64,000 bases of DNA. It comes from Beroe forskalii (Eukaryota > Ctenophora > Nuda > Beroida > Beroidae). Where the stretch lies: assembly GCA_011033025.1 (NCBI GenBank), contig WFMF01000176.1, forward strand, positions 124,001 through 188,000. The letters are read 5' to 3'. Made by a program: the position numbers and the translations under genes. Every line of letters starts with the position of its first letter. Within the stretch, counting starts at the first letter, position 1. Positions 1 through 64,000 of this stretch are shown piece by piece. The notes below the pieces were generated by a model, which worked only from the letters and a program-made list of their open reading frames with translations, was not told where the DNA came from and searched no databases.

Positions 1-539
1 TAATATGAAGTCTGAGTATTTGGTAATGAGCTGCGTCGTACACCACATGTGTTTAATGGAAATGCGGATGTAAACAGCTTATAGCACTTAGAATTCATAC
101 ATCAGCAAGTGGAGAGCACCAAATCCCATTCGTCATTATTAATTGCTGGATTCATCATCAGCACAATACCAATATATCAATATTACTAGTACATTACTAT
201 TGTGGTCTACAAAAACAATTAAAAACAATTTTTTGCGATTAAAGGGTGATATGGCTTTAATCATAGCGCTGGTGGCGTGGTTGGTTGTTGGGTGCAAGGA
301 ATATAGGCTAATCAATTCTATAAATCAATAATTTCATCTATTAATGAATTCAATTGAATTTCTACTATGGATTAAAATATTCTGCAACTACAGCCCACAC
401 CACGCCAGCGCTACGTGATTAAAGCCCCATCACTCTTTAATCGCAAAATTTACAAGGGCGCTAAGTAACCTACTAACCTACAACCTACTGTTTTTGTCAT
501 ACCATATCATTCTTTTTGTTAACAAATTTTGTTCAACAA

Positions 540-1335
540 ATCCTTGAAACGAAGTATAAGCGATAATTGGTTTAATTGGCTTATCAAATTAATCGATTTT
601 AGACGAAAATTTTTACATCTCACTCACAATTTATGCCAAAGTTTCCGATGCTGTTGGATCAAAGTCGATGCCATGTTTCTAAGAGGGGATATAAGCGATA
701 ATTGGTTTTAATTTGGCCAATTCAAATTAAGATTTGTAATGAAAATTTTTACATAGCACACTACACGCAATCCATGTCAAAGTAAACTATGGCGTTGGAA
801 TGAAGTCGATACCATGTTCCTGAGACGAGATATTAGCGATAATTGGTTTAATTGGCCAATTATCCAATTAAGCGATTTGCAATGAAAACTTTCATGTGGC
901 TCACTTCACAAAATTCATGCCAAAGTTTACGATGGCGTTAGAATGAAGTCGATACCATCTTCCTGAGACGAAATATAAGCGATAATTGGTTTAATTGGCC
1001 AATTATCCAATTAAGCGATTTGCAATGAAAACTTTTATAGAGCTTACTTAACGCAATTCATGCCAAAGTTTACGATGGCGTTAGAATGAAGTCGATACTA
1101 TATTCCTGAGACGAGATATATGTGTTAATTGATTTAATTGGCCAATTATCCAATTAAGCGATTTGCAATGAAAATTTTTACATAGGTCACTTTACGCAAT
1201 TCATGCCAAAGTTTACGATGACGTTGGAATGAAGTCGATACCATCTTTCTGAGACGAGATATAGGCGATAATTGGTTTAATTGGTCAATTATCCAATTAT
1301 ACAATTTGATATTTAAATTCACATATAGCCTACTA
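540..1335. repeat. tandem repeat, six ~140-bp units
   Basis: Six diverged head-to-tail copies of a unit of about 140 bp. Each starts near the motif cgataattgg (about 561, 696, 836, 979, 1125, 1266) and contains a 'gaatgaagtcgatacca' block and an AT-rich 'ttggccaattatccaatt' palindromic stretch. No coding potential is seen. Confidence 0.85.
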
Positions 1336-1429
1336 CACGTGCCCTATGCCAAAGTTTCTGATGCCGTTGGACTTACGACGATATCTGTTTTTGTTTTCTC
1401 GCAAAGTGATTTATAAAAACTGTCGTTGT

Positions 1430-1434
<5 letters not shown>

Positions 1435-1463
<29 letters not shown>
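1435..1463. repeat. (GA)n microsatellite
   Basis: Uninterrupted GA dinucleotide run between the 140-bp tandem array and non-coding sequence. Confidence 0.9.
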
Positions 1464-1465
<2 letters not shown>

Positions 1466-1771
1466 GACGATAATACTAATTTCCGTGATTTTAGGCATTT
1501 TTTAATAATTTTTCCTGCCAAAACCGTACGGCCGATTTTCATGAAATTTTCAGGGTTTCTTTATCATGTGATGGACTAAGCCTGTGCAAATTTTCTTGAT
1601 CAAAAACTGAAATTAACATCTTGAAAACACGACACGAAAATCGCGATTTTCGCAAATCACTGTATTTTTATATAATGGGCGCTGGCAAACAAGTTTTTCA
1701 ATACTTGTAAAACAATTCCACTACCACTTTAAGCACTTCATGCTGGTACTATCGGCTTGTTTGGAGTGTCT

Positions 1772-1866
1772 GGCCAGCAGTCCCGGCCCTTCGGGCCGGG
1801 ACTGCTGGCCAATTCGGCTGCCCTCGGCCCTTCGGGCCGAGGGCATCTGCCCTTCGGGCAGATGCC
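1772..1866. repeat. three adjacent perfect hairpins with a CCCTTCGGG core
   Basis: Three back-to-back perfect inverted repeats share the centre ccc-ttc-ggg: 1772-1810 (18-bp arms), about 1820-1842 (10-bp arms) and about 1841-1866 (11-bp arms). They are G+C rich in AT-rich surroundings. They could be a foldback transposon end or a structured RNA; no adjacent gene explains them. Confidence 0.8.
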
Positions 1867-2301
1867 CTAGAGGTGTGTGCAAAATGCGCTGCGGGCGCTT
1901 GCCAGCGCCCTGATTAGTCTTTACCAGTATGTATTTGATAAGGGAATGTATGACTTAGATCATAGAATGTACCATCTTATCATGATCTTACTTCTGAACA
2001 AAGTAGCAAGTAGAATGAAGTCTCATTTTACCCAAATTATTGCGAATTAGACAGGTCTCTGAGCTCCATATGCAGGGGTAATGCAATAATAGGCCCAGTA
2101 ATCCAGTGCCCTGTAATCTACAGCATGTAGAATAAAGTATAACATTATTATGTTAGTAAGCAGGAAACATGCGCATTACTTAGGGCATTATGTCCAGGTA
2201 CACCACTAGATTAGTGTGTATTATCTTATTATGTAGTAGTGCAGTGCCCCTGGAATGGTGGGGCAACAGTTTGATAACACAATGATGTGGACCTAAGTAA
2301 T

Positions 2302-2392
2302 ACATACCATATTACATTGTCGACATGACAACATACCACATCACATTGTCGACATGACAACATACCACATCACATTGTTGTCATGACAACAT
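2302..2392. repeat. 29-bp splice-donor minisatellite, distal block
   Basis: About three copies of the 29-bp unit that also lies beside the last visible FERM exon (2839-3074). It is separated from the main block by about 450 bp of unrelated sequence, which includes a short direct duplication near 2395-2430. Confidence 0.8.
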
Positions 2393-2738
2393 ACCAGAAT
2401 AAAACAAAAGTTCAGAATAAAACAAAAGTTTATTTCGCATTTCTTTATACACGCCTAAATACTGAATATATACAAAATATGATAAAAATTCTGGTTTCAG
2501 GGTAATATTGAAATCAATATGGATTAGAATATTCTAATAAGGGGATTCTGGTTTCAGGGTGATAGGGAAACTCTAACATTAGAGCATACAGATGATAGGG
2601 TTCTGATATCAGGGTGTAGGGGAATTGTATAACATTAGGACATTAGGACATTCTAACAAAGTGATCAGGAGTAAAATTTCTCTGATTTTGACTTAGCCCA
2701 CGCCTTTAGATGACCTCCTACCCAGTGAGGGTAGGCTT

Positions 2739-2809
2739 ACAAGTGCTGGCGAAACGCAAGGTCGCAAGGCTGGAGGCTTATTGCTTCCTTTAAGTGTACC
2801 AGCACTTGA
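2739..2809. repeat. small inverted-repeat element
   Basis: Terminal inverted repeats acaagtgctgg (from 2739) and ccagcacttga (to 2809) enclose about 50 bp. The element interrupts the 29-bp minisatellite, so it is probably a short mobile-element remnant. Confidence 0.45.
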
Positions 2810-2838
2810 AGCTAGGATAGTCTTTGTTTCTAGTATAT

Positions 2839-3074
2839 ATACCACATCACATTGTCGACATGACCACATACCACATCACATTGTTGACATGACAACCTAC
2901 CGTATCACATTGTCGACATGACAACATACCATATCACATTGTCGACATGACAACATACCACATCACATTGTCGACATGACAACATACCAAATCACATTGT
3001 CGACATGACAACATACCACATCACATTGTCGACATGACAACATATCACATCACATTGTTGACATGACAACATAC
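2839..3074. repeat. 29-bp minisatellite copying the FERM exon 4 splice donor
   Basis: About eight copies of a 29-bp unit directly abut the FERM exon. Read on the minus strand each unit carries the last exon bases (TGTGATGTG) followed by the donor GTATGT, so most copies repeat a usable-looking 5' splice site. Confidence 0.85.
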
Positions 3075-3249
3075 CACATCACAGAACCAGGCACACTGCT
3101 GGATGTATCCATCCTCGTGATGCTCATCTGAGTCAAAGTCTCCCATCTCCGCCTGCAGAGCGTACGCTGCTAACATGACCTCAGTGTTTACAGAACACAC
3201 CAACTTATCCTCAGAGATGTCCTTCTTCAGCTGGCACACAAATGAGTAC
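3075..3249 (-). CDS. FERM gene exon 4 (F2 lobe)
   Basis: Phase 2 to 0. Begins RYSFVCQLKKDISEDKLVCS and includes AAYALQAEMGDFD. The donor GTATGT at the left end is the one copied in the adjoining minisatellite. Confidence 0.85.
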
Positions 3250-4008
3250 CTGAGGATTTGGTCATTTGGAAGTGCGTTGTGGATTGCCAATATCAGAGCA
3301 ATGCTGTCAAATTTGAGATTGCAAGTAGCAATACAGTTGAATAAGGGCCAACAAATTATTCAGATTAACTAAGTTTAGCATATAATTAGTATATTAATTA
3401 CCTCGTCATTTCTTTTTGTAGTATTTTAGATGGATCTGGAGGATAAAACTTGACTCTGAATTTAAACTGAAATCCACTGGAGACACCTATAAGAGCAATA
3501 TCTGTAACTATATTCAATACATTTAATATCTTGTAGATTGATGTCTTGAAGAAACATTTCTTTATGATTTGAATACATAAAATCTTAATTTAATATTAGA
3601 TCATCTACATATAACATTAGTCAGTGCATTATGTTTAACATTCTCACATACCTCCAATCTGTTTATGTATTGGTTTCTTGCTTTGTAGCCAACATGAAAG
3701 GTCTTGTAACTTGCCATGAGTGAAACAAAGTCCAAAGTAGTCTCGCTCTTCTAGCTCAAGGAACATACATACTTGGTTCAAAAGTTCCTCCCCCTTGGAG
3801 CCTTTCTGAGATAGTTAATTTGCTTTGAATTGATCAAGTGAGATTAGAAGGTAAATTTGAAACTCCTTTACGAAAATGGTACTTTCAACACAATCATCTT
3901 AATCAAGGTATCAAATATTACAAGACTCACCTCTACTCGACATGAAATTGTAGAATCATCCAGTAATTGTACTTTGTATTCAACCTTGTTTTTATGACCA
4001 CTTGTCAT
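3075..4008 (-). CDS. FERM-domain (band 4.1/FRMD-like) protein, N-terminal part
   Basis: Four exons (listed separately) join in matching phases into the N-terminal part of a FERM domain. Family knowledge: such proteins link membrane proteins to the actin cytoskeleton. Exon 1 and exon 2 give the ubiquitin-like F1 lobe (VEYKVQLLDD, then KGSKGEELLNQV and ERDYFGLCF). Exon 3 carries FRVKFYPPDP and exon 4 the start of F2 (TRYSFVCQLKKDI, AAYALQAEMGDFD, GYIQQCAWF). The start at 4008 sits shortly downstream of an AG acceptor. The rest of F2, F3 and the tail are not seen, so the gene probably continues past the left edge. It could be EPB41-, FRMD- or PTPN-like; the fragment cannot decide. Confidence 0.9.
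3402..3486 (-). CDS. FERM gene exon 3
   Basis: Phase 1 to 2. Encodes FQFKFRVKFYPPDPSKILQK and then EMT, the F1-F2 junction. Acceptor CTTATAG, donor GTAATT. Confidence 0.9.
3652..3805 (-). CDS. FERM gene exon 2 (F1 lobe)
   Basis: Phase 0 to 1. Encodes KGSKGEELLNQVCMFLELEE, then RDYFGLCF and WLQSKKPIHKQI, the classic F1 signature. Acceptor TATCTCAG, donor GTATGT. Confidence 0.9.
3931..4008 (-). CDS. FERM gene exon 1 (start codon)
   Basis: 26 codons beginning MTSGHKNKVEYKVQ; donor GAG|GTGAGT; exits in phase 0. An AG acceptor lies about 20 nt upstream of the ATG. Confidence 0.85.
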
Positions 4009-7000
4009 TCTCAAGACATGAATAAATCTTAGAAATAAATCAATTGCATTTGATCATATGAGGCATTTCTGTTAATGATCAGTCAAATAACTACATCAGC
4101 ATTCAGGATACTTAATTTTTCCGTCTAAATGCAGAGAAATACAGTGGTATAATAATAAGGTGATGCAAGCTTATAAGCTAAGCGTGTGCCCACATGGCCA
4201 ATGAAACCAATGAAACCACATGGCCAATGAAACCATGCGGGTCATAAACTCAAGACATGTCACAGTACAATAGACAGGTATTGGACCCTGGCACACTTGT
4301 AAATCATATCGGTCTGTTCCACTATGAGTGTGGAAAAGATGGCATGTGTACTTTAGCATGCCTGCCCAATATGCTTCTATTGGAGTTGCAATGTAATTCA
4401 GTTAAATTAATTAATTAATTACTTCTAAATATACATACAATGTGTTACTTTGAATAAATTAGTAAAATAAAATATGTTAAAACCTAAAAACTAGCAACAC
4501 ATGCCCTCTAATTGTAGGGATAAATGAGATTAGAAAACAGGGCCAAAATCTGATTTAAAAACATAGCATGAAAAATGTAACCCTTGATAATATAGTATTA
4601 TGTAAGTAATAATACACACAAAAAACTATAAAAAAGCCAACAGCTTAAAAACAAAAAATTTACTTCAGTTGTATCTCCGTTTATCTATAGCGCCCTCATG
4701 ACCACGCCGCGCACAGGTTCCCCTTTGGCTGCACCTCTGCGCAGCCGTACAGGATACACCCGCACACAGACGTAGCGCCTGTAGTGTGCGTCGCATCTTC
4801 CATCGCGTATTGTTCTGTTTGCTCTTGTGCGCAGATATTTTCCATAACATGTGACTTAGAGGTTTTATTAACACTATCCACTGCTGGACGCGCAGTGCAC
4901 AGGCTCACCATTGGCTAGTGCCACTGCACAGCTGTAGAAGGTTACACCCACACAAAGCACAGCCCACACAATGTACAGCGTTCATTATAGAGTAAATTAT
5001 TAAAACACAATTTCATCAAAACCATTCATTAACAATATCATTCAATAGCATACATATAACATATCTTCAATCCATTATTTGAAATATTAATCTAATGGTG
5101 ATTTAGTGAGTACAGGCACTTTCAGAGCAATAAAGAAAAGAAAGGGAAAGTTGCAGATTCTAGGATGTGCGCGGCTTGGTGCACACGCGCCACCCTGCAC
5201 CTCCCTAAATGTTAATTACAATATACTCTTTATGGATGTTAGCGTAAATTTTTGTCGACAAATTTTTACAAAATGTTACAATCAAATACAGTGGTACTAA
5301 TAGATCATTGTGAGCAATGTACAAATTGGGGGCTTGGATCTGAGCTGATTAAGAATATTGCTTATTCAATATGCCTAGGAACATTTGAGATCATTCTTAT
5401 TCCCACAGCAAAAAACCCCAATTGGAACATCTAATGTTGAACATCCAAATAATAAAGAATGGTCTTTTGCAATCTGCAAGACTTTCTCTAACCCTCTAGT
5501 TCAACTCAAACACAACTTCCCTTGGGGGAATTTAAGTTATACAATGCTAAAGTAGCAAGATCTTAATGAGTTGCACCTAGATGGGTGGATTCAGCATAAT
5601 TCTTGAAGTATGGAAATTCAAATGCATACAGGCCTTCTTCCAATAATTGTGTAAACATAGTTACAGTCTAAATCTTGTCTGTATAATCACATCCGTTGCA
5701 ATAGCAATATCTTGTATGGAGCCCCTCAGTTTCGATTCATTGTTTAACATGCCGTACAGCAAGGATCTACACTGAGTTCACCATGGTTAGGCACTTTTAC
5801 ACCCATTAGTACTACGACGAAAGTTGGCTTTATACCCTCTGTCTAATGGAAATGTTTCCTTGCATGTGACAATTGATGCTCACACAGTACTATTTCATGC
5901 CACTAAAGATTTATCAAAGGCATAGGAACATCATCCCTCACATAATCTCCTGTGCTCCATTTTTAAATTCATTTAAACATGAATCAGAGAAAGAAATTTT
6001 TAGAGAAAGAAATTTATTTTTTATCGACATTTGCAATACAATAAAAATATAAAACAAATCAATTCCTTTCCTTTTCCCGATAAATTACCCAATTTTAAAC
6101 ATAACCCAGGTGCCCTGACCCTCCGAAGCGCCGCTCACCGCAACGCGCGCCTGAATAATGGTACCCTTCTGCAGCATGAGCACGCGGTACTGTGCAATAC
6201 TTTCAATGCAACAATACAACACGCCCCAAGGAAGCATCCAGGCGCGCGACCCGGCACACTGCGCCCCACAGGGCGATATAACAGAGTAACACTTGTCAGA
6301 CGTTGTCTGGCCCCTACGCCTTCGGCGGGCGCGCACGCGAAGCGCGCGCGTCCGCTGAAGGGTATTTAACGATGACAAGGGTATTTAACGATGATCAGTG
6401 CATTTGTATGTGATTTGGACGCCACCATTGCCATGGCAAAGTTGGTTTCTCTTTTAATTAGGCGTAAAACACCCGTTTAATTCTTATGATATTAGTTAGT
6501 TAATTGTGAATATTTTTACGTAAATAATACTTTGTATGAACTAGTGTGTCTAAGTGTGGTCTATTTAGTGGAATAACAATAACGTAACATATCAATGAAG
6601 TAAAGTCCTAGAATCCTACAAGTATATGTCATATCTATAGCTTGTACCAGTGCACCACGTTGCAACATATCTGCATGAAATTTTTATCAAAAAAGAACAC
6701 TAAAAAATAATGGTCATTAATCAAACTTTTTTTCATATTGGGTCAAAATAATTATATATTTATGGCAACATCCCATACAAAATTATTTACAAGACTCAAT
6801 AAATAAATTAAAAATGTGTGTAAATGCTGTGAGTAAGAAATCTCAATTGTGCTAGAGCTTGTCATGAAAATGGGCTCTGAAGCTTTTATTAATGTAACTG
6901 ATTGTCAGACTGTCAAGGTATTCAAAATAGACAGTTTATCAACAGAGTTTCGTCACTAAGAAAGTTGTCTTTGGAATGAATTGAAGAAAAAATTGGTCAT

Positions 7001-7507
7001 TACTGGTCAGTTAATTGAGAATCCTATGAAATTGACGATTAAGTTCAATCATAACAGTTCCGTGATGAAACCAACAACAAACTTGTACATGCATTGGAAG
7101 AATTGGGGTCATGACGTTTTCATTGTCTTCCAGCCTGTTCACTTCATTCTTCTCACAAATATATTTGATGCAATATACAAATTGAAGGGACTTGCTTCAA
7201 TGTATAGATGGAACTTTACATTGCCTTTTTGCAGTTAGTGCAGAGCTAAGATTAAGTCAATCCACTACCTCTCATGTGTAAAATACCAAATCAAACAACC
7301 CAATGGATGATTTATCGATCTGATTGGTTAATTTGGTAGTGGATTGACCATCACTGCCCCAATTTTGCAATTTCAAATATGTTTCTCAATCAATAGGTAC
7401 CATAGCATATTCTTAGTTAAGATGGAGCCAATTAGTACTTTAGTAGGTTTTTGTTCTTCCATGTTATGAAACAAAATAGGATGTTTAGCTAGGTCCATAA
7501 AACCAAT
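4009..7507. other. intergenic region, no gene recognised
   Basis: No ORF here resembles a known family or shows credible splice structure. An imperfect duplication lies at about 4685-4960 (two GC-rich 'cacaggntc..ccnttggct' copies). A GC-rich patch at 6100-6360 gives overlapping ORFs on both strands that look like compositional artefacts. A short direct repeat gggtatttaacgatga lies at about 6360-6393. Confidence 0.6.
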
Positions 7508-7606
7508 TCACTCAATGCCCATAGGGGACTGATGCATTATGGTCTGGAGGTCATCTTGATCAACAGAATGATTCCCAGCAGATGATAAATCAAGTTCTTT
7601 TCCATT
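7508..7606 (-). CDS. LE gene exon L60 (C-terminus and stop)
   Basis: 33 codons including TGA, phase 0: [20 protein letters not shown]...MGIE. Acceptor TTTGAG is preceded by a branch-point-like TTGCTAAT. No membrane anchor. Confidence 0.55.
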   Translation of the reverse strand, partial: NGKELDLSSAGNHSVDQDDLQTIMHQSPMGIE

Positions 7607-10600
7607 CTCAAAGATTAGCAATTTAGATCATCTTAGATTTACTTGAGGGACTAGTTCAACATGGTTTACGTACTTTGCAATCTATTTCTTCTCTCTCAAC
7701 TCTGTCACATGTCGCTGTCTGGAATGGAAATGAATTTAAGAATAATATATGTATGAAGATACCTAATGTGAAGTTTTTTCATTTCAAATTTTAGAACATT
7801 AATTGGGGTATAAAATATTAGGTATTATAAATATATATGCAGAGAACATGGAGATTTTACCTCACATACAGAAGAACATTACCTTGATGATTGTTGAGAA
7901 GTCACCACCTTTAGTAACATACTCCTTCCTAAATATTACTTTGGATCCTGTACATGCTTCCTTATCCTTAATGACACAGCTTCTAAAAGCCCATGGTCCC
8001 CACCTACACCCTCTCGTGTCACATTGCTTGCCCACGATCTGTGGGTTGCAGTCACAGTCTCCAGTGTACAGATGGCAATTAAAATTCCGGGAGCCCTCAG
8101 GATGGCAGTTACAATCTGCAGGGAGAGGTAGGAGGATGTTAGAATGATGAATCATGTGACAGGTTCCACTGACTGAACGCACAAGAACTTCTTCTGTTGA
8201 GGAATCATCTCAGACAAGCTATTCAGACACATACTCACCCACACAAGTCCTGTTATCTGCACTGGCGTAGTACTGCTGACTAGGACAACCATCACACCGT
8301 CTGGAGTCGTATCTGTTCTGTACAACCACTTCATTCTTAATATCAAACTTAGCACAGTTACACTGACCCGTTATAGGATCACACGACAAGTCCCCTGGAG
8401 GATGATAATTGGTTACCATGGCAACATATTGGTGAAATAGACTGTTACCATAGCAACACATTGGGGGAAATAGACAGTTTCCGTAGCAACAAATTGGGGA
8501 AACATACTGTCCAAACACAAGTGAAAAATGATCCATTACAAATTCCCTACTCTATGCCTAGAAAATGGTAAGCTGACAGATGCCCAATAAATGCCAGCAT
8601 GTAAACACTATGTTATCATACTCCATAGCAACAAATTTGGGGAAATAGACTGTAAACACAAGTTGTCTTCTCTTGTTGTACAAACTGTGTGACAGATGCC
8701 GTATAAATGCCAGTGCAGTTGTTATCATATCAATAAAACTACTTACTAAGTCGTTGTCGTCTCTTGTTGTACACCAGTTTGACTCCGTAAGGGTTGCAGT
8801 TGCAGGGCTGACACCCAGTGCCGCTGTCTAGTCCGAAGTGGTTGAGTTTGCACTGATCACACTTCCTGCCCTCCACATTGGGGAGACACTGGCAGCTCCC
8901 CTCTGAGTTGCAGGAGAAGGAGCTGGAGCCAGCCATGTCACACCCGCAGTTCTCACACTGACCGGTGGTCAGGTTGAAATACTCGTACTCCGCACACCCG
9001 AAGCAGGTCCTGGCGTCTGAGAAGGAGGCGGAGGGAGAGCGACACGAGCACTGTCCGGTCTGCTTGTCACAGACGCCGGAGTAGGAGCCCTCTGGGTCGC
9101 AGAGACAGGACACGCACTGCTCACCTTCTCTGTAGAAACCGTCCGCACACTCACCACAGTCCACTCCTGGGAGGGCAGGTTCAAATAGGGATGGGAATGG
9201 AAGGGTTCAAATAGAGATGGGAGGGTTCAAGGAAGAGGGTTGTATGGTATGGGGGGCTTGGGGGTCAATAGAAGTAGAAGATAGGATAGTTCAAGGAAGG
9301 GGTAATATGGCACTGGCAGGTGGGGCATAATATGGGGGGGGGGGGAATTGAGTAAGGTGCAGTGCGATGTGGTTGGATGTAGGGGGTAAGGTAAAATTTG
9401 GCAAACTTTTGGCAAACGCGCAAACTCTTCCAAAAAGTGGAAGCGTTTGCCAAAGTTTGCTCCTATACCCCCCCCCCAAATGTAATCCATGAGAAAGTAC
9501 GCGTCGTTCCAGTAACTACCTGCATATCCCTGCTCGCAAGTACACACCCCAGTGTAAGGGTTACAGATGCTGTCCAAGGATCCCGGGAACACGCACGGGC
9601 AGTTCTCGCAGACTCCGTCGCTGTAATAAGTGCCTAAATAGCACTCCTCGCACTGCCCGCCGACTATCACCTGGTGTCAGAAGCGTTGTCAGGGTGTTGT
9701 CAAGGATACATAAGTGTTGTCAAGGGGTTGTCACAGGTGTTTTCAAGGGTGATACAGGTGTTGTCAAGGTGTCACAGAACAGGTGTTATCACTCAGCTAA
9801 ATGTTTATTAATCGTTTATTCAGTGCCACAGTAGCAGTGTTGTCACAGTAGCAGTGTTGTCAGGGTGTAACCAATAACTAACCTGTCCGGGCGGGCAAGT
9901 CTCGCAGGTCCTATCGTTAACGAACTCCATGCCTCCCTTACAGGAGCACTGTCCTGTCCAGCTACACTCCCTGATCACACCCCCGAGTGTGTTCTCCACC
10001 ACACACCCGCACTCCACGCACTCAGGGTCTCCGAACAGGACGTCTGGAGAGTAATAACCAGCCCTGCAGTTCTGACACTTCTCACCCTCGTGTCTCTCGT
10101 CACACTCACACTCTCCCGTCACCCGGTCACAGACGGAGGAGAGGGAACCCACCGGGTTACACCGGCATTCTGTGGGGAGATAGAGGGGTTATACTAATGA
10201 GGGGGGGTTACACCGGCATTCTGTGGGGAGATAGAGGGGTTATACTAATGAGGGGGGGTTACACCGGCATTCTGTGGGGAGATAGAGGGTTATACTTGTG
10301 AGGGGGGGTTACACCGGGCATTCTGTGGGGGGCATTCTGTAGAGGGGTTATACTAATGAGGGGGGGTTACACCGGCATTCTGTGGGGAGGGGTTATACTA
10401 AAGGGGGGGGGGTTACACCGGCATTCTGTGGGGGAGATAGAGGGGTTATACTAATGGGGGGGGGGTTACACCGACATTCTGAGGGGGAGATAGAGGGTTA
10501 CACTAATCGAGGGGGGGGGTTACACCGACATTCTGTGGGGAGATAGAGCCACACGGTGGTTCACTTATACTAATGAGGGGGGGGGGGTTACACCGGTATT

Positions 10601-13600
10601 CTGTGGGGAGGGGAGAGGGGTTAACACCGACATTCTGTATACTGTATACTGAAGTACACAAGTTAGGGGGTGCAGTACTGAAATACACAAGTTAGGGGGT
10701 GCAGTACTCGCCTGTGCAGCTGCCGTGCAGCAGATAGAAGCCAGTGTCGCACAGAGTGACACGTGTTGTCCTCCACAAAGTGACCTAAAGGACACATCTT
10801 GCACGCGCCCGCTGTCAGCACGTGCATTTGAGGGCACTGCTCGCAGGTCCTGGTGTCCAAGTTATACCTGAGGGATGTGGTGATCAGAGCATTGCGAAGT
10901 AATGCTCAGTCATTTCCTTGAATACTAACACATTGGAGAGATCTGGTCAAATTATTACTCAATATGTAAGCTAATTAAAGAATGCAGCCTCTGCCGTCCT
11001 GTACTCACATCGGGTCTATACAGTCGCAGCGCCCAGTGTCCATATCACACTCATTATCCCTGCTGTTGAGCGGATCACACCTACACTCCAGACACCCCGC
11101 GTCTAGACCCCACCTCTCCTTCTCACACTGGCCACACAGCGCACCAGTGTAGTGCTCTCTGCACGTGCACTCCCCGGTCACGGGGTCGCAGCGCGCGGTG
11201 CCGCGCGGGTCACACGCGCACGTGGCGCACACTCCGGAGACCTCGTAGGTGCCGGCAGGACATGCGCGGCACGTGTTGTCATCGTGTAATGTGTAGCCGG
11301 ACTCACATTCCTCACAGCTGAGGGGTGAGACTGGTTGCCTTCTGAGACTGAGACGAGGGCATTAAACTTACCGTGGGTGGGTAATAGCATGTTACAAATC
11401 ACAGATAGATCCAATTTGAGGGCTAATATTAGATTATTAAAAGGAGCGAAATTTAGTAATCCGGATACTATACTGGGGGGGGGGGCAACCCCCTCAATTT
11501 TGGTGGATATCAAAAAATCGCCAATAGGGGGTTTAATTTTGGGGGGTTTTGGGGGGTTTTTGGGGGTTTGAGGGGGCTTAATTCTTAGTGAAAAATGGGG
11601 AATTTTTTTCTTAAATGGTACCATTTTTGTTCCTGATCTTTTGCACCTTTTCAAAATGGCACCATTTTTGGTCGTGATTTTTGGCGATTTTTAGAAATGG
11701 TACCATTTTTGTTTCCAGTTTATGGTACCATTTTTGTTTATAATTTTGTGAACTTTTATGAAATGGTACCAGTTTTGTTTCTGATTTTCAGCATCTTTTT
11801 CAAATGGTACCATTTTGTTTCTGATTTTTTGCACCCTTTAGAAATGGTACCATTTTTGTTCCTGATTTTTGCACCATTTCAAATGGTACCATTTTGGTCA
11901 TGATTTTGGCGATTTTTGGAAATGGTACCATTTTTGTCTCCGGTTTATGGTACCATTTTTGTCTATAATTTTTGGAACTTTTATGAAATGGTACCATTTT
12001 TGTTTCTGATTTTCAGCATCTTTTTCAAATGGTACCAAATTTGTGTCCGATTTTTTGCGCCTTTTCGAAATGGTACCTTTTTTATTCGTGATTTTTGGCA
12101 ACTTTTTCAAATGGTAGCTTTTTTGTTTCTTCATTTTGGTGCTTTTTTTAATCTTACTAGAATAATTTTGCTGTCGATAGGGGGTTTAATTTTGGGGGGT
12201 TTAATTTTTGCTGTCGATAGGGGGTTTAATTTTGGGGGGTTTAATTTAACCCCCTGGTGGATATAACGAATTTCCAATAGGGGGCTTAATTTTGGGGGGT
12301 TGCCCCCCCCCCCCTATACTAGTTTACTATACTAGTTTTAACCTGTAGTCCTCCGCTACTCGGTGGTTGAAGGGGCACATCTCACAAGTCCTCGTGTCCT
12401 TGTGGAACAATGTCTCGTCAGCGCAGGGGCATTGCCCCGTACTCCTGTCACACACTGAAGAGGTGGAGTGCGTGGGGTCGCACGCGCACGCCGCGCACTC
12501 GTCACCATAGTAACCCGCCGCGCACACCCCACAACGCCTCCCGGTGTAGTTGTCAGGGCAGTCGCACTGCCCGGAGACTTTGTCACATACGGTGGAGAGG
12601 GAATCAGGGGCGCAGGAGCAGGCCACGCAGTCTGCAGAGTAGAAACCATCCTGGGGATGGGAGGGTCAAACACTGAGAGAATTGTTAGTCTTGATGGAAG
12701 AAATGATCCTGGGAAAGTTGATAATGTCGCCTCTCACTGCAAGATAAACAACTCACCACACAGGTGTCACAGAGCTCCCCTGTAAAGCTGGCTCTGCAGG
12801 TGCAGTCCCCAGAGAAGGGATCACAGCTCCTCGTTCCCTTCTCGTTACACGGGCAGTCTGATGGAAGGTAGAGAGTGAGTGTGGGTCTCCAATAATGTGG
12901 TGGGCCCTCCGGATTTCATGGGGATTCCAGATTTTGGGGATGGAGCTCTATAGTTCAAGTTGGGGGAATGAAATCGAACAAGAAAGCGAATGGTTAAGCT
13001 GATACCAATCTCTAGCAACTTCCCCATTACCTAGCAACCCCCACTCCCTAGCAACCCTCCCCCACTCCCTAGCAACCCTGAGTACTAACCTACACACGCG
13101 TAGTTAGAAATGTAAGTCCCTGGGCCACACTGCACACACTTCCCATCAACAATAACAAGGCCCTCTAGACACGGTTTACACTTCAGAGCGTCCACATACG
13201 GTCTGTCTCCTGAAATGAGAGCTTCAAAATTACTAGGTTTTAGAATGGTTAATTGATGAGAAGGTAAGGTTTCAATGAATACAACTGAGCCAATACTTCC
13301 CAGGTCTAACTACACCTATATGTGAGCTTGATAATATGAGTGATTAATATAAAGTATTCCATGTTACCGTTACACTGGCACTGCCCCTCGTCTGAGCACA
13401 CCACACTCCCGTCAACCGTGTGCTCCACAACACAGCCACACTCCACACACTCCCCTCCACTCTTGTGATACCCGTCCTGAGGGGGGGGGGTTAATGAGGG
13501 GGGTTACTGAGGGGGGGGGGGGTTACTGAGGGGAGATAACACAGCCACACTCCACACACTCCCTCCACTCTTGTGATATCCGTCCTGAGAGAGGGGGTTA

Positions 13601-16600
13601 CTAAAGAGGGGGTTAATGAGGGGGGGTTAGTGAGAGGGGGGTACCTAAGGGGGGTGTTACTTAGGGGGGATGTTACTGAGGGGGAGGGGGGTTCCACACA
13701 CTTCCCCCCACTCTTGTGATACCCGCCCTGATAGGGAGTGAAATACAGCCGGTTTTATTAAAGGGGGGCTTCCCTAAGGGGATGAAAGGAAAGGAACTCT
13801 GGATGTGATCCAACATCATCGCAGATAAAAACAATAGTAACGTAGAAGTGGGTTTTATGACCCAATGAGATTATTAGTAGTCTTGACAGATCATTGTTTC
13901 TCCTACTCTCATACCTGACACTGGAAGCAGTTGTGACCCTGGTAGCCTGTCATGCAGTCGCATTTCCCACTATCTGTTGCACACACGTTGTCTTCTGAAC
14001 CAGGGAGGTAACACTCGCATTCAACGCACTTACCACCCTTACTGTGGTACTCAGCCTGAGTAAAATGTATTTAAGAATTTAGATCAACACCAAAAGGCGA
14101 AAATGTAGAAGCCTTCTGAACATGCAGAATTTGTACGACTTGTAAGACAACGGGAGTTTCGATAGAAAATAAACTCTTTTAAAATCCACTATGTTAACCT
14201 GGCACTGATCGCACTTGTCCCCAGTGTATCCGGTTAGACAGGAGCACTCTCCGCTGATGACGTCACAGACATTGTCACGCGATCCTTCAGGATGGCAGCC
14301 ACACTGCTCACACTGCCCCTCTGAGCTGTAGAACTCACTCTGAAGGGAGGGAGGGGGTTTAAGAATTAAAGGGAGTTTTGAACCATATACTAGTTGAAAG
14401 GTTGATCCCGGGGTTTTAAGGTTTCTGTGCAAAGAACATATTTTGTTTCTTATACGCTCCGATTGTTAAGAAATGTTCACTTCTACTAACAGCCGCTAGT
14501 TTGACAAACTGCATACTCATGCATGACATTATGAGTAGCAAGCAAGTGATTCCAACTCAGCACATAGCGCTAGTGTTTCAAAAACTTGTTTTCAGTGTAT
14601 TTTGCTTCTTGAAGAGTACACTGTGTTGTTGATATGGCGTCTAGAATTGCAACTTGCTTTCTAAACTTCTAACTGGTTGACTGCTTAATCTTAGTTGTAA
14701 TGTCTTATTCAATTATTCAGATTCATCCTATCTTTTAAGGGAGTATTCTCTCTTCTTTTGTTATTCAATTCCCAAACTGATTTTCAAACCAAGAGGCGTA
14801 TCTTGCAGTCTCTGACTGACCACACCATTCCCCAGAAGTCACAATACAAACAAGATGGGGTTATACGAGATTATGACATCGTTCGTTCTGGTCGGTAAGA
14901 ACTTCAAGACCAACGTTTTCAAGATAATAAAGATAGACGACGGCTTCGACTGGTGGAACAGAGGGTTCATGGTGTTCATAACCTTCCTATTCGGAGTAGC
15001 TATCATCTTCCACCACTGGATGTTTGACGTTATCAACTGCCTGGACTTCCAGTACCCAGCCTCGGGGTACGAGCCCACGGAGAGCATGCACAACTTCCAC
15101 GAGTTCGCACAGGAGTACTGCTGGAGCTTTGGTCTGTACACGGTGAGGGAGGCATATGACTTGCACCCTTCCCAGACCCCCTACCCTGGCATTCTGCCAG
15201 AAGAGCACAGTGGGTGTTTGGAGCTGGAGTTAGTGGGAGGAGGGAGGATAGAGTGTCCAGACCAGAGTGAAGTGATGCCTTACCAGAGACTTTATCTTGA
15301 GGTGGTACCCTGTCGTCATCTTCTACTTCATGTTCACTTCTTCCTCTTCTTCTTCCCTTACAGACTCTACAAGTTGCAGGGTCTGAAGGACATTAAGGAC
15401 GTGGTTCTGATGCTGCAGACGCAGCCGGAGTTTGCAGACGACCTGCCTTTCTACATAGAACGAGCAGCAGTTTGGCTTGACAAGACCCTGACAGTGTACA
15501 TAGAGAACAGAGACAGTATCAGAGGGAAGCTGAAGAGACACGAGTACTTCCTGCTGGTTCTGGTGATGAAGCTATCCTACCTGGGTATCACAGTGGGACT
15601 CATCCTCTTCACTGACAGGATGTTCGTATCAGATCACAGACATGGGGGCAGCTATCTGACATACGGCATCCAATGGCTGGCAGACATCACCTCCTCCGAA
15701 CCCACCCTCATCACGCCCGTACAGACTAAACTCTTCCCTAAGATGGTACAGTGTGAGGTGAAGAGGTGGGGAGTAACTGGGCTGGAGGAGTGGCAGGGGA
15801 TGTGTGTTTTGGCTGGCAATGTGCTCTATCAGTGGCTGTTTCTAGGGTATTGGTACTGCCTCGCAGCCACCCTTCTCCTCAACATTCTCTCTGTGGTATT
15901 TATCTGCATCTCAGAGCTGAAGGTGGACTACAGCTACCAACGCTTCCTAAACACTGCTTACGTAGAGGACACTCAGGAACTGAGGCTGATCTACAGGAAC
16001 ATAGGAACTTCAGGAAGGATAGTTCTGCGGATCATTGCTAACAACGTGAGTCCTAAAGTGACGGACGAGCTGATTAACTACGTCATCATGTTCCTTCTCA
16101 GGCGGGGGGAGGATGAGGAGCAGCAGCCACAGAGGAAGGACGGCTACAAACCTCTCAACGGGGGTGTAATGCACGAATCTTGAACTTTGATATTTTGCAG
16201 TTTTGTCTTAGATTTTAGGATGATGTTATCGATTGCACATTATATTCAGTAGCCCTTTGATATAAGAGCTTTTTTGTTTTTGTGACAAAATCTAAAATTC
16301 AAAAAAATAGTTTCCTTCTTACCTTCTTCTAATTTCTCGTACAATTTACACGAGTACAATGATTTTGATAATCTTCGTAGTATATCTTAAGAATACATTA
16401 ATGTTAACAAATCGTATCCCTCTCACCTGACAAGCCGTGCACTTGTTTCCCTCGTAGCCCTCCAAGCACTGACATTGTCCTGTGGTCGTGTCACACTGGT
16501 TACTCTCAGATCCAGGCACGTAACACATACACTCAGCACACAGGTCCTGATCCTTGTAGAACTCAGACTGAGGACAGGTGGGTGTCAGGAGTTAGACTGG

Positions 16601-19600
16601 TGTCAGGGTAGACGGGTGTCAAGGTACTCTGGTGTCAAGATAGACTGGTGTCAGGGTAGATTGATGTTAAGACAGAGGGGTGTCATGGTATATTGATGTC
16701 AAGGTAGACTGTTGTCAGGGTAGACTGGTGTCAAGGTAGACTGGTGTCGTCTAGACTGGTGTCAATGTCTGGTGTCGTCTAGACTGGTGTCAATGTAGAC
16801 TGGAGTCAGGGTAGACTAGTGTCAAGTTCAGACAGACATACCTGACACACATCACACTTGTTTCCTTGGTAACCAGTGAGGCAGGAACATTGCCCGTTCT
16901 CATCACACACATTGTCTTCTGATCCGGGCTCAGAGCACTGACATGGCAGACAGGAGTCATCCGATGCGTGGAATTCATCCTAGGGGATGGGACAATGTAG
17001 CGATTATGGTTTTTCAGCTTTTTAGGGTCGAGCTGGTAAAATTCCTGGGAATTTCTTCTAGTAAATCAAAATTCTAAGTGAAATCAGTCAGTGAAAGTTT
17101 GGTTATAGTTTACCTGGCATGTGTCGCAGGTTCTGCCAGTGTACCCACTGAGACATGAGCACTGCCCTGTGTCCCCATCACACCCCATGTCACCCCCAGT
17201 TCCTGAGCCGTTACACCCACACATCCTACAACTAGTCTCTGTCTCCTTGTAATACTCAACCTGAAGGGGAAGGGGAGTTGTGCAGCGCTTTCTGATAGAA
17301 TTGTTACTGGTTGTGGTTCCCGTCTTCAATCAGTAACTTTGATTAAAGTTACTTCATTTCAAGCTTTTCAGGGCCTTATATTTAGTTGATTTGCAATCAA
17401 CACTTCGTTAAATGGTAACTTAAAGCAACCCCATACTCAACCTGGCAGTTGTTGCACTTGTCTCCCTCGTATCCCTGCTCACACTCACACTGCCCCGTGC
17501 TCTTAGAGCACACATTGTCAGCAGCCCCCTCAGGGTTACACCCACACGCCTTACATCGTGTGTCGTAGTACTGATAGAACTCATCCTGGCGGGAGGGACA
17601 GAGGGGTGAAAGGTGGGGAATTTGTTATGGGAGATGGCAGGAATCAGGGAGAACGAAATTTAATGAGAAGACTAAATTTGTGGGTTTTGAACCCACTGGT
17701 TTAGAAATCAGTTTATACTGGACTAGTTATTCACAGCCTCACCTCACACATCTGGCATTGCCGTCCAGTGTAGCCATCCTCACAGTCACACTGCCCTGAC
17801 ACCTTGTCACAGTTACCACTGCTGGAACCAGAGGAACAGTCACACGCTGAGGAAGGGAGGGGGTTAATGGGGGGTCTTCGGGTGGTGTATTACTCAGGTA
17901 TTTATTTATAACTGTATTACTTAGGTCTTAGGGTGGCAAGCTTTCATGAAGCAAAAGTTCATGTAGATGTGGATTCGGGAACTGATTTCTGACTAGAAAA
18001 GTAAATTTATAAACTATAAGTAAGTGGTGTGTTACCACTAAGGCAAATCTACGAGTATCGATGCATTTCTTACGTTCGCAGCTGCCGCTGTCCATGTACT
18101 CCTCATCCTGACAGTAGACACACTTATTGTCAACCACGTACTGACCAGCAGCGCAGACAACACAGGCTCCTTCAACAACAATGTGAAGCATATTTGCTCA
18201 ATCTACGGAAAGTGACAGCCATTGAAACGTGAATTTGATTTCAGGAGAGTTAATGTGCAATAATTGTATCAAAAATAAATGTATCAATACAGCAATACAA
18301 GAGAAGCTACAATCTAGTGAACTGGAAGTCTCCACGGCAGTATGTCTGGGGAACCACAGGATTGGAGGGGACTGCTTTGTCTTCTTCTCTGGATGATGTG
18401 ATGCCCTCTTGTTCTTCTTTTTGACAACCCGAGTTAGGAGTTTCCTGGTGTATTTGGAGACACTACAAGTCACTGGAGTTAGGGTTGAGGACCGCAAGGA
18501 GTCTTCTGGTAGGGCGTCAGAGTAGGGGTTTACAGGGGGTTGGGAGGAGTCTCTAGGGGTGCCATGGTTACCAGGCTGAGAGTCATGGGAACAGGTGCCA
18601 TGGTTACCAGGCAGGATGAGGGTGTCATGGTTACCAGGCAGAATGACGGTGTCACAGTAGGGGGAGGGGGGAGGTATCTCCAGGTAGGTTGGATCCAATG
18701 TCAGGTCAGGATCAGGTACATGGAGAAGATGTGTGGATTTGCTGCTAGGATGAGCAGGAACAAGATAAGTGGAGTTGAGGGAGTCAATGCTGTCGTAGGT
18801 GTGCCACAAGGCTGCGTCTCCGGCCCCCTCTGGCAGATTAACGTAGACAGGAGGGTTAGAGAAAGGCATGTTGATGTAGGGGGAGGTGTCGTGGGTAGGG
18901 ACAGGTCTGTAGGAGGAGATGTTTGTTGAGGACTTCATCTTGGAGATGTCTTGAATCGGAACAGCTGGTGGTGGAAAGCAGAAGAATGGAACTGATGATA
19001 CTGAGAACCCTGGATCAGTTTAAATACTCAGCTGCCTTACTAAGTGACATGTGATGTCGTTAATAAATCCAGCGGTCATGTGATACAATCATGTGATATC
19101 GTTATCAAGGCACATTAAAGGGATCATGGGTTGTGACGTATGACACATGACCCATACAGGATCCGATGACGTGATCTGTAACAGTGGGTCATATGCCATA
19201 TCAACTGTAGTTCTCCGACATTTGTTGGAATATAAATACTCTTTGTGATACTGATTCGAACCCCAATTAATTTCAAAGGAGTGGAATTTATAGTTTTGTG
19301 ATGAGGTTAGGACGAAGTGAAAGGACTTTGCTATTTATCTGATGCATCTTAAGGAGATCAGAATTTGACTTGCCATATCGAAGAGATCCATTATACTGAA
19401 CCCATATTTTTGGCACATTTTTCAGAACATCAACGTAGCGCGCAGAACACATTTGTGATTCCGTCGCGCGCCCATGCGCCACCAAAGCAATATTTGGCAA
19501 AATTTTCCCATGGTCTTCTCGACACTCGCCGAATGAAGACCATGTGGTCAATGACTACGAACAGTTGAAGCAGAACAGTTTACAATTGAAGCAGAATCCA

Positions 19601-22600
19601 CGAACACTGAGCCACTACCGCTATATCTGAATCCTATAGTAAATGTGCCCGGTTTAAACTCACGTGGTTATCTGGACATTTCAGACAGGTGACAGGGTCG
19701 AGGAAAGGTCCCAACTCCTCCTTACATCCACACTGCCCACTGTCTCTGTTGCAGATCTCTGAGAGGGAGTTCTCTGGAACACAACCACACTCCTGACATC
19801 CGGAGTTAGGAGAGTGGAATCCTGCCTGGGGGTGTCTTGGTTACAGGGGTGTCATGGTTACAGTGGTGTCTGGTTACAGTGGTGTCATGGTTACAGTGTT
19901 GTCAAGGTTACAGTGTTGTTAAGCCTAAGGTAAACGTTTTGCCATGGTTACAGTGTTGTCAAGTTAAACTTGTCTTTTTCAAAGCTAGGCTTGCTAACCT
20001 GGCAGATGTCACATTTGCCTCCCTCGTATCTGTCATTACACGAGCATATCCCTGAGACCGGGTCACAAACGTTGTCAAGAGATCCATCAGGGAAACACAT
20101 GCAGTCTGGGGGGAGAGTAGGGTGAATTATCCTAACTATTAATCAAGGTATATTACACCTTCCATCAAGGTGTAGAGGAAGTGCAATCAAAAGGGAGTAA
20201 AATATCCGCGACTCTGTTAAAACTGAAACAAGTGATTGATCAAAGATAAACCAACTGTCGCCCTACCTTTACAGTTTCCATCAAGTAAGTAGAGTTCATC
20301 AGAGCAGAAAGTGCAGGCATTGTCCTGTACAAAGGTGCCTTTAGGGCACTTCACACACTTTCCATCTTCCAGAATCTGAGAGGGTAAGGGTTGCAGGAAT
20401 AGTTGCTATGGATACCAGTCAATGGTTGTCATTGCCACCAGTTTAATGGTCTGGTATTAGTTGCTATGGATACCAGTCAATGGTTTTCATTGACACCAGT
20501 ATTAAACAGGATTAAACAAATTATGATCAAATCACCAGTATAATGACCTGGTATAAGTTGCTATGGATACCAGTCAATGGTTGGTATTGACACCAGTATA
20601 ACGTCCTGGTAAAGTGGTAATAGTTGCTATGGATACCACTCAATGGTTGTTATGGATATAACTCTGATGCCGTTACCATCGTAACTCACCGTATCGTCTG
20701 CACAGGCTCCACAGCGCTGAGTGTCGAGGAAAGGTCCGTTTTCCTGTATACAAGAACACTGTCCAGTGACCACATCACATTCGCTGTGTTCTGAGTTATC
20801 AGGATCACAGTTACATGGAATACAGCCCTCAGCCGTGCTGTAATATCCGGCCTGACACACATCACACTTGTTTCCTTGGTAACCGTTTAGACAAGAACAT
20901 TGCCCGTCCTCATCACACACATTGTCTTCTGATCCGGGCTCAGAGCACTGACATGGCGAGCAACTGCCTCCAGTCCGGTAGAAACCATCCTGCAATTAGG
21001 TGGTGATGAAATGGGTTGTATATAAAGCCGAGATTTCACTTTTACCGGTGAGGGGTATTTAGCCAAAGACAATCCATTCCTAATGTTTAAAACAAGAAAT
21101 AGGTTGTATACTTGTATAGAGGGCAGGGGTTTCTAAGACAATCCATTCCAGGAGTTACCACAGGAACACCTACTCAAGTACAGGGCTAGCTACTGGAGTA
21201 ACCTAATAGAGGGAGATTCAGGAGAGTTTACTCACCAGGCACTGATCACAGAGTTGTTGCGTGTACCCTTGCAAGCAAGGGCACTGTCCAGTACTCTTGT
21301 CGCAGATGAAGCTGTCCACTCCCATGGGGTTACACGCACAGTTCCTACACCTGCCTTCCTTCTTGTAATATGCGTCCTGGGGTTTAGGGTATGTATTAGG
21401 GAATGTATTAGGGAATGTATTAAGGAATTACAAGCACAGTTCCTACACTTGCCTTCTTTCTTGTAATACGCGTCCTGGGGGTTAGGGAATGTGCAGGACA
21501 ACTAAAGGAAGAATCTGCAAGTATCACTGGAGGTACCTGAAAACAAGTGACAGTTTCTAGCACTGCGTTTCCATGGTTACGCACACTCCGTTGCCATGGT
21601 TACCTGACATATGTAACGACCACTCCGTTGTTTATGGTTACCTGGCACGTGTCGCACGTTTCTCCTTCGTATCCGAAGTTACAGTCGCACTGTCCTGTGC
21701 TCTTGTCACAAACTCCACTTGTAGCGCCTGATTCGTTACACTCACACGCCACACACTGACCACTGTTACTCAACTTGAAACCGTCCTGTAACAAAGTACT
21801 TCAGTAAGATCGGTGTTTGAAAATTAAGGAATGAATTGCCGTAATTTGGGGAAAGGGTATAGTCGAGGAATACATTTACTAAGAACTAACCACAACACAA
21901 TTAGGATAACACCGTCCTTGCAAGAATCGCACTTGTCTCCTTGGTAACGGCTCTTGCAACTGCATTTCCCTCCGTCCTCAGCGCAGACAGAAGTCAGAGA
22001 TCCTTCGGGGTAGCACCCGCAATCTGGCACAAGACACAATCGTTAGAGACCAAATTATTATTGTGAGAACTGTACTGATGTCATTGAACAAAGTCAAAAT
22101 TTTGGCATTTGGCATTTATCCAAAAAATTCGCCTACCTTGACATTCTCCGTCCTTGAGGAAGGTTCCAGGAGCGCATCTCTCGCAGACTAGAGGCATAAC
22201 GTAGGGGGTGTTGGGGAGACAGGCACACTGCCCAATGTCACTGCACTCCTTGGAGTTTGAGACAGTGTTCTCTGTGACACAACCACAGGAGACACAGGAT
22301 CCCTCAACCAGATAGGTGCCAGAGGGACATCGCTCACATCTGGAATTAAAGGTGGTTATGAAGCACTGAGTGAGCAGCAAGGTAGGGGAGAAGATAGTTG
22401 GTAGTTTAGACTTTTAGAGCGAGAATATATTTGGTTTCTATGCGTGTTGGTAGGATAAAGAGGATTTCCTAACTTTTTGATGACTCTAGAGAGACCTACC
22501 TTCTGGCATCTTTTCCGAAAGGTCCGTTTTCCTGTATACAAGGACACTGTCCAGAGACCACATCACACTCGCTGTGTTCTGAGTTATCAGGGTCACAGTT

Positions 22601-25600
22601 ACACGGAATACAGCCCTCAGCCGTGCTGTAATACCCGGCCTGACGGGGAGTTGCCGGTAGTAACTATTGAATTTCACATGGCGATAATTCGAAATAGTAA
22701 GAGGGCCTTAAACGCATCCTTGAGGAACACCATATGAAACTAGAGTTGCGTGCTGTAATATCCTGCCTCGCAAGAGTCACACTTGTCTCCCTGGTAATGG
22801 GTTTTACAGGTGCACTCCCCTGAGTCTTCAGCACACACTGTGGACTGGGATCCTTTGGCGTAGCACTCACATGCTGATAGGAGTTTAAGAGGGGTAATAT
22901 CGTTAGTTGAACGAGTAGAGTGAAATATATAATGTTTTCTTTCATTCCAGAGACTTGAGAATTTGAAGCAGAAACTCAGATCTAAATTTCAATCCGCCTA
23001 CCTTGGCATTCTCCGTCCTTTAGGAAGGTTCCAGGAGCGCATCTCTCGCAGACTAGAGGCATAACGTAGGGGGTGTTGGGGAGACAGGCACACTGCCCAA
23101 TGTCACTGCACTCTTTAGAGTTGGAGACAGTGTTCTCTGTGACACAGCCACAAGAGACACAGGATCCCTCAACCAGATAGGTGCCCGCTCTGCACTTGAC
23201 GCACCTGCAATGGAGGAACACGATTGTGACATGACTATTTAGCTTAATTTCTCGTCTCAACAATGGTAAAGGGCGGCTTTGATAAATCGATTCAACATTT
23301 CAAACCAAACCATAGAATGGATCGGCAGTCCCAACCATCTACACATTTGGTGAGAGAGTTGCTTTTATATAAAGTCCGTGAGCTATCACACTGGGATTAC
23401 GCACTACTTCAATACTTGAGCAGTGAGGTATGACTCGATTTAGAGAAATCCTCTTCCCTAGTTCCCTACCTCCTGGTGTCTACGAAAGATTAGCAATCTC
23501 ACCTCCTGGTGTCAACGAAAGGCACTCCTTCAGGACAGGCGCACTGCCCTGTGACTTTGTCACACAAGTTACTTGCTGCATGATCAGTGTCACAGTCACA
23601 CGCCAAACACCCGGAGCTGGGGGCGTAAAACTCATCCTGGGGGGGGGGTTAGACTGGTATAGGGAGTTACTAGTACCAGACTTAGAGGGATGAGACCAGG
23701 GGCGTAGCCAGATTTTTGAAAATGAGGAGGCGAGTTACATTCACAACCTATTAAATGTTTTATTTTGCTTGACTCAAAGCTCTTATCTTAACAACATTTT
23801 CATATTGTCTGTCCAAAAAGGGGGAGGCAGCCGCCTGTGTCGCCTCCCCCCTGGCTACGCCCCTGGATGAGACTGACATAGAAGGGGGGTTTACTTTCAG
23901 AGAAGGATGATACTGTCATCAGGGGTTTTAAAAGGGTTATGGTGGCACTGGGGGCTTGAAGGGGTCATTATGGCGGGGTTAGGGGAAGAAATGAAGGACA
24001 GGAGACATATTTCCACTTGATTATGAGCGTGACCCAAGGTACTGCCAATGATTGAAGGAAGTGATGGTAAGCATTGCTGCGACCTCCTAACCTTGCATTG
24101 GTCACAGTTGAGTCCGGTGAACTTATTCTTGCAGTCACATTGTTGGGTGATAGAGTCACACACCAGGCTCCTCGAACCAAGGGGATCGCAGTTACAATCT
24201 GAAGTATGTTTTGTAATGATTCAATATTCACAGAAATCTCCAGAGCTCGGCGTACAAAGTCACATGGTATGAACCCCGGATCAGATTTGAGTGAGCAGAT
24301 TATCGTAATACAATATTCAGGGGTTTTATTAATTTGTTTGCAAAATTGAAGTTGAATTGAAATGGATGGATAAGAAATTAAATGTATAATTAAATGTATA
24401 AAAGTATCAAGTCAATAGGGAGAATTGCACAAAGAGGGCAGCACAAACCGTAGACTGTAACGACGGAGAAGGTTCTAAATGTTTTAGCCTTGTACTTTGA
24501 AGAAAGCTGTGTACTTCACAGACTCTTCCACCATTCCGAGGTAGATCTCTGAAGTTAGCGTCCACTGGCCGTCCACCTTTACCCTGGGGACGAGGGGTTT
24601 AATCTCTGAAGTTAGCGTCCACTGACCGTCCACCTTTACCCTGGGAGACGAGGGGTTTAATCTCTGAAGTTAGCGTCCACTGACCAGTGACCGTCTCCCT
24701 GATAAAGTAAGAACCTCGATTACTATGAAAAAAAACAAGTGAGTTAAACTATCAAAGCAGCTACTTCCTACCCAATCTTTCTATCACTTGAAACCCCCCC
24801 CCCCCCGTACCTAGACTCAGTGACGTAGTGGCCGGTTATCTTGCATCTCCTCTCTGTACAAGGCTCCCCCTTGTGTCTCCACTCTATCCCCCGGCCCGGC
24901 TCCTCCCTCAGCCCAGACACCACCGTGGTGAGAGTCACTTCACTGCCTCGCTGTACTCGGATAGAGGACAACTCGTACGCTGCAAGGAAGGATATTAGGG
25001 TTGAAAACCCCCAAACCCCATCATGGGGTATGTTTGAGGGCTTTGAAATGAGTACAAAGAGGAGGTGGAGGAAAGAGTCATGAGGGAAGAAATCCAATGC
25101 CCAGACCATCGTAATTATGTTAAAAAGATAATTATTGTAACTTTCTAAGACTAAAGAAGCTTAAATGGCCCTATCAACTCACAGATGACATCGACTGTAG
25201 CCGTGTGCTCCTGATACTCCTCCCCAAAGTAGAACCTGCACCTGTAACTCTCATCCTCCTCAGGAACGTAGCTCAGAGACAGGAGATCCGACCCTTCCAC
25301 CATGTTACGGTGCCCGCACTCAGAACTAGAGGGGAATACTCCGATTCAGGGGAATTTCAAACGAAATATGCGACTGAAAGGCTCAAATGTCGAAATTTAA
25401 GCCTTTATAGGCATAAAAGACAAAGAACCCTATTATGATTGATATGGGCACCGGAGAGAGAGTGATGCAAGTGCTGCAGAAAGTGATGCAGAAAGTGATC
25501 TAAGTGACTCATTCCCTCTCCTTACCTGATACAGCCGTCAGGTCCCACCCACTCTGTTCTGTCAGCATTGCCCTTGTTGAGCGCACAGGTCAGCTCAGCA

Positions 25601-28600
25601 GGATCCCCGTACTTCACTACATCCCCTCGTGACTCACCAACTGAGGAGGTGGTTGCTATAGCAACAAGAGGGGGTGACGGGTATTACTACATATTAGTAT
25701 TACTATGTTACTAGGGAGATGATTGAGGGAGGGGGGGGGGGTACTAGGGTGACACCTGGGGGAGAAAGCTATTGTTCAACGGCTTGTAGATGAACAAGTG
25801 AGTGACAATACTACAAAATTACAAATGCTGCAATTAGGGGATCGCAGATATAAAAAACAATCTGGAGTGAACCAAATTATGCACTCAATAATGTCGCACT
25901 TGTCCCCAATGATCCCTGTCTTACAGTCACACATCCCCTCGTATAGGGTGCAGTTGAAACTGTCTGATCCCGTGTCAAGGCAATCACAGGCTGAGGGGAT
26001 AGAAATTTGTTAGGGATGATTGATCATAATACAATTATTGTTACTTGAAGGAGGCATGTTATAGAGTCTTTGGCATTTTAGTGCCACAATATTTGAGCGC
26101 CTGTAAGTAAGTGTTACTTCTTTTGACACTTCTCAGCACACGCCGGTGGCTATGAAGCCCACTGGTCACATGACTCTACGATTATCCGGACACAACCAAT
26201 GCCGAGCATTTTAACTCACGAGTGCATGTCTTAGTCTGAGGGTCGAGGTACTCGTTGCCCTTAGCAACACACCCGTCACAGGTTCTGGGGTCGTATCGGG
26301 ATTGTCCAGGGAGACACTCGCACTGCCCACTCACCTGGGGAGGGGGTTGTGGAGACTTAGGGGGGACGGGTGAAATCAACAAAGGGAGGGGGTTTGTGGA
26401 GACTTGGGGGAGGGGGTGAAATCAACATGGGGGGGGGGGATTAGCATCTAATTCAGAGGGGATTGTAGTGTCAACAGGGGGTTGTAGGTAGTCACCAAGG
26501 GAGTTCATGGATACTGGATATTCATCGAGGGGTCCAGAGGGGATGATGGATAAGGAGTTGTTACAAAAGGGAATGCTGGGAGATTATTGGAGCTTGCTAA
26601 CAATTTAGGGGCGAAAGAAGTTTGGAAGTAAAGTAAAAGTACCTGATCGCAGGAGGTGGACTTGTCTTTGGTTCCGTGGGGGTTGCAGGAGCATTCTTTG
26701 CACCCCTCTCCTGAGTCAATACCGTACGTGTCTCCCTGGGGATGAGGGTGAAAGTCTGGGGAATGGTTACATTCCTGTATACTGTTCCTAGAGAGCAGAT
26801 TTTAATTGATAGTAGTTGGTAAATTTTACAGCTGAATGGCGCAGTAACAACCTGTGTTGTTATAGCAACCTCTATAGCAACCTCAGTTGCTATGACAACT
26901 CACCAGACACTTGTCGCACTTTCTCCCGTGTACGTTGTCCAAACACTCGCATTGCCCCGTTGCACTGTCACAGGTGCCACTAGCAGAGCCTCCAGCGTGG
27001 CAATCACACGCTGCAAGATAGAGGAGAAATTAGAGGTAGAAAATTAGCGGGTAATACTCATGATTTGATATTGAATACTTTGCAAAAAGGTTGAAAAAAG
27101 CGAAAAGACAGAGTTGTTTCAGGTGCGCTGTTGATTCTACTATAAGTATGATCTTGAGATACTCACGCGCGCAGACTCCGTTGTTCTGGAAGGTTCCCTC
27201 CTGACAGGAAGCACACTTCGCTGTGTCCGAGTAGGCGGTGTCGGCTTTACAGCTGCACTGCCCACTGGTGTCACAAGTAGCATCTCCCTCCACTGTGTTC
27301 TCTACTACACAGCCACACGGCACACACCCACCCTCAGCCGTGTAATGCGTCTCCTGTAGGGGATGTAAACCTTGTAAACCTAGACCTTGTAAACCTAGAC
27401 CTTGTAAACCTAAACCTTGTAAACCTAAACCTTGTAAACCTAAACCTTGTAAACCTAAACCTTGTAAACCTAAACCTTGTAAACAAGCATACGGCACACA
27501 CCCACCCTCAGCCGTGTAATGCGTCTCCTGTAGGGGATGTGGGGGGTATGTTGGGATGAGGGGATACGCCAACCTTCTGATAGGGACTTAGGGACTTAGG
27601 GATCGGGACAAATCAGGTTTCAGGGTTTAAACCAGTAAGAAATACTAACAGGTCGCTATATCCATCTTCAAGATTTAACTGCACTTTGCAATCCATATCT
27701 CTGAGCACTCACCTGACAAACATCGCAGTTATCTCCTGTGTACCCCTCATTACAAGAACACTGTCCTGTCAGGAAATCACATTGGAGACTAGTAGAGCCC
27801 TTGGGGTGGCAACCACAATCTGAAAAGAGGGTGTGAGATTGGACGATTGGTTAGGTTTGGAAAGACAAGGCTTCTCGTTCATTAGACGGTACTGGGATCA
27901 CCCAGGTATGTTCCCGATGAATCCCCCACAATCCTTCGGATATTAAATATACGCTAACCTCCCTCCTCTAAGCCCCCCCCCCGCTAACCTGTGCACAAGT
28001 TGTTGTATCTGACCTGTGCACATTTCATTGTCACTAACCTGTGCACATTTCATTGTCACTAACCTGTGCACATTTCATTATCACTAACCTGTGCACATGT
28101 TGTTGTCACTAACCTGTGCACATTTCATTGTCACTAACCTGTGCACATTTCATTGTCACTAACCTGTGCACATGTTGTTGTCACTAACCTGTGCACATTT
28201 CATTGTCACTAACCTGTGCACATTTCATTGTCACTAACCTGTGCACATTTCATTATCACTAACCTGTGCACATGTTGTTGTCTCTAACCTGTGCACATGT
28301 TGTTGTCACTAACCTGTGCACATGTTGTTGTCTCTAACCTGTACACATGTTGTTGTCACTAACCTGTACACATGTTTTCACTAACCTGTGCACATGTTGT
28401 CACTAACCTGTGCACATTTTGTCACTAACCTGTGCACATGTTGTCACTAACCTGTGCACATGTTGTTGTCACTAACATGTGCACATGTTGTTGTCTCTAA
28501 CCTGTGCACATGTTGTTGTCACTAACCTGTACACATGTTGTTGTCACTAACCTGTGCACATGTTGTTGTCACTAACCAGTGCACATGTTGTTGTCACTAA

Positions 28601-31600
28601 CCTGTGCACATGTTGTTGTCTCTAACCTGTGCAGTGTGCACATGTTGTTGTCACTAACCTGTGCACATGTTGTTGTCACTAACCTGTGCACATGTTGTTG
28701 TCACTAACCTGTACACATGTTGTTGTCACTAACCTGTGCACATGTTGTTGTCACTAACCTGTGCACATGTTGTTGTCACTAACCTGTGCACATGTTGTTG
28801 TCTCTAACCTGTGCAGTGTGCACATGTTGTTGTCACTAACCTGTGCACATGTTGTTGTCTCTAACCTGTGCACATGTTGTTGTCACTAACCTGTGCACAT
28901 GTTGTTGTCTCTAACCTGTGCACATGTTGTTGTCACTAACCTGTGCACATGTTGTCACTAACCTATGCACATGTTGTCACTAACCTGTGCACATGTTGTT
29001 GTCTTTGTACTCGTGCTGCGCGCACTGCTCGCACGTGCGGGAGTTGATGAAGTTGAGGGAGTTGTCGCACTCGCACTGTCCCGTGCGAGTGTCGCACACT
29101 CCTTCAGCGGACAGGGTGCCGGAGAGGTCGCACCCACAGGGGACACAACCTCTCACAGAGGGGTCTCCGAAGTAGTAACCACTCTGGGGAGGGTGGGGAT
29201 GAGGGAGGGTGGGGATGAGGGAACAAAGCTTGGAAGACTGTGATTCTCAGGGCCATCTCAAGACTATTTCATTTCATAACTATTTCAAATCAAGCACATA
29301 TCACTCTAGGGACATAACTTAGGCCCCACTCAATACTTCAATATCGATAAAAACATCTGCAATTTCCCACCTCACAAACATCGCATTTCTTTGAGTCCAC
29401 ATGATCCCCACAGGTGCAGGTCCCATCAGTCTGACAGGCGTCAGAGATAGCTCCCTGAGGGTCACAGCCACACGCTGCAAAAGAGGGGGGATGAGTGAAT
29501 TGCTGATGCAATAAGTGGTTTCTCATGGCTGAAAAGATGTGTGAAACTCCAACTTAAACAAAAAAATTTGTTGTTGAAGGAATAAAATTCCTAGAAGCAT
29601 CGCCTGTGAAACAGAACTTGCTAGCGAGTGCCCAGCACTGAGTCAGGTACCCCTACTCACCGACGCACGTGCCCTCCTCGCCAGGGAACTGTCCGGGCGG
29701 GCATCCCTCGCAAGTCCTGGAGTCCAGCGTCCCGTAGCCCTCCAGACACTCGCACTGCCCGAACACGTCGCACGTGGAGTGCGCGGCTCCCTCCGGGTCA
29801 CACCCGCACGCCACGCACTCCCGGATACCCGCGATGTTCAGCCCGTAGAAACCTTCCTGAGGGATTGAGGGAAGGGGGATGTTGAGGCTGTTATATCCTG
29901 TGGAAAGGAAGAAGGGTTCAAGTTAATTAAGGGAGGGGGCTGAGCGTTTCAAGAAGATGAGATTTTGAGAAGAAGGGGGTTAACGGCAGAGAAAAAAGCA
30001 CTAACAGGAGAAAAGGAGGCTAAAATATTGAGGGGTACATCAAAGAAGGGGAATGCTCCCTGAAAGCAGAGGGTGATATTACCTGGCACTTGACAGAGGA
30101 TGATTAGTTACCTGGCACTTATCGCACTTGTCGCCCGCCACATTGTCCTGACACTCGCACTCCCCAGAGTACAGGTCACAGTCTTGTCCGTAGGAGCCGG
30201 CTGGGTGACACTCGCAACCTAAGAGGGGTGGTTGGAGGTTAAAGGGGTGAGGTGAAGGGGGGGAGTCGGCAAACTCTGGTGAAATCATTGGGGTTTGAGC
30301 ACTACATTCCCTGGGTAGGGAAGTAAATCTGGCCTTGATGAATGGCGGTTCCGATCTTTTTTGAAAAAAGGTGTAAGAGCTAAGCTGAATATAATGTAAA
30401 TACTTCAACCTTTGTAATTTGAAATCACTGAAAGAAGTGCCGCGGATACTTCTGACTCACTGAAGGTACTACTCACTGAAGCACTGAGCAGGATCGTTAA
30501 CGTTCATGTAGAACCCCTCATTACACCCATCACAAGTCCTGGAACTGACTCTGTCCTGTCCTGGCAGACACGCGCACTGACCAGTGACAGGATCACAGGG
30601 AGCATCCTTGTCTAGGACTCCCAACTCATTGCACCCGCACTCAGAACACCCTCCAGCGGAGAGGGAGAAGAAACCAGGCTGAGAGAGATGGGTTAGTGGG
30701 AGGGGGAGAGGGAGTAGAAACCAGGCTGAGTGGCGGAGGGGTTATGGAGGAGGGTTGGTGGGTAAAATAATGAGGGTGTGATCTGGGGTTTGGGAAGGAG
30801 TAGGAGTCCAGAGCAGCCTTAGAACTAATATCAGCTATTAGTTGAAAGGATCTAACAGATACCCAGGCCTAGGTAATGGATTATAGCTGCAGTGACTTAA
30901 TCCTGCCTTACAGAGTTCTAATCGCAAGAGAATACTAACTTTGCAGCGGTCGCACTTCCTCCCCTCCACATTTGGCTGGCAGATGCACTGTCCCAAGTCA
31001 TCACACTGGGAAGAGACTGAGCCCTCCACGTTACACGCACACGCTGCGAGGAAGAGGGTCAAAAAGAGTTCAGAGGGTGTGGAGGATTTGGATTATAACA
31101 TCATGGTTAGAAACCGAGATAGGGCTTTGGGACCAAGCCAAAGAAGAAATTTTGGGGCCCTTTTGAAATAATGAAATTTTCTGTAGAAATTGTAAAATGT
31201 AATTACCATCGGATCCCCTCCTTCTAACCCTGACAGACTAAAATCCATTATCCTCCTACATTAACATACCTTCCTTATTTCCATCTCACTTATTCCTCTG
31301 GAATCGAACTCGGGATCTTTCGATCACGAGCCAGACTGAATACCATTACACCAACTGGGTACTAACCCTGGCAGACGCCCCCCTTGTTGTACTGCCCAGC
31401 AGGACACCCACTGCAGGATCTGGTGTCAGTAAAGACGATGTTGTCCCTACAGTCGCACTGCCCGGAGCCTTGATCGCACTGCGGGCTGCGGGAGTTGAGG
31501 GGATCGCACCCGCACTCCCGGCACTCCCCGAACGTGGCCAGTCCATACCAACCGTCCTGAGAGGGGGGGTTAGTGAGAAGCTATAGGGGGGATGACGGGG

Positions 31601-34600
31601 AGGAGAGAGGGGGAAGAGGAGAGGGGGAAGGGGAGTGGGGGATGTTGGGGTAGAGGGGGATGGAGGGGGAGTTGAGGGGGTCGCACCCGCACATCCGGCA
31701 CTCCCAAAACGTGGCCAGTCCATCCCACCCGTCCTGAGGGGAGGGCCAGAGGGATTAGTGAGAATCGTGTAGAGGGGTGGGGAGTTAAACAGCTGAGTCT
31801 ATGCTATAGGAGTGTAGGGAAGGAGTTCAAACACCTAACTAACCTGACACTCGTCACACTGCAGTCCAGCAACCCCCTGCCGACACTCGCACTCCCCTGT
31901 GTACAGGTCACACTGGTAGCTGACAGCACCCATCGGGTTGCAGTCACAGTCTGAAATCAGAGGGGTAGTGAGTGACTGCAAAGGTTAGCAACGCTGGCAG
32001 CAGTCAGAGCTTGGATGGTAATTTAGAAAGTGGAAAAGTGGTAAGAAATAAAGGCAGATCCCACTACAGCCATAGGATAAAGACTAGCTCCTTACCCACA
32101 CAAGTGACCCTCTGCCCCTCCACAGCGTTTAGAGAGATGGTCTTGCCGGGGGGACACCCGTCACACTTCACAGAGTCAATGAAGTCGTGTCCCTCCTTGC
32201 AGGGACACTGTCCCTTGCTGTCGCACTGCAGTGTGCTCAGCTTCGTGCCGTACGGGTTGCACTCGCACGGGTCGCACGCTCCAGCTTCGTGTCCGTAGTG
32301 GTTAGTCTGGGGGATGAGGATTGAAGTTTAGAGTAAGTAGGCGTCAGAGCGAGCGTGAGAAATAGGAGAGGCAAGGGATGAAGCCGGGAAATAGCGAAAC
32401 TCTGCCGTATGTAATTAACTTCAGCTCTGCATTTAAACTGTACTTAGATTCGAACTGAACTTAGTAAATGCCCTCTGAATCTGGTCATGGAAACTTGGAA
32501 TGATCCCTTTACGTCCCCTCACCTCGCACTGGTGGCACCTGTCCCCTGTGTAGTTCTCCCTGCATACGCAGTCTCCGTCCGCATCGCATCGCTCCGTTCC
32601 CGTAGGGTCGCACCCGCACGGCTCGCACGCCCCCGTGCTCTCCGAGAAGAAGGTGTCTGCGGGGCAGGACGCGCACGTCCGCGCGTCCGTGTAGGAGAGT
32701 CCGGGTTTGCAGAGGCACTGCCCAGTGTCGGAGGCGCAGCGCGCGTCCCCGTTCCGTGTGTTGGCCGTCACGCACTCGCAGGGGAGGCAGCCCGCGTCAC
32801 GCGAGTAGAAACCGTCCTGGGAGGCAGGGTTTAAATGGAATGATTGGTGATGTTTGAACATTTGAATCACATGCTGATCCGGACAAACTATGGCAGGAGG
32901 AAATGAAAGTATGAAAGAAGTAGATGAATCTGACTCGCAATAACACTTTGAAACTCACCCCGCAAAACTGGCACTTATCCCCCGCAAAGTTATCCTTACA
33001 CTCGCACTGTCCGCTGATGTAGTCACAGTCTTTAGACAGGGAGCCGTCAGGGTAGCACTGGCACGCTGAGGATGGGGGTGGTTGGGACACGGCTTAATTG
33101 AGATTTACTCTTAGTTGAACTTTTGTTGAATTTAGTTGAAATGATTAATTTAGTTGAAATGATTCATTTAGACTTTGGAATGATAAATTTCTCGTCATAG
33201 GCACCTACCTATCATAGATGAGTGACTCGAAGCAAACTCGTGATCATACCAAATCCCGGTATAAAGGAACAAAGGAATGAGCACAATAGTAGCCGAGCAC
33301 ATAACACCCGAGCTGTGGGAGGCCATTCCTTTACTAACTGATATAAGGATGTCAAAGCACTCACGTTGGCACTTGCTGGTGACTACATTGAAGAAGTCGC
33401 CAGGCTGACACCCGTCACACTTCACAGAGTTGAATATGGACCTGTCCGGCAGACAGTTACACTCCCCGGTCTTCTGATCGCAACTCAGACTCTGGTCGAT
33501 AGTACCCCACGGGTTACACTCGCAGGGTTGGCAGAAGGGGTAGTTGAAGAAACCCTCCTGAAATGGGGGATTATCAGAAGGGGTAGTTGAAGAAACCCTC
33601 CTGAAATGGGGGATTATCAGAAGGGGTAGTTGAAGAAACCCTCCTGAAATGGGGGATTATCAGAAGGGGTAGTTGAAGAAACCCTCCTGAAATGGGGATA
33701 TATCAGAAGGGGTAGTTGAAGAAACCCTCCTGAAACGGGGGATTATCAGAAGGGGTAGTTGAAGAAACCCTCCTGAAATGGGGGATTATCAGAAGGGGTA
33801 GTTGAAGAAACCCTCCTGAAATGGGGATATATCAGAACGGGTAGTTGAAGAAACCCTCCTGAAATGGGGGATTATCAGAACGGGTAGTTGAAGAAACCCT
33901 CCTGAAATGGGGGATTATCAGAAGGGGTAGTTGAAGAAACCCTCCTGAAATGGGGGATTATCAGAAGGGGTAGTTTAAACTGGTGTAAGCGTTTGCTAGC
34001 TCGTAGAGCTATTGCTTCCCCCAGTCAGCTAATTTCGCTCCTTCTTCGTCTTCTTACAAAGTGCCTCTAACTCATCTTTTAATCTTTAAGTCCTTAACTT
34101 TGTAAGAACATTTTTAAATTGGTCTCTATTTTTATTTTTTAGAGGAAGAGCGATATGAAACTTTGATTGTAATCTATAATAAAATGATTATTTATCTTAT
34201 TTATTTATTTTTTTTTGAAGAAACCCTCCTGAAATGGGGGATTATCAGAAGGGGTAGTTGAAGAAACCCTCCTGAAATGGGGATATATCAGAACGGGTAG
34301 TTGAAGAAACCCTCCTGAAATGGGGATATATCAGAACGGGTAGTTGAAGAAACCCTCCTGAAATGGGGATATATCAGAACGGGTAGTTGAAGAAACCCTC
34401 CTGAAATGGGGATATATCAGAACGGGTAGTTGAAGAAACCCTCCTGAAATGGGGATATATCAGAAGGGGTAGTTGAAGAAAACCTCCTGAAATGGGGGAT
34501 TATCAGAAGGGGAAGTTGAAGAAACCCTCCTGAAATGGGGGCATATCACGTGGGAAAAGGAGAGGTAAACATCTCACCGAGCTATATCGTCTACATTGCA

Positions 34601-37600
34601 AAACACAAATCATAGTGTAAACGGACCCATTTATCTCCTTAGCCCTAAAACATTTCCTTGTGTTTGAAAATACCTGACATTCGTCACACATCAGCCCCCC
34701 GACGTTCTCACGGCACACACAGTTTCCGTCGTCGTCGCACGGTTTCTGGGGGAACGCCACACCCAGCTGGTTGCAGTTACACGCTGCAAGGGAGTGGGGT
34801 TGCGGTGACAATTCGTACTGCACTCTGCAGTGTGCGCGGCTTTTGTGTGCACACTGCAGTGTGCGCGGCTTTTGTGTGCGCGGCTTAGGTTTGCGCAGCA
34901 TACATACATTTTTTTCATATGTCTGTAAGCCGCGAAAACTTAGGCTGCGCACACAAAAGGGATTGTTTAAAAAGAACGATAAAACAGTTTCCAATGCCCT
35001 CACATTCCTGATTTCCAACAGGAATGTGAAAGCAGTCATTCAACTTTGAATCGACTTTTGCGATCAGTTTCCAATATGCTAACGATTCATTCAGTTTTTT
35101 AGCTTTACTAAAGTATCGATTGCAATGAATGCAGTTTTACCAATTACCCTGGGTATTTAGTATGGACCATTCTAAGGACTCGATGATGTAAATGAAGATG
35201 AAGACGGTTTTCAAAATCATTTCTACTTTTAAAAGGTGTAAGGAAAACTGCACAAACACGTACCAACAGAAAAACAATCGAGGAAAACCGAGGAAATAGT
35301 GAAATACCTAAAAGGAATAATCGACTAGGATCTGCACTCAGGATGAGATAACGGTGCAGTATCTATACTCAGAAATTACTTGGTCGATACAAATCTCATT
35401 TAGAATTAATGCAGTTATCGCCAAATGTTCGCTGTTCTATGCTCTACTGGTGGTGTTTAGTGGTGTTTTGCGCTGGAGATTACATTACAGGGTGGCTAAG
35501 CGACTGCTTAGCTATGAGAGGGAGTGGATACACTGACTACTGACTCGGGAATACCCAGATTTCGCAGTGTACCAACATCTTCTTAAGTTCCTTCTTGCAA
35601 CCGCTGCCCCATATCTGTCACCCTACATCCGTAGTTTCTTCGAAATGTTCTCATTTACCCCCTGCACCCACAGGATAGTCAAAACCCATTATTCCAACTT
35701 ATTGCCAGTTTCAATTCACCCTCAAACTCTCTTCCCAATTCACTACTCGTCACCCTTCCCAGGTGTTTTTCCCAAACCATAACCCCATTACTCACCCTTT
35801 GCAAACCTGAGCCACCCATGAGCCTCCACCATCCCATGGTCGTTCTCCCCAAAGCAGGTGTACCGGCCCTCATCTTCCAGCTGCAGGTTTATGAGGTCCA
35901 GGATGACTATCGTGCTGCCCCCCGTGGGGGAGGTGCCGTACTTCGGGAATATCATCTGATGGAGAGAGGGTGTGAAGAGGGAGAAGAGGGGTGGGGGAGA
36001 GGGGGAATGGAGTGGGGGGAGAGAGGGAGAGTGGGGTGGGAGCAGAGGGAGAGAAGAGGGTGTGAGGGGGAGTGAAGAGGTGGGGGAGTGGGGTTGGGGA
36101 TTGGGGTGGGGGAGAGAGGGAGAGTGAGGGGAGTGGGGTGGGGGGAGAGGAGGAGTGAAGGGGAGGGGGAGGGGGGGGAGAGGGGGGAGTGGGGTGGGGG
36201 AGAAGGGAGGGGGTGGGGGAGAGGGGGAGTAGGGTGGGGGAGAGGAGGAGTGAAGGGAGGGAGGGGGTGGGGGGGGGGGGAGAGGGGGAGGGGGAGGGGG
36301 GAGTGGTGTGGGAGAGGCGGATATTACACAAAATACCATGAAATATTATGCTTACCAAATGTGTGGAAATTCATTGACTAACGCCCTGCTTCCTCATCTT
36401 CATTGGCCTATCAACAGGGTTAAACTTGATGGCCACATGCGCCAAGGGGTTAGCTTTTATCTTGCACTTGAGCTGTTGGTTCATCCCAACTTCCACTGTG
36501 TGGTTTCCAGGGCCTGTAATGACGGTGGGAGGGCCTATCGAGATGGAGGACATGCCTCTCCGCCGTCTACTGAGGAGTCCTGGGGTCTCGAGGGAGGCGT
36601 CATCACTGCTACTCAGGGCGAGCACTGGGGGGTAGGAGGGTTAGGTGGGGGAGGCGTCATCACTGCTACACAGGGCGAGCACTGGGGGGTAGGAGGGTTA
36701 GGTGGGGGAGGCGTCATCACTGCTACACAAGGCGAGCACTGGGGGTAGGAGGGTTAGGTGGGGGAGGCGTCATCACTGCTACACAGGGCGGCACTGGGGG
36801 TAGGAGGGTTAGGTGGGGAGGCGTCATCACTGCTACACAGGGCGAGCACTGGGGGTAGGAGGGTTAGGTGGGGAGGCGTCATCACTGCTACACAGGGCGA
36901 GCACTGGGGGTAGGAGGGTTAGGTGGGGGAGGCGTCATCACTGCTACACAGGGCGAGCACTGGGGGTAGGAGGGTTAGGTGGGGGAGGCGTCATCACTGC
37001 TACACAGGGCGAGCACTGGGGGTAGGAGGGTTAGGTGGGGGAGGCGTCATCACTGCTACACAGGGCGAGCACTGGGGGTAGGAGGGTTAGGTGGGGAGGC
37101 GTCATCACTGCTACACAGGGCGAGCACTGGGGGTAGGAGGGTTAGGTGGGGAGGCGTCATCACTGCTACACAGGGCGAGCACTGGGGGTAGGAGGGTTAG
37201 GTGGGGAGGCGTCATCACTGCTACACAGGGCGAGCACTGGGGGTAGGAGGGTTAGGTGGGGAGGCGTCATCACTGCTACACAGGGCGAGCACTGGGGGTA
37301 GGAGGGTTAGGTGGGAGGCGTCATCACTGCTACACAAGGGCGAGCACTGGGGGGTAGGAGGGTTAGGTGGGGGAGGCGTCATCACTGCTACACAGGGCGA
37401 GCACTGGGGGTAGGAGGGTTAGGTGGGGGAGGCGTCATCACTGCTACACAGGGCGAGCACTGGGGGGGTAGGAGGGTTAGGTGGGAGGCGTCATCACTGC
37501 TACACAAGGAGCACTGGGGGTAGGAGGGTTAGGTGGGGAGGCGTCATCACTGCTACACAGGGCGAGCACTGGGGGTAGGAGGGTTAGGTGGGGAGGCGTC

Positions 37601-38030
37601 ATCACTGCTACACAGGGCGAGCACTGGGGGTAGGAGGGTTAGGTGGGGAGGCGTCATCACTGCTACACAGGGCGAGCACTGGGGGGTAGGAGGGTTAGGT
37701 GGGGGAGGCGTCATCACTGCTACACAGGGCGAGCACTGGGGGTAGGGGGGTTAGGTGGGGGAGGCGTCATCACTGCTACACAGGGCGAGCACTGGGTGGG
37801 AGATAGCAAGGGTCAGGACTCAGGGAGTTCTGATGATTCAGGAATTAGCAATCAGGATGGATTTTGTGGGAAAAGATGGATCATAATCTGTGAAAAATGA
37901 AAATCCTCGCTTTTACAGTTGTACAAACGCGGGTGATTACAAAAAGCGCACCATATGTATTAATAACAAGTAACTACAAACGCTCACCTGACAGCGCAAG
38001 GAGGAAGGGTAAACTGAAGGAGTCGGCCAT
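7508..38030 (-). CDS. giant Ig / laminin-EGF-repeat / TSR-like secreted protein
   Basis: About 60 exons on the minus strand, most with consensus GT-AG ends and matching phases, encode about 2,900 residues. Order: signal peptide (L1-L2), RRRR possible furin site at residues 34-37, one Ig domain (about 47-147), roughly 50 laminin-type EGF-like modules (C-x-C...G.C.C...Y.G..C..C) mixed with CP-x-G-x-F Cys-rich linkers, then a thrombospondin-1-like end. LE exons usually enter in phase 1 and exit in phase 0, and linker exons run 0 to 1, an arrangement suited to duplication. No transmembrane segment is seen, so I infer an extracellular matrix or secreted protein. It lacks the laminin N, G and coiled-coil domains, so it is not a laminin. 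The exact exon set (L22-L26, L30, L33, L40, L53) is uncertain. Confidence 0.85.
7674..7718 (-). CDS. LE gene exon L59 (micro-exon, TSR-like end)
   Basis: 15 codons, phase 0 to 0: [15 protein letters not shown]. Acceptor CATTCCAG, donor GTACGT. It supplies the final two Cys of the TSR-like domain. Confidence 0.6.
7883..8115 (-). CDS. LE gene exon L58 (last LE, start of TSR-like domain)
   Basis: Phase 1 to 0. [20 protein letters not shown], then [11 protein letters not shown]...[11 protein letters not shown]: a thrombospondin-1-like pattern completed by L59. Confidence 0.85.
8239..8394 (-). CDS. LE gene exon L57
   Basis: Phase 1 to 1. [20 protein letters not shown]...[13 protein letters not shown]. 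Confidence 0.85.
8412..8425. promoter_or_regulatory. X-box-like palindrome
   Basis: gttaccatggcaac matches the RFX X-box consensus GTNRCC-(0-3N)-RGYAAC. It lies in the L56-L57 intron within short 'gttnccnt(a/g)gcaac' repeats, so it may be repeat-derived. Confidence 0.3.
8747..9166 (-). CDS. LE gene exon L56 (three LE-type modules)
   Basis: Phase 1 to 1, 420 nt, the longest exon. [20 protein letters not shown]...[14 protein letters not shown]...[18 protein letters not shown]. Confidence 0.9.
9520..9670 (-). CDS. LE gene exon L55
   Basis: Phase 0 to 1. [20 protein letters not shown]...[15 protein letters not shown]. Confidence 0.85.
9671..9882. repeat. intronic short repeats between L54 and L55
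   Basis: Irregular copies of gttgtcaaggtgt-like units fill this intron. No coding sequence. Confidence 0.6.
9883..10169 (-). CDS. LE gene exon L54 (two LE modules)
   Basis: Phase 1 to 0. [20 protein letters not shown]...[18 protein letters not shown]...CETCPPGQ. Confidence 0.9.
10170..10625. repeat. minisatellite copying the L54 splice acceptor
   Basis: About eight to nine irregular copies of a roughly 50-bp unit. On the minus strand each contains CTCCCCACAG followed by the first exon bases (AATGCCGGTGTAACCC) of L54. Confidence 0.85.
10712..10867 (-). CDS. LE gene exon L53 (1-nt frameshift, GC donor)
   Basis: Enters phase 2: [20 protein letters not shown], then FVEDNTC. At about 10758 one surplus base shifts the frame; the other frame continues [14 protein letters not shown] as expected. 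The end reads ACAG|GCGAGT, a GC donor otherwise matching the consensus. Removing one base restores a phase-1 exit. Confidence 0.7.
11009..11317 (-). CDS. LE gene exon L52 (two LE modules)
   Basis: Phase 2 to 2. [20 protein letters not shown]...[16 protein letters not shown]...[14 protein letters not shown]. Confidence 0.9.
11475..12314. mobile_element. TIR element with G/C-run ends inside the L51-L52 intron
   Basis: An 840-bp insertion begins with 11 G then CAACCCCC and ends with the inverted form, GGGGGTTG then 12 C. It is flanked by the direct repeat TATACT (11469-11474 and 12315-12320). Subterminal 'ggtttaattttgggggg' motifs recur at both ends. The interior is a minisatellite of aaatggtaccattttt units in a higher-order repeat of about 240 bp. 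No protein is encoded, so it is a non-autonomous, MITE-like element. Confidence 0.8.
12343..12650 (-). CDS. LE gene exon L51 (two LE modules)
   Basis: Phase 0 to 2. [20 protein letters not shown]...[19 protein letters not shown]...[13 protein letters not shown]. Confidence 0.9.
12757..12857 (-). CDS. LE gene exon L50 (LE module)
   Basis: Phase 1 to 0. [20 protein letters not shown]...GELCDTCV. Confidence 0.9.
13090..13209 (-). CDS. LE gene exon L49 (Cys-rich linker)
   Basis: Phase 1 to 1. [20 protein letters not shown]...[11 protein letters not shown]. Confidence 0.85.
13368..13476 (-). CDS. LE gene exon L48
   Basis: Phase 0 to 1. [20 protein letters not shown]...GQCQCN. Confidence 0.85.
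13477..13730. repeat. duplicated acceptor/exon start of L48
   Basis: Two further partial copies of the L48 5' end (ccactcttgtgatan ccg) with G-rich intron spacers. On the minus strand each carries the acceptor and the first exon codons. Confidence 0.75.
13915..14055 (-). CDS. LE gene exon L47
   Basis: Phase 0 to 0. [20 protein letters not shown]...GHNCFQCQ. Confidence 0.9.
14199..14339 (-). CDS. LE gene exon L46
   Basis: Phase 0 to 0. [20 protein letters not shown]...GDKCDQCQ. Confidence 0.9.
14855..16183 (+). CDS. innexin (gap-junction/hemichannel subunit), single exon, nested
   Basis: A 442-codon intronless ORF on the opposite strand inside the intron between L45 and L46. Innexins form gap junctions and hemichannels in the plasma membrane. 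Four hydrophobic segments are at about 37-54, 148-168, 231-252 and 328-351. Extracellular loop 1 has C62, C89, C121 and C134. Loop 2 has the family signature [10 protein letters not shown] (C300) and C317 in [10 protein letters not shown]. Length is typical. Around residues 147-168 the frame reads [14 protein letters not shown], while the next frame gives [12 protein letters not shown], a better match to the family's Y-x-W-x-P-V-type start of TM2, before the first frame resumes at [12 protein letters not shown]. This suggests two compensating 1-nt indels at about 15291-15350, real or from assembly. An AG acceptor lies 24 nt before the ATG. Confidence 0.9.
   Translation: MGLYEIMTSFVLVGKNFKTNVFKIIKIDDGFDWWNRGFMVFITFLFGVAIIFHHWMFDVINCLDFQYPASGYEPTESMHNFHEFAQEYCWSFGLYTVREAYDLHPSQTPYPGILPEEHSGCLELELVGGGRIECPDQSEVMPYQRLYLEVVPCRHLLLHVHFFLFFFPYRLYKLQGLKDIKDVVLMLQTQPEFADDLPFYIERAAVWLDKTLTVYIENRDSIRGKLKRHEYFLLVLVMKLSYLGITVGLILFTDRMFVSDHRHGGSYLTYGIQWLADITSSEPTLITPVQTKLFPKMVQCEVKRWGVTGLEEWQGMCVLAGNVLYQWLFLGYWYCLAATLLLNILSVVFICISELKVDYSYQRFLNTAYVEDTQELRLIYRNIGTSGRIVLRIIANNVSPKVTDELINYVIMFLLRRGEDEEQQPQRKDGYKPLNGGVMHES
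16427..16567 (-). CDS. LE gene exon L45
   Basis: Phase 0 to 0. [20 protein letters not shown]...GNKCTACQ. Confidence 0.9.
16560..16830. repeat. short-unit intronic minisatellite
   Basis: Irregular copies of a roughly 16-bp unit (ggtgtca-aggtagact) fill the intron between L44 and L45. Confidence 0.7.
16842..16979 (-). CDS. LE gene exon L44
   Basis: Phase 0 to 0. [20 protein letters not shown]...GNKCDVCQ, close to the first half of L36. Confidence 0.9.
17114..17260 (-). CDS. LE gene exon L43
   Basis: Phase 0 to 0. [20 protein letters not shown]...GRTCDTCQ. Confidence 0.9.
17442..17585 (-). CDS. LE gene exon L42
   Basis: Phase 0 to 0. [20 protein letters not shown]...GDKCNNCQ. Confidence 0.9.
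17743..17846 (-). CDS. LE gene exon L41 (LE module)
   Basis: Phase 1 to 0. [20 protein letters not shown]...GRQCQMCE. Confidence 0.9.
18074..18182 (-). CDS. LE gene exon L40 (Cys-rich linker, acceptor not AG)
   Basis: 109 nt, exits phase 1: [20 protein letters not shown], clearly homologous to L37. The base pair before its homologous start is AC, not AG, and no in-phase AG is nearby. Confidence 0.65.
18198..18938 (-). CDS. nested ORF with multiple tyrosine motifs, unknown
   Basis: A 246-codon single-exon ORF lies inside the intron between L39 and L40, same strand. It is rich in Pro, Ser and Tyr and holds several SH2-ligand-like motifs: [39 protein letters not shown] basic patch (RVVKKKNKR) and a hydrophobic stretch near the C-terminus ([14 protein letters not shown]) follow. 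A good acceptor (TTTCCACCACCAG) lies 24 nt upstream of the ATG. Known: pYxN and pYxxM motifs recruit Grb2 and PI3-kinase SH2 domains. Inference: a small signalling adaptor, possibly tail-anchored, or an alternative terminal exon of the host (the upstream frame is open with phase-1 entry). No family is recognised. The stop lies only 15 bp before L40, so any 3'UTR would overlap it. Confidence 0.55.
   Translation of the reverse strand: MKSSTNISSYRPVPTHDTSPYINMPFSNPPVYVNLPEGAGDAALWHTYDSIDSLNSTYLVPAHPSSKSTHLLHVPDPDLTLDPTYLEIPPPSPYCDTVILPGNHDTLILPGNHGTCSHDSQPGNHGTPRDSSQPPVNPYSDALPEDSLRSSTLTPVTCSVSKYTRKLLTRVVKKKNKRASHHPEKKTKQSPPILWFPRHTAVETSSSLDCSFSCIAVLIHLFLIQLLHINSPEIKFTFQWLSLSVD
19664..19825 (-). 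CDS. LE gene exon L39
   Basis: Phase 0 to 0. [20 protein letters not shown]...CLKCPDNH; donor GTGAGT. Confidence 0.85.
19999..20105 (-). CDS. LE gene exon L38 (LE module)
   Basis: Phase 1 to 0. [20 protein letters not shown]...GGKCDICQ. Confidence 0.9.
20267..20375 (-). CDS. LE gene exon L37 (Cys-rich linker)
   Basis: Phase 0 to 1, 109 nt. [20 protein letters not shown]. Same length and pattern as L40. Confidence 0.85.
20400..20665. repeat. imperfect intronic tandem repeat
   Basis: Three to four copies of a block beginning gttgctatggataccagtca in the L36-L37 intron. No coding sequence. Confidence 0.7.
20690..20989 (-). CDS. LE gene exon L36 (two fused LE modules)
   Basis: Phase 0 to 0, 100 codons. 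[20 protein letters not shown], then [20 protein letters not shown] with no intron between the modules, unlike the equivalent junction at L30/L31. Confidence 0.9.
21236..21376 (-). CDS. LE gene exon L35
   Basis: Phase 0 to 0. [20 protein letters not shown]...QLCDQCL. Its 5' end and acceptor are duplicated at about 21430-21480. Confidence 0.9.
21642..21785 (-). CDS. LE gene exon L34
   Basis: Phase 0 to 0. [20 protein letters not shown]...GETCDTCQ. Confidence 0.9.
21917..22023 (-). CDS. LE gene exon L33 (no GT donor)
   Basis: Enters phase 1: [20 protein letters not shown]...GDKCDSCK. The next bases after the expected end are GA, and the reading frame continues into DGV, like the start of L34. 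Confidence 0.65.
22137..22339 (-). CDS. LE gene exon L32 (near-identical to L29)
   Basis: Phase 2 to 1, 203 nt. Starts [20 protein letters not shown]. Donor GTAGGC as in L29. Confidence 0.9.
22500..22639 (-). CDS. LE gene exon L31
   Basis: Phase 0 to 2. [20 protein letters not shown], nearly identical to the second half of L36. Confidence 0.85.
22767..22873 (-). CDS. LE gene exon L30 (no GT donor)
   Basis: Enters phase 1: [20 protein letters not shown]...GDKCDSCE. At the expected end the next bases are GC (GAG|GCAGGA), then sequence resembling the start of L31. Either a GC-AG intron or a broken exon. Confidence 0.65.
23002..23204 (-). CDS. LE gene exon L29 (near-identical to L32)
   Basis: Phase 2 to 1, 203 nt. 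[20 protein letters not shown]...[16 protein letters not shown]. Same length as L32 and identical in protein except at its first few residues. Confidence 0.9.
23503..23636 (-). CDS. LE gene exon L28
   Basis: Phase 0 to 2. [20 protein letters not shown]...PFVDTR. The exon end and donor are duplicated once downstream (to about 23466). Confidence 0.85.
24092..24198 (-). CDS. LE gene exon L27 (LE module)
   Basis: Phase 1 to 0. [20 protein letters not shown]...GLNCDQCK. No start codon with an open frame was found between L26 and here, so it is probably joined to L21 rather than opening a new gene. Confidence 0.85.
24325..24330 (-). terminator. candidate polyadenylation signal, short LE isoform
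   Basis: AATAAA on the minus strand about 155 bp past the L26 stop codon. Confidence 0.5.
24484..24583 (-). CDS. LE gene exon L26 (Ig-like domain 3 end, stop): short isoform terminus
   Basis: Enters phase 2, reads [16 protein letters not shown], then [11 protein letters not shown] and TAA. An AATAAA lies about 155 bp downstream. The acceptor region is present about three times (to about 24710). Confidence 0.7.
24584..24710. repeat. duplicated acceptor region of L26
   Basis: Two extra copies of a roughly 60-bp unit. On the minus strand it holds the acceptor (CCCAG) and first exon bases encoding [10 protein letters not shown]. Read in frame, the copies look like decoy acceptors. Confidence 0.75.
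24811..24979 (-). CDS. LE gene exon L25 (Ig-like domain 3, N-half)
   Basis: Phase 1 to 2. [20 protein letters not shown], then GIEWRHKG: Ig-like strands A-C. The strand-B Cys is replaced (TLTTVV). Confidence 0.7.
25183..25325 (-). CDS. LE gene exon L24 (Ig domain 2, C-half)
   Basis: Phase 2 to 1. [20 protein letters not shown]: Ig strands F-G. Donor GTGAGT. Confidence 0.75.
25526..25640 (-). CDS. LE gene exon L23 (Ig domain 2, N-half)
   Basis: Phase 1 to 2. [20 protein letters not shown], then [10 protein letters not shown]: Ig strands B-C. Donor GTAAGG. Confidence 0.75.
25876..25990 (-). CDS. LE gene exon L22 (LE module, donor unresolved)
   Basis: Enters phase 1: [20 protein letters not shown], then GDKCD. 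The usual C-x-x-C-Q end with a GT donor is missing: the frame runs on through IIECIIWF. I cannot place the 3' end, so the left boundary is approximate. Confidence 0.6.
26220..26334 (-). CDS. LE gene exon L21 (LE second half)
   Basis: Phase 0 to 1. [20 protein letters not shown] followed by a Cys-rich linker. The phase-1 exit is compatible with both L22 and L27, making this the likely alternative splicing branch point. Confidence 0.85.
26643..26735 (-). CDS. LE gene exon L20 (LE first half)
   Basis: Phase 0 to 0, 31 codons. [20 protein letters not shown]; the LE module is completed by L21. Confidence 0.85.
26904..27010 (-). CDS. LE gene exon L19 (LE module)
   Basis: Phase 1 to 0. [20 protein letters not shown]...GRKCDKCL. 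Confidence 0.9.
27167..27353 (-). CDS. LE gene exon L18
   Basis: Phase 0 to 1. [20 protein letters not shown]...[14 protein letters not shown] partial copy of its 5' end lies at about 27485-27536 in the upstream intron. Confidence 0.9.
27354..27536. repeat. 15-bp repeat plus partial copy of exon L18
   Basis: About eight copies of a 15-bp unit (cctaaaccttgtaaa), superficially telomere-like, are followed by a second copy of the L18 acceptor and first codons. Confidence 0.8.
27713..27819 (-). CDS. LE gene exon L17 (LE module)
   Basis: Phase 1 to 0. [20 protein letters not shown]...GDNCDVCQ. Confidence 0.9.
28010..28984. repeat. 25-bp minisatellite copying the L16 splice donor, ~39 copies
   Basis: The unit cacatgttgttgtcactaac-ctgtg is the reverse complement of the L16 exon end plus donor: nearly every copy carries CACAG|GTTAGTGAC or GTTAGAGAC. 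Copies vary by single bases and by ttg deletions. The array abuts the exon directly. Confidence 0.92.
28985..29183 (-). CDS. LE gene exon L16
   Basis: Phase 0 to 1. [20 protein letters not shown]...[16 protein letters not shown]. Its exon end and donor (GCACAG|GTTAGT) form the unit of the 28010-28984 array. Confidence 0.9.
29371..29474 (-). CDS. LE gene exon L15 (LE module)
   Basis: Phase 1 to 0. [20 protein letters not shown]...SKKCDVCE. Confidence 0.9.
29661..29856 (-). CDS. LE gene exon L14
   Basis: Phase 0 to 1. [20 protein letters not shown]...[17 protein letters not shown]. Confidence 0.9.
30112..30218 (-). CDS. LE gene exon L13 (LE module)
   Basis: Phase 1 to 0. [20 protein letters not shown]...GDKCDKCQ. 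The exon-end/donor segment is partly duplicated at about 30081-30094. Confidence 0.9.
30477..30678 (-). CDS. LE gene exon L12
   Basis: Phase 0 to 1. [20 protein letters not shown]...[11 protein letters not shown]. The acceptor region is duplicated once in the intron to about 30738. Confidence 0.9.
30940..31043 (-). CDS. LE gene exon L11 (LE module)
   Basis: Phase 1 to 0. [20 protein letters not shown]...GRKCDRCK; donor GTTAGT. Confidence 0.9.
31367..31556 (-). CDS. LE gene exon L10
   Basis: Phase 0 to 1. [20 protein letters not shown]...[17 protein letters not shown] partial second copy of its 5' end lies upstream in the intron (31680-31736). Confidence 0.9.
31844..31950 (-). CDS. LE gene exon L9 (LE module)
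   Basis: Phase 1 to 0. [20 protein letters not shown]...GLQCDECQ. Confidence 0.9.
32096..32306 (-). CDS. LE gene exon L8
   Basis: Phase 0 to 1. [20 protein letters not shown]...[10 protein letters not shown]. Confidence 0.9.
32523..32816 (-). CDS. LE gene exon L7 (two LE modules)
   Basis: Phase 0 to 0, 98 codons. [16 protein letters not shown]...[20 protein letters not shown]...[14 protein letters not shown]. Confidence 0.9.
32959..33065 (-). CDS. LE gene exon L6 (LE module)
   Basis: Phase 1 to 0, 107 nt. ACQCYPDGS...[18 protein letters not shown]. Confidence 0.9.
33365..33557 (-). CDS. LE gene exon L5 (LE plus Cys-rich linker)
   Basis: Phase 0 to 1. [18 protein letters not shown]...[11 protein letters not shown]. 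Its acceptor TTTCAG|GAGGG is amplified in the 33558-34540 array. Confidence 0.9.
33558..34540. repeat. 43-bp minisatellite copying the L5 splice acceptor
   Basis: About 17 copies of a 43-bp unit. On the minus strand each holds ATTTCAG|GAGGGTTTCTTC: acceptor plus the first codons (EGFFNYPF) of L5. A 240-bp insertion at 33976-34216 splits the array. Confidence 0.92.
33976..34216. mobile_element. SINE-like insertion with T-rich tail inside the 43-bp array
   Basis: About 240 bp of unrelated sequence interrupts one repeat unit at ...gtagtt/gaagaaa. It ends with (ttat)n and a T run. No ORF. The uninterrupted units on each side define the empty site precisely. Confidence 0.6.
34674..34783 (-). CDS. 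LE gene exon L4 (LE module)
   Basis: Phase 1 to 0. ACNCNQLGV...[19 protein letters not shown]. Confidence 0.9.
35796..35955 (-). CDS. LE gene exon L3 (Ig C-half)
   Basis: Phase 0 to 1. Contains [16 protein letters not shown], the canonical D-x-G-x-Y-x-C of Ig strand F. Acceptor CCATCAG, donor GTGAGT. Confidence 0.9.
35985..36305. repeat. polypurine G-rich tract
   Basis: About 320 bp of (gagagggggagtgggg)-like sequence in the intron that splits the first Ig domain (L2/L3). Many G-runs give triplex or quadruplex potential. No coding sequence. Confidence 0.85.
36383..36624 (-). CDS. LE gene exon L2 (signal end, RRRR, Ig N-half)
   Basis: Phase 1 to 0. Carries the signal-peptide end, RRRR, and [16 protein letters not shown]...[11 protein letters not shown], the first strands and first Cys of an Ig domain. 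Donor GTTAGT. Its acceptor is the one amplified in the 36625-37795 array. Confidence 0.85.
36625..37795. repeat. ~56-bp minisatellite copying the L2 splice acceptor, ~21 copies
   Basis: On the minus strand every unit contains CCTACCCCCAG|TGCTCGCCCT, the acceptor and first exon bases of L2 (encoding [10 protein letters not shown]). The array abuts the exon. Confidence 0.92.
37988..38030 (-). CDS. LE gene exon L1 (start, signal peptide)
   Basis: 43 nt, exits phase 1: [14 protein letters not shown]. Spliced to L2 it continues VLALSS, completing a hydrophobic signal sequence. The alternative ATG at 38037 would exit in phase 2 and break the frame. An acceptor TTTGCAG ends at 38043. Confidence 0.8.
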
Positions 38031-38042
38031 GTCGCATCTGGC

Positions 38043-39189
38043 CTGCAAACAGAAAGAGGGATGAGGTTGGGATCTAACAGGTATGTGTCTTCATAGGTTT
38101 GAAGATGAAAGTAGCATTTCGAATAGTGAAGGTCGAAAGGGTAGGCACAAGGGCTCTAAAAAGACCCTTCAAAGCTTGACAATTACACATATTATGGTTT
38201 CAATGTTCAAGAGAGTCTCTGTCACAGATGAGGAAAACTGTGGGGAAAACTGTCCAAACTTGGACCACAAGAAAATGTTTTCTTCTTTCTACCTGGCTGT
38301 TTGGCCTACTTTTCGACCTGTTGCTTTTAACCTATGATGACACATATTATGTGGAATATAGAGACAGGAGTGTGCCTTTGAAAACTCCAAATACACATTA
38401 ACATGGAATGTTGTAGAATGAGAACAATAGAGAAAGTTGAAAATAAAACGAATTTTCAGCGTTTATAGCTTTATATGGGGAAGTTTATTAGCAAATGAAA
38501 TATCAAAATGTCAGAAGTGGTAGAACTACTCGTTTGAATTAATTTCACCAACAAACCGCTGTCATCACTTACTTACATTACTGATATAGACGTTAATTGA
38601 TGTTTATTAATGGAATTGAAATAATAAGTATTATTAATTGGAGTCAGTTTAAAGAAGGGGAGGTGGGCTGGTTTGTCAGTTTGGGACGTTAACAATAAAA
38701 CCCCTGTATCAGCAGTGTTTTATGTTTTGAACTATTTTCATACAAGGTGACAGAGGAAAAAAAGAAATCAGGCGGATAAAATTCAATTAAGACTTTCGTT
38801 GGAGGACAGACCAAGATCCCACACAATCCCGACAATAATTATGAAAAGAATTGGTCTTAAAGAATTGGTCGAAGACAAAAACTCATGACATAATTATCAA
38901 AAGTGACTAATCAAAAGCAAAGTTTCGGAAGGAAGATAATTATGACCAACGATGCTGTCAACATTAGAGCACGGGTGAATTGACAGAGTTACGCAATCAC
39001 TAAGTTGAGTAAGCCATGTAATACCATCGTGACAGTATTACTAAATTTAAAGTGGTTTACGCTCAGAAGAACCCATAAAACCCTATGAGTGACAGTTTAG
39101 TCATCATTTCTTATCAGATAATGAATAGTTTGCTCAGATGACCTACTAAATGACACAGAGCATATCACACAGCAAACCTTATGGGAGTA
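38043..39189. other. upstream region of the LE gene, no gene seen
   Basis: A good acceptor ends at 38043, so the true 5' end lies further upstream or comes from a trans-spliced leader. No ORF or recognisable promoter motif can be supported in this 1.1 kb. Confidence 0.5.
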
Positions 39190-40036
39190 GGAAACTGCAT
39201 CAAGCTCAGGTGCATGGGTATCAAGCTCCCAGGGGGTCAGGTGCATGGGTATCAAGCTCCAAGGGGGTCAGGTGCATGGGATCAAGCTCCCAGGGGGTCA
39301 GGTGCATGGGATCAAGCTCCCAGGGAGTCAGGTGCATGGGTATCAAGCTCCCAGGGGGTCAGGTGCAGGGGTATCAAGCTCCCAGGGGGTCAGGTGCATG
39401 GGATCAAGCTCCCAGGGGGTCAGGTGCATGGGTATCAAGCTCCCAGGGGTCAGGTGCATGGGATCAAGCTCCCAGGGGTCAGGTGCATGGGTATCAAGCT
39501 CCCAGGGGTCAGGTGCATGGGTATCAAGCTCCCAGGGGTCAGGTGCATGGGATCAAGCTCCAAGGGGTCAGGTGCATGGGTATCAAGCTCCCAGGGGGTC
39601 AGGTGCATGGGTATCAAGCTCCCAGGGGGTCAGGTGCATGGGATCAAGCTCCCAGGGAGTCAGGTGCATGGGTATCAAGCTCCCAGGGGGTCAGGTGCAT
39701 GGGTATCAAGCTCCCAGGGGGTCAGGTGCATGGGATCAAGCTCCCAGGGGGTCAGGTGCATGGGATCAAGCTCCCAGGGGGTCAGGTGCATGGGGATCAA
39801 GCTCCCAGGGGGTCAGGTGCATGGGTATCAAGCTCCCAGGGGTCAGGTGCATGGGATCAAGCTCCCAGGGGTCAGGTGCATGGGATCAAGCTCCCAGGGG
39901 GTCAGGTGCATGGGATCAAGCTCCCAGGGGGTCAGGTGCATGGGATCAAGCTCCCAGGGGGTCAGGTGCATGGGTATCAAGCTCCCAGGGGGTCAGGTGC
40001 ATGGGATCAAGCTCCCAGGGGGTCAGGTGCATGGGT
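39190..40036. repeat. ~31-bp satellite array, left part
   Basis: Head-to-tail copies of a 29-31-bp unit (gtatcaagctcccaggggg-tcaggtgcatgg). The unit contains no stop in three plus-strand frames, giving long spurious ORFs of GQVHGYQAPRGSGAW type. Confidence 0.95.
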
Positions 40037-42259
40037 GCAAACGCTCAATTTAACGACTTTCTGACAATTTACACAGGCCATTACAATAAGGCATATCCCT
40101 TGAAGGCGAAACGTTCTCGCAGAAAAAACGAACGGCTTAATTCTAAACCATGGATCTTACCATGGCTGGAGGACGCTATAGCACGAAAAGACGGTGTCTT
40201 CCGTTTCTCCGTGAAATTTCCCACTTCTGAAAATGTAGAAACGCATAAGAAAATGAAAAAGTTTTGTGAAAAGCACGTTAACATAGCGAAAGAGCAGTAC
40301 ACGAAGAAGTACTTTAAACAGTATGGCGACAATTCTAAAAAACAGTGGCAAATGATCAATAACCTATTAGGTCGCAAAATCTACAGGAACGAGCAGCTTC
40401 GAGTTAAAAGCGCGGATGGTATGCTATTAAATAACAATACTGACGTGGCTGAAAGATTTAACGACTACTTCTCTAGCATTGCCGCTAATCTTAAGACTAA
40501 AGCAAACAGTGGTAATGCAACTTTTGACCCTGGGGGATATACTACCTATCTCAGCCATACTCCAGCCGCAGCAAACAGCATGTACTTAAAACCTGTTAAT
40601 TCCAGTGAGGTAAATAAGATAATAAAAAGCTTTAAAAACAAAGCCACGCTTGATAACAAAATTGAACCACTGAAAATAGCGAACGAAAACTTCACTTTCA
40701 CTGACACGATTGCCAGATTAGTCAATAAATCATTCACGGAGGGCATATTTCCTAGGGCACTTAAAATAGCGAAAGTAATCCCCATACACAAGGAAGGCAG
40801 CAAGTCCGAGGTGGAAAATTACCGCCCAATATCTCTGCTTAGCTGTTTCTCAAAGATTTATGAAAAAGTAATGCATAAGAGGCTTTTAGAATATCTAGAT
40901 AACAACGAAGCACTACACGAATTGCAGTATGGATTTCGTCCAGGACGCTCTTGCGAGCATGCTCTACTAAATGCTCAAAATATTATTTTAGATTCCCTCT
41001 CAAAAAAAGAGGTAGCTATCCTCCTTCTTGTAGACTTTAGCAAGGCTTTTGATACGATTGAGCATTCCATTCTACTTAGAAAGTTAGAACACTATGGTGT
41101 TAGGGGCATTGTCTTGAAATGGTTCGAGTCATATCTTCATCAAAGAGAGCAATATGTTAGTATTAAAGAGTCTAATTCATCAACAAAAACTATACAATAC
41201 GGGGTGCCTCAGGGATCGATTTTAGGTCCCTTGCTGTTCATAATATACATAAACGACATTCCAAACGTAGCGAAATTTGCACATTTCATACTCTATGCCG
41301 ACGACGCGAATATATTTATCAGAGCCAAAACTATAGACGAGGCCCTCGCAAAGTTTGACAATTTCTCTTCTGAATTGCAAAAATGGGTTAACTCAAATGG
41401 CCTGCTACTAAATCTTAAGAAAACTAAATACATGGTATTTTCAACGAAGGACTTTGACTATACTTGTGAGCTTAAAATAGGCGGCACCTGTATTGAACGT
41501 AAAAAAGAAGTGCGTTTCCTAGGAGTTATACTCGACGATAAACTAAACTGGTCCAAGCATATTTCTACAATCAAGAGCAAAATGTCCAGATACGTAGGTA
41601 TTATGTATAAAATTAAAAAGAGGCTTCCTCTGAACGTACGCATCCAAATATACCACAGCTTCGTGCAATCGCATCTTAACTACTGCTCCCTCATTTGGGG
41701 TTTTTCGTGCAAATCACAAATTGAACTATTATTCCGTTGCCAAAAGAAAGCAATGCGCGCAATCATGCCTGGCTTTGTAAACTATTTTTATAAAGATGGA
41801 AAACTCCCTGCGCATACAAAGGCGAGCTTTTTCGAATACAAAATTTTAACTGTTCACGGAATTATCGCGAATAATGCCTTATTACTCATGCATAGAATTA
41901 GATATTTTTCGAAATCTCTTCCCTGCTCCATCAAAAATCTTTTACCCGAGAACGTTCCCACTTCCTACTCTACTGAAGACAGCAACAAAACATGGCTTAG
42001 TGATTATGGCTCTCCGAACTACAAAAAATCATTCTTCTTTAAAGGACCTTTATTGGCAATGAGCCAGTTTAATATAGACGCAACATCTCCAAGCAGTCTG
42101 CTTTCCCTCAATATTTATAAAAACAGCCTGAAATTAACAGCACTTCGCGAGCAAAATAAAGGTGAATCTGACTCATGGCCTGACTTCATTCTTCACAACA
42201 CACCAGGCATCAGAACAAGTAGTAGGAAACGCAACCAAACACAGTTTTATCAAGCCTGA
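40037..42259 (+). CDS. LINE reverse transcriptase (ORF2, lacking endonuclease)
   Basis: About 740 codons open to the TGA. RT blocks appear in order: VENYRPISLLSCFSKI (about 40810), LQYGFRPGRSCEHAL (about 40920), LLVDFSKAFDTIEHS (about 41025), YGVPQGSILGPLLFIIYIND (about 41195) and the catalytic YADD (41294-41305), then KFLG-type thumb VRFLGVILDDKLNW and a C-terminal domain. The arrangement suggests the Jockey/CR1 superfamily. The frame is open upstream into the satellite, so the first in-frame ATG lies within the array (39245). Original start and endonuclease are lost. It is probably dead on arrival but little decayed. Confidence 0.9.
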   Translation, partial: ANAQFNDFLTIYTGHYNKAYPLKAKRSRRKNERLNSKPWILPWLEDAIARKDGVFRFSVKFPTSENVETHKKMKKFCEKHVNIAKEQYTKKYFKQYGDNSKKQWQMINNLLGRKIYRNEQLRVKSADGMLLNNNTDVAERFNDYFSSIAANLKTKANSGNATFDPGGYTTYLSHTPAAANSMYLKPVNSSEVNKIIKSFKNKATLDNKIEPLKIANENFTFTDTIARLVNKSFTEGIFPRALKIAKVIPIHKEGSKSEVENYRPISLLSCFSKIYEKVMHKRLLEYLDNNEALHELQYGFRPGRSCEHALLNAQNIILDSLSKKEVAILLLVDFSKAFDTIEHSILLRKLEHYGVRGIVLKWFESYLHQREQYVSIKESNSSTKTIQYGVPQGSILGPLLFIIYINDIPNVAKFAHFILYADDANIFIRAKTIDEALAKFDNFSSELQKWVNSNGLLLNLKKTKYMVFSTKDFDYTCELKIGGTCIERKKEVRFLGVILDDKLNWSKHISTIKSKMSRYVGIMYKIKKRLPLNVRIQIYHSFVQSHLNYCSLIWGFSCKSQIELLFRCQKKAMRAIMPGFVNYFYKDGKLPAHTKASFFEYKILTVHGIIANNALLLMHRIRYFSKSLPCSIKNLLPENVPTSYSTEDSNKTWLSDYGSPNYKKSFFFKGPLLAMSQFNIDATSPSSLLSLNIYKNSLKLTALREQNKGESDSWPDFILHNTPGIRTSSRKRNQTQFYQA

Positions 42260-42748
42260 CTAATAAATAGGTGACAAAGAACTAACAGTAACAGTACCAC
42301 ACCTTTTATGACTGACCACTTACTTACTTATTAAAGTTAATCGCATATTCACGCAGAACACACGCACAAACATCTTTTGACTGCCACTACGATACAGATA
42401 ACGATTACAAAAGTACAAACGCGGCGAATGGCAACCATGATTATTACTGAGTAAACACGCACACACCATGATAATTTTGATGATAGGATACTCGTAGCTC
42501 AATCAAATATTTTTGAACTGATTTGATTCCAAGATTTATTTTGTGGGATGATCCTTCCGAAATTGAAAAAAATGCTTAAAACATGATGTATGTGTCCAGA
42601 TGTATTGATTGTAATGACGTCTGCGGGATTTTCTTTAAGATTTTTGACATTTTGCGTTGATATTAATTGCAATAATAGATTCATATATTATGTAATAAAG
42701 TTTTTAAAGCCCTTAGTGGTGCCCCTCCGGGGTTTTCAATCAATCAAT
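40037..42748 (+). mobile_element. 5'-truncated LINE (non-LTR retrotransposon) inserted in satellite
   Basis: Unrelated sequence splits the satellite: left junction at about 40036, right junction after the tail tcaatcaatcaatc at about 42748. It contains an open reverse transcriptase frame, about 490 bp of 3'UTR and a TCAA-repeat tail instead of poly(A). The endonuclease region is missing, as expected for 5' truncation. Any target duplication is hidden by the repetitive flanks. A tail copy of the same family is at 50233-50458. Confidence 0.9.
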
Positions 42749-45050
42749 CGGTATCAAGCTCCCAGGGGGTCAGGTGCATGGGATCAAGCTCCCAGGGGGT
42801 CAGGTGCATGGGTATCAAGCTCCCAGGGGGTCAGGTGCATGGTATCAAGCTCCCAGGGGGTCAGGTGCATGGGATCAAGCTCCCAGGGGTCAGGTGCATG
42901 GGTATCAAGCTCCCAGGGGTCAGGTGCGTATGGGTATCATGGGTCTCAGGGGGTCAGGTGCATGGGTATCAAGCTCCCAGGGGTCAGGTGCATGGGTATC
43001 AAGCTCCCAGGGGTCAGGTGCATGGGTATCAAGCTCCCAGGGGTCAGGTGCATGGGTATCAAGCTCCCAGGGGTCAGGTGCATGGGTATCAAGCTCCCAG
43101 GGGGTCAGGTGCATGGGATCAAGCTCCCAGGGGTCAGGTGCATGGGTATCAAGCTCCCAGGGGTCAGGTGCATGGGTATCAAGCTCCCAGGGGGTCAGGT
43201 GCATGGGTATCAAGCTCCCAGGGGTCAGGTGCATGGGTATCAAGCTCCCAGGGGAGTCAGGTGCATGGGTATCAAGCTCCCAGGGGTCAGGTGCATGGGG
43301 GTATCAAGCTCCCAGGGGTCAGGTGCATGGGTATCAAGCTCCCAGGGGGTCAGGTGCATGGGTATCAAGCTCCCAGGGGGTCAGGTGCATGGGTATCAAG
43401 CTCCCAGGGGGTCAGGTGCATGGGTATCAAGCTCCCAGGGGGTCAGGTGCATGGGTATCAAGCTCCCAGGGCATGGGATCAAGTCTCAGGGGTCAGGTGG
43501 GTATCAAGCTCCCAGGGGTCAGGTGCATGGGTATCAAGCTCCCAGGGGTCAGGTGCATGGGTATCAAGCTCCCAGGGGGTCAGGTGCATGGGTATCAAGC
43601 TCCCAGGGGGTCAGGTGCATGGGTATCAAGCTCCCAGGGGGTCAGGTGCATGGGTATCAAGCTCCCAGGGGGTCAGGTGCATGGGTATCAAGCTCCCAGG
43701 GGGTCAGGTGCATGGGTATCAAGCTCCCAGGGGTCAGGTGCATGGGTATCAAGCTCCCAGGGGGGTCAGGTGCATGGGTATCAAGCTCCCAGGGGGTCAG
43801 GTGCATGGGTATCAAGCTCCCAGGGGTCGAGTCAGGTGCATGGGTATCAAGCTCCCAGGGGTCAGGTGCATGGGATGTCAGGTGCATGGGATCAAGCTCC
43901 CAGGGGGTCAGGTAAGCTCCCAGGTGCATGGGTGGATCAAGCTCCCAGGGGTCAGGTGCATGGGATCAAGCTCCCAGGGGGTCAGGTGCATGGGTATCAA
44001 GCTCCCAGGGGGTCAGGTGCATGGGTATCAAGCTCCCAGGGGTCAGGTGCAGGGGTCAGGTGCATGGGATCAAGCTCCCAGGGGGGTCAGGTGCATAGGT
44101 GCATGGGATCAAGCTCCCAGGGGTCAGGTGCATGGGTATCAAGCTCCCAGGGGTCAGGTGCATGGGATCAGGGGGTCAGGTGCATGGGTATCAAGCTCCC
44201 AGGGGTCAGGTGCATGGGTATCAAGCTCCCAGGGGGGTGCATGGGATCAAGCATGGGAGGTCATGGGATCAAGCCCAGGTGCATGGGGTATCAAGCTCCC
44301 AGGGGGTCAGGTGCATGGGATCAAGCTCCCAGGGGTCGGTGCATGGGTAAGCTCCCAGAGGGGGGTCAGGTGCATGGGTATCAAGCTCCCAGGGGTCAGG
44401 TGCATGGGTATCAAGCTCCCAGGGGTCAGGTGCATGGGTATCAAGCTCCCAGGGGGTCAGGTGCATGGGTATCAAGCTCCCAGGGGGTCAGGTGCATGGG
44501 ATCAAGCTCCCAGGGGTGCATGGGATCAAGCTCCCAGGGGGTCAGGTGCATGGGATCAAGCTCCCAGGGGGTCAGGTGCATGGGATCAAGCTCCCAGGGG
44601 GTCAGGTGCATGGGTATCAAGCTCCCAGGGGGTCAGGTGCATGGGTATCAAGCTCCCAGGGGGTCAGGTGCATGGGATCAAGCTCCCAGGGGTCAGGTGC
44701 ATGGGATCAAGCTCCCAGGGGTCAGGGATCATGGGGGTCATCATGGGATCAAGCTCTCCCAGGGGGTCAGGTGCATGGGTATCAAGCTCCCAGGGGGTCA
44801 GGTGGTCATGGGGGGTAGGATCAAGCTCCCAGGGGGGGTCAGGTGCATGGGTATCAAGCTCCCAGGGGTCAGGTGCATGGGTATCAAGCTCCCAGGGGGT
44901 CAGGTGCATGGGTATCAAGCTCCCAGGGGTATCAAGCTCAGGTGCATGGGTATCAAGCTCCCAGGGGGTCAGGTGCATGGGTATCAAGCTCCCAGGGGGT
45001 CAGGTGCATGGGTATCAAGCTCAGGTGCATGGGTATCAAGCTCCCAGGGG
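42749..45050. repeat. ~31-bp satellite array, right part
   Basis: Continuation of the same satellite beyond the LINE. More rearranged than the left part, with partial units and short deletions from about 43850. The 774-793-codon ORFs here are products of the stop-free unit and are not genes. Confidence 0.95.
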
Positions 45051-48000
45051 ACCGCAGGAACCCAGACTCCTGAGAGCAGTATCAGGAAAGTTTGGCAGAT
45101 GACTAGCAACACACAATGTATCCCGACAGATCAAAACACGACGGGGCACAAGTAGCAAACCACAGAGCACACGAGTATTATTAGGAAACTCTAGCTGGGT
45201 TCAGGCCATGAAATCACAGGATAAAGCAGCAACGGTTGCAAGTGGCTATTCAATAGGTGTGTCAAAGATTTTACAGAATCGGCAGACAATATTCAATGAA
45301 TAGTTGCAGAAACTGCTGAAAAATACGATGTAATCAAATTAGTGTTGGTAACCCAATCTAAATAAATCACTACTGCACACCCACCTAATAATGAGGTTAG
45401 TTGGAGCTGATAATCCAATATTTTGTTGTGTAACGAAAGCGGGAATATTATTCAGCATAAAATATGATCTCAGTGATCGAATTATCCGGAATCTTGCAGG
45501 ACCCCACTAAATACCTACGTTGTGTACATTGGCTGCAGAAGGTATTTGGAGTAGCAATGTGCGGAGGAAATACCAATCTTCTAACTTTCTAATCTTATAC
45601 CTTGCGCTAAATTTCTAATTTTATACCTTGCGCTAATTTTATATAATAGTCTCACGCACATTTAACATAGCTCCTCTGCGAATTACATCCCTTGATATCT
45701 AGCGTCTCTCACATACACTTTATAAGGATGCTAAATGAAAAACCCATCTATTACATGAGCTCTATTTGATAAATCCGACACCGCATCAATGTTATATCTT
45801 CTCTACATCAAAATTATATAAAATAGATCTTTGCTAATTCACATGCCAAGTTATCATGCGTCTTCTTTGTATCCTCATGTAATTTATAGCCCAAAGATGA
45901 ATATTATTCACAGTCATCCCCAAACCACAGCTACATATAACCTACGTGTTACAAATATGCAGAACACGTTCGACTATTATATTACTTTAGCGAAAGCCAT
46001 TCATAACATATCTAAATTTATCACGGCTCCACTCTTCGAGTGTCGCGTGATAAATTAGATATAAATATTTCGTAGCAAGCTACTCAATATTTATATCCTA
46101 TTACATACTCATTTCATTCGTATGTAATAGAGATATGTTAATTCCTGGTCTTTCGCTAAAGTACATATCTTGCGTAGACGAAAACGGTTAGCACAAATGC
46201 GAGCTGGTGTCATGGACTCTTGTCTCTTCTGCGATGATGAAAACCAAGAAAACACTGCCTTCAGTGTCTAGTTAGCTTAATTATAGTAAGATAGTAATGA
46301 CAATTGTCTGTTGACCATGTCAAGTTGGCGCTCTTTGCATACACCTCGATCAATTCCGTTATGTATTGTCGTCAAAAGTTATGAAAGAGACGCAAACTGA
46401 TCAATGAATCCAATGTCTACTCAATGTTCTAGACCAGTATTATAGAAAGAAATATATCCTCAAATATTTCAACAGAACCTCACTTTATTGAACTGATTAT
46501 TTAGAAGGCTGAAGTAACCTTTCCTCAAATTTTCACCAAGTAGGTAGGATCCTACAGTGTAGGCTATAACACTAGACAATCTCCCTGTCAAATCGTGTGC
46601 AAAACAAACAGTACAAAGCCGTATAAGCTCATGGCAATCATATGGTCAATCATTAATGGTGGAAAAGAGAATCAGTTTCCTAGTTCTCAAGGTATTTGAG
46701 TGTTATCATACGAGGGAAAGAATCGAGAAATCAGAATGCTGCACGGTCCAATCAAAGAATCAAGGAAAGAATGAATCTCAAATGCCACTCCACGGATATG
46801 ATGGAAATTGAGGAAGATTGCAAACGCCCCTAGTTTTTCTTGTGAAGCTATAAAGTGGTTCTAAAGAAAGATTTCTAAACAGATTCCAAAGACCACATAT
46901 CACAATATAAACAGTGATTGATAGGCTAGAACTGTAGAAGGGTAGATAACTTCTAGATACTATTAGATAAGTAGATTATCATGATCCGATGGAGATATCA
47001 GTCTGTAGCCATCAGTGTCAAATTTCACGGCATGAACCTATGTTCATAGTTCATCACACAGTTCATGTTATAGGCCGGATCATACTTGGAATCAAACGGG
47101 ATTTGACTCGCCACGCCCATTAAAGAAAGTGGTATGATCAATGAAATCGCGATATCAGGCAATGACACGATTGTCAACTATTTGAATATTTCTCTATTTC
47201 TAGATACCTAGATTATTTATTGTTATAGGAATTCATTAAAAAGCAAATCAACAAACCATAAAGATACACAACGTGCAACTAGAAATCAATGCGGCTGGCC
47301 CTGTACAAAACTCCAGTGTCTGCAGGAAATTAGATTAGAAACAAAGCCCCTGCAGATTACATGAATAATAATCATACGGAACGTGCAGACTATGCAGAAT
47401 CCTGCAAACATGTAATTGGGGACGAGGTGCAAACAGCAGGGTTTTTGCAGGGTTTTCAGCTGTAATATACGCAGACTGCAGCAGAGGGAAATATTCCTGA
47501 ATATCCGCTCACATATCGGTTAATATATAATAATTATTGTTTACAATGCACATATTATGCAATGTAAGACATAACGCTGTGGAGCAGCGAGAGGTGTAAA
47601 TTAATTATATCAGGTCGTAGACTTGGGGGCAGAAAGGTGACGCTGCTGCAAGGGTGAAACTGAACACTCCAAACTTTCTAAAAACGGAAACCCCTCTAAT
47701 TGCAGAGCCACAAACACATCATCACTGCAGGGCAATGTTACAGGTGAGCAAGGAGTGATGACAGCCTCATGCTCAAGAGTAGAGAATTGATGACGTCACA
47801 CCGCCTATTGGCACAGCACGTGGGGATGGGGCAGATAAGGGGGAATTAGCACGATACACGAACCAGGATGCGATTAATTTCCTAATTTACTAATGGACAA
47901 GGGAAATATGCGATCGAATGCCCGTATGGTGTTCCCTACAGACATAAAACGCGTCATTGCTACCACAACGGCGATAATAAACGATTTTATACTTAGCGGT

Positions 48001-49671
48001 AATAAACGCTTGATCACTGCTTTAAAAATAACAATAATAATTAATTTTAAGATTTTGTGTAAAACACATCAGTCGATCGATCGACCAATTCCTTAAGTTA
48101 AAGTATCAGTATGCCCATTATATTTCATTTGCTCATTTGGACAGAGACATTTTTGAAAGCATTGGCAAAAAATCGTTAATTCACTAAATTTAGTTCTAGT
48201 TTCTAGTATACTAGTAAAAAACGTAACGCTCAATAACGTTTACGTATGCATATGGATCCCGGGATCCGATCGATCGATAAAAACTCGCAAATAACGACAT
48301 AACAGAAATTCTATGGAAAGTATCTTGCGCGTACAGTAAGCACTAGCAGTAAAATGCGCGTCTTTATCGACTGATGCATGTGCATTGTGCACACACATAT
48401 GGGAAATTTTTATATGACCACTGACCTTGTGAAAAGATCTTTCCACTCGCCAAGCACATTCCTCTGGTTGTTGGCATTCTGTTTATCTTCCAGCGGAGAG
48501 TCTTCCAAAGAAAACATTCCCTAAAATCTATGTTAAAACGTTAGAATTCTATAGAATTAACAGCTCTATTTTTAGCCGGTCACCAGATGATCAGGCTATG
48601 TTTGGCTAGGGAATGATGTAATCAGAATGCTCAATCCATCATATATCATCGTGGTTCAAAATGCGAATTCTCAGAAAACAGTTTATCTACACTTTCACAA
48701 GAATTCAATTTCAAATTTCAATTTGAAATCGGTGGATAAAAATTTCCAATTCATTAAGAGAAGAGATATATTATGGTCCTTACAGTTACAGATTTTAGAA
48801 GTAGAACTATAACTAGGTAGTATTTTTATCTACAGTATTTTTAACTACAAACTACAGTGCAGAAGTGCTGAAGTCTGTTCACCAAGTCTTTATAGTTAGT
48901 AAACAAAAAATAATAAAAGGATTATCAATTGAATCATAATGGATATCAATGGTGATAAGCAATTAAACAACGTTTAAATGAAAGTTAAGCATTAACACTA
49001 GATACATACTGCATCACATCAATTAAAGAGTTAAATATTCAACATAATCTTCAAATCTAAATATAAATTTCCTTCAATTTGATAGTAGCATAATCTATGA
49101 TAAGAGCATAGAATCAGCATATTGTTAGCGCCTTGATGAACTTGATATTCATTGCAAATGGGAAGGTAACTTATGAACCTGATCACAATATCATAATGTC
49201 ACAACATGCCAAATTGATGCATGACGGCCTCATTAAGTCATTATCAACTCATTATATGAGGGACTCTATTTACTTATTTACAAGTTTACACATATAACAT
49301 ATCTACACCCATATACACTGACATTACACATTTCATTGATAATGCAGCGTCCATATAACTGCTGCACAGTTTGCAACTTGATATCTACAGACCACAGTAA
49401 CCATGGCAACAACATAGAATTGTAAAGATAAGCATGCACTAAGCCCACTCGGCAATGTAACTGGTGTTAAGTGGCACATTCGAATTCAAACATTCATGGT
49501 TCAAACAAATGGAGCTGAAAGCTACAGTTCTGTGTCAAATTATTCTAGCATTCTGTGTCAAATGCGTCAGCTAACTAGCTGAAATAATGGTCTTGAAGTT
49601 ATGTGCACGAATTTCCATGCTAGCAAATAGAGCGCGTCCAATACTAAGAATTGAAGCTAGATATAAGTCTA
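45051..49671. other. intergenic region, AT-rich, no gene recognised
   Basis: No ORF or exon with family resemblance or credible splice sites. Contains the branched palindrome at 45984-46163 and a short direct duplication (ttataccttgcgctaa) near 45595-45640. Confidence 0.6.
45984..46163. repeat. multi-branched palindromic (cruciform-like) element
   Basis: Outer arms ctttagcgaaag and ctttcgctaaag enclose aacatatct/agatatgtt. Inside these are three hairpins: atctaaatttatcacg with cgtgataaattagat, ataaatatt with aatatttat, and attacatac with gtatgtaat. It could be a foldback element or a structured transcript. Confidence 0.65.
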
Positions 49672-49854
49672 TCATAAGTTGGGAGTGCTCCTTGTCAAGT
49701 CCTTGCTTTTCCAGACGTTCTCAGTGTAGTCTCGGTAGGAGTTCCACTGTTTCTTGGCTGCCAGAATCTCGTTGTTTTTCTTTGCTTCAACACAGAACTG
49801 GGGCGTTTTCAGCTCGTACCATTTCGGCTTTGGTCCTCTCAATCTTTCAAGCTC
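49672..49854 (-). CDS. Tyr-rich gene exon 4 (stop)
   Basis: Phase 0. ELERLRGPKPKWYELKTPQF...VWKSKDLTRSTPNL and TGA. Acceptor TGTTTCAG. Confidence 0.8.
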   Translation of the reverse strand, partial: ELERLRGPKPKWYELKTPQFCVEAKKNNEILAAKKQWNSYRDYTENVWKSKDLTRSTPNL

Positions 49855-52800
49855 CTGAAACAGAATTATGTAGAAAACCCTGTCAACCGTCAATCTGTCA
49901 CTAAATTCGGCCGATAGTTGATAGAATTAAGAAATTAAGGTCTGTACGGCGCGGTAACATTTTCTAGACATCTTTTACCCGCGAATTGAAAGCGCGCGCG
50001 CAATGCTTCACAATCAGGTAACCGCGCCAGACGCAAAGTCCTGCTAAATCCGCCACTGTGTGCCAGTGTGACGCACTCAAGTTCGTGAAAAACAGTCGAT
50101 AGCCTTCACTTTTTTACACAAGCACCTACCGCAGGCTATAGTCGGTTATATGTCGGTCATATGGCCGAACCTGTGCGTATCGTAATCTAAAGTAGTAACT
50201 GATCTTATAGGTGTCTTATTTCCGGGGTATATTGATTGATTGAAAACCCCGGAGGGGCACCACTAAGGGCTTTAAAAACTTTATTACATAATATAGGAAT
50301 ATGTTATTGCAATTAATATCAAAGCAGACTATCAAAAATCTTAAAGAAAATCCCGCAGACGTCATTACAATCAATACATCTGAACACATACATCATGTCT
50401 TAAGCATTTTTTTCAATTTCGGAAGGATCATCCCACAAAATAAATCTTGGAATCAAATCAGGCTATAGTCGGTTATATGTCGGTCATATGGCCGAACCTG
50501 TGCGTATCGTAATCTAAAGTAGTAACTGATCTTATAGGTGTCTTATTTCCGGGGTATATCAATGCCTCCAGGACGTTTGTAGACATACCAATGTCTTTAG
50601 TATTTGAGCCTATGAAGAAAAACCTGAATAGCTGAACGATTTATGGTTCTAGTGGTTTCAAGCCCTCACATAGCACGAAGCAGTTTTCAGCCATAGTTTG
50701 GGTCTCTATGGCCATAAATTGTCCAAGTATCTTAAGATGTTTGTAGACCTAGAAGAAATAGCTACTGGAGCTGCTCCAAACAGCATAGACTAAGACTAGG
50801 CCTGCAGGCAGTTGACCTCAGCCTCTAAAGCCCAAAGATCCGTCGCAACACACCTCTAAAATTCCTTTGGAGTGAAAGCAGCACCACTTCCCAAATCTGT
50901 TAACGAACAGTCCACACTTGATTCATTCATAAGTGACTCTGGGAAGATTTCTTGAGAGCTTTCCCGACACACCTCCAACAACAGGATACACTGCTGTGAA
51001 CAGCAGCAGCCTTCTTGAATGGAATCTTCAGAGATTCTCCAGAATGGCATGTTGACGTCGCCCAATCGCCCATTTATGATCCCGGCAATTGTAAGGTAAA
51101 GTATAATGCAAGAGCTCAAGTTTTGGACAATCCTTTCTCAAATTTAAATTACTTCCTTCATTAACAAGGCGAGGTGCTGACTGTGTTCCAAGTCCCAACA
51201 TCCAGCTAGAATTTAATTTACTAACTTAACTAAGCCACCTTCTCGATTAAATTCAATAAAATGTGAGATTTGACTGACATCGACACACGTACGACACGAG
51301 CCAGCAAAAGGAGACACATTCCTGAATGAAGTGGCATGCACGTCAAAACTATGTGTGTGTCTTCACAAGTATACATTGACAGCAAGCTCACACGTCCGGT
51401 ACTTACTAGGTGTTTCAAATGTTAGTATATACCAATGCTGTTTTTAATCTGGCGAATATTTGACAGATTGGTATGAACAGGGTATGATTATAATTGTATA
51501 CCCTGTATAACACTACTAATTTGGACCTGGTGGCAAATAGCCAGGAACCCTATTCTTTCTATGTCAGCAGAGTTAGTCAAGAGAATGAGTGGCGGGAATT
51601 TGAAATTTAATCTCGACTGGATTTCATACTGAGCTTCGTAATGCACGAAGAAATGAGCCGCGTAGAGCCGACACCCTACGGGTTAATAATCTGACACGGG
51701 CCATACTTTAAAGTTAAATTTCCACTTTTAACGAGGAGTTGTAGCTGACCTGGAGCCTCCTAATCTCCAGCAGCCTCTTCTCCTCCAGTCTCAAGGACTG
51801 CAGACGGAGGGTGTTGATCTGTCCCCGGTAGGGCGTGGCTGAGCAGGCCAGACGCGGCCGCGGCGCACCCTCACTCCATATCTGCGTGTCGAGGATATCA
51901 TCGTCAACATCCAAATCATCTGCTGCACTGAGGGGGGAAGGGGGTTAGAGAGGGGGAAGTCAGAGGGAGGGATGGGGGATTCCGGAAGAATCAGAGAGGG
52001 GGGATCAGGGGAGGGAAGGGAATCAGAGAAAGGAAGGGAGTCCGGAGTAATTTCTTGATGCTTCTATGACATTGGAATTACTAAGTTAACAGCACATTAT
52101 CGTGCAACTCACAGTCTGTAAGATCTCGAGAGCTCCGCCTCCCCTCTAGTGAGATCCCCTCTTGAAGCAGATCGCGAGGGGGACGCACCCCCTCGGGAGG
52201 GGGACGCATCCCCTCGGACGCACCGGCTGGACTCGTCCAACTTGTCGTCAATGGACCGGGAACTCAGCTCCAAGTCCTCTCGCAGCCGGTTTATGTTACA
52301 TCTCAGGTTCTCTAGCTTGTCGATAGACTTCACATAGTCTTCAATGGCACTCGTTTCCTGCAATGGGATGTGGTTAGTGGACTTCACATAGTCTTCAATG
52401 GCACTCGTTTCCTGCAGTGGGATGTGGTTAGTGGACTTCACATAGTCTTCAATGGCACTCGTTTCCTGCAGTGGGATGTGGTTAGTGGACTTCACATAGT
52501 CTTCAATGGCACTCGTTTCCTGCAATGGGGTGTGGTTAGTGGACTTCACATAGTCTTCAATGGCACTCGTTCACGTGTCTTCAATGGCACTCTGAATAGG
52601 GTGTGGTTAGTGGACTTCACATAGTCTTCATGGCACTCGTTTCCTGAATGGGATGTGGTTAGTGGACTTCACATAGTCTTCTATGGCACTCGTTTCCTGC
52701 AATGGGATGTGGTTAGTGGACTTCACATAGTCTTCAATGGCACTCGTTTCCTGGAATGGGATGTGGTTAGTGGACTTCACATAGTCTTCTATGGCACTCG

Positions 52801-53357
52801 TTTCCTGTAATGGGATGTGGTTAGTGGACTTCACATAGTCTTCTATGGCACTGGTTTCCTGGAATGGGATGTGGTTAATGGACTGCTGAGTACCAGACTC
52901 CCCCCAAAATACAGCTCATAGAGAGTAACTTATTTGTTTAATTTAAGTGATTTCCTACCCCATTTTCATCCCATCTCCACCCCTTCCCCATTTAAACGCC
53001 TGACAGTTCTAGTCGAGTAGTCGAGCACACATATTGATATACTACTACCCCTCCCTTCCCTCCTGACATAGCTCCTGAGCAGTCAGGAGAGTCTCCCGAC
53101 TACTAGAGACATACTAAGTAGTGCGGTGTGTATCGGTAGTATCTCTCCAGGTCTCTGTGGTAGAAGTAGTCGTAATACTTGTCGTAATACTTGTCGTAAT
53201 ACTTCCAGTACTTGGCGTAGTACTCGCTATTCCAGGTATTGAAGGGGTAGAACCTCCAGGGGCGGTAGTAATACTCCCAAGCTGCCCTCCCACTCAGCTC
53301 CCACGGTCTGTAGCGGCGCAGGTAGTCGTTATACAGCAGGTCAAACTTAGCTGACAT
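49672..53357 (-). CDS. Tyr-rich/coiled-coil protein, unrecognised (4 exons, 282 aa)
   Basis: Four exons join with phases 0-0, 0-2, 2-0 and 0-stop. The N-terminus (MSAKFDLLYNDYLRRYRPWE) leads into an extreme Tyr/Trp-rich segment (YYAKYWKYYDKYYDKYYDYF). Exon 2 adds a charged helix (IDKLENLRCNINRLREDLEL) and a Ser/Arg-rich stretch. Exons 3-4 join into a coiled coil across the splice (RLEEKRLLEIRRLQ, then ELERLRGPKPKWYELKTPQF). No signal peptide or membrane segment, so I infer an intracellular structural or cytoskeleton-associated protein. I do not recognise a family. The ATG lies 3 nt after an AG acceptor. Confidence 0.75.
50132..50232. repeat. 101-bp target-site duplication, left copy
   Basis: Exact direct repeat of 50459-50559 flanking the LINE tail copy; ambiguity of a few bases at the ends. 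Confidence 0.9.
50233..50458 (-). mobile_element. 5'-truncated LINE tail copy
   Basis: About 226 bp nearly identical, in reverse orientation, to the 3'UTR of the LINE at 42519-42748, including the ccggggttttcaatcaatca tail. It lies in the large intron of the Tyr-rich gene, between two perfect 101-bp direct repeats. Confidence 0.9.
50459..50559. repeat. 101-bp target-site duplication, right copy
   Basis: Exact match to 50132-50232 on the other side of the insertion. Confidence 0.9.
50580..50740. repeat. dispersed repeat, copy A
   Basis: Segments such as gaacgatttatggttctagtgg and catagtttgggtctctatgg recur inverted at about 55955-56110. An old interspersed element with no coding sequence. 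Confidence 0.6.
51750..51927 (-). CDS. Tyr-rich gene exon 3
   Basis: Phase 2 to 0. LDVDDDILDTQIWSEG...RLQSLRLEEKRLLEIRRLQ. Acceptor CCCCTCAG, donor GTCAGC. Confidence 0.8.
52113..52357 (-). CDS. Tyr-rich gene exon 2
   Basis: Phase 0 to 2. ETSAIEDYVKSIDKLENLRC...RGDASPSRGGASPSRSASRG. Acceptor CCCATTGCAG|GAAACG, donor GTGAGT. The adjacent array repeats this acceptor. Confidence 0.8.
52358..52870. repeat. 54-bp minisatellite copying the Tyr-rich exon 2 acceptor
   Basis: About ten copies of a 54-bp unit. On the minus strand each has CATTGCAG|GAAACGAGTGCCATTG. The proximal four units are in frame and stop-free (KSTNHIPLQETSAIEDYV). Distal ones include indels near 52570-52650. Confidence 0.9.
53115..53357 (-). 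CDS. Tyr-rich gene exon 1
   Basis: 81 codons from ATG, exits phase 0 at TTA|GTATGT. Contains three tandem YDKYYDK-like steps. Confidence 0.75.
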
Positions 53358-55954
53358 CTACTGGTGGTTTGGGGGTAAATGAGTTCACGGGTCGTTGATT
53401 AAGGTTAATGGGTTCACGGATAGAGTCGTTGAATGAAAGAATAAGAGTCGCACAGTTTGATGCGAAGAGTGATTGATATTTTATTCGATTTTGATCCGGT
53501 TGAACCGGGTACTCGGGTAGCACTGGAACAAGATAGACTTGTACCAGTACAACGAAACAAAGAATAAATCAATCACTATTCAAGAAAATGAGGGGCAATT
53601 TATACGAAATTTTGAAATGTTTGAGTGTTTGGTTGCAAATCAACCAAATTTTACATAATATTTTATTGTTAAATCGTCAAAAGTCAAAGTGCACGTTGTA
53701 CAATGTACAGGGTAATTTAAGAGAGTCGAAAACGAAACCCAGCTATCCGACATATAAACCTAGCAACAAGTACAACAAGTACATTCCAGTAAATCAGTAG
53801 AATAAACACTAGATTCACCGCTAAAAACCACCGGCCGGACTCCAACAGTTAACTTATTAGATAGTGGTATACAAACCGGTAGACAAACCGGCAGTGATGG
53901 TATTAGATAGCGGGTTGACTAATGGCAGATCAGTTAGAGTAATGCAAATCAAGCAGTGTTTGATAAAGGGATATTGGAGCGGAGAATTCTACAAAATAAA
54001 ACTTATAGAAGCACGGAGGACCGAAGACTTGATTGAACATTACTATGCTGGCATGATATGGCTACAGCGGCACACAGAGTTTAGAGAAATCACGCAACCT
54101 TCGACACTCGATACTGTAAACAAACAACGCAAACAAACTCACTCAGTCTTAAATTACTCGCTTCCACGCTCAGTCGAGTAGTGAAACATAAGGACAGATT
54201 CTGCAGTAAGGCAGATAGAAATATCAAGTCTAGGGTTATGATGTTATGATAGGTATTTTGAAATATAATGACAGATTCTACAGATAGAAATATCAAGTCG
54301 AGGGTTGTGATGTTATCATGATAGGTATTGAACTTCGTAATATACAGGCTAACAATTGAACTTCAACGCTAGTGATCTTATTAAGAACAAGTATCATGTA
54401 CATGCGCAGACATTAAAACTCAATATTGTGAGGTAGGTACTAGGTATCTACTGTAAACTTGTAAACATTGGTATATACCATATACTAGACAAACAAATGA
54501 CTGAATGATCAGTGAACTTTGGAGGTAGCAATAAGCAATAGCTTCTGGAGTTTGATGAAAATATACAACTTCGCATCAAGAGAATGTGGTATTCCATTAG
54601 AACAGAGAAAACGAAAACATATCTTAAGAGGCTCATTAAAACATAAAATGTGAATACATCCGGTCATCATCCAAAACACATAATATGAATACATATATCT
54701 TATAATAGCTCCATTTTGAGCAGAGCGGACTAATAGGAAATAGGAAATCATATCTATAACTGCTTTTTTGGGAGTTTTCCAATGTGATCAATTGGTTGGA
54801 TCACTTAATAATGTATGCAGAGTTAGAATATTTCTTCCAAGTAGGTAGTAAGTAGAATCCCATATTACTGCCGGGAGTGTGTTTGCTTGGTGTCTAGGAA
54901 TCGCATGATTTAAACTTGTTAGAACATTAGACGATCATCCTATCAAATAATCCCTTCCCCATGCGCTATATGCTAATATTTCTATCTTAATCGTTCTCTA
55001 AGCCACCCTCTCCTGATTTAAAGGAGCTGAAATCGGACTAGGTCATTAACTATCATTAATATTAACGAAGAGAATCATGTGATTGCTTTCGTCGACATTG
55101 AATCCCAGTGAGGGTATACGGCTATAAAGAAAAGTTTAAAGTCCACTTGGACAAAATCCCAAGCTGAGGTATAAGCGATTTTGTTGATTTTTGAAGGTTT
55201 CAAGGCTAAAATGACCAAATATTAATAAGGTCCAATTCATCTATTCATTGGTTTGCCTTATTGATTATTGATTATTTGCCCTTCAATTTTAAGCTAGAAA
55301 TGATGTGAAAAAATTTGAAGCTCATATCTCCAAGAATATGGCCATTAAGGCCATATTAAGGCCCGATATTGGCCAACGCCACTTTGCATGGCCGTAACTT
55401 CGTCATTTTTAATCAAATTTTGACCAAAAACACAAAAATGATTATGGAGACGATTCGAATGCAAACAAAAACTAAGCTCTATATCCTTCGAGTTATGGAC
55501 CTATGGACTCAAGGCCACCACCGAAATGATGGTACAGGTCCTAGCCAACTTGGTAAACTCATATCTCAAATTCGTGTTTTCAAAATTATGAGGGGTGAAC
55601 CCCCCCCCTAATCAGTTCATTATAATATATGCAAAGTTGGAAAATTTAATTCAAATAACCAGGAAATTAATGGATTAATGGAAGAAGCCTCTCGTGAAAC
55701 TACAAAAATAAACGAAATGCACAACATTTGTGCTGTGGGAAGCAAGGCACATGGCTTTAAACCTAAGTTATTAGTCGTCCGTGTAACCAAATATACGAAC
55801 AGCTTCCTCTACAGAAAACCAATTAATAGAATCTCCGAATACACACCAAGTTGCATCCAACGTTGGACCCACGATTCAAACTCTAGTACGTTTGAATCGC
55901 GACTAATTTCAACATTTGAAGCCTCATAAAAACCCTTGTATTGATTTTTGGCTA

Positions 55955-56110
55955 TATAATGGCGTATATGGACAATTTATGTCCACAGAACCCAAACTAT
56001 GGATGAAACCTGCTTAGTGCTATATGAATGGCATGACACCAAGTCCACTAGAACCAATAAATCGTTCAGCTACTCAGGTTTATCTTCTTAGGTCCAAGTA
56101 TCTTAAGATT
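55955..56110. repeat. dispersed repeat, copy B (inverted relative to copy A)
   Basis: Contains cccaaactatggatgaaacc and actagaaccaataaatcgtt, inverted relative to 50580-50740. Confidence 0.6.
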
Positions 56111-56495
56111 TTTGTAGGTATCTTATGGGATTTTCTGACCAGTGCAGTTATGGTCGTCCAGACTATTTTAGTAGTAAATTAGCTAAAACGTGCTGCAGCG
56201 AAATACACCAATTACTACAAAAGAGAAAACAATCATGAGCTATAATAAGAGCAGATCGAGATAAAACCATTGCTTGTAACATACGAATGGAAGCAGTTAG
56301 ACGTCACTAGTTTCCCGCTCTACCTCGTGATGATGACGTTATCACCAACGTCAGTACCTCGTGTTGAGAATCATGAGAATAGTTTACATGACAAAACTGG
56401 CAAATGTTGACATGTATACAATCGTGTCGTGCTTGCAACTTCACACGACAACTTCACCTAACAACTTCACATAACAACTTCACCTAACATTGTGT

Positions 56496-56870
56496 GATAC
56501 TGGCGCACTACTGGCGTGATGATTCATCACGCCAGTATTGTGCCAGTATCACACCAGTAGCGCACCAGTAGCACGCCAGTAGCGCGCCAGTAGCACGCCA
56601 GTATCAGATCATATACTGGCGTGTTACTGGCGCCTGGCCCAAAGTTAGGTTCGACTGGCGCGATACTGGCGCGGTACTGGCGTGCTACTGGCGCGCTACT
56701 GGCGTAATAATGGCGTACTACTGGCGTTATACTGGCGTGCTACTAGCGCGGTACTGACGCGATACTGGCATGCTACTGGTGCGCTACTTGCGTGATACTG
56801 GCGCGATACTGGCGGAATACTGGCGCGATAACGGCGTGAGGTAGGCCTGATACTGGCGTGATACTGGCCT
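56496..56870. repeat. 11-bp minisatellite with orientation switches
   Basis: Units of tactggcgcga type run forward, switch to the inverted form (cgccagtagca) at about 56521, and return to forward at about 56607. This creates large palindromes, e.g. actggcgtgatga/tcatcacgccagt at 56510-56536. The period equals about one helical turn. Confidence 0.85.
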
Positions 56871-58519
56871 CGACGGATCGCTCAATTTACCGAAATTTTA
56901 TTGAGAATGTTTATGCTTGAATGGGTATAACTTCTAATAGAATAAAGATGAATGAGAATTCAATGATTCAATTTCCCAACAACTTGTTGTTTCACTGCCT
57001 TTCCAACCAAAAATAAATTTCTATAAATCGATAAATCGACACTGCTTGACTTATTGAATCACGGAAGTTAATTTTCAGTTAATAATGCTATATGTGGCAT
57101 TTTGGTACAGACCTAATATCTCGTACAACGAATGACGACATATTATTATATGTCAGGGATATTACCTAGTCATAAGTAGATACAACCATTTAACCAACAA
57201 TTCAGTTAAATGTGTTAAATATCCCAACATAAATTGTATATCCAACATTAGTTTGATACAAGTAGGTGTCTATCATTCTCCCATGCCAATCTACTTAATT
57301 TCACAGAGATACGAAATTATGGACAAACTGAAAATGGCATGTATTGCAAGCAAAAGGGAGAGACCTAGTATTCGAGAAGGCTGAATAGGGAAGAAAGTTA
57401 GTGGCATTATCTCCAAACAATGCTCCACAGTAGCTTCATGGAGAACAAAAACGGGAAATAGTCAGGGAACTTGTGTTTGATATGAGATACTATGCAGTAC
57501 GTAGGCAATATACTCAGAGTATATACCCTATACCAGCAGTACTTGTTAATTGACGCCAACAATTACCAACTACCAAAGTACCTGAGCATCTGAGCACCTA
57601 GCTACAGAATATGATAGCAAGGTTCGCTCTGTATGGAAGGGTAGAGCTAAATTTAGCCTGCATACTCTAAAATATACATTCCGTTTTGTGATTCGTGACG
57701 TAAAGTGAGCTATGGAAACGGACAGGTTGCCATGGGGATCCTTAGAAACCTATACCTCTGCTTGAAACTCAAAAAACAGCATTTCCATGGGATAAAAATG
57801 AAAAACATTCAGATATTTTCTTGAAAAATATTAACTTTCAGAGATAAGAGTTAATATTAAAGAAAGCGTCAGGCTACCTTATCTGCTATAATTAGATGTA
57901 AATTATTAAAGTCACCGATTCGTTTGATAGATGATCTTTCAAAATAGTTAATAAAATACGACACAACTGAATTTTAAGAAGCATCTCTATTGCTGTATTA
58001 TTCATTAGAAGTGGAGAGCTCGATGGCACGCCATGTCTGATGCATCTAATGAAAATATTATTATTCACAACATGCCAAGCATTCTCTACTCAAGCATTCG
58101 AACGAAGGACAAAAGAAATAACTGTACATTATGATTCCTTCGAATCCAAATAGTACAGAGCGTGTACCGAAGTCTAAAATGACGGACAATCATATACGAC
58201 AATGATGCAAGAAGTCTTTGTTTTCCATTTTCAGCATTTGGAGCGATTGCCAACGAGCACAATGTACAACATGTAAACTGGAGTTCAGACACATTGCTCG
58301 TACTGTTGTCATACACACCCGCGGCTAATCACTGATCAATATAATGAGGGTCTGCCAAGTTAATTAGATAATTAGTTAATGAGATGATGCCCTGTTTAAC
58401 TCTTGGATCATCTCGTATAATACGCATCATGCCTCTCCCCTATAGAGGTCGGGGAGTTTACGGTGTGTTGAGAGGTCAGAGAGTTTACGGTGTGTTGAGT
58501 TGATGGGTTCACGGATCTA

Positions 58520-60467
58520 TCAGGTCAAGAACTGACCGATACCTGTTTTAAAGAGGGAGACCCAACCTTCAAGCTCTCAAATAGTCAAGAACAAACCGAT
58601 ACCTGTTTTAAACAGGGAGACCCAACCTTCAAGTTCTCAAATAGTCAAGAACAAACCGATACCTGTTTTAAACATGGAGACCCAACCTTCAAGTTCTCAA
58701 ATAAACCGATACCTTTTTTTAAACCGGAGACAAAAATAGTCAGAACAGACCGATACCTTTTTAAACATTCCACAGACCTACCTGTTTTAAACATGGGGCC
58801 CAACCTTCAAGTTCTCAAATAGTCAAGAACAGTTACCTGTTTTAAACAGGGAGACCCCACCTTCAAGTTCTCAAATAGTCAAGAACAGACCGATACCTGT
58901 TTTAAACAGGGAGACCCCTTCAAGTTCTCAAATAGTCAAGAACTTCCTGTTTTAAACAAATAGTCTCAAATAGTCAAAACAGACCCCGATACCTTCAAGT
59001 TTTAAACATGGAGACCTGTTTTAAACAGGGACCCTTCAAGTTCTCAAATAGTCAAGAACAGACCGATACCTGTTTTAAACAGGGAGACCCAACCTTCAAG
59101 TTCTCAAATAGTCAAGAACAGACCGATACCTGTTTGAAACAGAGATACCCAACCTTCAAGTTCTCAAATAGTCAAGAACTGACCGATACCTGTTTTAAAC
59201 AGAGATACCCAACCTTCAAGTTCTCGAATAATCAAAGATTGACCGATACCTGTTTTAAACAGAGATACTAACCTTCAAGTTCTCAAATAGTCAAGAACTG
59301 ACCGATACCTGTTTTAAACAGAGATACCCAACCTTCAAGTTCTCAAATAGTCAAGAACTGACCGATACCTGTTTTAAACAGAGATACCCAACCTTCAAGT
59401 TCTCAAATAGTCAAGAACTGACCGATACCTGTTTTAAACAGAGATACCCAACCTTCAAGTTCTCAAATAGTCAAGAACTGACCAGGGGCCCAACCTTCAA
59501 GTTTCAAATAAACAGGGACCCTGTTTCAAGCAGGGGGCCACCTTCAAGTTCTCAAATAGTCAAGAACAGACCGTACCTGTTTTAAACAGGGGACCTTCAA
59601 GTTCTCAAATAGTCAAGAACTGACCGATACCTGTTTTTAAACAGAATGCCTTCAAGTTCTCAAATAGTCAAACAGTTCTCAAATAGATACCGATGCCTGT
59701 TTTAAACAACCTTCAAGTTCTCAAATAGTCAAGAACTGACCGATACCTGTTTTAAACAGGGATACCCAACCTTCAAGTTCTCAAATAGTCAAGAACAGAC
59801 CGATACCTGTTTTAAACAGGGAGACCCAACCTTCAAGTTCTCAAATAGTCAAGAACAGACCGATACCTGTTTTAAACAGAGATACCCAACCTTCAAGTTC
59901 TCAAATAGTCAAGAACTGACCGATACCTGTTCTCAAATGGTCAGATACCTGTTTTAAGCAGAGATACCCAACCTTCAAGTTCTCAAATAGTCAAGAACTG
60001 ACCGATACCTGTTTTAAAACAGAGACCCAACCTTCAAGTTCTCAAATAGTCAAGAACTGACCTGTTTTAAATTACCTGTTTTAAACAGAACTTGATACCC
60101 AACCTTCAAGTTCTCAAATAGTCAAGAACTGACCGATACCTGTTTTAAAACAGAATGCCCAACCTTCAAGTTCTCAAATAGTCAAGAACTGACCGATACC
60201 TGTTTTAAACAGAGATACCTTCAAACAAATGGTCAAGAACTGACCGATACCTGTTTAAACAGGGATACCCAACCTTCAAGTTCTCAAATAGTCAAGAACT
60301 GACCGATACCTGTTTTTAAACAGGGAGACCCCTTCAAGTTCTCAAATAGTCAAGAACAAACCGATACCTGTTTTTAAACAGGGGCCAACCTTCAAGTTCT
60401 CAAATAGTCAAGAACAGACCGATACCTGTTTTAAACAGATACCCAACCTTCAAGTTCTCAAATAGTC
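58520..60467. repeat. ~60-bp satellite array ending at an assembly gap
   Basis: About 30 irregular copies of a roughly 60-bp unit containing the palindrome cctgttttaaacagg and 'cttcaagttctcaaatagtc'. Many partial units. Truncated by the N run. Confidence 0.93.
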
Positions 60468-60567
60468 NNNNNNNNNNNNNNNNNNNNNNNNNNNNNNNNN
60501 NNNNNNNNNNNNNNNNNNNNNNNNNNNNNNNNNNNNNNNNNNNNNNNNNNNNNNNNNNNNNNNNNNN
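60468..60567. other. assembly gap (100 N)
   Basis: Exactly 100 Ns follow the satellite, so the gap length is probably a placeholder and the array is longer than shown. Confidence 0.98.
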
Positions 60568-61551
60568 GCACTGAAAATTTGCAATTCAGTCTGGTAGAGA
60601 CCCTAGTACTCGACTATGTTGAAATTTTGATATTTTTGGTCATATTTCTCATTTTATGCCTGTAGTGACAATCATTTCCGAACGCCCTAGTATTATTACC
60701 CTCCCGTGGCTCAAACTCCAGTGTGATAATTATCGATATATCACTCCTTTATAGGACTACTGAACGGTGGCGGAATAATAGAGCAGAATATCGTTAAATA
60801 AATTGCTGATTTTATGAAGGAGCACTCGAAAATCTATAAAAACGTTGAATTCAGACGAGGGTCGTCAGACCCGAGTGGTAGGGAGTACTGTTTTGTCGGG
60901 TAATAATACAATTAACAAACTCATGGATCGTGTGATATCGAAAATTGTCAAACTCGGCTGACGCCTCGTGTGACAATTCTCGATATAACACTCCCATTCG
61001 TTTGTTAATCGTACATTATACCCCTCCCAAGCTTGTTTTAGCGACCGTGTAAGTTTGGTTATACGGTCTCCATTGAATAACTGTGCAAAAAAGCTTAAAA
61101 TGAAATTTGATTTTATAAAGGAGCACCAAATATCTACTTAAGCGTTGAATCCGGACGAGGGTCGTCAGACCGGATGGGAAGAAATACTGTTGTTTTGCAA
61201 GAGAATAGTAGGCCCCAGCTATTTCCGGTCGGGGTATAATCCGGTTCCATGATCTCGGCTGTGTATATACTTTCGATAATGAACTCGGCACGCCTCGTCC
61301 ATTATCCTACTTACACAGTCTCGGCTGTCGCCTCGACCATGTAAGTTGCGGTATACGGTCACCACTTCGACATGTAACCGCTTATTGTCGGTGTGTGAAA
61401 ATGGAGTGTGATCGGTATTCGGTGTTACAATGTAAGTACATTTCATAGGCTGTGTTACAGAAAAGATAATTCTGTGTGTAGTGCAGCAGCCGGTTCATTG
61501 CGTACATAATTCAGTGGTTCTTAACTAGAGAAAGAAGAGAGAAAATAAGAA
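60568..61551. repeat. diverged ~300-bp tandem duplication, non-coding
   Basis: Blocks such as gacgagggtcgtcagacc (about 60856 and 61156) and aaggagcac (about 60815 and 61119) recur about 300 bp apart. No supported gene. Confidence 0.55.
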
Positions 61552-63988
61552 CTAGAATTCGAAATGGGCCAGATCAAAGTTGTAGTTGTGCCAATCTTCA
61601 CCATACGCAGATTGGTAATCTAGGAGTGATTGTTTAAGTCGACGTTTTACAATCATAATGGGGGTAGTAAAATCAATTTCAGATTTGCGACATTTGATCC
61701 AGAGGTTGGAGGATTGGTGGTTAAACAGAATAGAATGTTTTAAGCTTACAAGTTTGTCATCACGGATTCTCGAGCGCTGGAATAGTTCGTAAATTGGCAT
61801 CGGTATTCGAAGTTTCATAGCTTTAAAAAGCTCAAGTAGGCAATGGTATTTGTGTAGGTTATGTACAGTCAGAAGTTGATGTTTTTTAAATAGCGGTTTA
61901 GAGTGTTCTCTCTCATAAAATTCTTTGCCGAGAATTTGCTCTCCAAAAATCCTCGTTCTAGCACATGTCCTAAATTTTTCTAAGTAAGATTCCCTATCAC
62001 CAAACAATACTCTAATACACTTCTTCTGGGTAATAAAGAGAGGATCTATAGCAGTTTTGGACACACCTCCCCATGCTGATATACCATAACTAAGATGTGA
62101 CTCAAATAGCGTGTGGTACAGGGTTTTGTGCAATTCAGTTGGAATAAGGCCTCCTATCGCATTTAGTTTTCCGATTTCACACTTAAGTTTTTTGTTCAGG
62201 TATTTGATATGTGGAAGCCATGATAGTTTGTCATCAATGATGACACCCAAGAACTTTGTTTCCGTGACTTGGCTAATGGTTTTGTTACCTAGTACCAGAC
62301 TTAACGATTCTTCTATAGTGTTATCATTATTACTTCTACCACGTGGTTTGAAGTACATATAGCAGCATTTTTAATATTTATATGCAAAGATTACAGCGCA
62401 TGTACTGATTGACTGATTCGAGTACTTTGTTTTGCTGTTTGGAATAGAGTTTTGATGCATTTGTCAGATACAAAGATGTTTGTGTCATCTGCAAATAAAA
62501 CAAATTTGCATAATTGGGTTGAGCTACAAATGTCATTTATGTATATAATAAAGAGAAGAGGTCCTAATACTGATCCTTGTGGGACCCCGTACTCTACTAG
62601 TAATTTGTCGGAGTCTTCATTTAATACCGAAACATATTGTTTTCGATTAGATAGATAGTTTTTTATCAATGAATACGTTGCCCTCGTATTCCATATCTAT
62701 TAAGCTTATACAATAATTTATCGTGACTGATTGTATCGAAAGCTTTTACTTAAATCGATAAATATGCCAAGAACGTGCTTTTTTCACGAATCAGCTGCTC
62801 TATATGTGTTACAGAATAGTTAATCGCGTGATTTGTGGAGTGTCCTTTCCTAAAACCATATTGGTTCTCGTACATTAGATTTTTAGATGTAACAAAGCTA
62901 TACATTCTAGAAAATATAACTTTTTCAAAGATTTTGCCAAATATTGGGAGCGTTGACACTGGTCTATAATTTTCAAGAAGTTGCTCATCTTCCTTTTTAT
63001 AAATTGGGGATATTTTCCCCGTTTTTAGCACATCTGGGAAAATACCGTTTTGCATGGACCTATTGTATAGTGCGCAGATTATCGGACTTATCGTATGAGA
63101 TGCTGCTTTGATAACGTGTATTGGTATGTCACTCGATTTACCATTCTGGAATTCTCTAATGATGTCATTGATTTCTTCAGGCGTACAGTCATGGAGGTAT
63201 ATACTAGATGGATTTGTTTGTGGTAAGTAATCAGTAAAACTGGGTATTTCAGTAACGCTCACCTCACCCAGCTCATTATATGAGTTATTTAAGTTAGATG
63301 CTAATGATACGAAGTATTTGTTAAATTCGTTAGCAATAATTCTACGGTTGGTGATCTTTTCGTTATTAATTATAAATTGTGGTTTGATCTGGCGCTTGCT
63401 CTTGCCCCTCAATTTATTAATGGTCTCCCAGGTTTTTTTCATATCACCAGATTTCTCTTCAAATTTCCCCTTGTAGTACTTCTCCTTAGCATTCTTCCTC
63501 ACTTTTTTAAGCATTTTACGGAAGTCTTTGTACTTAGTGTATGCGCAGCGCTTTTTACTACATATTTCACAAAAGCATCCCCCTCCCCGGTCATCTTTTT
63601 CTCCTTCTTTACACGCCTTATTACGACACTTGCGCCATTTGTAGTACAAGTCGTCACATTGGTTAATTGATGCGATAATACCACTCGTTATCCATGGGTT
63701 GTTCTGAACGGTACGTTTAGAGCATTTTGGAATTTGGAGTTTACATGTCTTGTCTAGATTTTCTCGGAATATTCTGGTAAATATATCAAAGTTGCTTATA
63801 TCATTATTGCTAATGTCTTCACTGAGGCATTCAACAAACTTTTCTACATTAGAGTTACAATAGTCGTAGAACTGCGTAGTTTTATTAGTGTTTTTTAGCT
63901 TAGTGGTGGTGCTTTCAAATACGACAAATAGTTGATGGTGGTGAGTGATTGTGTTGGGTATCGTGCCCGGTTTCAATGATACTCGCAA
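61552..63988 (-). pseudogene. LINE reverse transcriptase, frameshifted
   Basis: Three blocks in different frames. 62750-63988 carries LENYRPVSTLPIFGKIFEKV and YGFRKGHSTNHA. 62391-62669 carries YGVPQGSVLGPLLFIIYIND and the catalytic FADD. 61552-62358 is the C-terminal domain starting after a break (KFLGVIIDDKLSW, SHLSYGISAWGG). The FIDLSKAFDT motif at about 62740-62765 is split by frameshifts, with a further break near 62360-62395. A Cys-rich insert (CFCEICSKKRC) lies upstream of the RT. Jockey/CR1-like by motif. Inactive as read. Confidence 0.85.
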
Positions 63989-64000
63989 TATCGTTTGTGA
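61552..64000 (-). mobile_element. second LINE (non-LTR retrotransposon), different family, runs off the right edge
   Basis: RT-coding sequence on the minus strand continues past the window end. Its sequence differs clearly from the LINE at 40 kb. The far upstream part (HHHQLFVVFE) resembles the end of an APE-type endonuclease (S-D-H-x-P-x-F), altered. Confidence 0.85.

What the first reader, a model, noticed from the sequence alone, without database searches (positions are those of the whole stretch)
2302..52870. Recurrent, window-wide pattern: tandem arrays seeded at splice junctions
The same architecture appears in unrelated genes and introns. Donor arrays: FERM exon 4 (29 bp) and L16 (25 bp). 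Acceptor arrays or duplications: L54, L48, L35, L26, L18, L10, L5, L2 and exon 2 of the Tyr-rich gene. Smaller ones are at L12, L13 and L28. Units differ in sequence, so this is a process, not one repeat family. It suggests replication slippage or a repair mechanism focused on intron ends, or selection for redundant splice sites. I know of no name for this as a genome-wide trait.
Basis: partly seen in the sequence, partly recalled or inferred. Interest (0 to 1): 0.85.

Follow-up and report, generated by a model that had tools for sequence, protein, structure and literature searches.

The report
Tandem duplications straddling splice sites ("mirages")
In a long animal gene several exon-intron borders have been copied repeatedly into the neighbouring intron; the copying is real, but it resembles 'mirages' already described in lancelets and looks mostly like harmless copies tolerated in a repeat-rich genome rather than a process aimed at splice sites.

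Summary
I modelled 54 exons of one laminin-EGF/Ig gene (minus strand, about 8-35 kb; 54 acceptors, 49 donors, no RNA evidence). Eight acceptors lie in a tandem duplication copying intron end plus 16-67 nt of exon start. One donor does so strongly (25 bp, about 41 copies). A FERM-gene donor (29 bp) and an acceptor-like site before a Tyr-rich ORF (54 bp) look alike, with less secure exon calls. Some arrays, e.g. 8412-8510, only lie near an acceptor. Units of separate arrays are unrelated.

Arrays fill 25% of intron bases in this gene, and intron interiors are duplicated more often than junctions. Donors show no clear excess over random placement. Acceptors show an excess that depends on the null (6 of 22 loci against 0.7-4.0 expected; P from under 0.001 to 0.18). 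Using the nearest upstream acceptor copy would give a stop or frameshift in 6 of 7 cases, which argues against selection for spare sites. The trait has a name: 'mirages', in lancelet genes.

Best reading: slippage or unequal exchange, tolerated because the terminal copy stays intact. The species is undetermined; if not a lancelet, this is a new lineage for mirages.

The parts
8015..34783 (-). Laminin-type EGF gene with Ig-like exons; 54 exons modelled (further exons at both ends not modelled)
33532..33975 (-). Acceptor array at exon LE2: 43-bp unit (17 nt intron + 26 nt exon), about 10 copies
34215..34548 (-). Same 43-bp unit, about 8 copies, split from the LE2 array by about 240 bp of other sequence
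31490..31738 (-). Acceptor duplication at LE8, shift 177, 67 nt of exon copied
30658..30730 (-). Acceptor duplication at LE10, 47 bp, 21 nt of exon copied
30067..30120 (-). Weak donor duplication at LE11, 29 bp, 2 copies
27984..29003 (-). Donor array at LE14: 25-bp unit, about 41 copies, ends of exon plus GTTAG
27306..27540 (-). Acceptor duplication at LE16, shift 174, with a nested 15-bp array at 27366-27484; open and in frame between the two acceptors
26337..26438 (-). 46-bp array ending 2 nt before the LE19 acceptor; not junction-spanning
24545..24685 (-). Acceptor array at exon Ig4, 57-bp unit, 2.4 copies, 39 nt of exon
21585..21660 (-). Weak donor duplication at LE28, shift 38
21330..21492 (-). 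Acceptor duplication at LE29, shift 98, 47 nt of exon, with a 12-bp array between
13429..13684 (-). Acceptor duplication at LE41, 108/109 bp, 48 nt of exon
10154..10548 (-). Acceptor array at LE47: 51-bp unit, about 8 copies, 16 nt of exon
8412..8510 (-). 32-bp array 17 nt before the LE52 acceptor; not junction-spanning
2839..3083 (-). 29-bp array at the presumed donor of a FERM-domain exon; exon end not independently fixed
2302..2396 (-). Same 29-bp unit again, 3.3 copies
52326..52884 (-). 54-bp array with an acceptor-like CAG per unit before a Tyr-rich ORF; intronic or coding not decided

Best explanation
These are junction-spanning minisatellites of the kind called 'mirages'. Tandem duplications arise often throughout the introns of this genome by replication slippage or unequal exchange (inferred). 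When one straddles an exon edge, the terminal copy keeps the exon and its splice site and all other copies fall into the intron, so the change is nearly neutral and the array can grow like any minisatellite (inferred). Shown: the unit anatomy, the intact AG in the nearest copy at 8 of 8 acceptors, a 1-nt deletion in the exon part of the LE41 copy and amino-acid-changing differences in the LE8 copy, and a stop or frameshift if the nearest copy were used in 6 of 7 cases. Acceptors may be hit somewhat more often than donors or intron interiors.
For: Anatomy at 8 of 54 acceptors and 1 of 49 donors. Arrays cover 25% of intron bases in this gene and 21.6% of the window; intron-interior windows are duplicated more often than junction windows, and array coverage rises with distance from the junction. 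TRF arrays span junctions about as often as random placement with 40 nt exon overlap allowed gives (4 acceptors and 2 donors of 30 arrays, expected 3.6 and 3.7). Consequences of using the nearest upstream acceptor. Lancelet mirages have the same layout, and RT-PCR there suggests regular splicing is not disturbed (PMC3087553, passages).
Against: Array edges cluster near acceptors under the strictest null: 12 of 30 within 20 nt against 3.3 expected (0 of 5000 simulations), donors 7 against 3.2, P 0.019. My own caller finds 6 acceptor-spanning loci of 22, against 0.7, 1.7, 2.4, 3.1, 4.0 expected with 10, 20, 30, 40, 60 nt exon overlap allowed (P under 0.001, 0.006, 0.022, 0.068, 0.18), and 10 acceptor edges within 20 nt against 4.2-5.8 (P 0.001-0.038). 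TRF arrays of score 90 or more: 4 of 16 against 1.2, P 0.023, at 20 nt (2.0, P 0.11, at 40 nt). Acceptors exceed donors, 8 of 54 against 1 of 49, P 0.033, or 3 of 49 with the weak ones, P 0.21. So an acceptor bias is not excluded. No RNA; nearly all the statistics come from one gene.
Confidence: 0.7

Rival explanations
1. A mutational process acts preferentially at 3' intron ends: C-rich tracts and short repeated motifs before acceptors promote slippage or template switching there, so duplications start at acceptors more often than elsewhere.
For: Acceptor excess in several nulls; acceptors above donors, P 0.033 without the weak donors; last 60 nt of introns C-rich (0.35 against 0.25) with more CCCC runs (18.8 against 10.3 per kb), though any 3' splice site is expected to be pyrimidine-rich.
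Against: Excess fades when realistic exon overlap is allowed (P 0.068 and 0.18 at 40 and 60 nt; P 0.50 at 40 nt for TRF arrays); the observed overlaps reach 47-67 nt, so the small-overlap nulls are too strict. LE14 and the FERM donor need another cause.
Confidence: 0.2
2. Selection keeps redundant splice sites, or the copies serve as alternative splice sites.
For: AG kept in the nearest copy at 8 of 8 acceptors; few changes at AG/GT across copies; LE16 is open and in frame between its two acceptors, 58 aa.
Against: Nearest upstream copy gives a stop or frameshift in 6 of 7. Most other columns are also unchanged, and some units were cut at the tested motif, so the conservation test is uninformative. 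One-nt deletion in the LE41 copy.
Confidence: 0.05
3. Some of the arrays are coding repeats or exon extensions rather than intronic copies (LE16 insert; 54-bp Tyr-rich array).
For: LE16 region open in frame; 54-bp unit reads as 18-aa repeats in several copies, with open ORFs 52112-52570 and 52631-52915.
Against: The Tyr-rich array is broken between those ORFs; the other tested acceptors are not open and in frame.
Confidence: 0.15
4. Copies are partly an assembly artefact.
For: Repeat-rich sequence, one N gap, near-identical LE22-23 and LE25-26 stretches.
Against: Two-copy cases differ from their exon at several bases; two arrays are interrupted by other sequence. Raw reads were not available.
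Confidence: 0.05

Closest known systems
'Mirages' of lancelets (Adh3, globins BflGb6 and BflGb9, TnC, PGBD5)
   Same: Minisatellite-like tandem duplications spanning an exon-intron boundary, at either boundary, many but not all copies with AG/GT (PMC3087553 passages; PMC3902484 passage)
   Different: Here several in one gene, mostly acceptors, up to about 41 copies; no haplotype, somatic or RNA data; host not identified. The original Adh paper (PMC117041) is not held
[quoted passage not shown]
   Same: Duplication crosses an intron-exon boundary and carries a putative branch site, polypyrimidine tract and 3' splice site (abstract)
   Different: There a new intron was detected; none is shown here
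Internal tandem repeats changing human gene structure (PMC2812944)
   Same: Minisatellite expansions that lengthen introns or exons (passages)
   Different: Recent primate segmental duplications; the search was not limited to intron boundaries
Intronic minisatellites linked to multiple alternative splicing in C. elegans (PMC4039745)
   Same: Arrays in introns near spliced exons (passages)
   Different: Mainly one dispersed minisatellite (CeRep25B), not copies of the local junction

Membership tests
Mirage (junction-spanning minisatellite) | Repeat unit includes exon and intron sequence of the same junction | tested here: met
   8 of 54 acceptors, 1 of 49 donors
Mirage (junction-spanning minisatellite) | Copies lie on the intron side; the terminal copy is the real boundary | tested here: met
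   At each of the 8 acceptors the terminal copy runs on into the LE or Ig coding exon; boundary inferred from homology and phase, not RNA
Mirage (junction-spanning minisatellite) | Many copies retain AG/GT signals | tested here: met
   Nearest copy keeps AG in 8 of 8; array-wide counts
Mirage (junction-spanning minisatellite) | Does not disturb regular splicing | not testable with these tools
   No RNA
Mirage (junction-spanning minisatellite) | Copy number unstable between haplotypes or somatically | not testable with these tools
   One sequence only; no genome held
Mirage (junction-spanning minisatellite) | Found in a cephalochordate (the cases I saw in print) | tested here: inconclusive
   Innexin scores 90.8 bits on Pfam; INX-6 is the only PDB match up to E 1; no reference lancelet sequence was available, so this is weak
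[quoted passage not shown]
   Needs RNA and an outgroup gene

The most novel reading that the evidence does not exclude
Outside lancelets, an animal genome rich in intronic minisatellites repeatedly duplicates whole 3' splice modules (C-rich tract, AG, first exon bases, often a branch-like motif) with a true acceptor bias, giving a standing supply of decoy and potential new splice sites across the genome.
Probability: 0.25. Interest if true: 0.65.

Novelty: new member of a known kind. Interest (0 to 1): 0.36.

Why it matters
If the host is not a lancelet, mirages are not a cephalochordate oddity but may appear wherever intronic minisatellites are dense. A gene with about nine clear examples side by side would be a good place to ask how the spliceosome passes over intact decoy sites a few tens of bases from the real one, and whether such copies feed intron gain or exon extension.

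Tried and rejected
Whole-genome search: no genome is held for this window, so no genome-wide enrichment test and no relatives. Rfam at gathering threshold: 0 matches. Spliced-leader-like motif: 0 matches, 0.3 expected (uninformative). Related loci for the innexin in viral contigs (18 pattern stretches, none confirmed) and genome contigs (66, none confirmed). Taxon: I suspected a ctenophore because of the divergent, uninterrupted, nested innexin (nested genes in Hormiphora, passages, which also says the rate is similar in primates and some arthropods; separate innexin radiation in ctenophores, passage). No reference sequence could test it; it stays a guess.

Splice-dinucleotide conservation across copies was rejected as evidence. 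The first Fisher test used miscounted totals 55/50; one search uses 54/49. My caller missed LE16 and LE41 as spanning and would miss comparable intron-internal cases; it also flagged a donor-side locus at LE22 (23468-23521) that scored 16/27 and was not examined further. One of the two TRF donor overlaps (LE11, 9 nt of exon) is a weak case.

Literature: in ten searches (open-licence library; listings only, top rows shown where many papers matched) I saw no genome-wide test of arrays on splice sites; that is not proof of absence. The lancelet Adh paper and the paper of reference B75 in PMC3087553 are not held. The earthworm paper PMC12783039 (passages) has intron-1 arrays but not junction copies in what I saw.
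Full report
What was examined. The window is animal DNA (Pfam innexin, FERM central domain and reverse transcriptase). I built an LE profile from the window's own domains, scored splice sites around each domain, inspected doubtful joins and fixed 53 exons, adding one more. I checked the phase chain by eye; it is consistent for most neighbours, but five exons lack a convincing donor (LE20, Ig4, LE24, LE27, LE53) and the stretches around LE20-21, LE24-28 and LE33-34 are incompletely modelled. Forty-nine introns have both ends called, median 229 nt, range 106-2087.

Is it there? Yes, in part. The repeats show units made of an intron end plus an exon start. The clearest is LE2: about ten copies of a 43-bp unit with 17 nt of intron ending in CAG and 26 nt of exon; only the last copy runs on into the coding exon. 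Its nearest copy is identical over 51 of 51 bases. LE47 (51 bp), Ig4 (57), LE16 (174), LE29 (98), LE41 (108/109), LE10 (47) and LE8 (177) have the same layout with two or more copies; 16-67 nt of exon and at least 13-25 nt of intron are copied (my comparison was capped at 25 nt of intron). Among donors, LE14 has about 41 copies of a 25-bp unit built on GCACAG|GTTAG. By contrast 8412-8510 and 26337-26438 stop 17 and 2 nt short of the exon.

Is it more than chance? As duplications, yes: shuffled acceptor windows never exceeded 18 of 27 identities in 265 trials, while the eight acceptors reach 19-27. As placement, much less clearly. TRF arrays (period 9 or more, score 50 or more) cover 25% of intron bases. 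A 27-base window has a near copy (22/27 or better) at 335 of 1603 intron-interior positions, 5 of 54 acceptors, 1 of 49 donors and 12 of 690 exon-interior positions (the intron windows include those inside junction arrays). Junctions thus lie between exon and intron and are not a peak; array coverage rises from 12% in the first 10 intron bases before an acceptor to 22-30% further in.

Placement tests. Of 30 TRF arrays, 4 span an acceptor and 2 a donor; placing each array at random in its own intron gives 2.1 and 2.1 with 20 nt of exon overlap allowed, and 3.6 and 3.7 with 40 nt. For the 16 arrays of score 90 or more, acceptors are 4 against 1.2 (P 0.023) or 2.0 (P 0.11). With no exon overlap allowed, array edges within 20 nt of an acceptor number 12 against 3.3 (0 of 5000 simulations) and of a donor 7 against 3.2 (P 0.019); this null is strict, because arrays that cross the edge count as touching it. 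My own duplicate caller found 22 loci: 6 span an acceptor, against 0.7, 1.7, 2.4, 3.1 and 4.0 expected at 10, 20, 30, 40 and 60 nt of overlap (P under 0.001, 0.006, 0.022, 0.068, 0.18), and 2 a donor against 0.7-4.0 (P 0.14 or more). Acceptors against donors: 8 of 54 and 1 of 49, P 0.033; counting weak donors 3 of 49, P 0.21. I read this as a possible modest acceptor bias in one gene and no established donor bias.

How it most likely works. Duplications that straddle an exon edge leave one intact edge and the rest becomes intron; expansion then follows as in any minisatellite. The upstream copies look like unused by-products: the LE41 copy has a 1-nt deletion in its exon part and the LE8 copy has several amino-acid-changing differences (its gaps are in the intron part). 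Of seven acceptors where I read on from the nearest upstream copy, five meet a stop before the exon, LE29 is frameshifted, and LE16 stays open and in frame, adding 58 aa; Ig4 was not tested. That speaks against upkeep of spare sites, but whether any copy is spliced is unknown. A YTRAC motif is more frequent 10-50 nt before acceptors (20 of 54) than in other intron windows (39 of 326, P 2e-5); of the eight mirage acceptors four have a strict YTRAC in the last 50 nt printed (LE8, LE10, Ig4, LE41; in Ig4 it lies in copied exon). So some units look like whole 3' splice modules. C-rich 3' intron ends could promote slippage; that is inference, and pyrimidine-rich ends are expected at any acceptor. 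Two arrays are interrupted by other sequence: the 43-bp array by about 240 bp, and a 30-31 bp array elsewhere by a stretch holding a reverse-transcriptase ORF; if these are insertions, the arrays are older than they are.

What is known. [quoted passage not shown] it proposes a route to new introns. The PGBD5 paper (PMC3902484, passage) adds PGBD5 and TnC. In potato a duplication across an intron-exon boundary gave a new intron (PMC4974935, abstract). So the kind is known. What may be new is the lineage: the innexin nested in this gene matches only INX-6 in the PDB up to E 1, at 4.8e-5, and scores 90.8 bits on Pfam. From general knowledge I would expect a lancelet innexin to score higher, but no reference was available to test that. 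A ctenophore is a guess.

Verdict. Observation largely right; 'no name' wrong; 'focused on splice junctions' unproven, with at most a modest acceptor bias. New member of a known kind; interest 0.36, higher if a genome-wide test outside lancelets confirmed acceptor targeting.

Noticed in passing
window 14855-16177 (+): Single-ORF, divergent innexin inside the intron between LE38 and LE39, on the opposite strand.
   Followed up: partly
window 39206-45022: A reverse-transcriptase ORF (LINE-like) is flanked on both sides by the same 30-31 bp minisatellite, as if inserted into it.
   Followed up: partly
window-wide, e.g. 8412, 20402-20685, 25652, 26856, 26886: A palindrome-like motif near GTTGCTATGGCAAC recurs: 35 matches at up to 3 mismatches, both strands counted, against 5.9 expected. 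Its resemblance to RFX X-box sites is recalled, not tested.
   Followed up: no
window 18558-18654 and 19831-19953, perhaps also 9685-9777 and 16581-16826: Short arrays in several introns share a GGTGTCA-like core (GGTGTCATGGTTACAG at up to 3 mismatches: 10 matches against 0.6 expected; the link to 9685 and 16581 is by eye), so these units may be related.
   Followed up: partly
window 21642-23636: The LE23 and LE26 exons are near-identical in protein; the ends of LE24 and LE27 lack donors and run into a copy of the next exon's start: recent segment duplication or allelic mis-assembly.
   Followed up: partly
window 18201-19019 (-): Open frame with several Y-x-x-hydrophobic motifs inside the stretch between LE33 and LE34; no Pfam match at E 0.01.
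   Followed up: no
window 10712-10867 (-): Exon 46b seems to need a frame change to keep its cysteine pattern and ends at a possible GC donor (CAG|GCGAGT).
   Followed up: no
window 555-1299: 143-bp tandem repeat, 5.3 copies, outside the modelled gene.
   Followed up: no
window 58524-60467: About 60-bp repeat, partly open as roughly 20-aa repeats, running up to the only N gap at 60468-60567.
   Followed up: no
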